The translations under genes and the position numbers were made by a program. From NCBI GenBank assembly GCA_963920665.1, contig OY987267.1:22196001-22260000 (forward strand): a DNA stretch of 64,000 nt, in the 5' to 3' direction. Under the pieces are notes generated by a model. It worked only from the letters and a program-made list of their open reading frames with translations. It searched no databases and was not told the DNA's origin. This DNA comes from Straminergon stramineum (lineage: Eukaryota; Streptophyta; Bryopsida; Hypnales; Calliergonaceae). Numbering within the stretch: position 1 is the stretch's first letter; every line of letters starts with the position of its first letter. Below, piece by piece: positions 1 through 64,000 of this stretch.

Positions 1-1357
1 ACACGCTATGAAGTACAGATATGTGTTGGAAACAAGGCCGATCGATTACCTTCACATTTTGGGCACATAGAATACCGAAGGCGATTGATGAAACGTGGAG
101 AATCGTCTAGTGATCCTCATCCTGAATTCATGGACTTCGGCATTGACCGAGCAGAGGGGAGTGGCCTTCTGGCTGAAGAGGAAGATGACGACCCAGAGCT
201 TAGACGGCGTGCATGCATAGAATGGTGCACCGAGCAGGGGATTGAGTATATTGAGGCCTGTGCAGTCAATGAGGCATTCGATAAATGTAAGTTCACAACA
301 TTATTTTCTCGAAGAATAGGAGGCAATAGGAGAATATTACGAATTTCATGTTCTTAACTGTTGAGCAAGAATTAATTATCCTCATCCAACGGAACTGAAT
401 CAGTAAGACAACTTATTCAGCTCTTTTCTGATTCAGGCATGTCTGTTGATGGGGACTTGCAAGGAGTGCCGCGAATTCTGGATGCACTATCTGCACACAT
501 GTGGCCTGGTTTGGTCATGAAGTCCACAGAGCAGCAGACAAATGTGGATCAACCAGATTCAAAAGAGAATGACGAAGGTACAAACAAGGGTTTGCATGCT
601 CTGTGTGAATTTTGCATTCTTGATGGCTTTAAGTTTGAAATGAGTTTTTTACATATATATTTCGTATATTCTATGATTCACTTTGCAACCAAATAATCTC
701 TTGAAGTCGCAAGACATGCTCTTCTCTGGGTGGTTGGCTGAATTTTTCTTTATTTTCATAATGAATTGCGCAGATAAAGAGTTTTCTAGCGATGAGGAGG
801 AAGACTTCCTAATCGAGTATGAGGTCTTGTCGGATGCATCGACAGAACCGTGGGATGGAAATGAGGACATGTGGAGTTTCAGAGGTGCTGAGGCTCCGCC
901 CCTGGATGTGGTTCCCTCCGATGTGGAATACAAGACGGATACCACCGTAGAATTTACAGAAACAGATGTACTTGGTGATCACATAGATATTAAGTTTGCA
1001 GCTGCTTCCTCATCATCAACCACATTCTTTCCTGTTACGTCCACTGCTCAAGATAGTGGAGATCAGATTGTTGTTGTGGAACATTCTGAAGGAGCGGAGC
1101 ATCTAGAGACTTCTACTACTACCTCTGCTGATGGTCTTGAGACAGCTGATATCGGTGGTTTTGAGAAGATTCAGAAGTCAGTATCGAAGAACAAGGATCA
1201 TGGTGCTGAGGATCTGGAGAAGATGATGCACGAGATGGCTAGTATGCGAGAGAACATGCGTAACATGCCTGATATACAAAGGAGAGAGATGGCTGCTCAG
1301 CTTGCTATGCGCATGGCTAGCATGTTCTTAGACGACGATGACGACGACGACGAGTGA
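1..1357 (+). CDS. AAGAB/p34-like alpha- and gamma-adaptin-binding protein, 3' part
   Basis: Partial gene entering from the left edge, with exons 1-286, 437-577 and 774-1357 (336 codons plus TGA). Phases fit at both junctions (t|gc gives Cys, g|at gives Asp) and both introns are GT-AG. Visible features are GNKAD, resembling the NKxD motif of a small-GTPase-like fold; a conserved block RRACIEWCTEQGIEYIEACA; SVDGDLQGVPRILDALSAHMWPG; YEVLSDASTEPWD; and a C-terminal helix with MPDIQRREMAAQLAMRMA, ending in an Asp/Glu run. This order matches plant homologues of AAGAB (p34). In animals AAGAB is a cytosolic chaperone for assembly of AP-1 and AP-2 clathrin adaptors; the plant role is inferred. The N-terminal half of the GTPase-like domain lies outside the window. 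The family is recognised from memory, without a search. Confidence 0.85.
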
Positions 1358-3530
1358 TGCAGGCAACTTAATTAGCTGTGCATCTCGACGTCCCCTTGGC
1401 TCTTGTGTGCCTAGCCGTATTTCCTTGGCTAGATCGTCTTTTGATAATTAGTTGTGGTGCCTGCTTTTACGTTTTGAAATATAGAACGGGTTAAGGTCCA
1501 GCTTGTAGAAAAACATCTGTAATATATTGTATCGTAGAATTGATGAAATGTTTCATGGTTCACGCTTCAACGGTTCTGCGAATGGGAACTTGGGAAGGAG
1601 TGCAGACTTCAATTTGATCTGGTGGTTAAGTTTTGTGCTGTGATATTCGATGGTCTTTCATTCTTATCGTGAAGGTGGTTATGGTTAGAAATGCGTGTTA
1701 CTTATCTTGATTAGTTTGGAGCCAGAGGATCACCACATTGTTTCCTATGAGCTGGTGACTGGTGTATCTGCCCTCAATTTTTATGTTGTCCAGGATTGAG
1801 GATTTTTCTTGGCATTAAGTTTCCTTAGAGATCAAGATGACCTGGATGGAATCTCACGACAGACATTGCAATATTCCATTTGAGATGCATTGACATCCCT
1901 TTATTTTTTGACAGGAGCTGGTTATTTGGACGAGGAGCGGAATGTTTCTGAGATCAATGAACTTGCGGTGGGGCTCGAAATGTCCTAGAGAACGAACTGT
2001 ACCCTGAATAAGCAATCTGATTTCTGTAGTTAGTCACGTATCTCTATATCTCTGACTGAAATTTCCAAATTTCATCATATCTCTACGTAGCCTGTGCTGT
2101 TTTCTTAGTTTCACAGCTTTCATGCCTGTCCGACCACCATTTCCTCCCAAGTGGGCTATTTTCTGTACCAGTCTGCCAGGGTGGAAGTGTACAGAAATTC
2201 CTCAAGGCTGAGTACCGTTCTTGTTGAATGCACCTACTCTATGATGTTCAGTGACCTACTACACACCATCTTCCTGCAGACCTGGTGCGTGACGGTAAAA
2301 TGATTATGAAGAAAGAGATGATCGCTAGTTGCAGCTACATTGCACTCCTTCCTCCTGTGTACGAAATGGGATCTGTTTTAGAGATTGGGTGAAGAAATTC
2401 AAGAGTCGTCTTAAACGGAATTTGGAGAGTTCTATTCCTTACAACAGCTCACATGTAACACACCTCGGGAATTGCCTTAGTCTGGATCCAACCAGAGGAG
2501 CGCTCTAGGTCGCGTATACGGAAGGACTTGCCAATCTGGCTACCGATTGAGCCAACCAACCGAAGTACGACCTAATACAGTTGTTGAAACGTAAAGGAAG
2601 AGTTCACCTGTGTGAACTGAATTAAATATCATAGCAATTTTCTGCTCTTGATATGGTATGTCCAAGAGCCAAGGTCTTAATTAATTTGGGACATAAGTTA
2701 GTGGCGACATGAATTAGTCAGTTCACTTATCATGATCAGGAGTGAAGCTGACTAGATCTCCTTGGACTCTGACCTGCAGGGTTGTTTTTTGGCGAAATTT
2801 CGCCAGATCTGTCAGAATCTGACCACTGTGAATCTGGCCCTCCAAAATCTGGCCTGTGCAGTGAAGCCAGCACAGGGGACACTAGTCCAAAAAAAAAAGC
2901 CCTGCTGACCTGTTTGTGTAGCTAATGAGAATTGAGAAACGGACCCTCGCACACCCAGTTCCTCGCATTTTCCGTCGCTATGAACTGGGAGTTGGACTGC
3001 ATGAGCGTGGAGATAGTTACGCCCTTCTTCTCGTGACTGGAAGTTGAAACATTCCAGACCTGACTATCCTTTCTTGGAACCAGTCTAGACTTAGTAGAAC
3101 GTCAGGTTACTTAATCTCCTAACTTTAAAGTTTGAACTTCTGCTAATTAGTGGCAGTTGCTTGATTGGGGCAGGCATACTACTTTGACCTGCATGGATGA
3201 TCTTGTACACCTCTCGCTTCGAAGTAGCTTCGCCTTACGCTGTACTGTACAGTTGGCCTGAGACCCATGGTGGTCCTGAGCTGTAAGTTTGCTGTGTCAT
3301 GCACAGAAAAAGTTCATGGACACCGTCCTCTACAGGTGTGCAGGACAGAGAGAAGGTGGATATATAACCATTCACCTGAGGTTGCAATGTCACTCCTGTC
3401 CCTTAAGCAAGACCGTTTGCTTGAAGACCGCTCCAAACGGGCTGGGTCTCTGTTGCGAAGTGTTTAAACCTCGACACATTGGATTTCTTTCACAAGAGTT
3501 CACAAGTTTTTGTGACTCCTGTTTGGAATT
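1358..3530. other. intergenic: 3' UTR of the AAGAB-like gene and upstream region of XTH
   Basis: No convincing coding exon was found. The first 150-200 bases after the TGA are probably 3' UTR. Two overlapping short ORFs at 3267-3576 lie just before the XTH start; they match nothing known and are more likely 5' UTR or promoter. Short palindromes occur, for example GGCGAAATTTCGCC at 2791-2804, without a clear role. Confidence 0.6.
3361..3367 (+). promoter_or_regulatory. possible TATA box of XTH
   Basis: TATATAA lies about 165 bases upstream of the XTH start codon, a plausible spacing for a short 5' UTR. It is a single short motif in an AT-containing region, so this is a weak call. Confidence 0.3.
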
Positions 3531-4669
3531 ATGGCAACCACTGGGAAGTCTGAAGGCTTTCAGGGTTGGTGGCTAACCTTGTGTATGGCGTTCATGATTA
3601 GCAACATGGAGAGATTGGTGCTTGGTCAAGATGCAGGCTCCAACAACAACCGTCCCACAACGTTCCTGGAGAATTACTCAAGTGCATCAGACAGTCAGCA
3701 TTTTCAGGTTCTGAACAATGGGCAACGGGTGGAACTGATCTTGGACGAATACTCAGCTGCTGGATTCGGTTCCAAGCACAAGTATCTGTTCGGGAAGATT
3801 GGGATGCGGATGAAGTTGGTGCCGGGGAACTCAGCGGGCACGGTAACTGCTTACTACATGTCCTCCCAAACTGAACTCCATGACGAGATGGATTTCGAGT
3901 TTTTAGGCAATGTGTCAGGCCAGCCTTACATCCTCCAGACGAATATCTTCGCAGGTACACCGTTAACTTTTCTTTTTCCTTTTTCCTTTTTTCACTAGGC
4001 CGGTTCCAAGAGTTTGGTTGAGGCTACCAATTTGGCATTTTTGAGTAGCTACAATACAAGTTCTGGCGGTTTCTCATTGAAATCTGGCTATATAATCACA
4101 TTTTCCTCTAGGCTTGTAGCCAGACCAAACATTTGTCAAAATGTTACCTAAAAATGAATGACTGAGCAGGTGGGAAGGGTGAACGTGAGCAAAGGATATA
4201 CCTCTGGTTCGACCCCACAGCTGATTTTCACGAGTATTCGGTGTTGTGGAACAAGAGGCAAATTGTGTTTTACGTGGACGACACGCCGATCCGTGTGTTC
4301 AAGAATAACAAGCAGGCTCTGGGGACGGACTACCCGAACTCTCAGCCAGTGGGAATCTACAGCACCATTTGGAATGGCGAGAATTGGGCTACCAACGATG
4401 GGTGGGTAAAGCTCAACTGGACTCATGCGCCTTTTATTGCCACCTATGAGAAGTTCAGCGTGGATGCCTGCCTTGTCTCGAATGGAAACAATGGCCCTTG
4501 CATTGCAGCCCAGAACAACTGGTGGGAGCAATCGGAGTATCAGGCTCTGGGTGCTAATGACCTCGACCGCCTAAATTGGGTTCGCAAAAACTATCTTGTG
4601 TACAATTACTGCACTGATAAGGGACGCAACCCAACGCCCCCGGCTGAGTGCGCCTTGAATGTCCTGTGA
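3531..4669 (+). CDS. XTH: xyloglucan endotransglucosylase/hydrolase (GH16), secreted
   Basis: Two exons, 3531-3954 and 4170-4669, give 307 aa, the usual XTH length. The splice joins g|gt to give Gly (NIFA-GGKGER). Residues about 12-32 form a hydrophobic signal peptide, consistent with secretion to the cell wall. The catalytic motif [10 protein letters not shown] is at residues 117-126, with Glu119 as nucleophile and Glu123 as acid/base by family knowledge, and it is followed by the conserved N-glycosylation sequon NVS at 127-129. Exon 2 has [41 protein letters not shown] and the XET_C domain with its cysteines ([30 protein letters not shown]). The enzyme cuts and religates xyloglucan in the primary wall during growth. 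The ATG at 3531 is the only one in frame that keeps the signal peptide. All key residues are present and the gene looks intact. Confidence 0.95.
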
Positions 4670-5362
4670 AGGTTCACTGGTAGAGGTTCAACTTTGCACA
4701 TTAGTAGTACTTCCTGTACGTTTTGATGAGAATTTTTTGAGTACCAAACACGCAGTTTGATGAGAGCCAACCTTCTGTTTGCATATTGCAATTGTTGTTA
4801 ATCAGTTTTTATGGAAGGGTAGAGCTGAGTAAAATGAAAAAATCATTATGGTATCGCAGAGATACCGAAGAGCATACTAGATTGATATAACTACTAAAAT
4901 GTGTCGTGAAATCGGCAGTTTAGTAAATAGATTCCGGCAAATGATTGATTGTTCGTTTACATATGATGCTGCAATTTTGTTGAATGGATTCACTATGGCC
5001 AGTACGGGAAGTCGTGTTCTCTTGAAACGAGAGCTTCTTCTGCTACTCTTGTTGCTTATTATTGTCTGGCTTATGTTTCTCTATGCCTTTTCATTTTCAC
5101 AAATGTGTGTTGCAGTGAACATTTACCTCCTATTGCTGAGATTGAGTTATATCTCGATACACAAATTCATTTATTTAGTGTGTGTTTGAAAGGTGCAAGA
5201 CTAATTTGGATGAATGATAGATGGATATTGATGGAATTTGGATGAAAGTAACATCCTTGAAGTACAAATTCTCAAAGATGAATATAATTAAAATATTTGA
5301 AGAATATTCTTTCATATGATTATTGAAGCCCCTATTTTACTAATAAAATTTTCAAATTTTTT
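4670..5362. other. intergenic: XTH 3' UTR and AT-rich DNA left of the giant element
   Basis: AT-rich sequence. The only open frame, 4899-5189 (+), encodes a Leu/Ile-rich string with no recognisable family and is most likely chance. This is the left flank of the insertion described below. Confidence 0.6.
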
Positions 5363-5370
5363 GCTGCCAA
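5363..5370. repeat. left 8-bp target site duplication of the giant hAT element
   Basis: GCTGCCAA directly before the CAGGG terminus. It matches GTTGCCAA at 26611-26618 in 7 of 8 positions. An 8-bp duplication is diagnostic of hAT transposition. Confidence 0.8.
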
Positions 5371-5389
5371 CAGGGTTGTTCTGTCGAAC
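5371..5389 (+). repeat. left terminal inverted repeat of the giant hAT element
   Basis: CAGGGTTGTTCTGTCGAAC. It pairs with the right end at 26592-26610 with mismatches at positions 3, 12, 14 and 17 only. TGTCG repeats follow at 5381-5455. Confidence 0.75.
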
Positions 5390-6575
5390 GTGTTTTGGGG
5401 TTTGGGTGTCGAGTTGTTCGTCTGATGTCGCATGTCGTATAAGACGAGTGTCGCATATACAAGACAAATTTGACGAGCGCAAAATTAGGGTTTAGGATTT
5501 TCGGGTAGGGCAGCCAAAATTTTTATCTTACGTGGCGGGTTGTCAACAATGACGTGGAAAGCTTTGACCAAGTCACCATAGGTGACTGCGGGTGGGGCGC
5601 GTGCGGGTAAGGTGGGGCAACCGCGGGTCCCAAAATGAGGGCGACTTTGGCTCCAACCCAGGGCGACTGAGGGTGTAAAGGCGACCGCGGGTGTAAGGAA
5701 AAGGGCGATCTTGGCTTTATCCCATATGCAAGGAATTTCTTTTGTTCCGTGGATGATAAGAACTTCTAATATACGACATAAATACAATTGTCCATCTTTG
5801 AAAATTGGGTCCCAATTCCCAAAAGAGAGATCTTACTGAGTCCTCATACCGGAAATGAGTATTTTTGTGAGGAGAAAGGCAAGTACATCACATCACGGAG
5901 TTCCACTGGAGATGATTTTCATACTCACTAGTCCATCCGTTAAAGGTTAAGAACAACCTCGTGTGCCGTTGCAATTGCAAACATGGATATAACAACCATT
6001 TCAATCTTGCTCACGATTTAGGATCCTTCAGTTTCCATGTGCTATTGCATTCTCCTAAGCCTTAAATTAAGTATTTCACATTCTGTGGTCATTCACTCAT
6101 TCATAGGAGCCTCCGAGTTCTACATGTTTTTATTACATATGGTTGGGAATTTCTAATTCAAATTTTCTACTCCTATTGAAGTGTAGAAGCCAATATCGCA
6201 ATTGGATATAATAATTACACCAAAAATAGATACAAAAACAAGAAAAAAGTAAGGATAATTAGTATTACTGTATTTATAAGTTGTACACACTAATAGAGTA
6301 GTGACCCAATCTTATAAATGAACTTCTACTTCAATTGTACTTCCATGAACTTTGTTAAGATCTCCACGTCTATACCTGTAGAAGTCCACACTAAAGACAT
6401 TGAACAAAACTTTGTAATTCTAACACTATCATGCTTTCATACTAAAGTAGATACTACACAAAACTCATCTATAGGCTATTTGCCTATGAACTTAAGCTAG
6501 AAAACTTCAACACACCAAAATTATGCAAAAGCATTACATTACCACTTCACTACCTCTAAATCTATATTTATAAAG
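5390..6575. other. left subterminal region of the giant element
   Basis: TGTCG-rich stretch to about 5480, then a small GC-rich array (listed separately), then AT-rich sequence up to the end of the transposase frame. A short ORF at 6318-6500 (+) has no recognisable family and is left out. Confidence 0.5.
5578..5705 (-). repeat. GC-rich oriented array, left terminal copy
   Basis: A few degenerate copies of the unit GCGACTGCGGGT, at 5583, 5622 and 5680 among others. Read from inside the element towards the left terminus the unit is ACCCGCAGTCGC, so it faces outward. Confidence 0.65.
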
Positions 6576-9500
6576 TTATGGTGAAAATGTGTAATCACTA
6601 GGCACCTCATTAGTGTTAGGGTCAGAATCATCATCCGACTCCTCCCCCCTATCATTATCATCACAGTTATCATTCTCGTCGTCCTCCCTTCGTACTCGTT
6701 CATTTTGCACTTCATGTTCTACCTCTAAATTCACGTTCCGCACTTCAGTATCCACGACGCCATCGCCGCTAGTTTGCACCAATCGTTTAGTCAACCTCAA
6801 TGCATCTCTTGTTCCATCAAGGTTGGATGCAGGATGTTGTCCGCCTCTACTGGATTGCCCGATGTTTCGATTGGAATTGGCTTCACCCATGATGAATCTT
6901 TGGAAAACATGGTTCTGTCGTTTGGGATTTCTTTGTAGCCTCTCCTACGTCTTCCTCAATCGCTTTTTCTGTCCTCTTGTACCTTCACGCACGAGCAAGG
7001 ATGATTCTCCAGGGCTAGAAATAGAGGAGGGTTGAGTGGGTTGCGAAGCTGAAGCATGGCCTTCATTATCAATTGTCCTAAGAGGACTATTATGCAAGGG
7101 CGGCCTAGTCACACGAGTTGGTATAGACCTAGTCGCCCTAGCATTGTTTGCGTTTCCTCCTCCACTTAAGGGCACCGTACGATTCCGGTTCATAATAGCT
7201 TGCAAGGGCAAGTCTGAATCATATTCCACATTTTTTGTTCTTAAGGGGCTCCGTAATGGAGAAAGTGGAACGCTTGTATGCACAACATCTTCGACATGTG
7301 TTGGCGGTGTTGCCTCCTCTTGCCTTTCATTTACCTCAGCAACTCGAGCGGCACTTCGTAGGTTCATTACCCTTGTAGAACCCTGATCTACAACATTTGG
7401 AGATCTTGTTTCCTCAACTCTTATGGGCATTGGACTATGTATGCCTTCATTGGGGTTGTTGGGACTACTTGCCCGAGTTGGTCATGAATTTATTGGAGGA
7501 GGTACATTCCTATCCCTAGTAGAGAAGTAGGGTTGCAAGGGCCTTCGCGGTGCACGTTGAATCTCCTCCTCCTCAGAGTAGTACGTATTATTCTCAACTG
7601 TAAATGTATTTCCATAGTTGTGTCTCCGTGGAGGACTCTTTTCTCTACGACTCAGTCCTGTCCAAATATTTCCATGTAGACGCTCTTCTGCCAACCTAAT
7701 GTTCTCATTAGCTCGAGCCCTTCTGACTGGGTCGCCATCCCTTGATGATCCTGTACCTAATGGCTCCTCATTCATTTCCGAGGTATTTCCATCCACAAGG
7801 TACTTTTCGTAGAACATTGCAGGATTGCGTCCACGTTTCTCACGTTCAAGTTTACTGTTGGTGTAGATATACACCAATGCTTCCGCCTTGGATGTGGTTA
7901 GGCGATTTTGCACTTTATTGTGCACAAACGAATACATGCTCCAATTCCTTTCACATGATGATGCTGAGCACGTCAAAGATAGAACTTTCATTGCAATTTT
8001 GGGGAGAACATTAGCACCCACAAGATTCCACCATTGATGAGGCATTAGTTTACATTGTGTAATATCAGGAGCCTCTTCTAAGGGGTCAAAAGGACCTGTC
8101 TTCTCTTCGAACTGCATGAGCTCCTGCAATGCCTCCATGTATGATAATCCCAATGACTTGCTCATTTTTCGAAGCACCCGATTTAAGGCTCTTTTGGCCA
8201 CACCGTCGTTACGAAGGGTTTCTACTTCAATCAATAAAGGATTTAAGAGTGCCCCTGCATAGTGTAGGTCTGTGAGCATCAATTTCCAACGAGCCTCGAA
8301 TTGCGTCTCAAACCTCGTTGCAGTTTCATCATTCAGAAAAAAAGGTTTGTTTCTCAAGCTCCACACATGCTCTTGAAGAGTCTTCATAACCAACCAAGGC
8401 TTAGGCATTGTCGGGGCTTTCCCATCAAACACTCGGAGAGCAATAATGACGGGCTCCACCATGTGCAAAAAATTCTCGCACTCCACCTAAAAAGATTCCG
8501 CATGAATGTCATTCCGCGCTATACGGGCTCACGCACTCAATATATCTCCATTTTGGCGACGTTCCAAACTAGCCTCAAATTGCACATATGTCTCATCCAT
8601 TATCACTTGCATCAATGCTGACTTGCACTCCACCACACGTGATATCATGAGGAAGTTCACTGCAAAGCGTGTTTTAGAAGGCATTCGCAATGCCTTGTCC
8701 GGGGAGTACTTTCGGAAGAGAGCCAATGTGGAATGGTACCTCTTGATGTACTTTACTATCTGCATACAACGTCGTACTATTCTCGTCACCTTGACATCCT
8801 TTGCCCAGTCTTCCAAAAGCAAGTCCAAAATGTGTGCTGCGCATCCTTGGGTATACATGTGAGGATATTTCTCTTGTAACGCCTTCAAAGTCCTCGTCAT
8901 GACAGCGGCATTGTCCGTACATAGTTGGACAATGTTTTTGGGGCCAACCTCTTCTATGTATTGCGCCATCATATTGGTTGTGTACGCAATGTCCTTTTTC
9001 TCCCCCGTGGTGTCCACCGATCCAAGAAACACATCCCCCACAGGACACACGAGCATTAAATTTAGTAATGGACGGCTATTAGTATCAAACCAACCATCCG
9101 AACAGATAGTCGCTCCATAAACTTCGATAGAGTGCTTTGTCCGCTCAGTGACCATTTTAGAAACACTTTCTTTCTTTGGCTCTATCATTCTTGTACGCAA
9201 AGCATTGTATGAGGGCGGTTGGTATCGTAGTCCTGATGCCGCTGTCTCTTTCACTGCTTTTACAAAGGCAGGATGGCGCGCAACATTGAACGCGATGCTA
9301 GCCTCATAAAAAAAGGAAGCCCACATGGTATCTAACTTTGCTCTCGTGCTACTTTGTAATGCCTCATCTATGCTAGTTTGCCTAGAAATGGAAGGGTTAT
9401 TCCTCCTTCTCAAAATTGTTTGAGGAGTGGAATCTACTGAATCGGTAATAGGGAGCATTGGTTCATTCGTAGCACTAGGCTCCTTTGACCTCTCCCTATC

Positions 9501-9854
9501 CCCCTCCAACATAGGCTCAACCATAGTCTCATCTACAACATCAAATTCTGGAACCTCCTCATGCATTTCTTCAAAGCTCATTTCCTTCGGAACAACCCCA
9601 CCACAAGTCCTAAACTTTTGCAATACTGCCCATGGGATTTTCTTACATTGCTCCGATGCAGTCCTGCCGCCAAATTCAAAGTGACAAAATGCCCGCTTTT
9701 GTACAAATACGGAGGTCCACCCATAGAAAACACATGTTCGTGTGTTTCCCGCAAATTGATGGTCAATGTCTACAACCAACCAAGGGTCCCACTCCTTCGT
9801 GGCTCTCCTTGTATCGTTAATGGTAGTCTTCCTCCCCTCACCCCGACTAGCCAT
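6576..9854 (-). pseudogene. hAT transposase, four in-frame stops, long C-terminal tail
   Basis: One continuous frame from ATG 9854 to TAA 6576-6578 (1092 codons) broken only by TGA 8529-8531 (codon 442), TAG 8487-8489 (456), TGA 7482-7484 (791) and TAG 6945-6947 (970). There is no frameshift. Domains in order are a degenerate BED zinc finger at about 20-85 (second Cys of CxxC replaced: CVFY), the RNase H-like core with CSDGW (Asp253), CTDNA (Asp314) and CAAHILDLLLED (C338-H341), and the C-terminal dimerisation segment with SSCERNWS (Glu635) and FVHNKVQNRL. These are the hAT catalytic D-D-E residues and all are present. About 420 codons of low-complexity, Ser/Pro/Arg and then Asp/Glu-rich sequence follow, unusually long for hAT. 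All four stops are one transition away from common sense codons, consistent with methylcytosine decay. The protein is unlikely to be active. Confidence 0.9.
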
Positions 9855-10064
9855 ATTGTTCCTCGCCTATGAGTTCTTCAGACAATATTATCATATGAAT
9901 CAAAGCCTTGATTTAGAAAAAAGAATGGCAAAGCCACTTGCTTTGAACGGTCTTTTAAACCACACAAACCAAGTCGTTGCCCTTCAAAGATCCAAACATC
10001 CGCAAGAAGCCTCTTTCGAAGATTCAAGGCAAGAGTTCATCCCTGAAGCAAGGTGAAAACCACA

Positions 10065-11197
10065 ATCCGTGTCGCGCCCCTTAGTGACACTTACTACCTT
10101 AAGCTCACTTTCCAAACACTTAGCACCTTAGTGCCACTAAGGTTCACGCTCTCCTAACACTGCACATGCCACGCACCCACAATGTTAGGTTCCAACTCAA
10201 GTCACGGGGTTCCCCACTCCTCCGTGACTCCCAATCCTTTCCTTCCAATACTTAATTCCCACAAGACACCGGACATGTCATTTGATGATATGGGGCGGAA
10301 CTTCCATTGATGTCCAAGCACTCGGTGAGGCACTACTCCCACCGGTGCTAACCGCCCTTGAATGGGACCCAACTCCCTACTAGGCCCAACCCAACTCATT
10401 TCGGGACTCACTAATCGGGACTCACCAAACGGGACTCACACCATGGCCTAGTGTGGAGTGGGACACCACCCAACCGGTATCAAGGAGTGCACAAGCACTC
10501 CATGGTAACACACAAGTGGTGGTGAGGCTCCAACACTAACCTCACCACTCGGGGCCACTTAGGCTCACCATGGCACCATCCGGGAGTGAGGAGGGAGACC
10601 ACCCCTCCTCTTAGTACTCTCTGCGGAATTCGGCAGCCCCCCCCCATACTAGAGGTCACCGAGAACCCCCAAGATGCACCCCATCTTGGAAGACCACCCA
10701 TTTCTCCCGATTCGCATTACTTTGGGACTCCCGAACTTCCACCCGGCATAACTTTGCGGTCCGGGATCCAAATCGCACATGCGACCCCATTTTCGACATC
10801 TACGCGACGCATAGATGCCGATGGACTACTCACTTGCTCCATTCGGACAAGTACTCACAAAGATATTTCCCTCTAAAGATTCGGGACACTCCCGGCGTGG
10901 CCAGGGCACTCCCGGCGCGTCCGGGACACCCCCAACTTTGAACGCCCATAACTTTTGACTCACAAGTCCAAATCACGCGTTCTTTGGACGGCTGGAAGCA
11001 TCTTCTCAAGACCTTTCCAAGCATGTATCACATGCCCCCAAATTCGTCTGGATCAGAGCGCTACCTCGCTCTGATCGCTCGGGACTCCTAGTCCCCCTCA
11101 CCTCATCTCTTGCAAGGCTTGGGGAGTCACCCCCAATGTCCCCCTTGCTCACCAAGGTGGCACAGGCACACCTTGTGATGAGGGTCGTGACAGTCCG
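10065..11197. mobile_element. solo LTR (10070-11192) with 5-bp target duplication
   Basis: It begins TGTCGCGCCCC at 10070 and ends GGGTCGTGACA at 11192. The two ends are imperfect inverted repeats with canonical TG...CA. Flanks are ATCCG (10065-10069) and GTCCG (11193-11197), 4 of 5 identical. No coding domain or second LTR is present, so this is a 1123-bp solo LTR. It contains a 9-bp stem (ATCAGAGCG/CGCTCTGAT) near 11055-11080. It inserted about 215 bp upstream of the transposase ATG and therefore postdates the giant element, separating the transposase from its GC-rich array. Confidence 0.65.
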
Positions 11198-11296
11198 GGC
11201 CTTCAGCTTTATACTACCGTCCTGCTAGCACCACAAGTCGCCCCCTGAGAGCTAGAATGGATGCAGGAAACGAACGACATCGTAACAGGCACACTC

Positions 11297-11640
11297 GCCC
11301 CGTAGGTGACTGCGGGTTGACGGTTTGCACTAGGAGCGCGCATGCAGATCAAAGGGCGACTGCGGGTCCAAGGGGGGCGACTTCAGGTCGAAAAAGAGGC
11401 GACTGCGGGTAAGGGGGGCGAGTGCGGGTGGAGGGGGGGGTGACTACGGATAGAAAGAGGCGACTGCGGGTCCAGGAGGGGCGACTGCGGGTCCAGGGGA
11501 GGCGACTGCAGGTAGAAGGGGGCGATTACGGGTAGAAGGGGGCGATTGCGAGTAGAAGGGGGCGATTGCGAGTAGAAGGGGGCGATTGCGGGTCTCAAGA
11601 GGCGACTTCGGGTACTTGAAGGGCAACCGCGCTTACGCTT
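11297..11640 (-). repeat. GC-rich oriented array upstream of the transposase
   Basis: Tandem degenerate copies of about 20-25 bases, each containing GGCGACTGCGGGT or GGCGATTGCGGGT. In the direction of the transposase gene the unit reads ACCCGCAGTCGCC. Removing the solo LTR would place the array about 315 bp from the transposase start. Confidence 0.8.
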
Positions 11641-11689
11641 TAGGACCCAAGGCCATTTTTGTTATCCCGTTAGCGTTCCATCGCTGAGT

Positions 11690-12125
11690 TTCTAGATGAA
11701 AGTCATCCTAGTTTAGATAGAGATTTTATTAAACCCTAAACGCTATCCAAAGGTTTCACATGGTATTTATAGATACTTCAAAAAAAGATTTTCGGAGGTA
11801 TGGTCATAGACTTAAAGAATGCAATTTTTTTTTAAACAACCACATGAAGGGAAACTCATTTCAAATCCATTCCAACAAACTTAATAAAAAATAAATAGAA
11901 TTAGCTTGTACTCAAATGTGGAAAAAATTAAGAACTTTCTCTTTCAAATTAAAAAGAAAAATGGGGGACAACATTGGTTGATCAAACCATATAAATAGAA
12001 TCCACAACTCAAATGTATAACTTCCATTTCTCTATCAATTCCAAAAGTATTCTTTTGAGTACCTTTTTATGATGTTTTTTCCCAAATTATAAATCTCAAG
12101 AAGAGTCCATACATTCACGAGGTGA
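11690..12125 (+). repeat. dispersed repeat, copy 1 (copy 2 at 51536-52030)
   Basis: Shares ordered blocks with 51536-52030 in direct orientation: GATGAAAGTCATCCTA, then TCATAGA.TTAA.AA, then TCATTTCAAATCCATT, then an AT-rich stretch, then CTCAAATGTATAACTTCCAT against CTCATATTGTACAACTTTTAT. This is a family of low-copy AT-rich interspersed repeat present both inside and outside the giant element. No coding capacity is visible. Confidence 0.6.
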
Positions 12126-12511
12126 AGGGCATGGGAATGTTGTCATTTACAATATGTGCAAACCATATGTTAAAATACAGAAAAATGCAACCATATAAAC
12201 TTATATTGAAACTCTCATGGATGATGCAACTTAAATTTATTGAGGGTTCTTTGTGTAGACTCAAAGTTACTAGAATTCTTTTTTTTTTTTAAAACACTAC
12301 ACAAATTTAACAAGAAATTAACATTCACATAACTTGAAATCATCAAAATTTGTCAAAAATTCAAATGTTTGGATCCAAATGCAATCACATTTTCATACAC
12401 AAAAAATAAAAATAAACATTCTTGTATTTCAACAAAAATAAGGACAAAGCCTTTTTCTTCATATATCTTGGAAGAAGTACATAGTCATAAAAGAAACAAG
12501 AGCCACCTAAT

Positions 12512-14070
12512 TTATACTCCATCCATTTCCCCTTGTTCTTCCCTTTTCTTCTTTTCCAATTCTATTTGGGCTCTTGCCACTCTCTCTTCCCTCTTCAAAA
12601 GAGTCAGGTCATGGTTCCACATCTTATTTTGGATCCACCACTTCTTGAACAATGACATGAACTTGATGTGTGCCTTCGGCCACGACATCTTTTCCTCCAA
12701 CTTCTGTTCCAATCTTTTCATAGACGCTAACTTCATCTTCAACTTCTCTATTTCCGTAGTGGATGACAAATCTTCAACATCCACAGACAATGAATCCGAT
12801 TGCAACGACCGGTCAATAGGATCTGCATCCTTCATCTCCTTCAAGCGGTTCAATGTCGATCTTGCCTTTTCCACACCTCCTTTTTCAATGGCAAGGTTGT
12901 TTTCTTCCATCCTACATTTTCCCATTATTGTTTGAAGTCGTTCATCCATAACAGGATTGACATTTGAACTGGAACCTCCATCTTCTCCCTTATTGAACTT
13001 GAAGTAAAATTGTTCTAGTTGTTCCATTTCTCTTTGTTGGGTTGCCAAATGAGTTTGTCTAGCTTAAATTAGTTCTTTGAGGGTGCCCACATCCTCAACC
13101 TGAATCTCTTGTGCACTTCGCTTCTCGATGATCTCACACTCCCTTTTTTTTCTTCAAGATCCTTTAAAAGCATCTCCAACTCCACTTTATAGGATTCTTT
13201 CGTCCGCCGTTTATTGTCTTCTCCAAGTACACCTTGATGTTCTTGTTCCATTTCACGCAATCCTTCCATGGAAGGCAAATTCATCAAGGTCAAAGGAATC
13301 TCTTCTTCGGCTTCACTCTCCCCATCCAACCTATCTTCATTAATTTCTTGCAAGCGAGCTTGCACGTAATGGAACACTTCGTCATCTTCGGGACGACGGA
13401 CCCCTATCGGTTCCACAGACATAAAAGGTTCTCCATCCGTTGGTGTGGTCCGTTGCATGTTGCCTTCTTCGGATACCACCAATGCTAAGTTTTCTTCCAT
13501 TGATGTATCTTCCATCCTGTCCCTAGGTTCAGGCAATGGCTCTTCATTGGAGTCTGATTCTCCAGTTGACGTTGACCAAACATAATCCTCATCTGCTACT
13601 CCTTCTATAATGTTCTTTTTGGGCCCTAGCCCATCCCGAGGATTATTTGAAGGACCCGCTCTTGGAATGTCTTTTGTAGTTGGAAGCGTAACATTCTTGG
13701 ATGTCTTGAAGGTCATCCAATCTACCGTTTTCCCCAATTGTAACTCTGCATATACCATTTGGCATATGCCCATTGAGACTTCACTCTGTGGAATTTTTCG
13801 CTTTCTGTACAATGCTCGGTACACTTCAATACATCTCTGGACAAATGCATCATCCTTGCAGTAATGAAGATTTGCTTGGTTTTGCTTCACATGGTGAATG
13901 TGTTGATGGTAAGGGAAGAGCTTGTCCATATGGCACCAATCCACAAATAACTTGCAAGTTGTCAAGGTCCAATCGGAATTTACATGACGCCATCCCCGAT
14001 ATGCCTTAGCCGCTGGGTCAAGAAGGGCGCGTCGTTGCCTGCTATGGCGATCTCCTTTCTTCTTCGTCAT
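12512..14070 (-). pseudogene. WCH-domain paralog B, frameshifted
   Basis: ATG at 14070. The frame is open to 13069 (333 codons). Around 13140-13155 a run of eight A (gene strand) marks a one-base shift; in the shifted frame the reading continues through a TAA at 13064-13066 to 12512, giving about 500 codons like the intact paralog at 20620. The N-terminal ~110 residues carry the shared domain: KAYRGWRHVNSDWTL, LFVDWCHMDKLFPYHQHIHH, NLHYCKDDAFVQRCIEVYRALY, MVYAELQLGKTVDW. An acidic linker and a coiled coil follow (LEMLLKDLEEKK; EIEKLKMKLASMKRLEQKLEEK; TLLKREERVARAQIELEKKKRE). No known family is recognised. The conserved Cys/His spacing may bind a metal, which is speculative. The shift in a homopolymer could be an assembly error, but the separate TAA argues for true decay. 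Confidence 0.7.
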
Positions 14071-14284
14071 CTTGTCGTATCACTCTAGCGTAAAGAGAAC
14101 TAGACTTTTGATGATAATATAACCGAAGAAAAGAATTCGTAAACGTGGAAGCCACAACACGTGTAGATGCCCAAACTTCCAACCCACGAATCGGTAGTCA
14201 AACGCTTCAAGGCGGATGAAAGGCGCGGTGCGACGAAGGAAGTGACGACTTGGGAATCCAGTATCCCCTTAAATACCTGAAGTC

Positions 14285-14760
14285 GCCTAGGGCGCGTGCG
14301 GGAAGAGGGCGCATGCGGGTCTTGGGTGACCACGGGTCTGGATCCCACTATCCAGAAACTGCCATTCAGGAAAAATTAGAGTTTTTGGAAGGAGACCTCG
14401 GGTGCAGGGTGACCGCGGGTATAGGGGGGCGGTTGCATATAGGGCAACCATAGGTCTTTTCCTAGGTGACCTCGGGTAATGGGGCGACCGCGGGTACAGG
14501 GGGCGGCTGCATATAGGGCGACTACAGGTCACTTCCTGGGCGACCGCGGGTACAGGGGCGGCTGCATATAGGGCGACCACAGGTCATTTCCTGGGCGACC
14601 GCGGGTAATGGGGCGACCACAGGTACAGGGGGCGGCTGCATATAGGGCGACCACAGGTCATTTCTTGGGTGACCGCGAGTCTCAGATTCCAAAAGGTCTT
14701 CCCCAGTTCATGACGATGGGAGCGGCTGCGTATGGGGCGATCGAGGGTTAGGGGCGCCAA
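14285..14760 (-). repeat. GC-rich oriented array upstream of paralog B
   Basis: Copies of GGGCGACCGCGGGT alternating with a GGCGGCTGCATATAGGGCGACCACAGGTC-like segment; the higher-order unit repeats several times. The array starts 214 bp upstream of the paralog B ATG. In gene orientation the unit reads ACCCGCGGTCGCCC. Confidence 0.85.
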
Positions 14761-14934
14761 AAAACTTGAGTTTGAGTTTCCGCCCTAACAAATTGGAGGG
14801 AAGGTGTTCAAACTTTTCAAGTACCGCTCCCCCCTTTTCTGAGGATTAACTCCAGAAAATCCTAAGACAGAGGCATTCAATACTAAGTGATCAAAAGTTA
14901 ATTAAGTAATAAAGAAAGAGAATTGGTTGACAAA

Positions 14935-15650
14935 GTGGAGATTTGGAAAAGCCCTTCTTCCTAACATTTTATTTCTTCTTCATCCATCCATGTGGTCATG
15001 TAAAATTCAAAGTAACCATTTCCTACTTTAATTTTTGGAGGGAGTACATTAAAAGGAGACCTTTCCTTGTGGGGGGAAATGATGTACAAATAAAATACTG
15101 AAACTATGGGATGCATGAAGAGAAATCTTTTTATCTACATCAAAAGTGGTTTTAAAAAATGGAGACTTGGGAAAGCTCTTCTCCTTGACATTTTCTTTTT
15201 CCGCATGCTCATGTAAAATTCAACATGACCATTTCCTATTTTAATTTTTAGAGGGAGTACATTTGGAGGAGACCTTCTCTTTGGGGGAAATGAATAAATG
15301 ATGTACAAAAAAAATACTAACACCGCGAGATGCATGAAGAAAAAATCTTTTGATCTCCATAAGAAGTGGTTTTTAAAAATGGAGGCTTGGGGAAGCTCTT
15401 CTCCTTCACAATTTTTTTTTCTTCGTGCTCATGTAAAATTCAACATGACCATTTCCTATTTTAATTTTTAGAGGGAGTACATTTGGAGGAGACATTCCCT
15501 TTGGGGGGAAACGATGTACAAAAAAAATACTAACACCATGAGATGCATGAAGAAAAAAATCTTTTGATCTACATAGGAAGTGTTTTTTAAAAATGGAGAC
15601 TTGGGGAAGCCCTTCTCCTCATCATTTCATTTTCCATCTTCAAACATAGG
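14935..15650. repeat. AT-rich tandem repeat, period about 215 bp, 3-4 copies
   Basis: ATGCATGAAG occurs at 15111, 15330 and 15543, giving spacings of 219 and 213. Each unit also has GGAGACTTGGGGAAGC.CTTCTCC, CATGTAAAATTCAACATGACC, TTTAGAGGGAGTACATTTGG and GATGTACAAAAAAAATACTAACACC. The first copy (about 14935-15150) is the most diverged. No coding potential. Confidence 0.85.
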
Positions 15651-15921
15651 AATTTGAATAGGGTCCTCCTTTTGATACATCAAGGGGATTTAAAACACAT
15701 TTGAAGGGGTGAATGAATATTGAATTTATTGAAGATTAAAAAGTTCGGAAATGACACCTTCAATGGTTTATATCTTACAAGTGCAAGGTTTAGGAGTTCA
15801 AACTTTTTTATGACATATAATGAAAAGCAAATCACATATGTTTATCATTTTATCCACCCTAAAAAATAGAAGTACATTACTTTTGGGGTGGCATACATGG
15901 AGAAGGTCCATGGTTTTTCTA

Positions 15922-15957
15922 TAGGGTTTAGTGTATAGGGTTAGGGTTTAGGGTTTG
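15922..15957 (+). repeat. short telomere-like tract (TTTAGGG type)
   Basis: AGGGTTTAG, then AGGGTTAGGGTTTAGGGTTT, which is two to four plant-type telomere units. On the minus strand this reads AAACCCTAAACCCTA, the telo-box found in plant promoters. It is too short for a telomere scar. Confidence 0.6.
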
Positions 15958-16159
15958 GAAAACCCTCTTCAATTTATCTAATTAGTCTTACTATAATTTT
16001 GTATTTACAGACTGATTTTGTAGTATTAACTAGCTATCAACATTGAAGGACAGGTCAGTTGTAGTCAGTGAAGGACGCAATTAAGTCTGACTTCATTAGT
16101 ATTGGAGATGGCTCACATCTTCTGCTACGGTGGTTTCTGGACTGGTGTGACTTTAAGAT

Positions 16160-17460
16160 AGAGGCGATTGCTAGTGGGGGGCGAGTTCAGGTCCTGGGCG
16201 ATTGCGGGTGGGCGCTTGGTCTTCTGGCTTGCTGTTGTTGAGTCCAATTTGGTGGAATGGGGCGACTGCGGGTGGGGGCGAGTTCAAGTCCTGGGCGATT
16301 GTGGATGGGGGTTGGATTTCTGGCTTATTGTTGTTGAGCCGAATTTGGTGGAATGGGGTGCGACTGCAGGTGGGGGGCGAGTTCAGGTCTTGGGCGACTG
16401 CGGGTGGGGGCAACTTCAGGTCCTGGTGGATTGGAGCCCAATTTCGTGGATTGGGGGCGACTGCAGGTGGGGGGCGAGTTTAGGTCTTGGGCGACCGCGG
16501 GTGGGGGCGACTTTAGGTCCTGGTGGTTTCGAGGCCAATTTGGTGAATTGGGGGCGATTGCGGGTGGGGGGCGAGTTCAGGTCCTGGGCGACCGCGGGTG
16601 GGGGTGACTTCAAGTCCTGGTGGTTTGGAGGCCAATTTGGTGGATTGGGGGCGATTGTGGGAGGGGGGCGAGTTCAGGTCCTGGGCGACCGCGGGTGGGG
16701 GCGACTTCAAGTCCTGGTGGTTTGGAGGCCAATTTGGTGGATTGGGGGCGATTGCGGGAGGGGGGCAAGTTCAGGTCCTGGGCAACCGCGGGTGGGGGTG
16801 ACTTCAGGTCCTGGTGGATTGGAGCCCAATTTCGTGGATTGGGGGGCGACCGCGGGTGGAGGGCGAGTTCAGGTTCTGGGCAACCGCGGGTGGGGGCGAC
16901 TTTAGGTCCTGGGCGATCGCGGGTGGGGGCGACTTCAAGTCCTGGTGGTTTGGAGGCCAATTTGGTGGATTGGGGGCGACTGCGGGAGGGGGGCGAGTTC
17001 AGGTCCTGGGCAACCACGGGTGGGGGCGACTTCAGGTCCTGGTGGATTGGAGCCCAATTTCGTGGATTGGGGGGCGACCGCGGGTGGAGGGCGAGTTCAG
17101 GTTCTGGGCGACCGCGGGTGGGGGTGACTTCAGGTCCTGGTGGTTTGGAGGCCAATTTGGTGGATTGGGGGCGACCGCGGGTGGGGGCGCGGTCTTCTGT
17201 TTTGGTGGTTTCCAGACTAATTTGGTGGAGGGGGGGGGGGGCGATTGTAGGTGGGGGCGACTTCAGGTCCTGGGTGACTACGGGTGGGGGCACAGGCTTC
17301 TGTTTTGGTGGTTTCGAGCCTAATTTCGTGGATGGGGGGGGCGACCGCGGGTGGGGGGCGACTTCAGGTCCTAGGCGATCGCGGGTGGGGGCGACTTCAA
17401 GTCCTGGTGGTTTCGAGCCCAATTTCGTGGATTGGGGGGTGACCGCGGGTGGGGGCGTGC
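16160..17460. repeat. largest GC-rich array, higher-order period 97 bp
   Basis: A minisatellite. The marker CCAATTT starts at 16535, 16632, 16729 and 16826, an exact 97-bp spacing. Each 97-bp unit contains two GGCGACCGCGGGTGGGGG submotifs, GACTTCAGGTCCTGG, and a segment GGAGGCCAATTTGGTGGATTGG. The unit reads GGCGACCGCGGGT on the plus strand throughout, so it faces left and, unlike the other arrays, does not point at an identifiable gene. Long open frames on both strands here are by-products of the repeat. Confidence 0.9.
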
Positions 17461-17519
17461 CTTCCAATCCAAAGAAGTTTTAATAAGTATAACGAGTTCA
17501 ACTTTTAACATCCAAGAAT

Positions 17520-17690
17520 AAGTCACTTCATTAGGACCTTGGGGTCTTCAAGGCATCTTCAGGTGATGCATGGAAGGTTTTGGCTTCCTGGAAGTCATTG
17601 TTCTTGTGGAGGTCTCGGGTTCGATCCCCAATGAGATCAATTTGGTTTGGTTCTTGTAGCCAACCGCTAAAAGAAAAAAAAAAAAGACGT
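17520..17690 (+). mobile_element. possible tRNA-derived SINE remnant
   Basis: GGTTCGATCCC at about 17607-17617 matches the tRNA T-arm (Pol III B box). TGGCTTCCTGG at about 17561-17571 is a weak A-box candidate upstream, and an A-rich tail (about 17670-17685) follows within 60 bp. No intact tRNA cloverleaf could be drawn. Confidence 0.35.
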
Positions 17691-17773
17691 CAAGCTAATT
17701 CCTTGTGGTATGTGGGAGGGAAGGTGATTTGATTCTCAAGGTCTAGGGGATGGTCCATGAGAGTTATAAGAAA

Positions 17774-17851
17774 TCAGTATTGAATTTCGGACGGAAATGT
17801 ATGTGGTGCAACCTTGCACCTCATACATTTCCTTACGAAATTCAATACTGA
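17774..17851. repeat. compact 38-bp-arm inverted repeat (hairpin)
   Basis: Arms 17774-17811 and 17814-17851 are complementary in 35 of 38 positions around a 2-bp centre (CAGTATTGAATTTCG...GGTGCAA and its reverse complement). It lies in the spacer upstream of the kinase. It could be a tiny foldback element or an RNA hairpin. Confidence 0.85.
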
Positions 17852-18740
17852 CCGTCTCAACCCTCATAGTACATCTCCGAAATCTTGGGAATCAAATGAT
17901 GTTTCCTGCTCACCTATTGGAGTGACCAAACTTGATGTTTTGTCTCTTTGGAGAGAGATTATTTTTTGTATACAAAAGTTGAAGTAAACCTTGGATAGCT
18001 TTTACAAGAACATATTGATTGTCCTCCATAGAATACTTAGCCAAAGAAATTGTACATTGTATAAGGATTTGCATGTGACGGTTCTTCATCTTTAAACAAT
18101 GGGGTGGCTAATTTTGAGTCCATAAATGATAGAAACTCTCTATATAGGATAGAAGAGCATCTCATCATCTTGTAAATTTTGTAGTGTAAGAAGGGGTGGT
18201 CCTCCTTGGAAAGTTTATTTCCGAAGACTGCATCTATAATTTGTAACTTAACAATTTACAACATCTAAGAAGGATGATTTCGAAGGTGTCCCATTTGTCC
18301 GTTTAGAAATTTCATGTATTTTGTGGGTGACCAATTTTGAAGGATTGGCATGCGAAAAAAAGAAATGATAGCATTCAAACACCCTTGATGGTTTGAACAA
18401 TGTCTTCATCAAGGATAACAATCTTTTGACTTGATGTGCATATGCTTCATTTATTGTTCATTTCAATGTGCTCTACAACATGTATGTTTGCATTTCTGAC
18501 CTCTTCCACCCCAAAAAGGGTTTAGGGTTGTGTAAAAAGCCAAATTCATGTTCACTGTAGAGCAAACTTGAAGAAATTAGAAAAAGACTTTGGACACTTC
18601 TAAAGTAACCTCTATAATATCATTATGCAAAGGTAGAATGTAAGTATTTCAAGTTCTCCCTTTTTGTTTCAATAGAAGTCAATCATGTCCCGTACTTTTA
18701 TATTTCTGATTCCCTTTTTCCGTTTAGGCCCATTCCGTTT

Positions 18741-18940
18741 NNNNNNNNNNNNNNNNNNNNNNNNNNNNNNNNNNNNNNNNNNNNNNNNNNNNNNNNNNNN
18801 NNNNNNNNNNNNNNNNNNNNNNNNNNNNNNNNNNNNNNNNNNNNNNNNNNNNNNNNNNNNNNNNNNNNNNNNNNNNNNNNNNNNNNNNNNNNNNNNNNNN
18901 NNNNNNNNNNNNNNNNNNNNNNNNNNNNNNNNNNNNNNNN
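18741..18940. other. assembly gap, 200 N
   Basis: Exactly 200 N, probably a placeholder size. It removes the N-terminal lobe of the kinase that follows. Confidence 0.99.
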
Positions 18941-18942
18941 CG

Positions 18943-19677
18943 TTGAATCATCCGGCCATTATAAAATTCCTAGCTGTCCATGACCAAACAATGAAAGTAT
19001 ACACTTTGTGGTGGAATGGTGGTAATTTCAAAGAGTTGCTTCATTTGAATGAGAAGGTGGTGTCGCATGCGGAATGGCATGAAATCAAGTTGGTCAAGCA
19101 ACTTATAGGCCAACAACAAAAAGAAATTAGCCTCTTTCGAAGACACAAGGCGAAGTTGGCGTGGGCCCTGGTTTATGTGACAAGTCTCGTGCACAATGCT
19201 GGGGTGCTGCACAATGACTTGTCACCTGTGAACATATTATTGCATTATCCCCCCTTCTCGGATGAAGAGATCAACATTGGGATTTGTAATTGGGGAATTG
19301 CAAGTCGTATTCAAGAAGGAGCTCCCTCGCATTTTGGATATAAAAAACAGGAAAAACTTGATGCTGAGAAGATGGGCTGTTGGTGGACAGCTCCAGAGTT
19401 GTTCTATTTATTTGGGCCAAAGGGTTCAGATATGAGTTTAGATGTGATGAAAGCGACCTACAAATATTCGGTGAAGTCCGACTCTTATTCTATTGGAAAG
19501 TTGGCCCAACGCATGAACATAGAACACATGGTTGAATACGACAAGGACTTATTTAGAAATTATGAGTCATCAAGGTACTTTGCCATGAAGTTACGTGAAC
19601 TAGCTGATGCTGATGTTAACAAAAGACCAACATGTGCGCAAGTGGTGGACCTCCTCATGAGTAACCATGGTTCATGA
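18943..19677 (+). CDS. atypical protein kinase, C-terminal 244 residues (5' end in gap)
   Basis: The frame opens straight out of the gap and ends at TGA 19675-19677. Visible are LNHPAIIKFLA (end of helix C, beta 4), the catalytic loop HNDLSPVN in place of HRDxxxxN, CNWGIA where DFG is expected, WWTAPELF for the APE motif, KSDSYSIG for the helix F Asp, and KRPTCAQVVDLL for the C-terminal Arg. The catalytic-loop Asp and Asn are kept but Arg is Asn, and the metal-binding DFG Asp is Asn, so activity may be weak or absent. The fold is clearly Ser/Thr-kinase-like. It sits between two GC-rich arrays, on the same strand as the intact paralog C. Whether the short sequence left of the gap belongs to the gene cannot be decided. 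Substrate and role are unknown. Confidence 0.75.
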   Translation: MNHPAIIKFLAVHDQTMKVYTLWWNGGNFKELLHLNEKVVSHAEWHEIKLVKQLIGQQQKEISLFRRHKAKLAWALVYVTSLVHNAGVLHNDLSPVNILLHYPPFSDEEINIGICNWGIASRIQEGAPSHFGYKKQEKLDAEKMGCWWTAPELFYLFGPKGSDMSLDVMKATYKYSVKSDSYSIGKLAQRMNIEHMVEYDKDLFRNYESSRYFAMKLRELADADVNKRPTCAQVVDLLMSNHGS

Positions 19678-19980
19678 AACCACCCGAATTCGTCTTTCGG
19701 GACTCTATCCTCTCATAGGATTTGATGTAATAGTTTTCTAGCGGGAATAGTAACGTTGGCCACCTTATGTGCATCTCATTTTGGAAAAGCAATGCAAGTG
19801 TATAAACTATTTTTAATGTGAAGTGCATGTTTGGACCCAAAATATTGAATATTGTACAGACACATCACCTACTTGCATGCATTTGGGTTTGAATATGAAT
19901 TCTTTGCATGGTTCATTTGGGGGTAAGTCAATCTAATTGTTAAGGCAATCTAATTTCACTATTCAATGAAGGTATGTGCC

Positions 19981-20319
19981 ATCGCGGTCACGGGTTTGGG
20001 ACCCGCGGTCGCCCCAAACCCGCACGCACCCCCAGTCGCGATTGCGCCAAACCCGCGGTCACCCAGACCCACATGCGCCCCCAGTTTGGGTTCCCCTCAC
20101 CCGCGGTCGCACCAGCCCCATTGTCGCCCCACCTTACCCGCAGTTGCCCCTAGACCCGCAGTCACCATCACCCGCGGTCGCTGGCGGTGGTCCTAGACCC
20201 GCGGTCACCTTCCCGACCCGCACGCGCCCCACCCCCTTGGACCCGCACGCGCCCCATCCAGAGCCATGCTCGCCCTGAGGCGACTGCGGGTACAAAATCA
20301 TACCCTAAACCCGTAGTCT
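19981..20319 (+). repeat. GC-rich oriented array upstream of paralog C
   Basis: Copies of ACCCGCGGTCGCCCC, ACCCGCACGCGCCCC and variants on the plus strand, the opposite orientation to the arrays to its left. It ends 300 bp before the ATG of paralog C, and in gene orientation reads ACCCGCGGTCGCC. Confidence 0.85.
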
Positions 20320-20619
20320 CCCATCTTTCCCTTTTGCGCCTTGTCTTTTATCCACCTGGAAGTGGCTAATTGCAAGCTTGAGAGGGGAGGTGGGTGTTGT
20401 GAGGAGGATATTCTATGTCTCCTCATGTCACTTTCATCCATTGATTGTAAATCACACCGAATTGTTTGAAACTTGATTGTGATTGTAAATGTTCATGTTG
20501 ATGTATTTGTAAATGTGAATTACCACGAGGTAATAGATTTAAGTTTGGACAACCACGGTTTTAGGCTTGGTATATTTGGCATAGTATCTGAGTAGAATTG
20601 ATCGTATAGATTGAGCACT

Positions 20620-22083
20620 ATGGAGAATGAGCCCCCACCATTGACACCTGCCACAATCAAACGCCTTACACGACAAGAGATGAAGCTCATCCGCGACAAG
20701 GGTCGGAAACAGTCCGGTAAAATTCACAAGAAGCGTGTGGCCATTTTGATCCATCCAAAGATTAAGGCATTTAAAGGTTGGAGAAATGAACCTGAGCCTT
20801 GGAGTTACAAAACTGTTTGCAAATACGTGGATTGGTGCCACATCAGCAAATTATTTCCCTTGTGTCGGCACAAAGAACATCTGAAGCAAAACAAAGTAAA
20901 TCTTGCATACTCGAAGGACGAGGGCTTCATACTTAGATGTTGTGAGGTGTGGAAGCACTTGTATTTGGAGGACTCAACTTACCGAAACGACAATTTCTGT
21001 TTCTTTCTTGTGAGAATGGTGTATGCTGAATATGTGTTGAAGAAGGAGGTGGATTGGTCAACATTGAAGGAGGTCCCTATTGCGATCATTCCGGAGACTA
21101 CAAAAATTTTACCACCAAATGAACATGTGGATGTAAAGAAGATGTTATCCAAGGTGAAGCGTGGGAAGTCATTTGTTTGCGATGAAAGCGTGGTTTGGTC
21201 AGAGACTTCTAGCTTTGATCTACACACCCATGAATACGATGGACATTCTTTCCACAGCGATGAGGAAGAGGTTGCCATACAAGAATCTAGGCCGGCTGTG
21301 AATGTGGGAGTCGACCAAAGTGGACAATCAGCTCAAGAGCCCATCATAGTACAAGATACGGATGAAGAAGGCATGGATGATGGGGTGGCTAGGAGAGTGG
21401 ACCCCATTTTGCGAGAGGGTGACGGGAGTGGTGGAGGAAGCGATTCAGAAAATGAAGAGGCAATGTTGCTTGCCAAAATAGAAAGTGCAAAATTAGCATT
21501 GCGTGCAAAGAACGAGCAATTGAAAACTTTGAAGGAGCAAGAAATGAATCCCACTTTCGTAGAGGTGTTGAAGCAACAGTTGAAGGCCATAACGAACATC
21601 ATTGAAGAGAATGACAAGGGCTTCCATTCCTTCAAAAGAAATCGCGATTTTTATTTGAAGGAAATGAAGAGTGGGAAGGTGCATAAAATCGACCATTATT
21701 TGATATGGGAATCAAAACTCGAAACCCTTGTCCGCAAACGTCAGCAGGCACAGAATGAAAGGCGAAGCCTAGAACTTCAAATAATGGAGAAGAAGAAAGA
21801 ATATTACGAGGCCACCGTCCAGCACGTTCCAAAAGTAGAGCTTTTGGCTTCTTCCTCAACATATGGTAGTGTTGCTGGAGAAGTAACATCGCTTGAGAAG
21901 TTGGTGAAGTTCCATGAGCAAAGATTACCATTGATGGTATCGGAGTTGGAAGCTTTGAGGGCAGAAAGTCATTTTTTTTCGGATTGGTATAAGTGGAATA
22001 GAGCTAGCATAGGGAAGTTTGATGCAGAATTACAACAAATGGGTCCGGAGCCCATTTTGAAGGACTACCTCAACACAAAATAA
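20620..22083 (+). CDS. WCH-domain paralog C, intact, with coiled coils (487 aa)
   Basis: Start chosen at ATG 20620, the first ATG in the frame. The stop TAA is at 22081-22083. Residues about 34-148 form the shared domain: KIHKKRVAILIHPKIKAFKGW, EPEPWSYKTVCKYVDWCHISKLFPLCRHKEHLKQNKVNLAY, FILRCCEVWKHLY, MVYAEYVLKKEVDWSTLK. An acidic linker follows (about 190-285), then long predicted coiled coils: AKIESAKLALRAKNEQLKTLKEQE, LVRKRQQAQNERRSLELQIMEKKKEYYEA and SLEKLVKFHEQRLPLMVSELEALRAE. No intron or stop interrupts it. No known family is recognised. The basic lead-in plus conserved Trp, Cys and His could be a DNA-binding or metal-binding module, which is an inference. It shares 300 bp of spacer with the array upstream. 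Confidence 0.75.
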   Translation: MENEPPPLTPATIKRLTRQEMKLIRDKGRKQSGKIHKKRVAILIHPKIKAFKGWRNEPEPWSYKTVCKYVDWCHISKLFPLCRHKEHLKQNKVNLAYSKDEGFILRCCEVWKHLYLEDSTYRNDNFCFFLVRMVYAEYVLKKEVDWSTLKEVPIAIIPETTKILPPNEHVDVKKMLSKVKRGKSFVCDESVVWSETSSFDLHTHEYDGHSFHSDEEEVAIQESRPAVNVGVDQSGQSAQEPIIVQDTDEEGMDDGVARRVDPILREGDGSGGGSDSENEEAMLLAKIESAKLALRAKNEQLKTLKEQEMNPTFVEVLKQQLKAITNIIEENDKGFHSFKRNRDFYLKEMKSGKVHKIDHYLIWESKLETLVRKRQQAQNERRSLELQIMEKKKEYYEATVQHVPKVELLASSSTYGSVAGEVTSLEKLVKFHEQRLPLMVSELEALRAESHFFSDWYKWNRASIGKFDAELQQMGPEPILKDYLNTK

Positions 22084-23336
22084 AATACCTAGGAATACAA
22101 TGAGGATAAATACTTTCACCATGATTATTTTGTATTTTGCCTATCCTGGTGTTATAAAGAAATGCAATGTTTTGAGACAAAACAATGTATATGGTGTCTT
22201 GAAGCAATGTGTGTACTAGAATAGTTAAATTGGTGTGGGCACACTAGTGGTGTGCATGGAAGGGAGAAAATGCCACACCATTTTGGGATCTTACAACTTT
22301 TCTATATGGATGAATATGTCTCTCTCATGTTTTGGGAGAAGGTGATGGTATGATGAATGGAATGGGATTCTTGCACATAATTACAATCGAATAGGAACAT
22401 GGGATTGATGGGAAGTTCTTGATTCTTGACTGTAAAAGTTGACATAGTATTTTCACTATTTTGTGAGAATGTCCTTGTGAAATCTACAGTACAACTTGTA
22501 TTAATGATTTTCATATGAATAGTGGAGAATGAAAAACCGATTATGCCCCAAATACCATATTAATCGAGGAAATTTATTGAGCTTATTTGTCTCAGGTGAT
22601 TTGCTGCATTGTTCCTCTTTGTGTATAGGATTTTTTAGAATTCTAGCTTTAGTGTAATTTGAAGAAAATTACAATGGATATTGAGGAATTAGGTAGTTTT
22701 GATATGTAAGTTGGTCTACTCATGTTTTTTATGAATCAAAATTTTGACCTCCAAGGACAGGGTGAACCATTTGAAGGTATGGTAATGTGAAGTCAACAAG
22801 TCAACATCCACGAAAAGGGGCATGTTGTATTTGAACCCCTTTTATTCCTTCTTTGGCCAAGTATCTTGAAAGCTTAGAGGAAAAGCTTCCTATAATTAGA
22901 ACCTCACGATTTTAAGGAATATGAAAGGAAATATCCAATTGAACAATGATGCTCCACTCTAGTGAGTAGTGACCTAGTTTTCTTCTCAATACAAGTGAAA
23001 TTAATTTGAAAAGTTAAACTTTAAGAGCTTTGTTGATTTGATTCATACAAACTATTTTTGGAAGAACTGGAAAAGATCATTCTCGATATGATTTTAGAAA
23101 TTGGTGCTTTGGTAGAGAGGAAAAAAAGGTAGTATTAAATAAAAATCAATGCCATATGGAATTGCCGTACATAGGTATGCTAGGAAGTCGTAGAAGTGGA
23201 ATGAAAGAAGCAAACCCTAAACCACTCCATCGTACTTGCCAAAACAACTAGAAACATAGTGTAACTAAAACCTAACCCTTACTTGTCATCTATTATGATG
23301 GGAGGTAAGGCTAAATTGCATGATTCCTACGAATGT
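22084..23336. other. spacer between convergent paralogs C and D
   Basis: AT-rich, with no coding region recognised. It holds the facing 3' ends of C (+) and D (-). No GC-rich unit occurs here, which fits the arrays being 5' features only. Confidence 0.6.
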
Positions 23337-25826
23337 CTAGTCAATTACATTTGGGTTGTTTTGAGAGCCACTTCCTTCACCTTCGTAGGTCGATGCTTCC
23401 CCAACCCCTAGCTTTCGCTTTGCACGGGTTCGTGAAGCTGGTCCGTCTGCCTTCAAAATTGATTGCAACACGTTGGAGTCCTGTAGAGCTTGGAGGGTCC
23501 TTGTTGTTTGCGGAGAATGTGCTTCCAACAAGTAGTCAAGTGCTTGACTTTGGTAATATGGTCCGTACGTAGAGTCTAAGTAAGCCATACTAGTCAAGTC
23601 TTCTAGGGAGGCACTATCATTTTGATTAGCCACCCTTTCTCCTTCTAAATTCCAACGGTGTCGTTGCGGATGAGGACCCCACTTGAAGTTTGAGGAGGTC
23701 TTGTCCCAATATCCACCAAGGCATTGGAAGAAGAATGCCCTCCTCCCTTCGTTTTGTGGCCCCTTTCCCATGAGCCTTGGTGCAACTCTGGCAATTTCGT
23801 CTAGGTCTGTTTCCCAATTCAATTGCGAGCTAGCAGGTCCTTTTTCTTGATCATGTTGTTCTTCTCGCCAACTCCAAACCAAATCTCGGCCCCACAAGGT
23901 TGTATCAACCGTAGTATCACATGTGTGTTCCCAAGAAGGAGGCATGTAGGTCGTCAAGTTGAACATGGTATATAGGCAATCATGGAATGGTGCTGAACAA
24001 ATCACACAACGTTGTCTAATCAAGCATTGTGTGATGAGACATTGGGGGTGGTATACATGTGCACAAGATCCTAGTGCCCAACCCCCTTCGGAGCCAAATT
24101 GTTCAAGACATATGGGGCATTTGGTATGGTCCAAAACAAAAGGTGCAGGCTTGGGCCACAATAGCATTCGTTTCTTCTCTTCTATGTGGCTAGACATTTG
24201 GTTTTCGTGGTCCCAACCATTTTTGCTCCAATCTATGACCTCCTTTTGTGGCAATTCCACCATGCACATGTTATTGGGAAACATGTCCTCCAACAATGCC
24301 CATGACGTCAATCCATTCTCACGTTTAGGAGCATTTGCAACAAAGTTTCTAGAAACTTTTTCTAGCTCCTTCGCAACTTGTTGGGATCTATCCACGGAGA
24401 GAATGCAGGCGACCTTCCAATGGTAGTATGTGGTAGTCAACTCAACCAACTTTCTTCGAAGCATCTTATTTTCTTCTTGAAGTCCATGGTCTTTCTTCAA
24501 TTGAATAATTGATGGAACTACAGGAAACGAAAGAGAGTCTTGGGTCCCATTGAGGTCAATTGTGTCATTGGTAGTATATCTTGTGACAATAGTAGGAAGT
24601 GTATTTGGAATGATGGGGGAGCGTCTAGTGCACTTGGCAAGAGGAGAACGCTGAAGGATATGGTTGGTAAGGTCCCCCACAACCTTGTCCACATTTTGAA
24701 GGTTCTGCTCAACAAAGGCGTCATCCATATCCGACAAAGTGAAAGTGTCAGGGTCTTTCTCATGGAGGCGTTGCAGTTCTGTAGTTTGTTGAGAGATGAG
24801 TGTACTTTTTTGTTCACACTCACATCGCAATTTCCTCATTTCATTTTGTAGTGAAGAAATTTCAACATCTTTGGTCTTGAGGAGGTCCAGAGCTTTTGCC
24901 AAAGTCATAATGTCATGGCTTGAGCCCATTGTTGATGGAGAAATGGGAACACGGTTAGTTTCTTCCATAGCCGTGTCCTCATCGGGCCCATAGTCGAAGA
25001 CATCATTTGTGCGTTGTGTTGGCAGTGATGGGTTAGGAACTATAGTTGGAATCGATGCGGGTCCCACTTGTGTTGTTGAATGCCGTACTCTAGATGGTTG
25101 CCTTGGTCGTTGTCCCGTAGATGTCGCGGGTCCTTCTACAACTTCATTTTGAACCTCATTGGGGCAAACAGATTGCTCCACGATTCGTATGACCCTATGG
25201 ACGCGCGTACCATCAGAGTCATCATCTTCTTCAGACTCCTCAGTGTCAACCTTAGTGGCAGGGGTTTGCGTTTTGTATGCACTTCGAATAGGACCGAGTC
25301 CCCCCTCAGGAAAAGCTAAAACTCCTTTTGGGATGAAACCACTCTCTGGACGAGTGACATACGTACTTCCCTTGATTGTGCTCCAATCAACCTCTTTGTT
25401 TAGAGCGACCTCAGCATATGCTCCTCTAGCAAGGAAGAGGGGGACCTCGTTCCTATCTACAAAGGCGGTTTTGTAGAGGACTTGCCACAATTCAATGCAT
25501 CTTTGAAGGAATGTTGGATTCTCACAGTACTTCAAGTTGGCCTTATTGGTGTGCCGATTATAATGATGACGCCATAAAGGAAAGAACTTGCCGATGTGGC
25601 ACCACTCGATGTAGTCTTCACAGGTTTGTATTGTCCAAGGCTCTGGTTCTTCATTCCAACCCTTAAAAGCAAGGTGGGCTTCACTATTGAGCACGTGCAA
25701 TCGCTTCCGATGAATAGTGCCCCTACGCTTGCGATGTTTGTCTTTGGCAGCCTTCCGTAATGCCCCGGCGGTCTGTGCAACAGCGGATATAGGCAATGCC
25801 CTCGCATTGTTAACTCCAGTGGCCAT
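23337..25826 (-). CDS. WCH-domain paralog D fused to a RING-H2 finger (829 aa)
   Basis: ATG at 25826, frame open to 23337. Residues about 38-152 carry the shared domain (HRKRLHVLNSEAHLAFKGW, EPEPWTIQTCEDYIEWCHIGKFFPLWRH, NKANLKYCENPTFLQRCIELWQVLY, GAYAEVALNKEVDWST). A variable linker, an acidic stretch (EESEEDDDSDG) and coiled coils at about 308-358 and 440-465 follow. A RING-H2 finger lies at 570-610: C570-x2-C573, C588-x-H590-x2-H593-x2-C596, C607-x2-C610, with all eight ligands present. This predicts E3 ubiquitin ligase activity by family knowledge. The last ~220 residues (LVWSWREEQH, GYWDKTSSNFKWGPHPQRHRWNLEGERV) are unrecognised. The frame is fully intact although the neighbouring transposase is heavily decayed, so it may be under selection or recently acquired. 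Confidence 0.8.
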   Translation of the reverse strand: MATGVNNARALPISAVAQTAGALRKAAKDKHRKRRGTIHRKRLHVLNSEAHLAFKGWNEEPEPWTIQTCEDYIEWCHIGKFFPLWRHHYNRHTNKANLKYCENPTFLQRCIELWQVLYKTAFVDRNEVPLFLARGAYAEVALNKEVDWSTIKGSTYVTRPESGFIPKGVLAFPEGGLGPIRSAYKTQTPATKVDTEESEEDDDSDGTRVHRVIRIVEQSVCPNEVQNEVVEGPATSTGQRPRQPSRVRHSTTQVGPASIPTIVPNPSLPTQRTNDVFDYGPDEDTAMEETNRVPISPSTMGSSHDIMTLAKALDLLKTKDVEISSLQNEMRKLRCECEQKSTLISQQTTELQRLHEKDPDTFTLSDMDDAFVEQNLQNVDKVVGDLTNHILQRSPLAKCTRRSPIIPNTLPTIVTRYTTNDTIDLNGTQDSLSFPVVPSIIQLKKDHGLQEENKMLRRKLVELTTTYYHWKVACILSVDRSQQVAKELEKVSRNFVANAPKRENGLTSWALLEDMFPNNMCMVELPQKEVIDWSKNGWDHENQMSSHIEEKKRMLLWPKPAPFVLDHTKCPICLEQFGSEGGWALGSCAHVYHPQCLITQCLIRQRCVICSAPFHDCLYTMFNLTTYMPPSWEHTCDTTVDTTLWGRDLVWSWREEQHDQEKGPASSQLNWETDLDEIARVAPRLMGKGPQNEGRRAFFFQCLGGYWDKTSSNFKWGPHPQRHRWNLEGERVANQNDSASLEDLTSMAYLDSTYGPYYQSQALDYLLEAHSPQTTRTLQALQDSNVLQSILKADGPASRTRAKRKLGVGEASTYEGEGSGSQNNPNVID

Positions 25827-26018
25827 CAATGATTGTCGTGTCTAAGGCTCAAAAAACTCGTTTGGGAGTTTAGGTGGTCCACAACTAGTAAGGTAAGAAG
25901 GGTGGATGAATGTAATAAATAGTAAATAGTCAAGGTTCACGCATGTAGCCACTAAAGGATACAAGACAAGAAGCCTCAATGAAAGGTGCCCAAAAGGTCT
26001 TGGGCAAGTGGATAAATA

Positions 26019-26290
26019 GGTGGGGCAAGCGCGGGTGAGAGTTGGTCATGGGGCGGGTGCGGGTGGGCGACCACCGGTTGAACCCGCGGTCTCCAGAGGG
26101 CGCGCACAGATCTCGGGGAGCGACTACGGGTGTGGTAGGGCGCATTCGGGTCCGAGGAGGCGATTGCGGGTGCAGGGGTGCGTGCGGGTCTTTTGGGGGG
26201 CGACTACGGTTACAGGGGCGCGTGTGGGTCCCTTGGGAGGCGACTACGGGTCTTTTGGGGCGACCGTGGGTAATTGTGGGGTGTTACTTC
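26019..26290 (-). repeat. GC-rich oriented array upstream of paralog D
   Basis: Degenerate copies of GGCGACTACGGGT and GGGCGCGTGCGGGTC. It begins 192 bp upstream of the paralog D ATG; in gene orientation the unit reads ACCCGTAGTCGCC. Confidence 0.8.
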
Positions 26291-26344
26291 TCTTTGGGTT
26301 CTCACTTCGTGTCTTTGCTTCGCAGCTTGCCACGTACTCGACAC

Positions 26345-26425
26345 CCGAGGTTGCCCACCAGCTTGAACCTGAAGTTGCCCTACCCGTGGTCGCCCACACC
26401 CATGGTCGCCCAAACTCGCATGCAC
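26345..26425 (+). repeat. GC-rich array, right terminal copy (orientation flipped)
   Basis: Copies such as CCCGTGGTCGCCC and CCCATGGTCGCCC on the plus strand, opposite to the adjacent array at 26019-26290, so they face the right terminus. This mirrors the outward-facing array near the left terminus. Confidence 0.65.
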
Positions 26426-26432
26426 CCCTTTA

Positions 26433-26472
26433 GGATGCTACGTGGAAGACACGTGTCTGCCACATGGCATCC
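26433..26472. repeat. 40-bp near-perfect palindrome near the right end
   Basis: GGATGC at the left pairs with GCATCC at the right, centred on ACACGTGT (which includes a CACGTG G-box core). About four symmetric mismatched pairs. It lies between the terminal array and the right TIR. Confidence 0.75.
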
Positions 26473-26591
26473 AGGTGGCCTCACGGGCACGGTGAAATTT
26501 TTTTTAAAGTCAAAGGTAAGTTTGACTCTATTAGACGGACAAGAGGGTCTACTTGACGTGTTGGACGTCGTGTTTGTCGAGTTGTCGAACT

Positions 26592-26610
26592 GTCCGCCGG
26601 AACAACCATG
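26592..26610 (-). repeat. right terminal inverted repeat of the giant hAT element
   Basis: The reverse complement reads CATGGTTGTTCCGGCGGAC, 15 of 19 identical to the left end. The T at position 3 (left end G) is the only mismatch in the first 11. Confidence 0.75.
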
Positions 26611-26618
26611 GTTGCCAA
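26611..26618. repeat. right 8-bp target site duplication
   Basis: GTTGCCAA, immediately after the right terminus, against GCTGCCAA at 5363-5370. Confidence 0.8.
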
Positions 26619-27250
26619 GTATAAATGACATCCTATATTTGGACTCACTTAAAATGTGTAATCCACACTTTTGCCCCCCTTGAGTTTTAGGTACATTTAT
26701 CAGATGTCTCTGAAGAGATTGTTTTAGGTACATTTATAATCAAAAATTCAAAAATTTATAGTTTATTCACATAGTCATAAAATACAACCTAATAGAATCT
26801 AAAATCTTCTTTCATTTCTCAATAGCATCCAACAAAAATTTAGCCAAATTAATAACGATAGTTGAACCTAAATATTTATTCAAATAATTCTAGATGCAAA
26901 GTACTTGCACCTAATTGTGTCATATTTCAATTACCAAATCTTTGAATTTTAAATATTTATAATTTGTTCATATGGGATCTAAAAAATTCTTTCAAGATAC
27001 AAGGAGTCAATTTAAAAGAAAATTCAACGAGATCCATTAAAATTAAGACTCTTTACGAATAGAAATCATGCATAATGCTTATTCACACACTTTCAAGTGT
27101 ATGTGCTTGCATGGTATTAGCAAAAAAACAACTAAATAAAAAGATAATTCCAATGAAGCATGATCTTACTAGTTGCTTTCACACTATAATTGTCTACTCC
27201 AAGCCAAGATCCAAGGATATTCTTTTAGACTACTACATTTTTCTACATTA

Positions 27251-27492
27251 ATCCCTCTGTCCCATTGAAAACCTCTAAATTAGACATAGTATGTGTACCA
27301 CTAAACTACTCCATTTATTGATCATTGATCATAGAGCAAGCAATGAAGAAATCAATTCCTACTCAATCAATTCCAAAAATTTCACTTTGTTTGCTCAATA
27401 GTCAAAGATCAAAGATCAAGAAAATAATGGAGCTTTTTTTAGTGTTACTTGCACTATTTTTGATTAGGAGTTTTTTAGTGGAATGGAAGAAG
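27251..27492. mobile_element. Stowaway-like MITE, about 242 bp
   Basis: TA-flanked (27249-27250 and 27493-27494). The left end ATCCCTCTGTCCCATTGA and the reverse-complemented right end CTTCTTCCATTCCACTAA resemble the plant Stowaway CTCCCTCCGT terminus and differ mostly by transitions. No coding capacity. Confidence 0.5.
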
Positions 27493-27494
27493 TA

Positions 27495-30115
27495 ATTTCT
27501 ATTGATTTCAATTGTTTCGAGCAATAGTTTTCCAAAAACTTTCAACTCTTTTTTTCTAATTTTTTTTTACTTATTATTTGCTTAAAATACATTGGAAGCT
27601 ATTCTTGCCTAAAGTAAAGGAGCTTTACAACCAAGGCGAGGAACAAAAGAAAGTCAAGAAATTTGAAGATACCGGCAATCAAAACATGTTAGTGTGGTTG
27701 TAGTATTGTGAAATTCACAAAAACTAATTATCCCAATTCTATTGTGCTAAAATGTATTGGAAAGATGCATATCTACTTTCTATTCTCACTATTCCTACCC
27801 TACCCTCACCGGTGATAAACCCATAGTTGTTGATCTTCTTACATAACCCCCCACCCCCACCTCCATTTCCACTACTGCCAATGAGATAATGAGATGGATA
27901 AAAATATGGGATTGAGGTGGGTATGCATAAGCACAATTCATGAAGTCATTTTACAAGTGTTTATCACAATATGCTCAAATTTTTGAATATAAAAGTTTTA
28001 CATCCAGTAGAAAATTACATGCGTATCCTTTTTAGAATTTTTGTAAAAGCTTAACAATCAATGGGAGAATGACACATGTACCCCTTTCATTTTTCATATG
28101 TGAATTGGAGGAAAAGCAACAGGATCATTACATCACTGTGTACTAGTATGAGAGAAAAATGAACCCTAGTAAAAGAATTGTGAACCGCATACTAAGGTCC
28201 TACTATTGTGCTCATGGGGCCATCTGCCATTTTTTGTCATTTACAAAAATACAACAACATTCAAAAATTCAACAACATTCAACATTCAATTTTGACCGAC
28301 AAACTACCTTTGTCAACAATTTTCTTGGTTTTACGGTACTCGAGGGTTTAGGGCTTAGCCGATGACCTAAAGGACTGACTGTCAATAGTTTGCAAAGGTT
28401 TCTTAAGGTTTCTGCTCGCAACGCTTTGCCATACGAAATTGATAGCAGGAAGACAGGCGCATTCTCTATTTTGTGATTTTGTAGCTCGGAATTGGTTCCT
28501 TTGTAGTGGTAGAATTCTCTCGTTTCAATCTCCAAATAGTCTTTGCTCTGTCGAGGAGAAAGTGAAATTGCAGCATTGCTTGGCCTACCAGATCACGTTT
28601 CTTACTTGGCACGAACTTGGAGAAGGTGCTTGTGGCTATAGTTTCGGCTTGTACCGCCTGGGGAAGGAACATTGAACAACAGAATATAGACAAGTGAGTG
28701 AATTCTTAGAGATGTTTCTAGGGAGGGTCCATGGAGCCCAGACACCAGTTGGTTTGGGGAACATGATTTCTCAGACGTTGAATTTAAGGTCTTCCGCTTC
28801 TATTGTCACACATGAGATCTTTGAATTCAATAATTGGACTTGTCAGCCTTCATCAACAACAAATTTCTTGCACGTGGCTCCTGAACAAGATTTTAAAACT
28901 CTTAATCACTGTTGCAAAGTGCAATTGGAGTGTTCAACCCCCGAGTGTTGGAATCCGGTCTAAATGTAGGATCGTGATGCAGACGCCTATAATGTCTTGC
29001 CATCTCCTAATTTATTTTCCTCTCGTGGAGTCTCTCCTCCAAGGTAAATCTTGCAAGGGAGTAGGAAACTTTCAGAGCGTAATTTTCACATTTGATCCTT
29101 TCTCTTCAACCAAGTCAAATTTTGAAGCATTTTATGTACATTGAGAGTTGTGGGTGTTGTGGTTTCTCTCCCTGTTTAGATCTCGAATGTATATTGCAGG
29201 AGTGGAGTCTTACTTGGTGTACAATCAATTATGGTTCACGGTCTGAATGTTCCGAGAAAGCATCCAAAGAGTGAGGAAGGAATATGTGGGTAAGTTTTGC
29301 ATAGCATTTTCTTGTGTAACAATGCCATTAAAATCGGCAGTGATTCGTTTTGGAGTATAATAATTGCATATATTTGAGAACGTATTGTGATTGAATTGAT
29401 TAGGGGAGTTTACAGAAAACCAAACCAAGTGAACCATTTACTTCTCATTGCAAAAACTAGTATGATGCATGAGAAATTGAACACTTTCAACCAACTTGCC
29501 ATGTTTCAACTTCGAAGAATGTAAAGATCTAGATATGGATGCCATCACTTTATTAGCCATTGTCAAGGTGACATACACTCAAATAAGAACAACATCTTCG
29601 AGGCCAACATGAATGAAGAGTATATTGAAAATCCCACACCAAAGGCCATAGGATGACAATGGATACACAACCAAATGTAAATCAAATGCTCAAAAGTCTT
29701 GAGCTCTCTAGCTATAGACCATATTCTACATCATGAATATAGTGCTCCAAACTGTCCCAAGTGATCATTTGTTCAAATAACTAGTTATTCATTCAAAATA
29801 ATGCTAGAATAATTAACAAAAAACCTATTCTCTTATGACAAAACTAATGAACTTTAATCCTACGAGGCCCCCCATGACCAAGGTAGTCACCAAAGTTCTC
29901 CAATTATTGGATCAATAGGTGCATTCTCTTCTACTATAGTTAATAGTGAAGTCATCCATCAAACCACACTAATCTGCAACATCCTTATAGGGTTAAAAAT
30001 TGATATACTTGGACAAAAGTTGAAAGCAAATCCATGAAAACATTAAAAAAAATTGGGCACAAAAGGGTTTCAAAATATCAAATATCCTACTAATCCTCCC
30101 TACTCTTGTTACTAA
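27495..30115. other. gene-poor interval left of the TMEM8-like gene
   Basis: Mostly AT-rich. Short ORFs cluster at 28159-29280 on both strands with somewhat higher GC, but none shows a recognisable domain or consistent exon structure. It may be a decayed gene or a non-coding transcript. Nothing else is supported. Confidence 0.5.
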
Positions 30116-33100
30116 TCATCTATCCCTATCATTGGCAAAGGCATCCAACTCAACGGTGTGTCTCAACATAGGTGAAGCTTCCGGATCACTTGGTAGTTGC
30201 AAATCTGCTCTTTCATAACCTAGCATATTCCCCTCGGATGGGGTCCAACTTGACTTTGAAGTGGAGCACAATATTAAAAACGCCGAAGTATATATGCTCA
30301 CATGCCATAAACTGCACACAAGTATTCACTATCATCAGTTAAAACCCAACAACTAAGGGGTTTTCTTCTACTATTCAAACCCAAATCACATATTTTCAAT
30401 GAATCACAACACACAAAATATCAGAAAACGAGGCCAATTTGCCTAGAATGTGCCAAAGATGCACATTTCGGTCAAGAGTGTACCTCTTCCACTAACATGT
30501 TTAAATTGTCCCTTGTGCTTCAAAAGCGTGTACCACAGAGATGCTTTCTTGTGGTAAAATTTACACTTGTGGTACATTTAGCCCAATTGAGTTTGCAAGC
30601 TATTTAAAGTGTATCTACCTTACAAGAGTTTCAAACTTTTGAGTTTCAACGTTTAAGTACCTGTGCCATATCCAGTATGTGTCAGCAGTCTCTAAAAACC
30701 AACTCAATCCCGCAGCAAGCAAAATTCCCAGTCCAGCGCTGAGGTAGAACCACTGGAACCGTGCTCTGATAACGCCTAGAAGTTGTTCACCAAAGTGATA
30801 GATGGAGTTAAGTCTGCACAAAGAAAAGAACGAGAGTACTCCAACCCAATGAATTTCTCGATACCACAAGACAGAACCAAATATGCATGAATTTGAAACT
30901 GTTATAAAAAAGGGAGTTCATGACAATTAGAGTTTTGAAACCTTACCGTAGGGTCGGTCGAATATTACGACCGATTGCACTAAGCCAAGATGGAAGCAAG
31001 CGAAGTCTCCAGCATTCCAAGGCCCAGCCCAACAGCAAACCTGCCAGACCCAGCAGAACGACCAGCAACACGTTCCATGCACTGCAAAAGTTGTCACGTT
31101 CTCAAGGTTGGTATCATGACTGAAGAAAATAAAACAAAATAAAGAAAAGTCTTCAAGAGCTTTTCCTGACCTCAAGACAGTTTTCCAGCGATGAACATGG
31201 AGTTCAATGAGCCAGTGGATTAATATTTCACAAAAAATCAAGCAGCCGTATTTGAACGTTATGATTAGGGGATGGCAAAGCACCTAGATCATGAAGAATA
31301 ATCGCAGCTAAGTGTCTACTGAACCGCCTCTACGGCAAGGGAGGTACTGACTAGTGACTACGGTTGTTATGCTTTGTCATTACCTAACATAATCTATGTG
31401 TAGCCAAGTTAGAGGCTACGCAAGTGTGATGCCGTTTGATTTTCTTAAGATCTCCAAAAATCACACTAAGAAAAAACAAAAACTACAACTCTACAGTAAC
31501 AACTCCATGCTATCGAGTGCATACTTTATGCTATAGTGCACATAGTTGAAGCCTCTTGTCTCAACTCTAGTATTGTCAGTCTTAACTTGGCTCTTCTTTG
31601 CCAATCACAACTTGGCATGGCGGCAAAAATTACTTGCATTTTGATAATGGATAGATTGATTCTCCACTAAATAATTGGATTTGAAACTTTGTTAAATACC
31701 TGGTGGCGTTTTCCTTGGTGATAGCAGCTGTGATGATGGCCGCTGTGACATGAGCCACAGCCTTGGTGTCGTGCTTGAGCGACGCCACGGACAGGCAAGT
31801 CATGATCATCACCAAAAAGGAAAGCCAGAAATCCAGAAACTGAGCTGCCAATCAAGGAAGACAAGCCTTTCATGAGTCTTTCATATTTCTTCTTCTAATC
31901 CTCTTTTTTTACACCGAAGAGTCCAATTCGCTAAATTGGCAGAAATTCACGGAATTTGTACTTTTCCAGGAATTCTCAAAAACTAAGATCACTATGTCCT
32001 ATTTTTTTTAGAGCTTTGTGAACTTGAAAGTCAGAAATTTGGAGCTCTGATTGTGCAGACCGTACTTAACAAATTGACTCGATGCAAACAGAGAACCTTC
32101 TCCACTGCAAAATGGGGAGTACAAGGCCCTGACCAGGGCCAGTTAGTCACAAAATCAAAGATTTCACGAATGCTTATATTAGTTACATTGACAAATTCCA
32201 AAAAATTGGCACCCATAGTAAAGGCTTACAACAAGGAGTTCACTCAGTTTTTGAGTTGCCCAACAAAATTATACCTCAAGTTCATTAGCTGAACCTCAAA
32301 CCTATTGACAGTACACTAATAATAAAATTTAGTGTTCACCAAACTAATTGATTTTAAAATGCTATAAGTTTTTACTCTTCATGAATAATTGTACCAACTA
32401 CATTTATAGGGATCCCCCTCTTTGAATAGTACTGATATTTATGTTCTTGGTCAATATCTTTATCAAGAGTAAAAACTTTTAGTATTTTCAAACCAATTAG
32501 TGTGGTAACACGAAATTTCATTATTAGAGTAACTGTAGTGTTAAAAAAGTTTGGGCACTTAAAGGTCACACTTTCCATTTCAACAAATATGACCAAACAT
32601 GACCATCCTAGCTTAAATTTTCGATGCCTGCTCAAATACACCAACTAATGAAAATAAGGTTATGAGAAAATTAATTTTGAGTGAAATATATCATTACGCA
32701 TTGACATTATCAAGCAGACACTATAAAGATGTTACTTTTGGCGTTATTGTTAGAATAAAAACAGGTAAATGTCAATTAAAATATGTCCACAAAAACACAG
32801 GGTTCGTATGGTGAGAAATCATCTGATCAGCTAACTAACACAAAAACAGACACATTAGTTTTCACTAATCACCGATGAGAGGTAACAATTTGGTCACCTG
32901 GAGGGTGTCGTAGGAGAGAGCACACCAACCACCAGCATCACAAGAATGGTAGAAGCCGCTTGACACCCCGCTTGCAACAAATGACACCCACTCCGAATAT
33001 GCCTACCGAAAATTCAGGATAGCAATTAGTGATTGACTTTGAGATTCTTTATCTTAACCCTCAGTTTCAAAATGGCCCAAAGGGATAGCTTTTCATATAT

Positions 33101-36100
33101 GTATGCAGGCCTTAAAATGAACCATTGAGGCTTCAAGAAAGGTAGTAAAATATACCAATAGAAATAAGAGACCATCTCCTACATTTCGGAGTAAAGATAC
33201 ATTCAATCTGGAAGTTCCCATATTGGTCATCATTTTTCAAATATTTTAGATCAAACACCAAGGGGATCCAATTTTCTCAGGGATGGAACATACGTGATGT
33301 CGGATGGCCCAAAAACTCGGTAGAAGTGCAAAAGAATTGGACCCAATCAAGGTCCACACATGGAGAGTTTCTTCTGCTCACCAAGACAACCCACAGTGAT
33401 TTTAATAGAAGAGTAATAACTTTAGCAATAAGATATTAAGATCAACCTGAATGAAGAATCTGTTTGGGTAGTTCTATTAACTAGCTTATGTCAAGTACAC
33501 AGACAGCAAGTCACGTCAACACACTGATAAGTTCTACAATCTGCAATTATCATGCTTGTTTAAAGAAAGAAGCCCTTCTAAAATTCTCATTTGCATTATC
33601 TGAAAACAAAAGTAGTGGAGGTTGAAATAAATCACCTCTGGGGACTATGAGTGAAATGCCACAGTCAATACCGCCATGAGCTGCATCACAATGACAGTTA
33701 CTGAACAGACCCGCCATTTACAATCGTTAGCATCCATTAAGTCCAGTAAGATTGAAATTAAGCACTTCAACTCAATACATCTACTGTTGAGAGCTGTCAG
33801 TTCTGACCCCCAAAATGGATTCTTCCATCAAATTTTGCAATGTGTCATGTCTGCATTGGTTGAGACCCACTTGAATCCCATGCGGAAAACAGTAAAAAAA
33901 TGAAATAGACAACTTTTGAGCTGCGGTATTCATGAGTCACGAGCTCACTCAAAGAAGACATAATCAAGACAAACAAGTTAATGCAAAATGAGTTAAAGGC
34001 ACAAATTTTGAAAAATAACCTGATGAAGTGTAATCGGCTCGATTCATAGCTTGTGACACAGTGCCCTTTGCCCGAGCACTTGTTCACGCAGCCATGAACC
34101 CTGATTTGCATTTGAACACTGTCTACGTGCTCTCTCATACTAGCAAGCTCAACAAGAGGTTGCTTTGCAAATGAAGGTCCACTGCACAAGCTCCAAACTG
34201 GTGGCGTTAGTCCTATGAATTGTGAAATTCTATGAACACATAACTTCAGAAGAAGAATTATAACTCTGGCCTCAAGACTAGTGAGAATGAAGTGTCTGTT
34301 GAGGGCAGTTCTACTAACTACATGTACTGTACACAAATAGCAAGTGCTACCCTTGGTGTCTCCTTTCAGAGATAACAACTTCGGAGTCTCAGAGTTGACA
34401 ACTTTGAACTCCATTTGTATCAATTATAATTGAGTCTTACCGGTTATAATTAATACAATTACACAGTCAATAGTCTAATTGATACGGGCTCAATTGTACC
34501 ACAAATTCAGGACTTAGAATATCATCTCCTTCGCCAACATAAGTCAATCATTACCTGTTCTTTCGAAAAATTTCAATGTCGGCCTCTTCGTTCGTCAAGT
34601 TTCCTTGCAAGACAGAGGCCTTTTCCAAGGCTCTGGAATTATAAGAATAAATGGTGCTGCATAGATCTCTCCAGGAAATTTTCACCCACTCAACAAAACT
34701 CAGGTACCACTGCACAAAGGATTCTGCGGACTTTCTCCAAAGCTGGATAACTCTAGTGGAGATAACAAGTTGCTGTGGAGCATTCTCTAAGTTCATGTCC
34801 CTTTTAACAGAATCAAAATGTTTCCTATAATGGACTCCAAGACACCAAATCCCTTCTACAGGATTAACCAGGTCAAGCGACAGTTTGTCAGTATTGTTTT
34901 TCTCTTGTTTCACTTCAACTGGGTTCATAGAAAAGGAACCACTGCCTGGGCTTGTTCCTCGTTTCTCCTGTTCTTCCACGTTCATGATTTTGACATCCCA
35001 ATGGTCAGGAGTTGCAAGCCCTTCCAACCGAGCGTACACGCTCATTGTGGCGTCCACCACGTGGCGGAGTTGCACAGAGAGAACGGCTCCTGCTGCTCCT
35101 CGAGGAATGTCAATGAAAAAGTATGTCCAGTTTCCTGAAGTGGCGTTGCCAATGTGGGCAACTTCAGATAAGAAATACCAGGGGGAGTTATGATGCAGAG
35201 CTTCCTTTCTTGCCAGTCCATAAAACGAATTAAACGGCGATTCTTGTGCATCTTCAACCAACACTCTCTGCAAAGACAACAAACCCAAATCAAGCTTTCT
35301 GTTCGATCAGTCACATGAAAAACATGGACTAGGTAAAGTGAAAGAAGAGCCATGTTGCCTAGGGATGTTCTTTCGATAACACTGCTCAACTTTCATGTTA
35401 TTGGCTAAAACCTCAAATAGTTAGATCCTGTTCAAACATATGAAGTGTCACAAATTAGACACCGTAACGTTGACAAAGGACAGGATTATGATGTATAATT
35501 GAGCTCTTCGTAACCAATGCTTGGTTGCCGCCTATACTACCATGGGCTCCATTGAGGCTTTCACTTAGGTTAGATGAAAGAAGAGGCGAGGATAATGAGG
35601 CGGTTGCACTTTCATGATACCGAACATATCCTCAATCGTTGGATCTTGTTCTATCAAAGGGTCTCAAGAAAGACACAAATCGAAGAAGTAGGACAAGATT
35701 ATAAGATCAATGACCATGCTCGCCATATATCCATGTGCTTGATTGCTACTTCTACAAAAATGGACTCCATTGTAGTTAGAGCTCTTTTCTAGTACTTGTT
35801 TTGCCACGCTGAACTAAATAACCTTTGACAACCAGGAGGTTCAAGTTCTACTATTGAATCAAGAATGTTGAGAAGGTTATAGAACATAATGCTAAGCTGT
35901 ACTCTTGAATCAATAACGTTAAATAATGTAGATTTCGTTCATCAGAGGGCTCACATTGAATTCAACGTTCTGTGTTATTACCCTCTTTCTCTCATCCAAG
36001 AAATACTTGACCCACTTGTCAAACTTAGCATCATGGTTAAATAAACATTCAATCCATAACACACAACTTTTGAATTCACTCTACAAATCTTACCTCCATC

Positions 36101-39075
36101 GAATTAACAGCCACGGCAGCATCGTGGGGGCGGCTTTCAACACGCCAGTATAAGTCAAAATCCAAAGCTTTGTCCACGTTGGAGTTGCGCACACCAATAT
36201 ACCATGGACCCCGTCTGGGTACTGAAACCGATATAGGAGCGGAATTAATGACAGTTCCATTATCACCCTCATCTGGCAAGGCTCCATACTTGAGGTAAAA
36301 TGCTCCCACCCCTGTTCCGTTCACCCAAACCAGCAAACTCAAGGAGAATTCGGTCACCTCCAGAGCAAAGTGCTTCCATTCGTTGCCGGGACCAATATGT
36401 TGAGACTTCAGTGATGTCCACGTTTCTGCACCAACGTTACCGGTAATTGGAGGGTTCCAATGAGGCATCCCATTTCTGTGATCGGATGTCAGGATGGCTC
36501 CAAGACTGGGTTGCCCGGAAGTTGAACCCACAACTGAAGCTTCGTAGTGAAGTGGCTTGACTGCTACACTGCAGTCACGGCCCCTGAGGTTGGGGGACTT
36601 GCATCCCAATACTGTGAAATGGATTCCGAAGGTGAAGATACTGCCACGCGAGATCTGGTCAGGATACATTGTTGATTGAAAATTAGAAAGGTTGTGTAAT
36701 ACATGAGCATTGACGCACAGAGATTCACCACCGGTACTATAAACGTATCCGTCCTCACTGATCAACTATTTCTATTAACCTTTCATTCAATTAAAGCAGC
36801 ACTGTTTAATGCTGTTTTAGTGTGTTTAAAATATCAAATTCAGAGACTGCACTTAGATGTATTCAAAGCGTTGACTGAATGGCATCAAACTTATGAAATT
36901 TTAATATTGAAACTTCAATCGAATCTTGTCTTCTCCACTCTTGGTAAACAAAAAGCGTCTTCTGAAGCTATGTGAGAGACTCATGCACAAGATGAGTAGC
37001 CCATTTAAAACAAATTGAATTTCCAAAACCCGAAATTGTTATAAATTTGAAAATTGATGCTGAACCCCTGTTTTCCACTTTTGATAAGTATTTGACCGAC
37101 TACAGTCGGACCTGCTAGGCGCCGATGGTATGCTAAAACAATAATAAAATAAATGATAATCAATGAGGAGGGACTTTTGTGAGCGATCGAGAGCCGGAAG
37201 ACTCAATATGATTAAGAGTTTGGACGCATTCGTGGGTATCCACTCACAGTGGAGCCACACAGGCTAATTAAGAACAACAAAGGGAGTACATTGACGAGTG
37301 AATCCATACAGACAAAGTAGCATACCAAATGACAGCAAGAAAACCACAGGCAACCTCAAAGGTCGTCTAATCTCCTTGCAGACATATTGAAAAAGCGTAC
37401 CATTTTGGATTGAAACCGCGAGGGTTGAGGGTCACTAAAAACACCCACATACCAAACTCCTGCAACAATCTGAACAGTGAAAGACCCCTATCAATACCCA
37501 ATGTGCTGTATTTTTTTCGTATTATACAAAGCGATGAAACAGTTCAGAAAGTTTTAAAAAAGACTTCGACGAAATCTATTCGCCCAAACAAAACATACAT
37601 TTTGTTCCACGCACTGACAAAATTCACCAAAATCTCCCCCACCTGCATGTTGGTTAAGGCGATGGAAGAGTTGGACTGGAACCAAGCGCATTTCCCTGTC
37701 CCGATTGGATTTTCAGCCTCCCCTGCAGCCACAGCTGCTGCTTGGGGAGACTCCACTGCAGGGAGAAAATACGGCAATCAGAGACTGAAAAATCCATTAA
37801 TAAAACGGGGTATAAATGAAAATGAAGGACAATAAATATGGTGTGATAGCTCAAACCATGAAACAGATATAGGCCTATGTCTTACATACAGAGTCTGGAA
37901 GAGGAGGTGACCCAAATCGGAAACAAACCATTGGCACACTATTGCCCTCGTAGTTTCCAATGTGCTCCTGTTTACAGCAGGAAACCATAAACAAACCTTC
38001 TTAGAAAAATGTACAACACCTAAAAAAAGACTCGGCCACTGGGAGGGGCTCCACATTATTGGATGGAACAGTTGACACATGTCATGCCTTTTTTTCAGAG
38101 CGGCATATGCTTGTCTGGAAAACAATAAATAAATGAAAATCTGTGATTTCGTTGCTCAATACGTACCCCTGTCCATTTTCTTGTCAACGAGATGTACAGC
38201 TCTGCAAATGCTGGAGGCACCTCCACTGCAGACAATCAGTAGTAATGCAACATCAATTTCATTAAAGCTGCACATGCCATGTGAATATTATTTTCGCATT
38301 TACTGGATTTTTTTGGCGAAACTGCATGATGAAGGGCTTGGCAATTGCTAAACCCCGATCAATTCTTACTATAAACTTCACAAAACTGCATGGTAAGCGG
38401 ACAAGCAACCACCAACCCCTTGAAATTCAGAGTCCACATCTGAAATGGAATTTTGGTACAATATGCAATTATCATTAAACCCCATGTACATTTTTAGCGG
38501 AATTTCTCCAAAGCCCCCGAAAGGATCGAAAATGAATTGCCAAGCAACTGAATTTTGCAGGCAGAGACTACAACTACCAACAAATGAATTTGTGTAGGCC
38601 ACAAAGATTTGAAAAATCAAAGATGGAAAAAACTGTTGCTCAATAGTATAGGTACTCTCTACGGAGAGAATGTATTGGTAGTGAAAATCAATGCCAATCT
38701 ACTGAATTCTGAAGGTTGAAGCTAAAACAACCAAATGGACCACAAAATGATTTGAAGATTAAAGAGGGAGGAATACAAGTGCTGCTAAGGAGATCTACAT
38801 TCACTGCGGAATTGATCTTAAAAAAAAGTCAATTTTGTCAGATATTCTAAAATCGATTTCTCGAATTCAATGTCGTCAAGCTCAAGAGCCTTACCTCGGA
38901 AGTACCGCCAATTGTAGGGCCCAATTCGGACACTCGGATAATTCAACGCCACCAACACGCGAGAAGCTTCCTCTTTCCCACCCACGTTCACGTCTAGACT
39001 TCTTACAGCGTGTGGCCATGGCAGCCAAACCAACAGCAGCAACAGCAAACCCCAGCAGAGTTTCGACTGGTACAT
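30116..39075 (-). CDS. DUF3522/TMEM8 (PGAP6-like) multipass membrane protein, 14 exons, 914 aa
   Basis: Exons in gene order: 39075-38895, 38225-38167, 37967-37886, 37755-37643, 36654-36094, 35267-34555, 34181-34020, 33700-33636, 33373-33294, 33002-32898, 31839-31700, 31081-30947, 30813-30661, 30311-30116. All introns are GT-AG, and every phase closes without a stop. Residues 1-26 are a signal peptide (CWGLLLLLLVWLPW). A long extracellular region holds CFRFGSPPLPDS, CAWFQSNSSIALTN, and WYIGV near the end of exon 5. An EGF-like module begins at about residue 601 (CVNKCSGKGHC, then CHCDAAHGGIDC). About seven hydrophobic segments follow, with SSGFYHSCD and WIWHSLWHVSIY, matching the conserved Ser, Asp and three His of the CREST hydrolase superfamily. 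Animal PGAP6/TMEM8A is a GPI-specific phospholipase A2; plant function is inferred only. The gene appears intact. Confidence 0.9.
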
Positions 39076-41350
39076 CTCCAGAGTCAGTTGAATGTGCTTA
39101 AACCCTTTAATATGGGACAGCAGGAACTCCCTTAGAACCCAGGCCAAGTGGCGCGAATCCAAAGAGAGACGGAGACTTGGAAGAAGTAAAGGCCCATGGC
39201 GACGTCGGAGGACGATTCCGTCAGAACCAAGGACAAAAAGTCCACCGAGGTGATCAGCAACAAGGGAGCCAGAAGCAGCCGCAGGAGCAACATGCTCAGA
39301 ATTCAACACTGGTTCAATAGACTAGCTCCAACATTTGCTCAATGGAATGAGCCTTTGGCTGCCATCACTCACACAAATTCCAGAACAATACACGGCACAC
39401 AAGAGTTTCGCACTTCGAAAGGGTTGGGGACTTGGGGTGTGGGATTGGATTGGATTAGATTGGATTAGATTGGATTGTCATGGAAGGTAGACACGCGAAG
39501 GTATTGAAGCATTAAATCTATAGCTGGAATAGGAACTGTTCACATAGGGTACGGTACTTACGATTGCAACGAACTAGACTTAGTCTAACAAAGTACCACT
39601 AAATCATAAAAGATTACCGAACGTGGTGGAACACTTGACCACGCCGACACAACACACCAGACGAGCACTCCGTTTCAATTGAGGACGAGATTGAGTAGCC
39701 TTCACCTCTAGAGAATCCTGGAAGAGAAAGTCCGGAGTACTAGCTACTCGGAATCTACACAAACAAACAAAAAGTTCATGCAGGCGATGCTGCAAGTGCG
39801 AGTGCAACTGGCAGAGACAGTCAGAGAGGAGACATTGAAAGCGATCCCCTTCACAATCTCCGAGCCTAACGACTTCCCTTTGGAAGAGTTCGCTTGAAGG
39901 AGTCAATAGGACCATTGGTGTGAAAGGACCCCAACTCCCCTGAGTTAAACTTTTTCTGGTATTCGGAAACAGCATCGGAAACTTCGAAGTGTAAAATTGG
40001 GCATTCGTGTGCCGGCCACTCATCAGCACGATTTCAGCATCCTCGCAGCGTACGGTACCACAAACATACCTTCCATAGGCATCCAAACTAGACAACAATA
40101 ACTAATAATATTATGTGTAAAGTTTGACCCTGACCTCTGTGGAGGCTCCAAATAGGACTTTGACAATGTGTGACAAGTGGACTGGTACAATTAATGATTG
40201 TGTGGCAAAGTCTGGCAAGTTTGTGACAGGTTAGTGACAAGTTTGTAGAAAGGATGTTCGAGAATGTCATTGTCGAAGTCATGAACGTGCTGAACGTGCT
40301 GTTTGTGTGGTGATGCGTAGGCAATGGAGAAGTGAGGGTTGATAGTGGAGCAATCAAAGCCTGTTGGCCAAGTGTCAGTTCCAACTCCTTCATGTTTTAG
40401 GGTGGGTGGCCTTGAAATTTGACCCTCCCAGTGCCGTTTCGCTGCAGCCCCCGCCAGTTTCTCGAATTACATGTTTCAAGTTAAGTCAACGTTTGAGAAG
40501 TCATACAGGATGCATTGCACTTTAGTCATTAGGTCATCGTGGTTAATGCCGCATATTCATGATCTCCCTCTTTTGATGGCAGCCTAGGATGGGCCTTTTC
40601 GCATTTGCCGAACTCCTTGTTATCACATTGCAAGCAATTTCTTTTGCGTTGGGATAGAGGGTGAAAGTCAATTTATAGAGTGCGAGATAACTGGGAACAT
40701 CCAGTTTAGGGTTTGGTGCAGGAACAGAGGATATGATTGAAGAGGTGATATTAGAGAGGTTTGTGTGTAGTGATCCACATTTCAGAATGGTGGTTTAGAT
40801 TTTCATTTTCTTCAGATTCGTGGGATTCAATTATCGGTACATTCAACCTTCTCCATCCAATTGCACTCTTTTTACTTGCTGATTTTCTATTTATCAATTT
40901 GCCATGTCTTGTTTTGCATATTTCTGATCAGATAACTTGAGGCAGTGCAATTAGAGATGGTTGAGTGCAGATTCGTGACATTTTAGTTTTTTACGGTATT
41001 CGACCATCTTCACAATTCCAAGTTTTACTCTCTGTTCTGATGTGGATGCTTTCGCAAGCGGAGAGCTGTCACTGAGCTATTCTGTAAAGTAGAGCTTTCA
41101 ATTGATGTTAATTACCTTCCTGACAAATACGGGATTAGGGTTTGGGGTCGTCAAACGAATTCGACATCAGACTCTAGACGGCGATTGATTGATAAGTCCA
41201 AGTTAATTTTTGGGTGTTGGTAAGTGATTTGTCAAGGTTATAGATTGCGGGGTTATTTCCAATGATTTGGAGAGTAGAGTATTCGAATTCTTGTGAAGAT
41301 CCGGCCATTTGTGAAATTAGGGTTTGGTGCACAATACAGGGTGCGAGGGG
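39076..41350. other. divergent intergenic region between the TMEM8-like and LYR genes
   Basis: Probably holds both 5' UTRs and promoters. The frame at 38818-39309 extends past the chosen TMEM8 Met without a signal peptide-compatible alternative. Minus-strand ORFs at 39604-40098 and 40088-40393 are Ser/Thr/Cys-rich, unrecognised and left out. Confidence 0.55.
39442..39477. repeat. GGATT/GGATTAGATT microsatellite
   Basis: Short direct repeat of TGGAT and TTGGATTAGA units in the TMEM8-like upstream region. Confidence 0.85.
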
Positions 41351-43270
41351 ATGTGGCAATGGCGAGCCGGCAGCCGAGTAGCGTTGGTGCGGAGGCTGCA
41401 CAATGGGCCTGACACGCTCGAGGAGCTGGTTGAGCGTCATGTGGTCAAGCAAGCGAAAGGGCAGCGGCTCCCAAGCGCGGGATTGACGACCTCCCGACGA
41501 GAAGCGTTGGCGCTCTACCGCGAGATTCTGCGCACCACGCGCCTCTTCACGTGGACCAACGAGCAGGGCGTCCCTTGGTACGTCTTCGGCGCTGGATTTG
41601 GCTTTAGAATTACGGTTGAAGCTTGCTTTGCACATCTTGCTTGTGCATATTTTCTCGCATCGCCAGAAATGAGAAACTTCACGAGAGGTTCAGGGTTCAC
41701 AGTCTCCCGCAATTGCGAAGGGAGATCTTAAACCCTAAGAGAACAAGGATTCATGGTTTTGAAATGAAGAATTTTTTTTCATCCTTTGAAGGAGATAATT
41801 CAAATGGGGCCAACTTTTATATCACCAGAATCAGTGAAGATCATCGCACGCGTTGGTTGAAAGACAAATAAACTGAAAACAGGATTGTCCCCATGTGGCC
41901 TGCTCGAAACTGCTGAAAAACAGGAAACCCGATTTGAGGTTCTTTATTCTTTAGGGTTAGGAATCTCACAGGCTGGTCAAATTTTAATTGTTAGCACATG
42001 AAGGAAGGTTTCAAAGCAATAAAGAATGCATTATTTAGATACCAGCACTTGATTAGATGTTAAGGTGGTCTACACCCGCTTAGTCAATATGCACCAAGTG
42101 TCCCAAAAAATAATTTGAGGGTGATGAATCTGTGTTAGTGACGATTTATGGGTGTCTCTACTTGTCGTTCATTTGCTGCAAGGAAACTTATGGTTCCAGC
42201 TCTTGTTCTCTGAACTCAGGAGAGACCTTTTGCGGGAGAGTGCACGGATGGAGTACGAGCAAGCGCGGTACGAAACGGATCCTGAAGTTGTGAGAGACTC
42301 GAACTCTTCGATTTCTATGTTGGTTTGCCTGTTAAGAATTTGTGAGGTTTCAAAATGTGACTCCGATGCAATTGAAATAGTCCATTTTTGAGCTGTACAA
42401 TTGTTATTGTGGACATCTTATGTCTGTACAACAAGTGCAGCATCGATGATATGTGATATTGACATCATGCAGATAGCAAGATTGCTTGTTGTTGGAAGGG
42501 ATGCGGTGCAAGCTGCTATTGACAAGGTGGCATGCTTGACTCAATTACTTTCTGGCACATTCAGACTCTATGTTAGTGAAAATCAATACATTGTATGCTG
42601 CTTCTGGAGTCGGTTCTTTCTGACATTAAGGTTGAGGATACTATATTTTAACCAAGATGTAAGAGTTTGATTTGGGGGGAGATGAGCTTAGGGCTGGGGA
42701 GAATTCATTTTGGGTACAAGAGCCAATTTGTTGAGATCAGATTTTTATCACCACGTAATCTTTTCTAATGCAATTTCAAAGTGGCAGATTGTAGACCACT
42801 AGTAAGGACTGTAATAGACAACTCCATTTCCGTTTAAAGGTCAGTGGGCTTAGACATATGACCACGTCATGCTTACGCGTCATGGTATTTGAAGGCCAAC
42901 CGAGTGTATGAAAATATGACTTGTTCCTGATAGGGGTCAGTATAGCAGACGGGAACTTGTTCCTAACGGTTTTTGAGCCCTCTGGCTTACACTCCCAACT
43001 CCGTAGAAATGAAAATACCTTAAATTGTGTCAACATGGTAAGCTTCTGATAGTTAAAATTCTGTTTCTGTATTATGGATTGGATGTGTGACCATGTTGTG
43101 GTACAACTGTAATTTTAATTCTCTTCGTTGAAAGCACTGCTTAATCAGATGTGAGTGGGACTTGACGGGTTCCTATATGTTGTCTCTGCCAGTTTGCTGT
43201 GAAGGCGGAGGAGCTGATTAAGAAGGAATCTTCGCCAAATTTGAGCGCACGCCCAGATAGGTGGGATTAG
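41351..43270 (+). CDS. LYR-motif protein (EMB1793-like), mitochondrial assembly factor
   Basis: Four exons, 41351-41577, 42220-42289, 42473-42526 and 43193-43270, give 142 aa. Phases close (tg|g gives Trp; the other two junctions are phase 0) and all introns are GT-AG. The conserved LYR motif is in EALALYREILRTTRLF at residues 51-66, followed by WTNEQGVPWRDLLRESARMEYEQARYETDPEV and IARLLVVGRDAVQAAIDK, which match the plant LYR protein of the EMB1793/At1g76060 type. LYR proteins bind the acyl carrier protein and the Fe-S or complex assembly machinery in mitochondria. The basic N-terminus (MWQWRAGSRVALVRRL) suits a mitochondrial presequence. An alternative ATG at 41359 is in a frame that stops after 17 codons, so 41351 is used. 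The large third intron (42527-43192) holds no other feature. Confidence 0.9.
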
Positions 43271-46200
43271 GTAGCTTGTATCAGAAGGTGATCTTGTGAA
43301 TATTAGGGAGGAAATTGTTACATTCAGTTTCCAATTGTGACTGAATATTCAAGACAAAAATATTTCCATATCATGATTTCTTGGTACAAATTTTATCCTA
43401 TACGTGAACGGAGTGGTTTCCTTGAGACTGTCGGCGACATGGAGGTTGAACGTGCGCACTTTTGCTGCCCTTTATCTTTGTTTTCTGTTCATGAAGTAAT
43501 CTCCTGCTGGCACATTTGTTTGCAATTTTATGAAGCGTGAATGTGTGCCTGTCCTTGTTTGAAGGTAAAAGTGATTTTGTTTCTCTACGAAGAAACCCAC
43601 TGCCGTGTCGTTGTATAGAGCTAATGAGCTGAAGCGGCGTCATTGTTTTGCCACCATGTCCTCGAGACTAGAGAAACAGCTTTAGTAAATATATGTGGTT
43701 GCAACAACCACGGCCTAGGTTGTAGTAGATGAAATTGGGACCCACCGCAAGAAATGGCGATGTAACAGCACGGAGATGGAAAATGTTTGTGTCGTGACAG
43801 TTGCTAGTGCACATGTTTTGCATGAATGGCAAATTTAACCCTTACGTGCCCTGATTCATTGGGTGAGAGGAAGGAGAGCACAAATTTGCTAAACCAATCA
43901 TCCTGTTAATTGAGGAACTGTTGATGATTGTAATCAGAGTAACCGTAAGATTTGCTGCAGGAGCAGCTCTGGTGTTCAACAATAATCTCAAATGAGGAAA
44001 ATCTCATTTAGATGCGAAGATTATAAGGTTTGACTATGGTTACTCTGCGGTTGACTTCGGTGGACTGGTGCTCAAGATCTCAGTTGTGGAATCCTTTGAC
44101 ATGATCGGGCATGTCCAAAAATTACCAAAAAATCTGTGTTCACAGAAACAGTCTTTGCCCTTCTATTGATACATTGGTGACTTGCCGTTGAACCATATCG
44201 GCATACAGATTGATCTTGCAATCAGAGTCAGTACTGTACAAAACTGAAAAACTTGGAGTTGGGCAAGTTAGTAGCACACATCTCCGGTTGCCCATCGAGA
44301 AGTATGACAAAAAAACCACATTAGAGTGTGTCGAGCATTCAATTTTGTATAGCTTTTTGCCGCAAATGGAGTATGGTTCTTCTGGTGATGTCCCTTCTAA
44401 AGACATGACATCCTCTCTCTTTGTTCACTAATATTTTTGACAAAACATTTTTGAACTTGAATGAGTTTGGTGTATTTCAATTAAATGTGAAGAAAATAAT
44501 GTATGGTTCCTGTGCATGTAGAAAAGAGTGCACTTTTTTGATGTATTTAATCAAAGTTATCCCTTTGATTTTTAACTCTAATTTTTCTTTACGGGGCTAA
44601 TAATAAAACCAAAACCAGAAAAAGAGACATCAAATCAAGGGTTGCTTATAAGTAGTAAACCATTTATGGAAAATATGAAGAATTTATGCTATTTTAGATT
44701 ATTCTTGCATATTTCTTTATAAATATAAAGTCCCTTAGAGCTATAATGCAAAATTTATAGCTAGAAATCCATCCTTCTAAAACCAAGGGTAGAAAATTCA
44801 ACAAGTGTTTCTTGTATAATCATCCTTAGTTGCAATATATTACAAGAATATGTTTTTATTTTAAAAAAGGAGACAAATGTGTACAAAAAAATATAATTAT
44901 TTAAGAACAAACCCTCAAGATAAACTTCTATGTGCCCACATATTCTAGAAAGGTCAAAGACAATTATTAGAGTCACTAATGATTGTGTCAACATTGACAA
45001 TCAAGACCATTGCCCTTCACTTCTATCAATGTAAATTGAAGGAATAGATAAAGAAGCAAGATCATTGCCTTGTTGTCAAAACAATCTCTAGTGTGATGAT
45101 TTTTAGGATATATTACATGTTGTCATTTCTATAATGGAACATCTTGGGGGCATTGCAAGAAACACTTGTCTTTTTATTTGTCCCCTTGGCCTTGGACAAG
45201 TGGTTTTTTGCTCATAACTATTCCTTTGTATGTCCGTTTTCTATGATATTTGAATGGAAGATACATTTGGTAGTTGTAGACATTGGATAATTTTTTTCGA
45301 TATTTTAAAATTAGCTCACTATTTATAAATTGCCCCCAATTGCATGTCTACCTTCGTCATTTGGGGAAATAGTATTGTTTCCAATCCAAAAATGCAAATT
45401 GAAATATCAAAATTGGGATTCAAGGACTTATAATAAAGTCACATCGGTCTATGAAGAGATTTTCTAGAAATAGTAAGGTTTCGCCTTGTGCACTACCTTT
45501 GCACACATGTAGAGCATACAATTTTTTTTCCTAAAGATGCAAATGGATAAAAATAGCATCTTTAAGTTAGAAAAAAAATTTACTATTTTCTAAAAATCAA
45601 ATTCCAAAGTATCTATTTTCTTGCATTTTCAATCAAACACTCTTTCTTTGTACATAACTTTAAGTATATATTTTTTTGTAGGTCTGAATTTCTACTTATA
45701 TACTGGTTTGAATTCTTCACAAATTATCCATATTTTAATTAGTTTTCAAAATAAACTATTCCAAAAATCATAGTACTCTAATACTGAGGCCATTTTGAGC
45801 CACAACATGTGTTACTTGCAATTACCCCATGAGTGGAGTGTTTATCCAAATTTGGCTTATGATATCCCTTTGGAAAGCCCTTGGCAATACTTTTCTAATG
45901 GTGAATTATGAAATGAATTTGGAGCTAAAGTAATATTTTAATGATGGATACACCAAGTCTCAAAAATAATATCAACTTGCTATTTTAGGTCAAAGTCAAT
46001 TACTTGAGGTTGGTGAAGCTCTCAAACCACTAAAATCCTTTAATCATATATTGCTTTATAAATTCATGTTGTCAAAATTATCCATTTTTTCCTTTTGTCA
46101 ATTAATTACACATATTATCATGTGAAAGGTACTTAATTAGCAAAACATAGGATGCAACCATCCCAAAAAATATTCATGTGTAGTATAAAAATCTCACTCT

Positions 46201-49200
46201 AGGAATTAATGTCTATAAGTCTTGCTGAATAAGGTTGAAAAATTCTTCTCACTTAAAATTTTATAATCTTTCAATTTGCATGGTCAAAGCTAAGTTTCTA
46301 AAAAGTTTCCCACGCATTTCCATAGTTGTCTTATATTAATGTTTAATTTGTTTTTCATTAATTTGTTATTGCCCCCCAAATGATAATTTTTGACAATTTT
46401 TGTCCAAAATGTTCTCCACTCCTTTCATTAAATATATTAATCAAAATTCAAAATTCAAAACTATGAATATAAAAATATCAAGTGGCACTTGAAAAAGAAT
46501 TTGGACGATGCCAACATAGGACAAGATCATAGGGACTACTTTAGAATTGATAGTCTACAACCACATTAAATTTATGCCGTTACCTAATTACTATGAATTT
46601 AACCCCTAGAGGACCAATTGTTCTAATTTCAAACAATGGAGAAACACAACTAGTAAGTCACTATTATTTTTCTTTGGGATTATCACTGACTAGTAAACAC
46701 CTCAGTAGCGTTTTTAAAACTAGCTAAATTGCACCAGCAATCTACCAAAAGAAACAGGGAGCCAAATGTTTGTAATGAAAAAAAATGGAAAATGGAGATT
46801 TGAACTAGATTTTCGACGATATTTAGGGTTCGTTGGCAGAAGTTCAAAATGGACGAAATCTTAGTAGTGTTTTATTGGCTCCTTGGATGGCATTGTTGTC
46901 ACTCTAGCACAATAGGGAGCATCGATGAAGGAGTTGGGTGGTGCCATCAAAGCCATCCATTTCACAATGAGCTTCTCCCTCCTGCTCCTCCCTCTCTTAA
47001 TCTTTTGTTGCATTGTTGGTGTTTTCTCTTATTGTCCTTCGCAAGCATTAATGGAGTTTATTGTTTAGTTTTACTATTATGAAGCTCATTAGCACATTAA
47101 ATATGCTTACCTTCAATGTTCATTGCCATCGTTGTGATTCCCCACTTGGCCACCTCCAAAACATCTTTGTTTTTGAAACTTCCATGGCGGCATATTTAGT
47201 CGTCTCACTCATCTAGGACTTTGATTTCTTCACTCAAGTAACAAATTGACAATTGTGGTTTTCAAATGTCCGAATTACAATGCACCACAAGTTTCAGAGA
47301 ATCTAGATTGTTGTGAAGTTGTTGGAGGCGCACATTGTCTCCTTATAGTCCTTTACATTCACTACGATTGAGAACCCATTTTTTGGGAAATTTGGGAATG
47401 TTCTCACAAAAAAATTTCACCCTCAAAACTTCCCTTACCAAAAGGTGTTGGATGAGTGGTTCATTTTTGGAGGGCAGGTATTTGGCAGGTGTATAGATAG
47501 TGCTAGCATGGCTAAAGCAGTTGTATTGTAGGCAAGGTGTAGTAGTTGGTGCCACCAATTTGCTACTTAGTTTGGTGATGTAGGAAGTGAAAGTTGGTGA
47601 GATTTAGCTTCCTTTTGTATCATTATGTTTTCCAAGCTTTGTGACTCATATTCACTGCAAAGTTAACAGTTTTTTTGACATTGAAGTTCAAGTGCATTGA
47701 TAACATGTGTATACCAGTGTACAATTTAGTAGTGAGTTCATCAACTTTGTCATGTATTCATATGGGTTTGTTCTCTTGCAATGGCTTCTATGATTGTATA
47801 TTCAATTTTTGAGGTAACTTACCATTCTTGTGTGACTTCTTCTTGTTGCCAATTTCATCACTTTGTAGTATTTGTTTCTTTGTCTATTGCATGTTTTTCA
47901 CTTTGGCATCAGAGGGGGTTGTGGGAGGGTGCATGTTCATATCCAAGAAAAATTTGTCATTTGTAGAGAAGCTAGTTCTTTATTAGTCTTCGAATGCTTT
48001 GATCTTTTGTAGTAGTCGGGCTTAGTTCTAGTGGTCATGTGTAGGTAAACTTAGTGCAATGTGGCACCTCCATGCCACAAACTTAAAGAACATGGTGTGG
48101 AACCAAAAAATTTTGGTATACAACCAAAAAAATATGGTGCGGAATCCAGAAAAATATGATGTTTTGATTGCCTATCAAAAAAAATTTACTTTGGCATCAG
48201 AGAGGCTTTTAGGTGGATGCAGGTGCAAGTCATTGGAGAAGGGAATGAAATGGAGGATGATTTTTCAAGTTCCAAACTTCATTTTACATAATCTGTGATT
48301 TCTAGATTCAAAATCAAAGCCAATTGTGACTAATTGTGCACAATTCGTCTGCCACTAAACACATTCAATTAGTTCACCTAAAAGACGACACTCATGCTCA
48401 CAGTTTTGCCAAATTCCTCTTGTAGCAAGTCTGGCAGTTTGCCAAAACATCATTACATCAAGCACTCAATTTGCCTAAATGAACATAGGGCCAATTAAAA
48501 AAATCGTCAAATACTACTTCAAAAAATTTATCCACATCGCCACCCTATAATTGTTGGCAATTATTGACAAGTGGCCAGTCCAACTTCTACGACAAAACGA
48601 ATATTGCCTTTTCATTCAACAAGAAAAACTAAAATCTAAACTAAAAAAAAACTAAAAAAAATGATATTACCAAAGAGTTATACAAATGAATCCTCTAAAG
48701 TTCTAAATATTCTTAAGAAAAAATCATAATTAGTTTTGATCTAGTAATGTGTATTGTGCCATCTAGCTTTCCATAACATGACTCATTGAAAATTTGTGTG
48801 TTAATTCATGATTGACAATAATCATAACTCTTACATTAAGTAGCAAAGTTAGAGCTCACCCTTTGTGATTAATATTTTTTATTCATTAAATATTTTGTTC
48901 TACATAGATGCTCTTTGTGGCAAGGCAATAAAGTAATGGTACTAGTTACTACATCTTGCAAGAGCCACTCTTAAAACAAAAAAAAAATGTACAATCATGT
49001 AATTTGTTTATTGTTGTATCTACATGAAAGCATTTAAAAGTAGGTTCTTGATCGAGCCCTCAAAAACAAAAGGCCAAGTTTTTGTTCAAAAAAGCCTAGA
49101 ACCACTTTTAGAAATATAAAAAAAATATCTTTTTTGTTGTACGATCAATGCACTTGGCCAAGTGCAAAAATGACAAATTGTGAATTAAATTGCGCACCTA

Positions 49201-49760
49201 AATTTTCATTTTTGGCAATATGAAGCTCTTCCTCTTGGATGAGTTCTCCATCATAGTGCATAATGTACACTAATTTTAGCCATTCCATAGATAACAACTT
49301 TCTTTTTCACAAATTTTTTTGCTATAAGGTAGACAAGTCTATCAATCTATCACCACCCTAAATTGGAATTAGAGTATCTTGGGGCCAATTCCAAGAAGGG
49401 CACACTTTCAAGAGGTGTGCGCTTGTTTCATAGATCAAACCGAAGTGGAATTATAAATTTACAATTAAAATTGTAATTTTTGTGAATTTTTGAAGTGGTC
49501 ACTAGTCAACCTTGGAATTACAACATCACACATAGACTATAGTCATAAATGTTTCATAAACAACCCATAACCGCCAAGTCAAGTACTAATTATTCACCAT
49601 TAATGGAATGACACATTACCCTTTGTTGTCATAAAATTTATAATTTTGTCATAAAAAAAAGATTTGGATGTTTTTTGGATGGAATTGGGCTGGTCACTCT
49701 TACCTAAGTGGAGTGTACATGCAATCTTTTATTTTATTTATTCTTGAAGATTTTGTTTAC
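43271..49760. other. gene-poor AT-rich region
   Basis: Long AT-rich tract with no recognisable gene. Small ORFs (44210-44431, 46849-47082, 47781-47966, 48059-48298) show no known family. A lone terminus TTAACCCCTAGAGGACCAATT starts at about 46599; it resembles the ends of the TTAA/CCCCT family described further right, without a convincing partner. Confidence 0.5.
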
Positions 49761-49762
49761 TA

Positions 49763-49980
49763 CTCCCTTTGTCCTTAAATGACCTTTTGGTTCCCCTTAA
49801 TTTTATTGTAGCAAGCTTAATACTACACTTTGAAAAGGGCTCCGAAACTCAAAGTTTCAAAACAATAGGAGTAAAGCAAACACTACTTCTACCTTGAAAC
49901 ATGTTGAAATAATGTTATTTTCATCCTAAAAAATCTTGAACATTTTGTCCAAGGGGTAGATCATTTGGGTATGGAGGGAT
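49763..49980. mobile_element. Stowaway-like MITE, about 218 bp
   Basis: TA on both sides (49761-49762 and 49981-49982). The left end CTCCCTTTGTCCTTAAATGA and the reverse-complemented right end ATCCCTCCATACCCAAATGA are alike in about two thirds of positions and match the Stowaway-type CTCCCTCCGT pattern. Confidence 0.65.
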
Positions 49981-50533
49981 TAGTCTTATCAAAAATTCCG
50001 ATAAGGTAAACTCTGTCTTTTTGAACTTAAAAGGCATCCAAAATTGTCCTTTCACAAGCTTACTTCAATCTTTGCCCAACTTTACCTTCCTCTTGAAGAT
50101 TCCTGAGGTGGAAAATTTATTAGATTTTTGATTTCCAATTCACATAACTTACTGGCTACTTCTTTTTTTCTTTTCTTTTCTTTTTTAACAAATGAACCTG
50201 AATTTCATTGCCAATAACAAAAATACTGGCTAAGTTAAGTTACTTCTTGAAAACCTCCGACCTCTCCGTCGTCCAGGCTCTCACTGTTTCTCTCATCAAG
50301 TCTGTTCCTCCGTTGTCGGGCAAGCCCCAGGGAGTGCATCAGACACGAATTGTGCACGACAAGCAGAGGGGGGACTTCCCAAGATTTCTGTCAGTGCCCG
50401 AGCATGCAACTAAGTTACCTCGAATTGAATTATTCAATCGATGTAAGTTATATTCATACAATTTTTTTTCTCGAATTCAAAGTAAATCAGAAAAAGTTAC
50501 TAATACCTCCCAAGTCCCAAGATCCATCTATAG

Positions 50534-51018
50534 GGCTGGGGTGGATTTGACCCCTAGCTCGTCCCCCCAAGTCAATCCAGGAGGACGCTAAATCCTGCAA
50601 ACGAAGTGGCCCCCGCAGGGGCAGATTTACCATGGGAAAAAAACGCAGGAATTTTTTATGTTTTGCACTTTATTTTTTTGGCAAATTCCGAATTCATATT
50701 TGCAATCAGAGACCTCAAATGAGCTGGGAGACAGTGCTCAAAATAGGGGGCAATTTTACTTTTATCCCCAGATAAAACACAAAATGCCCCTATGGGGCCC
50801 ACTTTGTTTGTAGGTTTTAGCGTCATGCATCAATCCAGAGGTGCATGTAAAAAAAAGACCCCCCATTTTGTGCTTCATCAATTTATCTTCTATAGCTAAC
50901 AAGGGGCCTCTGATTGCAAATATGAATTAAAAATTTTCAAATTTTATTTTGCGTGAAAAATAAAACAATTTCAGGGTTTTTACTTGGGGACAAGCAAGGG
51001 GGTCAATCCACCCTAGCC
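50534..51018. mobile_element. foldback MITE with 8-bp target duplication, 485 bp
   Basis: The left end GGCTGGGGTGGATTTGACCC pairs with the reverse-complemented right end GGCTAGGGTGGATTGACCC, and complementarity continues inward almost to the centre (for example CATATTTGCAATCAGAG against CTCTGATTGCAAATATG). Flanks ATCTATAG (50526-50533) and ATCTTTAG (51019-51026) agree in 7 of 8. The 8-bp duplication suggests a non-autonomous hAT relative. Confidence 0.8.
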
Positions 51019-52030
51019 ATCTTTAGTGGGTACACCCAAAACTCCGCCCTCTATAAAATCATCATCATCACTCTATGTACATCTGAAAAATCAATATGTA
51101 CATATATTGAAGAAACAAATTTAGATTGACATCTACCTCCAAAAATTTTGACCTTTCATAACTTTTGCACACCTTATTGAAATGTCACGTTCTTTGGTGT
51201 GATGGAACTTTCTTTCATTTGCCAACAAAAAACATGAAAATTTGATCAATCTAATGATAGTAACTAGGCAAAGTAGCAAAAAGTGGCAATTGTCAATGTA
51301 CCCACCTTAGTTTGGGTGAACAAAATGTTGGTAAACCATTGGGCTTTTTCAAGCTTGTAACTCTATAGAAGGCACCTCTTGTAATTATGTTGTGTATTGT
51401 TACATTTTATAATTCTTACACATACAAAATTAAAAAGGAAAGAGCCACGTGCTTAACACATAACCCCTAGGCGCTTTGATGTCCATTTTCTAGATGACAA
51501 ATAGTTGGAAACTCAAATTTCATCCTCATTATTGTTTGGATGAAAGTCATCCTAATTTGTGGAGATACTTTATCAAGTTGTATTCTTATCTAATGGTTGG
51601 ATTTTGTGTTATTAGAGTAAATATTTTTCTAAAATTCCCAATGTGGAAATGTGGCAAGTGGTTGACCAAGCCAAAATTGCATTGACTCTAGTTCAAAATT
51701 AGATTTGCAAAAATGAGGTCATAGATTTAAGAACACAAAAATTTCAAAAAATTACCATGTCAAGAAAACTTCATTTCAAATCCATTTCAAAAAAATTTAA
51801 TCACAAAATAATAATATTTTGCTTGTAATCAAATTTTGAAGGAATTTTGAAATTTTCCTTTCAAAAGTTATAAAAAAAAAGTTGGTGATGGCATTGGTGA
51901 ATCGAACTATATGGATGGAATTTTAAACTCATATTGTACAACTTTTATTTGTATACCAATTCAAAAATATTCTTCCAAGTAACACTTCATAATAAATTTT
52001 TCAAATTTTCAATTCTAGAGAAGACTCTCG
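51019..52030. repeat. AT-rich interval with dispersed repeat copy 2 (51536-52030)
   Basis: 51536-52030 matches 11690-12125 in direct orientation (GATGAAAGTCATCCTAATTTG, TTCATTTCAAATCCATTTC, GCTTGTAATCAAATTTTG). A short ORF at 51494-51685 lies within it and is not a gene. Confidence 0.6.
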
Positions 52031-52692
52031 ATATTTAGGGTTTAAAGGCTTGAGGCATGATTTAAAGCCATTTTCCACTCTAGGGTAGGCCCTTCATGGT
52101 GCAGTATTTCTTGTATTCATGTGAATTCTTTTTACCAGAGGTGTGTTTCACTACTAGCTTGATGCCTAGAAAATTTGAGACCAATCCAAGTTGTGGTTAA
52201 AATACTATGCCTCAAAAAGACAATTTTTTTTCTAGTTATGGGCAGTTTTAAGCAGTCATGATAGATAGGACTTATTGGGCTTTCCTTCATTGGGCAATGT
52301 TCAAAACTTACAAAGTCCTATTTCAAAGGCTTGTAAATTAAAAGTATGTGCCACTATGCCTTTCAACTTTGGGGATTATGTTAAGAAGCTTGTTGAGGTT
52401 ATATACAAAAAAAATCAGCTTAATGAAGGAAAGCCCAATAAGACCTATCTATCGTGGCTCCCTAAAACTGCCCATAACTCGAAAAAAATCGTTCTTTTTA
52501 GGCATAGTATTTTAACCACAACTTGAATTGGTTTCAAATTTTCGAGGCATCAAGCTAATAGTGAAACAAACTCTTAGGTATAAATTTCACAAGAATATCA
52601 CAAATATTGCACCAAAAAGGGGTTGCCTCAAAGTGGAAAATGAATTGAAATCATGCCTCATGATTTTATGGCTTAAAACTGAGTTGGATATC
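52031..52692. repeat. long foldback, arms about 260 bp, loop about 130 bp
   Basis: Left arm about 52031-52291 and right arm about 52420-52692 are reverse complements with scattered mismatches: GGGCTTTCCTTCATT/AATGAAGGAAAGCCC, TGGTTAAAATACTATGCCT/AGGCATAGTATTTTAACCA, TAGCTTGATGCC/GGCATCAAGCTA, GAGGCATGATTT/AAATCATGCCTC. It could transcribe to a long hairpin RNA. Confidence 0.85.
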
Positions 52693-53961
52693 ATCCTCTA
52701 CATACACCGTGAAATTGTGAAATTACCCCGTCAAGTGTCAAGCGCCCACCTTTCGCCCTTGGGCATAATTTCATGTTGCGACCTCAAATTGATGCCCAAC
52801 CTATACATCACATCTTTGGGAAGTAATCAATATTTATTTATTTAGAAAATGATATTAAAATAATTTCAAAACTTCATAGAAACACTTTTCACAAACAGAT
52901 GTTTGGCCTGCAGTAGTACGGGCTTGTGGATAATAAAACAGGAGTGAATACAAATAGCCAGGAGACCATTCATGGCCAACAAGATGCAACAGAGGGAAAA
53001 CTATGGCAAACTAATAATTGAACTCACCCTTCTATATGCACACGTAGTTGGGATACTTTCTAGGACAGGTTCTTAGTTTCATTTGACTCATGCTCAGACA
53101 CATATATAGTTGGGATACTTTCAGGTCATGAATTCAACTTTGAGTTTTACGTCTCTTATTATTCAAAGGTCTGCTTTAAATCATGGAACCAAGACAAGAA
53201 AATCAAAAGTTCTAAAAACTCTCATTGATGGGCCATTTTAATAAGTTTTTGTTGATAGGAGTACTCAATTTTTATTATTATTAGCTTGTTTCCCAGTGTT
53301 CAGTGACCTTAAGAATAGGAATTCTTTTGATATGAATCAGTTTGTACTTAAATATGCAGCTACCCAATCCACAAGTAAATAATACTAATGACAAAATTGT
53401 TGCAATGCAACATTGAACTGAGGAGAATGTGGACTGGATAGCTGGTTGAAGTCTTACAGAACCTGATGAAAAACAACAAAATAACATGATGAAACATTTG
53501 GGATGAAAATGTGACCATATTTGTGACAATGGATCGTGACATGAATCGTGATACTCTGTACTGTGTGAATGTGTAAAACATCCTTTAGTTCTTGCATTCT
53601 GGAATATGAAAATTTAGACCATTGATCAGACATGAGTGAAGGGCAGAGACTCAGAGAGTATTTGTGTGTGAGTCTGATGACTCGAATTGCCTCCTTGGTA
53701 TGTAAGCTTAGACAAATGGTATTTGGTCCTTTGGAACTGCCATTGGTGAAGATGATGCCCAATGTACTGTACCATGTACATCAGTAATAAGTTGATGGGC
53801 TTTGTCCTCAATCACAAGCTTTTCTTTTCTTTTTTCACAAATGAAATGGGAATTCCATTGCAAAGATTAAATTATTCACAAGATTGAAAGCACATACTGA
53901 TAACTTATTGGGTAGTACAGTACAATTTTTCCTCTGAGGGAGGCAACCCATTTCTGACCTC
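52693..53961. other. unassigned interval
   Basis: No repeat structure and no recognised coding region. Overlapping minus-strand ORFs at 53281-53811 carry no known domain. Confidence 0.45.
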
Positions 53962-54929
53962 TTCACCCCTCACTGCTGCAGGGGACAAAAAGTGTCCTCA
54001 GGTCAAATTCAAAGTGCTGTAACTTTTGCATCCGATGTCCGAATTCAATAAAATTTGTTGTAAAATTTGCGCTCTTTCTTCTAGTTTGTGTGGTAAATTT
54101 TTCAGATTAATCCAAGATTTACTGAATTTTTGGAAGCCAATCAAAGTTCACAAGTTCAATTTGAATTCACCAAACTGCATTTGATGGCTGCAACTTCGGG
54201 GGCTTGTATCTCCTTCATCAAAAGTTCTTACTTAATAAAATTTGTTGGGTTATGTTCCCCTTGAAGTCTACTTATTGTGGTAGAATTTTCATGTCAATCC
54301 AAGTTGTTTATAATGTTTGGGAGCAATTCGAAGTTCAAAATCCCGCCATTTTTGGATTATAGTGAACTTTGGCAACTTGTTTCTTCTTCATACCATGTTT
54401 GTTTCCAATATTTTTTTGGAAAAGTTGTGCATACTTGTCTAGTTTGTGTATACAAAATTTCACATCAATCCAATAAGTTATGAGTAATTGAGAAGCATTT
54501 TAGTAGAAGGAGGTTCCATTTTTTATGTGTTTTTTGCAAGTTTTCTTGCTATTTTTTGACATTTCAAAGCCATTTTGCAGACACAATGAATGAATTGAAT
54601 GATATTTTTTTTCATCAATGTGTTTGTATGCTGATTTTGAATCACTTCATAGTTTAAAGTTTCTTCATTTGAATAGATTTAGAAACTGAATTTCACTTCC
54701 AAATGTGTTTTTAGGAAAATTTCAGCATCCTTTTTTTTCAACACCAAAACATTATAATCTTGCAATCTATGCAGTCAAATGACACCAAATTTTTTGCATG
54801 TCATCTAAAACAAGTTCACTACAGGATTGTACGGTTAAGATCTCCATAACCAATGAAAATTATATCTATAGCACTTCAAAAGGAATGTTGTTTTTGAACT
54901 TGTTCAGGCCTTAGGCAGTGAGGGGTTAA
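53962..54929. mobile_element. TTAA/CCCCT-family element, about 968 bp
   Basis: The left end TTCACCCCTCACTGC and the reverse-complemented right end TTAACCCCTCACTGC differ at one position. The interior has about three imperfect units near 54000-54480 (ATCAATCCAA-type segments roughly 175-190 bp apart) and, on the minus strand, the CCGTACAAT and TTGCAAGATTATAAT blocks shared with the elements at 56316 and 61719. No coding capacity. Confidence 0.7.
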
Positions 54930-56315
54930 GCAGATACACATATTTGCAACGGTGGTTTCAACAGTGGGGAAATTTCCCCATGTGTAGAAATAGAGTTCAT
55001 AAGGTTCCCATAATTTCTCAGATTTTTATTTTTCAAAATAGAATTACTAAAAAAAATCAGTTGAAGATTTTGTTCTACCTAAATTGGTTATATAGACCTT
55101 CCTTGTTTTTGATTAAGGAATGGTTGCAAGAACCAACAAAGGTTGGTTGAAATATTGAGAGTCTTGTAGCCAATCATAATGCGTTATAGCTATACGGGAA
55201 GTGTAGCAATATCATTAATCACCTCCTAATTGAAATTACTCCACCCTACACCACCATAATGGGGAGTTGATCAAGAATGGGTTGCCTTCCTTACAGTAAG
55301 TTACTGAAAGTGTAGCCAAATTACAAGAAAAATTTGAAAAAAGTTTCTGAAATTCCTATATTACCCATAACCAACTCGTCCCCTATTTATTTTAAAATGT
55401 GAATAAGAATTTTTTCATATTTGAAAGGTTTATTTCTTTGATTCTTAAAGAAGAATATTAATAATTTGAACATTTGAACATAATACTTGAATTAGGTTAC
55501 CCCCAAAAGTTACCTCATGATTCACCATTTGTTTGCATAGAAGAGGCATATCTCGAATTGTGCCTTGATCCAGTGCACCGACCCATGCCACACACATGGT
55601 TATGAGTTGATGAAAATTACTACCTCCTTGTACAATAACAATAAATATTTATATAGTATAAAATGTCAAGAATTTTGTGAAGGACAACCTAATTTCACTA
55701 TTCACTATTAATAGTTGCTTTTGCATAAACAAGATCTTCCTAAACATTGGTCAAACCAATATGAGAAGTTTTGCATGCACTATTATCCTAAATGAGTGGC
55801 ACCTTCAACTACTAGGGATTTGAAATGAACTCTTTTTCTTTTTTTTTCTCTAAAAGCAAATCAAATCTACATGTGAAAATGCCAATTTACTATTTAAAAC
55901 TTCAGAGTAGATGATGGAAGTTGCTACTATTTAATATTCATGCATCACTCTTTGTTACTTCAAGGTTCCAAATATGTTGTATCCTATTGAGTCCATGATC
56001 CATCATAGAACCTTCAATGTATGGCTCTTGAAAATTTTTATTATATATTCTTTAAGGAGAAAAAAAATGTAGAATCTATTTTCAAGATCTTTCACTACAA
56101 CTTTTTGTTGACTCCATTGAACAAAATTTTCACAATCTAGCCACATGGAAGACATTGAATTGCTTACATTGATGACTAATGCTGCTATTACCTTCATTTT
56201 GCACATACAAATCAAAACTAGTTTTCACATTTTTTGCAATTTAAGGTGCCACTACATATAGACTCTTGAGTGATTTGTGTGCTTGAAGAGTTTTAAGAGG
56301 GACAAAAACTTCTTC
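54930..56315. other. AT-rich interval between two TTAA-family elements
   Basis: No gene or clear repeat is seen. Short ORFs at 54944-55150 (+) and 56003-56215 (-) match nothing known. Confidence 0.45.
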
Positions 56316-56960
56316 TTGACCCCCAAATGCCCAAGGCCTATTTGGAGCTTCTTGAAATTTGCCCTAAATTGAACAAAAAGTCAACATTTTCATAAGTTGT
56401 ACCAATTTCTTTTGAATTGTAACCGTACAAATTCAAACTAGACATGTTAGAGATCACATAGGAAAAGAAAACATAACAATGTCACTTATAGATTGAAAGA
56501 TTATAATGTTTAATCATGAGGGTGTAAAAACTATGAAAAATTTTCAATTCACTTTTTGCATGTCAACTCTAAAAAGTTGGTCACTAATAAAATATGAGGT
56601 TATAGGGCCTAGCATGCACAACCTTAATCAATTTATGGTTTTTCAAAATCTATTCTACAATTTTTTTAAATGAATTTCTAATGTGATTTTGCCTCCAAGA
56701 TCTAGTGTATTTGAGGCTCATTTCCAAGAGCCCTCAACACTACGGGAAGTCAAGATTGCAATGGGCATCCTTGCACAAAATCCTGAATAGAAAAATCATA
56801 ATCCTTTATTTTTAAGATCAACTTTTTGATCCTAAAACTAGACTTCAAAAAGAGTTCTCCAGAAATATAAACTACTACTAATAGCAATTTGGTTGGGTTT
56901 TACTTAACTTCAAAGTTTTCAAAACACCAGAATATGGTGCCTTGGGCATTTAGGGGTTAA
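56316..56960. mobile_element. TTAA/CCCCT-family element, 645 bp
   Basis: The left end TTGACCCCCAAATGCCCAAG and the reverse-complemented right end TTAACCCCTAAATGCCCAAG differ at two positions. The interior has AACCGTACAAATTCAAACTAGAC and GATTGAAAGATTATAATGTT, shared with the element at 61719. Confidence 0.8.
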
Positions 56961-57606
56961 TACCCTCAGTTTTCTGCCTCACTCATCCTCTTGAAAAGAA
57001 ATTTCAGAAAAGAATGTGACTCAGTTTGTGAACGCTGGCTCTTTTGCAGGGACCGAAAGCAGAGTGTCTTTGTCCAATTTATTGCTGTTCAAAAAGTTCC
57101 TTCACAGACCTTACTGTATGGCACTCATGCAATGAGAGAGGTCTAGTGTCTAGAGCTCCAACATTTGAATTATTACTCCAGAACTTGGACTGGGCCACTA
57201 GCTGTTGCAAAGATCCAAAATGAGCACGAGTTTTGGAATCCTCAAAGTGTGTGCTTTGCATCATCCTTTTCAGTGATTAGAGGTGGCAGTTGACAGGAAT
57301 ACGTACATGTTATACATACTCAAATGATTTCGACCAGGAATCTCTTTTACAAATGATGCATTTGACACACAAAAGGACTGATGCCAACATCCTACCAACT
57401 GAGAACAGAATAATTTTCACGCAGACTTTTGAGAACCACAGTAATTTTGAATGCTAAAAAAGGGATGAATCTCTGCAATCATGCAGGCCGACCCCAAAAG
57501 AATCATCCATATCCACTGTGACTTTCAGTTGGTATATCATGCATAGTCATTTGGTCAGTTGGTCTGGTCACCCATTAATTCATCGCATCCCATTCCATCT
57601 TCCTTT
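56961..57606. other. single-copy-looking interval between elements
   Basis: Somewhat less AT-rich. The minus-strand ORF 57079-57264 (HFEDSKTRAHFGSLQQLVAQ...) reads like ordinary protein sequence but has no recognised family and no confirmed splice partners. Confidence 0.35.
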
Positions 57607-59558
57607 TTAACCCCTAAAGCATCAACATGCATTTTTTGGCAACATAGAAATTTTGGGCAGGTACTTGTGACTAGATATTTGCATATTTTAGGCTGAAATT
57701 TTAATAGAAGGTGGGGACAAGGAATATCTTTCATATGCATTAACTTTCATGACATTTGAAAATAGGAGTTAAAAGTTATGGCCTAATATGTTATTTTTTT
57801 CTAGGCAGGTTGTTCAAGCAAATAAAAAAAGATCACTTTTTTCATAAACAAAAATTTGAAATTGGTCAAGTAGAATTATATATATGTGTGGAAAGCTTTG
57901 AATCATACCATTTTGATCGATGAGTCAAAAGTTATGAGGAGTTTTAGTTTGTGGGCAATTATGGATTCTCTACTCTAACATAAACTATGAAGTCCTTTAT
58001 CTTACTCAATTTTCAAATTTTTTTGAAAAAACTAAAATCATGGGATATAGATTGTTTATTATAATATTACAACCATTGGGATTAGCATTTTTCAATTCCA
58101 TAATAAAATTTGTAACAATTTTGTATTTTGAATCATTCTCTACTTCTTTCTACTTATTATTTTTTTCCTATAAGTTGTACAATTCCAAATGATGTGAAAT
58201 TTTTTAAAGATGTAGATAAGTTGTCTAGGAAAAAGAATCCGAAGGAGAACTACCATTTTGGACTTTTTCTCATAGAAAAGTGAGCTTGTAAAGTGCAATA
58301 AGTTATCATGTTTTTTGCAGGGCCAAAGAAATTATTTTAATGAATTTGAATACTTATATCTTGCTATCCACAAGGTGGAAATTTCTGAAATTTTTACCAC
58401 ATGTTCTAAAGTCAGCATACTACAAGATCCTATGGTTACATGTGTCAAAAATTTGGTAACTATACTAGAAATGATAGTTTTGGAATGTTTTTGGTGAAAC
58501 ATAGTCAAGGAACTTCAAGGATTAACTTGTAATTATCTTTAAATTCATTAAACTTTCTTCTTGGAGTTTAAATGTGAAATATCAATGTTTTTTTTACATC
58601 TGTATGTTGCACAAAACTGATATAATTTTAACCCTTGAAGGTTTTTTTACTATATTTTTAACAAAAATGCTCCAAAATTGCCCTTTCTAGAACAAGTACC
58701 AAATTTCAGAAAAGTCACTAAATTAGGACGCATGTAACCATAGGCTCTTGTTGTATGCTTGATTGAGAAGATGAGGAAAAAAATTCAGAAATTTCCACCA
58801 TGTCGATTGCAAGATATTAGTGTTTAAATGGATAAATATCCTTTTTATGGCCTTGCTAAAGAATGAGAAAGCTCCACTTCACAAGGTCACATTTATATGA
58901 ACAAAAATTCTGAAATAGTAGTGATTCTTTGGATTCATTCCTCAAGGCAAGTTGGCTACATGCTTGAAAAAATTCAAATCATTTGAAATTGTCCAACATA
59001 TAGGAAAAAAATAGTAAGTAGAAAGAAGTATTGATTCAAAATACTAATTTTCTAAGAATTTCATTATGGAATTAAAAAAATGCCAATCCCAATGGTTGTA
59101 ATGTTGTAATAAACAATTTTACATCCCATGAGTTTATTTCTTTTCCAAGACATTGAAAATTGAGTTAAACAAAGGATTTCAAAGTTTATTTTAGAGTAGA
59201 GAATCAATAACTGCCCACCAACTAAAACTCCTCATAAATTTCATCTCATTATTCAAAGCTTTACACTTACATATAAATCTTCTAAACTCATTTCAAAATT
59301 TGATTTTAAAAAAATTTGATTTTTTAAGAATTTTTTGGAACTACCTAGGATGCCCACCAAGTAATGAAAATAACTTAGAATACAAAAACTTTTTACCATG
59401 TAATCAAAAGTTATGAAAGTTGTTAGGCCTAAAAACTATTCCGCAGGCATATGTTGTGTGAAAATTTCAAAGAAAATACATAAATATTTCATATGATAGT
59501 GAGCTACCCACAATCCCTATGTTGCCAAAAATACACAATTTTGTGCATTAGGGATTAA
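57607..59558. mobile_element. 1.95-kb near-complete palindrome of the TTAA/CCCCT family
   Basis: Ends are TTAACCCCTAAAGCATC and, reverse-complemented, TTAATCCCTAATGCA, followed on both arms by TTTGGCAACATAG. Complementarity runs inward through both arms: GGTGGAAATTTCTGAA at 58373 against TTCAGAAATTTCCACC, CCTATGGTTACATG against CATGTAACCATAGG, and CCCATTGGTTGTAAT-type blocks, to a loop of about 75 bp near 58540-58610. The arms are diverged, so the structure is old. No coding capacity. Confidence 0.85.
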
Positions 59559-60059
59559 AAAAGAAACCATCAGACTTATTTTTATTTTTCCTACCATACA
59601 CAAGTTAATTCAATTACTACAAGAGTATCCCTTGTGCACTAACTTGTATGAATATTGTATGAATTTGGATGTATGTCAAAATTTCTTTGAACTTGTGGAT
59701 GGAGATTGATGAAAATTATATTTATGTAGATGAAAGCCAGATGACAAGTTTCATACTATTTGAGATAGTATGATAACAGTACAAAACACATAATATTGAT
59801 TTTAACTAATATACTATGAATTTCCATTATTAGCATGTCTCGCAAGTCCCCATAATTCCCAAAGTTGTGCAAATCATTTATTGTTATTACTAAGGGTCAC
59901 AATAATTGAATGAACTTGTTTACATTGAATTGCTAAACTATTTTCTAGATTATTGAATGGTATTGCTGTATTGTGGATGGATAAATGATTTCCATCCATT
60001 CTTCACATGATTCATCTACATTTATGTACTCAATAGTTGCTAATTGCTTCCATCATTGT

Positions 60060-60982
60060 ATAACCCTTTAAGGTCTAGGGTTGTTTTGGTCAAAGCACGA
60101 ATATAGAAAAAATCTTTAGAAGACGTGGAATTATTGAGGTTAGAGTGTCAAAAGTGGATGTGCAAAAATTAGGACAATCCACCATTGGTATTGCTAGAAT
60201 TTAGAGTTTCTTGACAATGTATATGATGTTGTTGAAATTGACATATAAAAAATCTGCAAATACAAGTGTGTAGAACTAGTGATTTTATAAATGATTCATT
60301 TCAAGAACCTTTGGATTCAATACTCATTGCTTTCATAATTTATACAAAGCAATCAATACTGAAAAATTCACCTCCTAAGTGTGAAAATACATGCTTAATA
60401 TGAGAATCACTCTACTCGGGCATATACAAAGTCGTCTACTCAAAATTGGCACAAGTTCAATTGTGTTTCTTTTGTGATTGCTTGATACTTCTATAGGGAT
60501 TGTGGAAGCCAATGCTTACAAGTGAAGATGGAAAAAGACTTGGAAAAAAGCACATTGTTGACTACTATATCTATCTAATAGTACTAAAAACATTGTTACA
60601 TTTAGTAATATATGTTATGTTTTTTTACAATGACCTTCTTTCCAAAAAGTGCCTATTCATTTATGTAGTCTTTGTATTTGCTTTTCCCCAAAACACTGAC
60701 AATGTAGTGTTCAAGATTTAGAAGGGACATATTTTTTGCAATTCTTTCCATATATTTCCATTTATTATACAAAGATTGGCAAACATAGCTATGTGTGAAT
60801 GTAAAGAACAATTGCATGCAATTGTATTTTCTAGATTAGATTGTTCTAATTCATTCTCTATCAAAACAATTAGGGATCTCCATTTTTTTTAACCTTCTTT
60901 CAAGTTCTCTTAGATTATGAATTATTTACGTTTATGTCATTCTTAAAACTTTTTTTGGGTCATCTAGGCCTTGAAGTGTTAA
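60060..60982. mobile_element. probable TTAA/CCCCT-family element, about 920 bp, decayed ends
   Basis: The left end ATAACCCTTTAAGGTCTAGG and the reverse-complemented right end TTAACACTTCAAGGCCTAGA agree in about 15 of 19 positions after the first base. The TTAA is intact only on the right. Confidence 0.5.
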
Positions 60983-61718
60983 ATGTTACTTGTTTTTTTG
61001 TGTTGGAAATTATAAAGAAGTTACTATTTGGAATAAAAAATTTGATATTTTTCATCCAATTGCTATTCTACTACACTCTTGCCTTCTAAAGGACAATCGT
61101 CCCCGAATGGACATGTGAAAATTTGGGCATGTCACCTTCAAGTCAATTTTGATTGGATCTTTTTGAAATTTTGGCACAAGATGTAGACATGTAACCTATT
61201 TGAGAGAATAACTTTTTTATTTTTATGATTGGATTTTTAAATCAAAAGTTATATTGTCCAAATTAATTTAGGCAATTTGGGCAATTCTATCATCTTTGTT
61301 GCATCTTTTGCTATACACTTCATCTACTTTTGAAATTTGACATGTGTGCAACTAGATTCATAGAGCATGAATTGTTAAAACACACATTTGACTTGATGGT
61401 TTACTATAATTTTGTATGGTTGGAACTTGAAAAAGATCGATTATTTTCAAATTTGGTCAAATTTGATGCACCAAAAACTTGAAAATTTTCACTTAAAAAA
61501 CAAAATTCTCTCCATTCATTTTAGGTTAATAAGTCTATCTAGTATCGACCATTGTATTTTGAAATTCTTTTTACCGCATCAATTCTCTATCAATTTATGT
61601 CACCTATTTGCTATAATACGAGGTAGAAACATCCAAAGGTGTCTCTACTCCCATCAATGTATTGTAGAGTTCTCTTGAAATGTCCCTATGCTTTCATTGA
61701 AGTGTCCTTGAAGTTCTC
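60983..61718. repeat. partial TTAA-family sequence (about 61083-61270)
   Basis: From 61083, CTAAAGGACAATCGTCC, AAGTCAATTTTGATTGGAT and AAATCAAAAGTTATATTGTCC match, in inverted orientation, the right half of the element at 61719-62293. The outer limits are unclear. Confidence 0.5.
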
Positions 61719-62293
61719 TTAACCCCTAAAGGACGAGGCACATTTTGGACACAGACTGTGAAAAACTGCCACTTCTTAGAACAGTAAGAAAAAAATGAAA
61801 AGAAAATGTTTTTTTTCAAAATTCAACCGTACAAATTTGTACTAGACTAATATGGTAATATGTGGAAAAAATTTCAGAAACTTTGACCGCACGGATTGAA
61901 AGATTATAACGTTCGAAGTTAGAAGAAAAAGTTTTTTTTTGACCCTGCCCGACAGGGCCAGTAGACTTTAACTCCTGTAAAAGTGAGATTTTTACATTAT
62001 ACATGGTTATTTTTTTTTACATTTGTATCTGAAATCATGTAAATTATATACCTGTAAAATTTTAGAAGGAAAGGAGGAGTTTTGCAAAATCTGCCCGATT
62101 AAAAAAAGAAGTTCAGGGCAGCATAACTTTTGATCCGGGCATCAGATCGAAAAAAAAATTATATTCCCACTTAGGGGGTACATGTTTACACCTTGTATCA
62201 AAAATTTGTGAACATCCAACCAAAATTGACTTCATAGGAACCTACCCGGATTTCGATTGTCCATTCAATGGACAATTGTCCTTTAGGGGTTAA
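61719..62293. mobile_element. TTAA/CCCCT-family element with perfect 16-bp ends, 575 bp
   Basis: TTAACCCCTAAAGGAC at 61719-61734 is the exact reverse complement of 62278-62293. If TTAA is the target duplication, the TIR is CCCCTAAAGGAC, a combination like that of the piggyBac superfamily (TTAA target, CCC start). The interior shares CCGTACAAATTTGTACTAGAC and GATTGAAAGATTATAACGTT with the element at 56316. It is the best preserved copy and a good reference for the family. Confidence 0.9.
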
Positions 62294-63321
62294 AATGTCA
62301 ATCAATCGTCCCCTTACAAATTGCTGATTGGTTGATTTCTGAAATTGTTAGGTTTTGATCTCTGATTCACCTATGTGACATTTTCAGTGGTCTAGGGAGG
62401 TGCGACTTTGAAAATTAATAAAAATTAATAAAAAAATATATGCCATATCCAAAGATTATAATTCTATTTTGAAAATTCCTGATTTTCAATTGCTAATACT
62501 ATATAAATAATTTTTCTAACAAAAGGTGCCTCCAACTATGCTGAATTGCTTACATTGCCGGTTCTGGGTGCTTCCACCTTAGCTTGATGGCAACAATGTT
62601 CACAATCTCATTCAACCGGCCAATAATTTTAACTAAGAGGGACAGAAGTCCGATCTTCCTAGAAATTCCTCGCCTGTCATTCATCCACTTCCGAGCGCAC
62701 AAAAATTGAACACATGGCATTCGCTCAAGCCCATTCCAGTCTTCACTCTTCCCGAAATGGGCCCGACAGTTGAATTAACTGTGTGCAAAGTCACTGGAAC
62801 GGAGGAGAATAATACCCAATACAAAGCCGTTAAGTATTTGTACTGATACTGAATACGAAATACCGTTCAAATACCTACATACTTGTACCTGCAGTGGCCC
62901 TCAGAGCACATGACAGAAGCAGGAGCAGAAGCAGAAGCAGAAGCAGGCGGAGCGCGCCAGACTGTGAGTTCTCAGAATTCGAATCGCAGATGCGCCATTT
63001 GCACCAACACGATCACGAATTCCATCCCCTCGCAGTGACAATCGTGGTCGGACCTCGAGAAATTTCCGCATTGTTTGTCAGGCTCGTCGGCGCTAGTTGT
63101 TTGATGTCGCAGAGCCGCGTTGCTGTCAGTGCTCCTGTCTGAGGCTCTGAGCTACGGTGCCACTTGGGTTAGGGCTACTGGTGCAGCCGTGGCTAATGGA
63201 AGGGGAGACTTTGAGTGCAATTTATGGAAAGCAGTAGAAGTCTGATTGGGGAGCAAAGCGAGTGCTGGTTGAGTTGTGATGCTTGTTGGTAGCTCGACGG
63301 TTGTAGTGGAGGGGCTCAGCT
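62294..63321. other. upstream region of the MCTP gene
   Basis: The sequence becomes GC-richer from about 62670, consistent with promoter and 5' UTR. It includes an AGAAGC hexamer repeat at 62914-62947. The ORF at 62894-63142 is driven by that repeat and is not accepted as a gene. Confidence 0.5.
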
Positions 63322-63725
63322 ATGGCGATTGGTCGGAAGCTTCTGGTGGAGGTGACCTCGGCTAGGGGTCTTATGCCCAAGGATGGCCAAGGGTCTTCGA
63401 ATGCGTACTGTGTGGTGTGTGGAGTCTCCCTCTTTTTGGTTTAGCCTCTGTATTTGCTAGTCGCGTCGCAATCTTGTGGCTCGTGCAATGCCAATGTAAG
63501 GAATTGGCGGAAGGTGTGGAGATTAGAATGTTCGGTGTTTTAGTGGCTTGCCTTTCTGCCGCCTATTTGTGGATTTGTGCGGATTTGGGAGTCCCTATGG
63601 TTTGTTTTCGTTGCCGGTTAGCGAACGTTGATTCTAATGTTTTTGCCTCACAGTTGGACTACGATGGTCAGCGGAAGCGAACGAAGGTGAAGAGCCAGAC
63701 CTTGGATCCTACATGGAATGAGAAG
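63322..63725 (+). CDS. MCTP/FTIP/QUIRKY-type multiple-C2 protein, N-terminal exons
   Basis: Exon 1 is 63322-63414 (MAIGRKLLVEVTSARGLMPKDGQG...NAYCV), with donor GTGTGTGG. Exon 2 is 63654-63725 (LDYDGQRKRTKVKSQTLDPTWNEK), after acceptor CACAG, with donor GTACTG following. The join is phase 0 and the gene runs off the right edge. The sequence is the first C2 domain of plant multiple C2 domain and transmembrane region proteins, which tether ER to plasma membrane at plasmodesmata and traffic regulators such as florigen. Calcium-binding Asp residues are expected at KDG, DYDG and LDPTWNE; these are visible. Which family member it is cannot be decided from about 55 residues. Confidence 0.85.
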
Positions 63726-64000
63726 GTACTGTCACCTCCTTCCGCACGTGGTATTTTGTTGCCATCTATAATTGTGCAATGTCCCCCTTTTCAGTGACGT
63801 CCCAATTTTCAGTTTATAAGTCAATGTTCACGCCTACTAGCTGTTTTACTTACTCAAGCGCAGGGTTTTTAGTCCTAAATAACTGTTCAAACTAGGATTA
63901 AAGTCATTAGCCAGTAGGGTCGAAATTAGACGCTTTGCTCGCTCAGTAGAGGCGAAATTCTGGGGTAGATTTCTATTTCTGGGACCCCTATTGCACGTCC

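Follow-up and report, generated by a model that had tools for sequence, protein, structure and literature searches.

The locus considered here raises the question of whether two facing hAT-like ends, separated by about 21 kb, bound a single mobile unit, and what the genes and GC-rich repeats between them may do. It lies in a 64,000-nucleotide stretch of Straminergon stramineum DNA (contig OY987267.1), which was analyzed as a whole and is referred to as the window. hAT elements usually measure a few kb, and a giant cargo-bearing hAT class in plants was not found in a literature search of limited reach. We consider it highly probable that window positions 5371-26610 are one copy of a multi-copy, ~21-kb hAT DNA transposon together with its gene set (Table 1).

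Table 1 Features of the element in the window copy (window coordinates)
Feature	Position	Strand	Remarks
Left target-site duplication GCTGCCAA	5363-5370	.	Identical to 26611-26618 at 7/8; sister copies also have 8-bp duplications
Left terminal inverted repeat CAGGGTTGTTCTGTCGAAC	5371-5389	+	
Left subterminal GC-rich array, GGGCGACTGCGGGT-like	5580-5693	+	
hAT transposase	6576-9866	-	1,097-codon frame interrupted by 4 stops; domains DUF659 and hAT dimerisation
Dispersed repeat, inserted secondarily	10070-11190	.	Missing from copies A and B
GC-rich array upstream of transposase	11230-11614	+	In copy A, without the 10070-11190 insertion, ~310 bp before the open frame
WCH1	12512-14079	-	Frame break, or intron, between 13069 and 13063
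GC-rich array upstream of WCH1	14275-14749	+	
Three tandem copies of ~220 bp	14992-15635	.	Found in copies A and B too
Largest GC-rich array	16163-17490	+	Assigned to no gene
200-N assembly gap	18741-18940	.	Copy A has ~1.39 kb here: kinase upstream array and 5' half
Protein kinase gene, 3' part	19024-19677	+	Open over 575 aa in copy A
GC-rich array upstream of WCH2	19985-20323	-	
WCH2	20602-22083	+	493-aa open frame
WCH3	23337-25841	-	834 aa between stops; has WCH domain, coiled coil and RING finger, and a conserved region at the C terminus
GC-rich arrays: upstream of WCH3 (+), right subterminal (-)	26023-26412	+/-	
Right terminal inverted repeat, CATGGTTGTTCCGGCGGAC on minus strand	26592-26610	-	
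Right target-site duplication GTTGCCAA	26611-26618	.	

Element ends and target-site duplications

Re-scanning of the window returned the ends as first noted, with CAGGGTTGTTC at 5371-5381 and its near-reverse complement, CATGGTTGTTC on the minus strand, ending at 26610 (15 of 19 positions over the end), and with flanks GCTGCCAA and GTTGCCAA that agree at seven of eight positions in this copy. The terminal inverted repeats are short and begin with CA, with changes to the terminal bases in a few copies. By themselves, the short end words were no commoner in the window than expected by chance, both for CAGGGTTGTTC with up to two mismatches (18 matches vs 19.8 expected) and for TGTCGAGTTGT (19 vs 15.2 expected). 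The latter does occur close inside each end, at 5407 and 26575, as the preliminary description had it, and adds nothing to the inverted repeat because both occurrences are on the same strand. Within the window, the 5371/26610 pair was the sole CA..TG pair to combine a match of at least 15/19 between ends with at least 7/8 between flanks; 40 first-order Markov control windows contained seven such pairs altogether, none of them with CAGGG. The element termini are CAGGGTTG ends.

Both ends were mapped in 21 copies from the same 326-Mb genome, the window copy included. The proposed flanking duplication was borne out in 19 of these, matching at 8/8 positions in 14 and at 7/8 in five, with no match in the other two. 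This count excludes two of the eight copies fetched first (L038 and L041, with no left end within the 4 kb fetched) and draws its next 14 copies from positional pairing of listed ends or WCH3, not from a random sample; it includes the two of these 14 in which both ends are present and the duplication is absent. In all eight right ends fetched first, the element terminates at the equivalent of position 26610.

These copies bear on the alternative that the locus is nested, or consists of two or more separate insertions whose ends face each other by chance. The internal arrays could, on such an account, be the ends of former nested copies, and one secondary insertion does exist (10070-11190). However, matching 8-bp duplications link the ends in 19 of 21 copies, and a permissive scan of the window element for CAGGGTTGTTC-like ends recovered only the outer pair and no internal one, so that this origin is vanishingly improbable; the sister copies refute it. 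The 10070-11190 segment itself is a later insertion and not an original part of the element, because it is absent from both other copies read through.

A gene set repeated across the genome

Copy A, which was read whole, measures 21,250 bp, is collinear with the window copy and ~92-97% identical to it outside the tandem arrays, and is flanked on both sides by CATGAGTC. The lack of any second locus that combines these termini with comparable cargo had been named at the outset as the observation that would speak against the element; the opposite was found, and the search for further copies with the same termini and gene set returned many loci across the genome. WCH3, the largest cargo gene, is present in at least 54 copies (of 1,749 first-look candidates, 54 were scored), with amino-acid identities of 95-97% for the other 53, together with at least 76 kinase copies (best 76 of 807 candidates), at least 40 left ends (best 40 of 853) and at least 40 right ends (best 40 of 792). 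Left-end DNA occurs at 39 other places among the matches listed, at 96-98% identity.

The listed features, window included, form 13 left-WCH3 pairs and nine left-right pairs within 40 kb, two overlapping sets in which every pair has the expected orientation; with left ends placed at random, left-WCH3 pairs within 25 kb averaged 0.087 and never exceeded 3 over 2,000 trials. All 22 WCH3-kinase pairs within 12 kb among the listed features are on opposite strands, with a spacing of 3.58-3.68 kb in 17 of the 22 and none on the other side. The unit comprises fixed ends, 8-bp target duplications, a hAT transposase, a kinase and WCH1-3, and its order is repeated.

Transposase and cargo genes

The hAT transposase reported for the interior was substantiated by DUF659 (E = 2.1e-36) and Dimer_Tnp_hAT (E = 3.3e-7), both of which pass the Pfam cut-offs, and its relatives reach up to 69% identity across the whole query. 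A Cys/His pattern was seen by eye in the N-terminal part of transposase relatives, with one Cys replaced in the window and no Pfam BED match. Because hAT domains, CA-type ends and 8-bp duplications occur together and at many genomic loci, we assign the unit as a giant cargo-bearing hAT element, as originally proposed, an assignment also supported by the repeated ends and gene set. The transposase of the window copy is non-functional, and since it is broken, this copy could presumably move only with transposase supplied elsewhere; judging from established hAT biology, transposase from any working copy would excise and reinsert the whole unit. Among the three copies followed throughout (window copy, A and B), there is none in which all five frames are open.

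Four non-transposase genes were counted (a protein kinase, WCH1, WCH2 and WCH3), in line with the earlier estimate of at least four. The kinase of the window copy is half hidden by the N gap, and WCH1 reads in copy A as one uninterrupted frame of 522 aa. WCH1-3 have an N-terminal domain in common, and one of the three carries a RING finger. The WCH domain matched no Pfam or NCBIfam family, and WCH1-3 appear to be members of a new family. The structure model of WCH3 was poor (mean pLDDT 50, pTM 0.26); comparisons of WCH3 with the PDB, by sequence and by fold, gave matches of any weight to the RING finger only, and the WCH domain is therefore without a structural assignment. No relative of WCH or of the hAT transposase was found in the viral contigs searched.

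The cargo could alternatively be Pack-TYPE-like, consisting of host genes that were picked up fortuitously by a pair of hAT ends and travel as passengers. The kinase could plausibly have been captured from the host, and selection within the family is not clear: dN/dS was 0.38-0.73 between the window copy and copy A or B (hAT, WCH1 and kinase part), and 0.98 for hAT and 1.58 for WCH1 between copies A and B. This range (0.38-1.58) is not clearly below 1 and therefore does not demonstrate recent selection on the cargo. Chance capture nevertheless appears improbable, given that the copies read have collinear gene sets, that left end, WCH3, right end and kinase hold their order at many loci, and that WCH, hAT and kinase relatives were found together again in a diverged cluster. 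Moreover, long WCH-RING relatives remain open over ~780-930 codons at 37-64% identity to WCH3.

GC-rich arrays

The GC-rich repeat, described initially as confined to the interior, proved to be so in the window, where GGGCGACTGCGGGT with up to three mismatches has 109 matches in 5371-26610 vs 1 in the other 42.8 kb. Counts of the GC-rich 14-mer motif inside and outside the element were 110/0 for copy A and 93/0 for copy B, and scattered matches numbered 4 and 5 in two 100-kb flanks. Within the window copy and copies A and B, to which this comparison applies, the motif appears to be family-specific and is packed into dense, uniformly oriented arrays outside coding regions. Each of the five genes of copy A is preceded, within ~310 bp of its open frame or likely start, by an antisense array, that of the kinase being visible only where copy A fills the N gap; further arrays lie inside both ends of copy A. 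The subterminal motif is inverted between the ends (5580-5693 plus, 26382-26412 minus). Two diverged WCH genes carry arrays of other sequence at the same position. Diverged relatives are located 21-59 kb beyond the window and on one contaminant contig, and their arrays differ.

Comparison with known systems

Plant DUF659-type hAT elements resemble the unit in transposase domains, CA-type terminal inverted repeats, 8-bp duplications and subterminal repeats, but measure a few kb compared to ~21 kb here, where four extra genes and arrays upstream of genes are also present. The mover of Starships is a tyrosine recombinase, and no Pfam domain of a tyrosine-recombinase captain was found in the eight ORFs scanned in the window. 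The available part of the Starship source describes giant fungal transposons with multi-gene cargo, and giant size and multi-gene cargo are what the two have in common (PMC11623301). ToxhAT is presented, in the available parts of its sources, as a ~14-kb element of fungal wheat pathogens (PMC12506042, PMC11857905), likewise a large hAT-named unit with a non-transposase gene; to that extent it differs in being fungal and in its unrelated cargo, whereas the present unit is a high-copy family with its gene set repeated genome-wide. Pack-TYPE (Pack-hAT) elements of rice and maize are, in the accessible text, non-autonomous carriers of captured coding DNA, with hAT ends around coding DNA and 8-nt duplications as here (PMC8903248). 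The present unit is not of this non-autonomous type with captured pieces, as it has a transposase, albeit broken, and an ordered, repeated gene set.

VANDAL elements are Mutator-like, whereas the unit described here has a hAT transposase and 8-bp duplications and falls outside that group. According to the available portions of the sources, VANDAL/VANC systems of Arabidopsis have extra element-encoded proteins and family-confined motif arrays that differ between families (PMC5735166, PMC10398659), and share with our element dense same-orientation tandem arrays of a short motif in non-coding regions (PMC5735166). The likeness lies in these extra proteins and arrays; kinship between WCH and VANC is not demonstrated.

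Possible function of the arrays

We tentatively propose that the arrays inside both ends and upstream of the five genes may be binding sites of element-encoded proteins, likeliest WCH proteins, that act against silencing. WCH proteins would bind the arrays and keep the genes and ends of the element accessible, as VANC does for VANDAL, and the targets of the RING protein and the kinase would be silencing or regulatory proteins of the host. Conceivably, though well short of probable, this may be a giant plant hAT lineage with its own sequence-specific gene-control and anti-silencing system, in which the WCH family, one member of which has an E3-type RING finger, and the kinase co-evolve with private GC-rich arrays at promoters and ends that differ from family to family, independently of VANC/VANDAL. 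CpG transitions between copies amounted to 14.7% and 13.6% in the arrays vs 12.7% and 13.2% in the rest of the element, and non-CpG transitions to 9.8% and 8.8% vs 4.0% and 3.9%, a CpG excess of ~1.5-fold in the arrays vs 3.2-3.4-fold elsewhere; because tandem arrays align poorly, this comparison is ambiguous and does not demonstrate protected (hypomethylated) arrays.

hAT transposases bind subterminal regions, and the arrays of the same transposon might merely be transposase binding sites spread from there by tandem duplication, with WCH and the kinase in other roles. Consistent with this, the motif is subterminal and inverted at both ends, and at one locus (L001) a stretch of 0.5 kb that contains the array motif separates a WCH gene from a hAT-type end. 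We regard this explanation as rather unlikely, however, as it fails to account for the arrays that precede all of the genes, in antisense orientation in 5/5, and the biggest arrays lie far from the ends.

Significance

The best-known giant transposons with cargo are fungal. A high-copy, ~21-kb plant hAT element with a four-gene cargo shows an ordinary cut-and-paste superfamily to be capable of assembling a unit of several genes and spreading it. If the anti-silencing reading is true, the element would provide a parallel to VANC/VANDAL that arose independently in another superfamily. With private arrays whose sequence differs among related elements, the independent evolution of transposon anti-silencing becomes directly testable, and the moss host belongs to an easily grown haploid plant group that is suited to such tests.

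Termini, target-site duplications and genomic setting

The window (C5:22196001–22260000 in an assembly of 326 Mb and 59 contigs) carries two plant-like genes to the left of the element. The ends and flanking sequences proposed in the preliminary description were borne out when the sequence was re-read. Single end words were no more frequent than expected by chance; the end pair with its flanking 8-mers was the sole pair at that match level in the window, and 40 Markov windows yielded 7 pairs of equal level in all, none with CAGGG.

The 901 bp upstream of WCH3 was compared for 8 of the 53 other copies of this gene. In all eight the main matches (88–92% identical to the window) ran to the position equivalent to 26610 (...AACAACCATG), past which the DNA was unrelated. 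Two sister copies were read with their flanks, 27 kb apiece: copy A (C5:8.03–8.05 Mb; 21,250 bp) is flanked by CATGAGTC on either side, and copy B (C4:15.88–15.90 Mb), which contains 200 N, has flanks TCGGGTGC/TCGGGCGC and an altered left end, CAAGATTGTTC. Window segment 10070–11190 is a later insertion, since it is absent from both copies and pieces of it (73–91% identical) recur in the flanking 200 kb.

Six further left regions were fetched; the left end was present in four and not contained in two. Three of the four had exact 8/8 duplications and the fourth (L042) matched at 7/8, its missing base being read in L059. Among 14 further copies, selected because a left end and either a right end or WCH3 were paired in the listed coordinates, duplications were 8/8 in 10, 7/8 in 2 and absent in 2 (3/8 and 2/8). 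The preliminary description had proposed seeking other copies with the same termini and gene set; both ends were mapped in 21 copies, window included (14 with exact duplications, 5 at 7/8, 2 without), of which A and B were read through. The element has fixed ends, is flanked by duplications and is repeated in the genome along with its gene set.

The right flank of the window also holds long imperfect palindromes at 57600–59565 and 52043–52668 (71% and 76% self-complementary), possibly foldback or MITE-type elements. A dispersed repeat of ~340 bp, 70% identical, occurs in the transposon interior (11774–12107) and the right flank (51689–52027).

Copy number and co-linearity

An own-genome search with the 834-aa WCH3 frame gave at least 54 copies (54 scored of 1,749 first-look candidates), namely the window's own and 53 others at 95–97% identity across 833–834 residues; 15 of the 54 scored frames are stop-free. 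Left-end DNA was found in at least 40 places (40 scored of 853 candidates; 39 others 96–98% identical), and right-end DNA in at least 40 long matches (792 first-look candidates), with 29 short secondary matches at the same places. The kinase, queried with the copy A sequence, has at least 76 copies (76 scored of 807; 75 others at 90–96%), 21 of those scored being stop-free. These counts are all lower bounds. Every listed match falls on contigs C1–C11, which, taken with the assembly size, points to a moss that has 11 chromosomes.

By listed coordinates, 13 left–WCH3 and 9 left–right pairs lie within 40 kb, overlapping sets that include the window, and every one is in the expected orientation; left–right spans are 12.2–24.4 kb. 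Randomised left ends gave a mean of 0.087 left–WCH3 pairs within 25 kb (maximum 3; 2,000 trials). Within 12 kb, 22 WCH3–kinase pairs occur, all on the predicted side and with the two genes on opposite strands; 17 of them are spaced by 3.58–3.68 kb, and none of the listed copies pair on the other side.

Left-end pairs at C6:22469754/22485145 and C8:16107058/16122555 (fetched regions L072–L075) face outward, ~15.2 kb apart, and WCH3 pairs with identical stop patterns lie inverted at C11:16.65 Mb and C3:28.13 Mb, 8.8 and 13.2 kb apart. Both may be palindromic derivatives of the element.

Genes of the element

The transposase has DUF659 and Dimer_Tnp_hAT domains and relatives at up to 69% identity over the whole query. 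The window transposase is dead; that of copy A has internal stops too. Only the 3′ part of the kinase is visible in the window, owing to a 200-N gap at 18741–18940, where copy A has ~1.39 kb of sequence; the kinase frame of copy A is open over 575 aa (Pkinase, E 4.3e-13).

The label WCH is ours, after the invariant Trp-Cys-His of a shared N-terminal domain that has no family match in Pfam or NCBIfam. WCH3 carries a RING finger that scores under Pfam's cut-off (zf-RING_2, E 3.9e-5) and matches profiles of RING structures (E 1.5e-6). A set of 5.8 billion proteins held eight WCH relatives, every one on a contig of <6 kb.

Coordinates of genes and arrays
Feature	Copy	Position	Details
Adaptin-binding p34 protein	window	677–1357	flanking gene
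Xyloglucan endotransglycosylase/hydrolase	window	3516–4669	flanking gene; GH16 + XET_C
hAT transposase	window	9866–6576	minus; single frame, 1,097 codons, four internal stops
WCH1	window	13069–14079, shifted continuation 12512–13063	broken; one 522-aa frame in copy A
WCH2	window	20602–22083	493 aa, open; broken in A and B
WCH3	window	23337–25841	open; also open in copy A
Transposase array	A	10504–10754	frame start 10194
WCH1 array	A	13418–13868	gene 13222
Large array	A	15330–16409	window 16163–17490; no assigned gene
Kinase array	A	17912–18137	frame start 18145; window equivalent lost in gap
WCH2 array	A	20155–20478	gene 20759
WCH3 array	A	starts 26183	inside stop-to-stop frame, ~200 bp upstream of likely start (placed by comparison with window)

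GC-rich arrays

The GC-rich repeat first described as confined to the interior, GGGCGACTGCGGGT (≤3 mismatches), occurs 109 times inside the element and once outside it in the window, with 4 and 5 scattered matches in the two adjoining 100-kb flanks. Counts were 110 inside and 0 in 5.75 kb of flank for copy A, and 93 and 0 (8.2 kb) for copy B. Each of the five genes of copy A has an array a short distance upstream, predominantly antisense to the gene, and further arrays in inverted orientation lie inside both element ends. Arrays have a CpG observed/expected ratio of 0.90, against 0.60 for the remainder. When copies are compared, CpG transitions are equally frequent in arrays and elsewhere in the element; their excess over non-CpG transitions is ~1.5-fold in arrays versus 3.2–3.4-fold elsewhere, a comparison involving tandem arrays that align poorly.

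Diverged relatives

Contig L001 (CADCWO010000051.1; 4.9 kb), deposited as part of a cyanobacterial MAG, carries the gene of a WCH-RING protein (E 1e-158; best segment 36%). Just upstream of the gene, at 1531–1706, lies a GC-rich array of 8.5 copies and different sequence, with a related motif at 4581–4618; a hAT-type end, CAGGGTTGTCAAAAAGG, on the reverse strand ends at 4829, and no left end was found on the contig. L001 probably comes from a source other than a cyanobacterium, most likely plant contamination of the MAG assembly.

To the right, the 100 kb next to the window holds, all at 21–59 kb from it, a hAT transposase (37%, best segment), a WCH gene (30–37%) with a GTCCGC-type array upstream, two kinase fragments (29–32%) and two hAT-type ends. 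The end at L016:1404 is matched by an identical 8-mer at L015:1300–1307, just before CAAGGTTGTCC (flanks CATGCTCT; ends CAAGGTTGTCC/CAGGGTTGTAC). The two delimit a candidate element of 10.1 kb that includes a kinase fragment and whose terminal repeats match at 9/19 only. For the second end, CAGGGTTG at L018:8756, no convincing partner was found in this 100 kb. The 100 kb to the left gave no match to element proteins.

Mechanism and novelty

Movement would proceed via hAT transposase supplied by working copies. The arrays could tentatively be read as target sites of element-encoded regulators, given that they are element-confined, lie at genes and both ends, and differ in sequence between related elements; even so, we hold this somewhat less probable than its negation. 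The model for this reading is the VANC/VANDAL system: VANC, an extra protein of its element, binds short motifs that stand densely and in a single orientation in non-coding DNA of its own family, and VANDAL arrays and VANC proteins diverge together (PMC5735166; PMC10398659). The equal frequency of CpG transitions in arrays and elsewhere is ambiguous for, or speaks against, a regulator-target role, and the smaller CpG excess is likewise ambiguous.

A limited literature search, with subscription papers and preprints outside its scope, found no published match for the size, the four-gene cargo or the gene-by-gene arrays. The hAT superfamily itself is already known, and it is in these three features that the element would be new.
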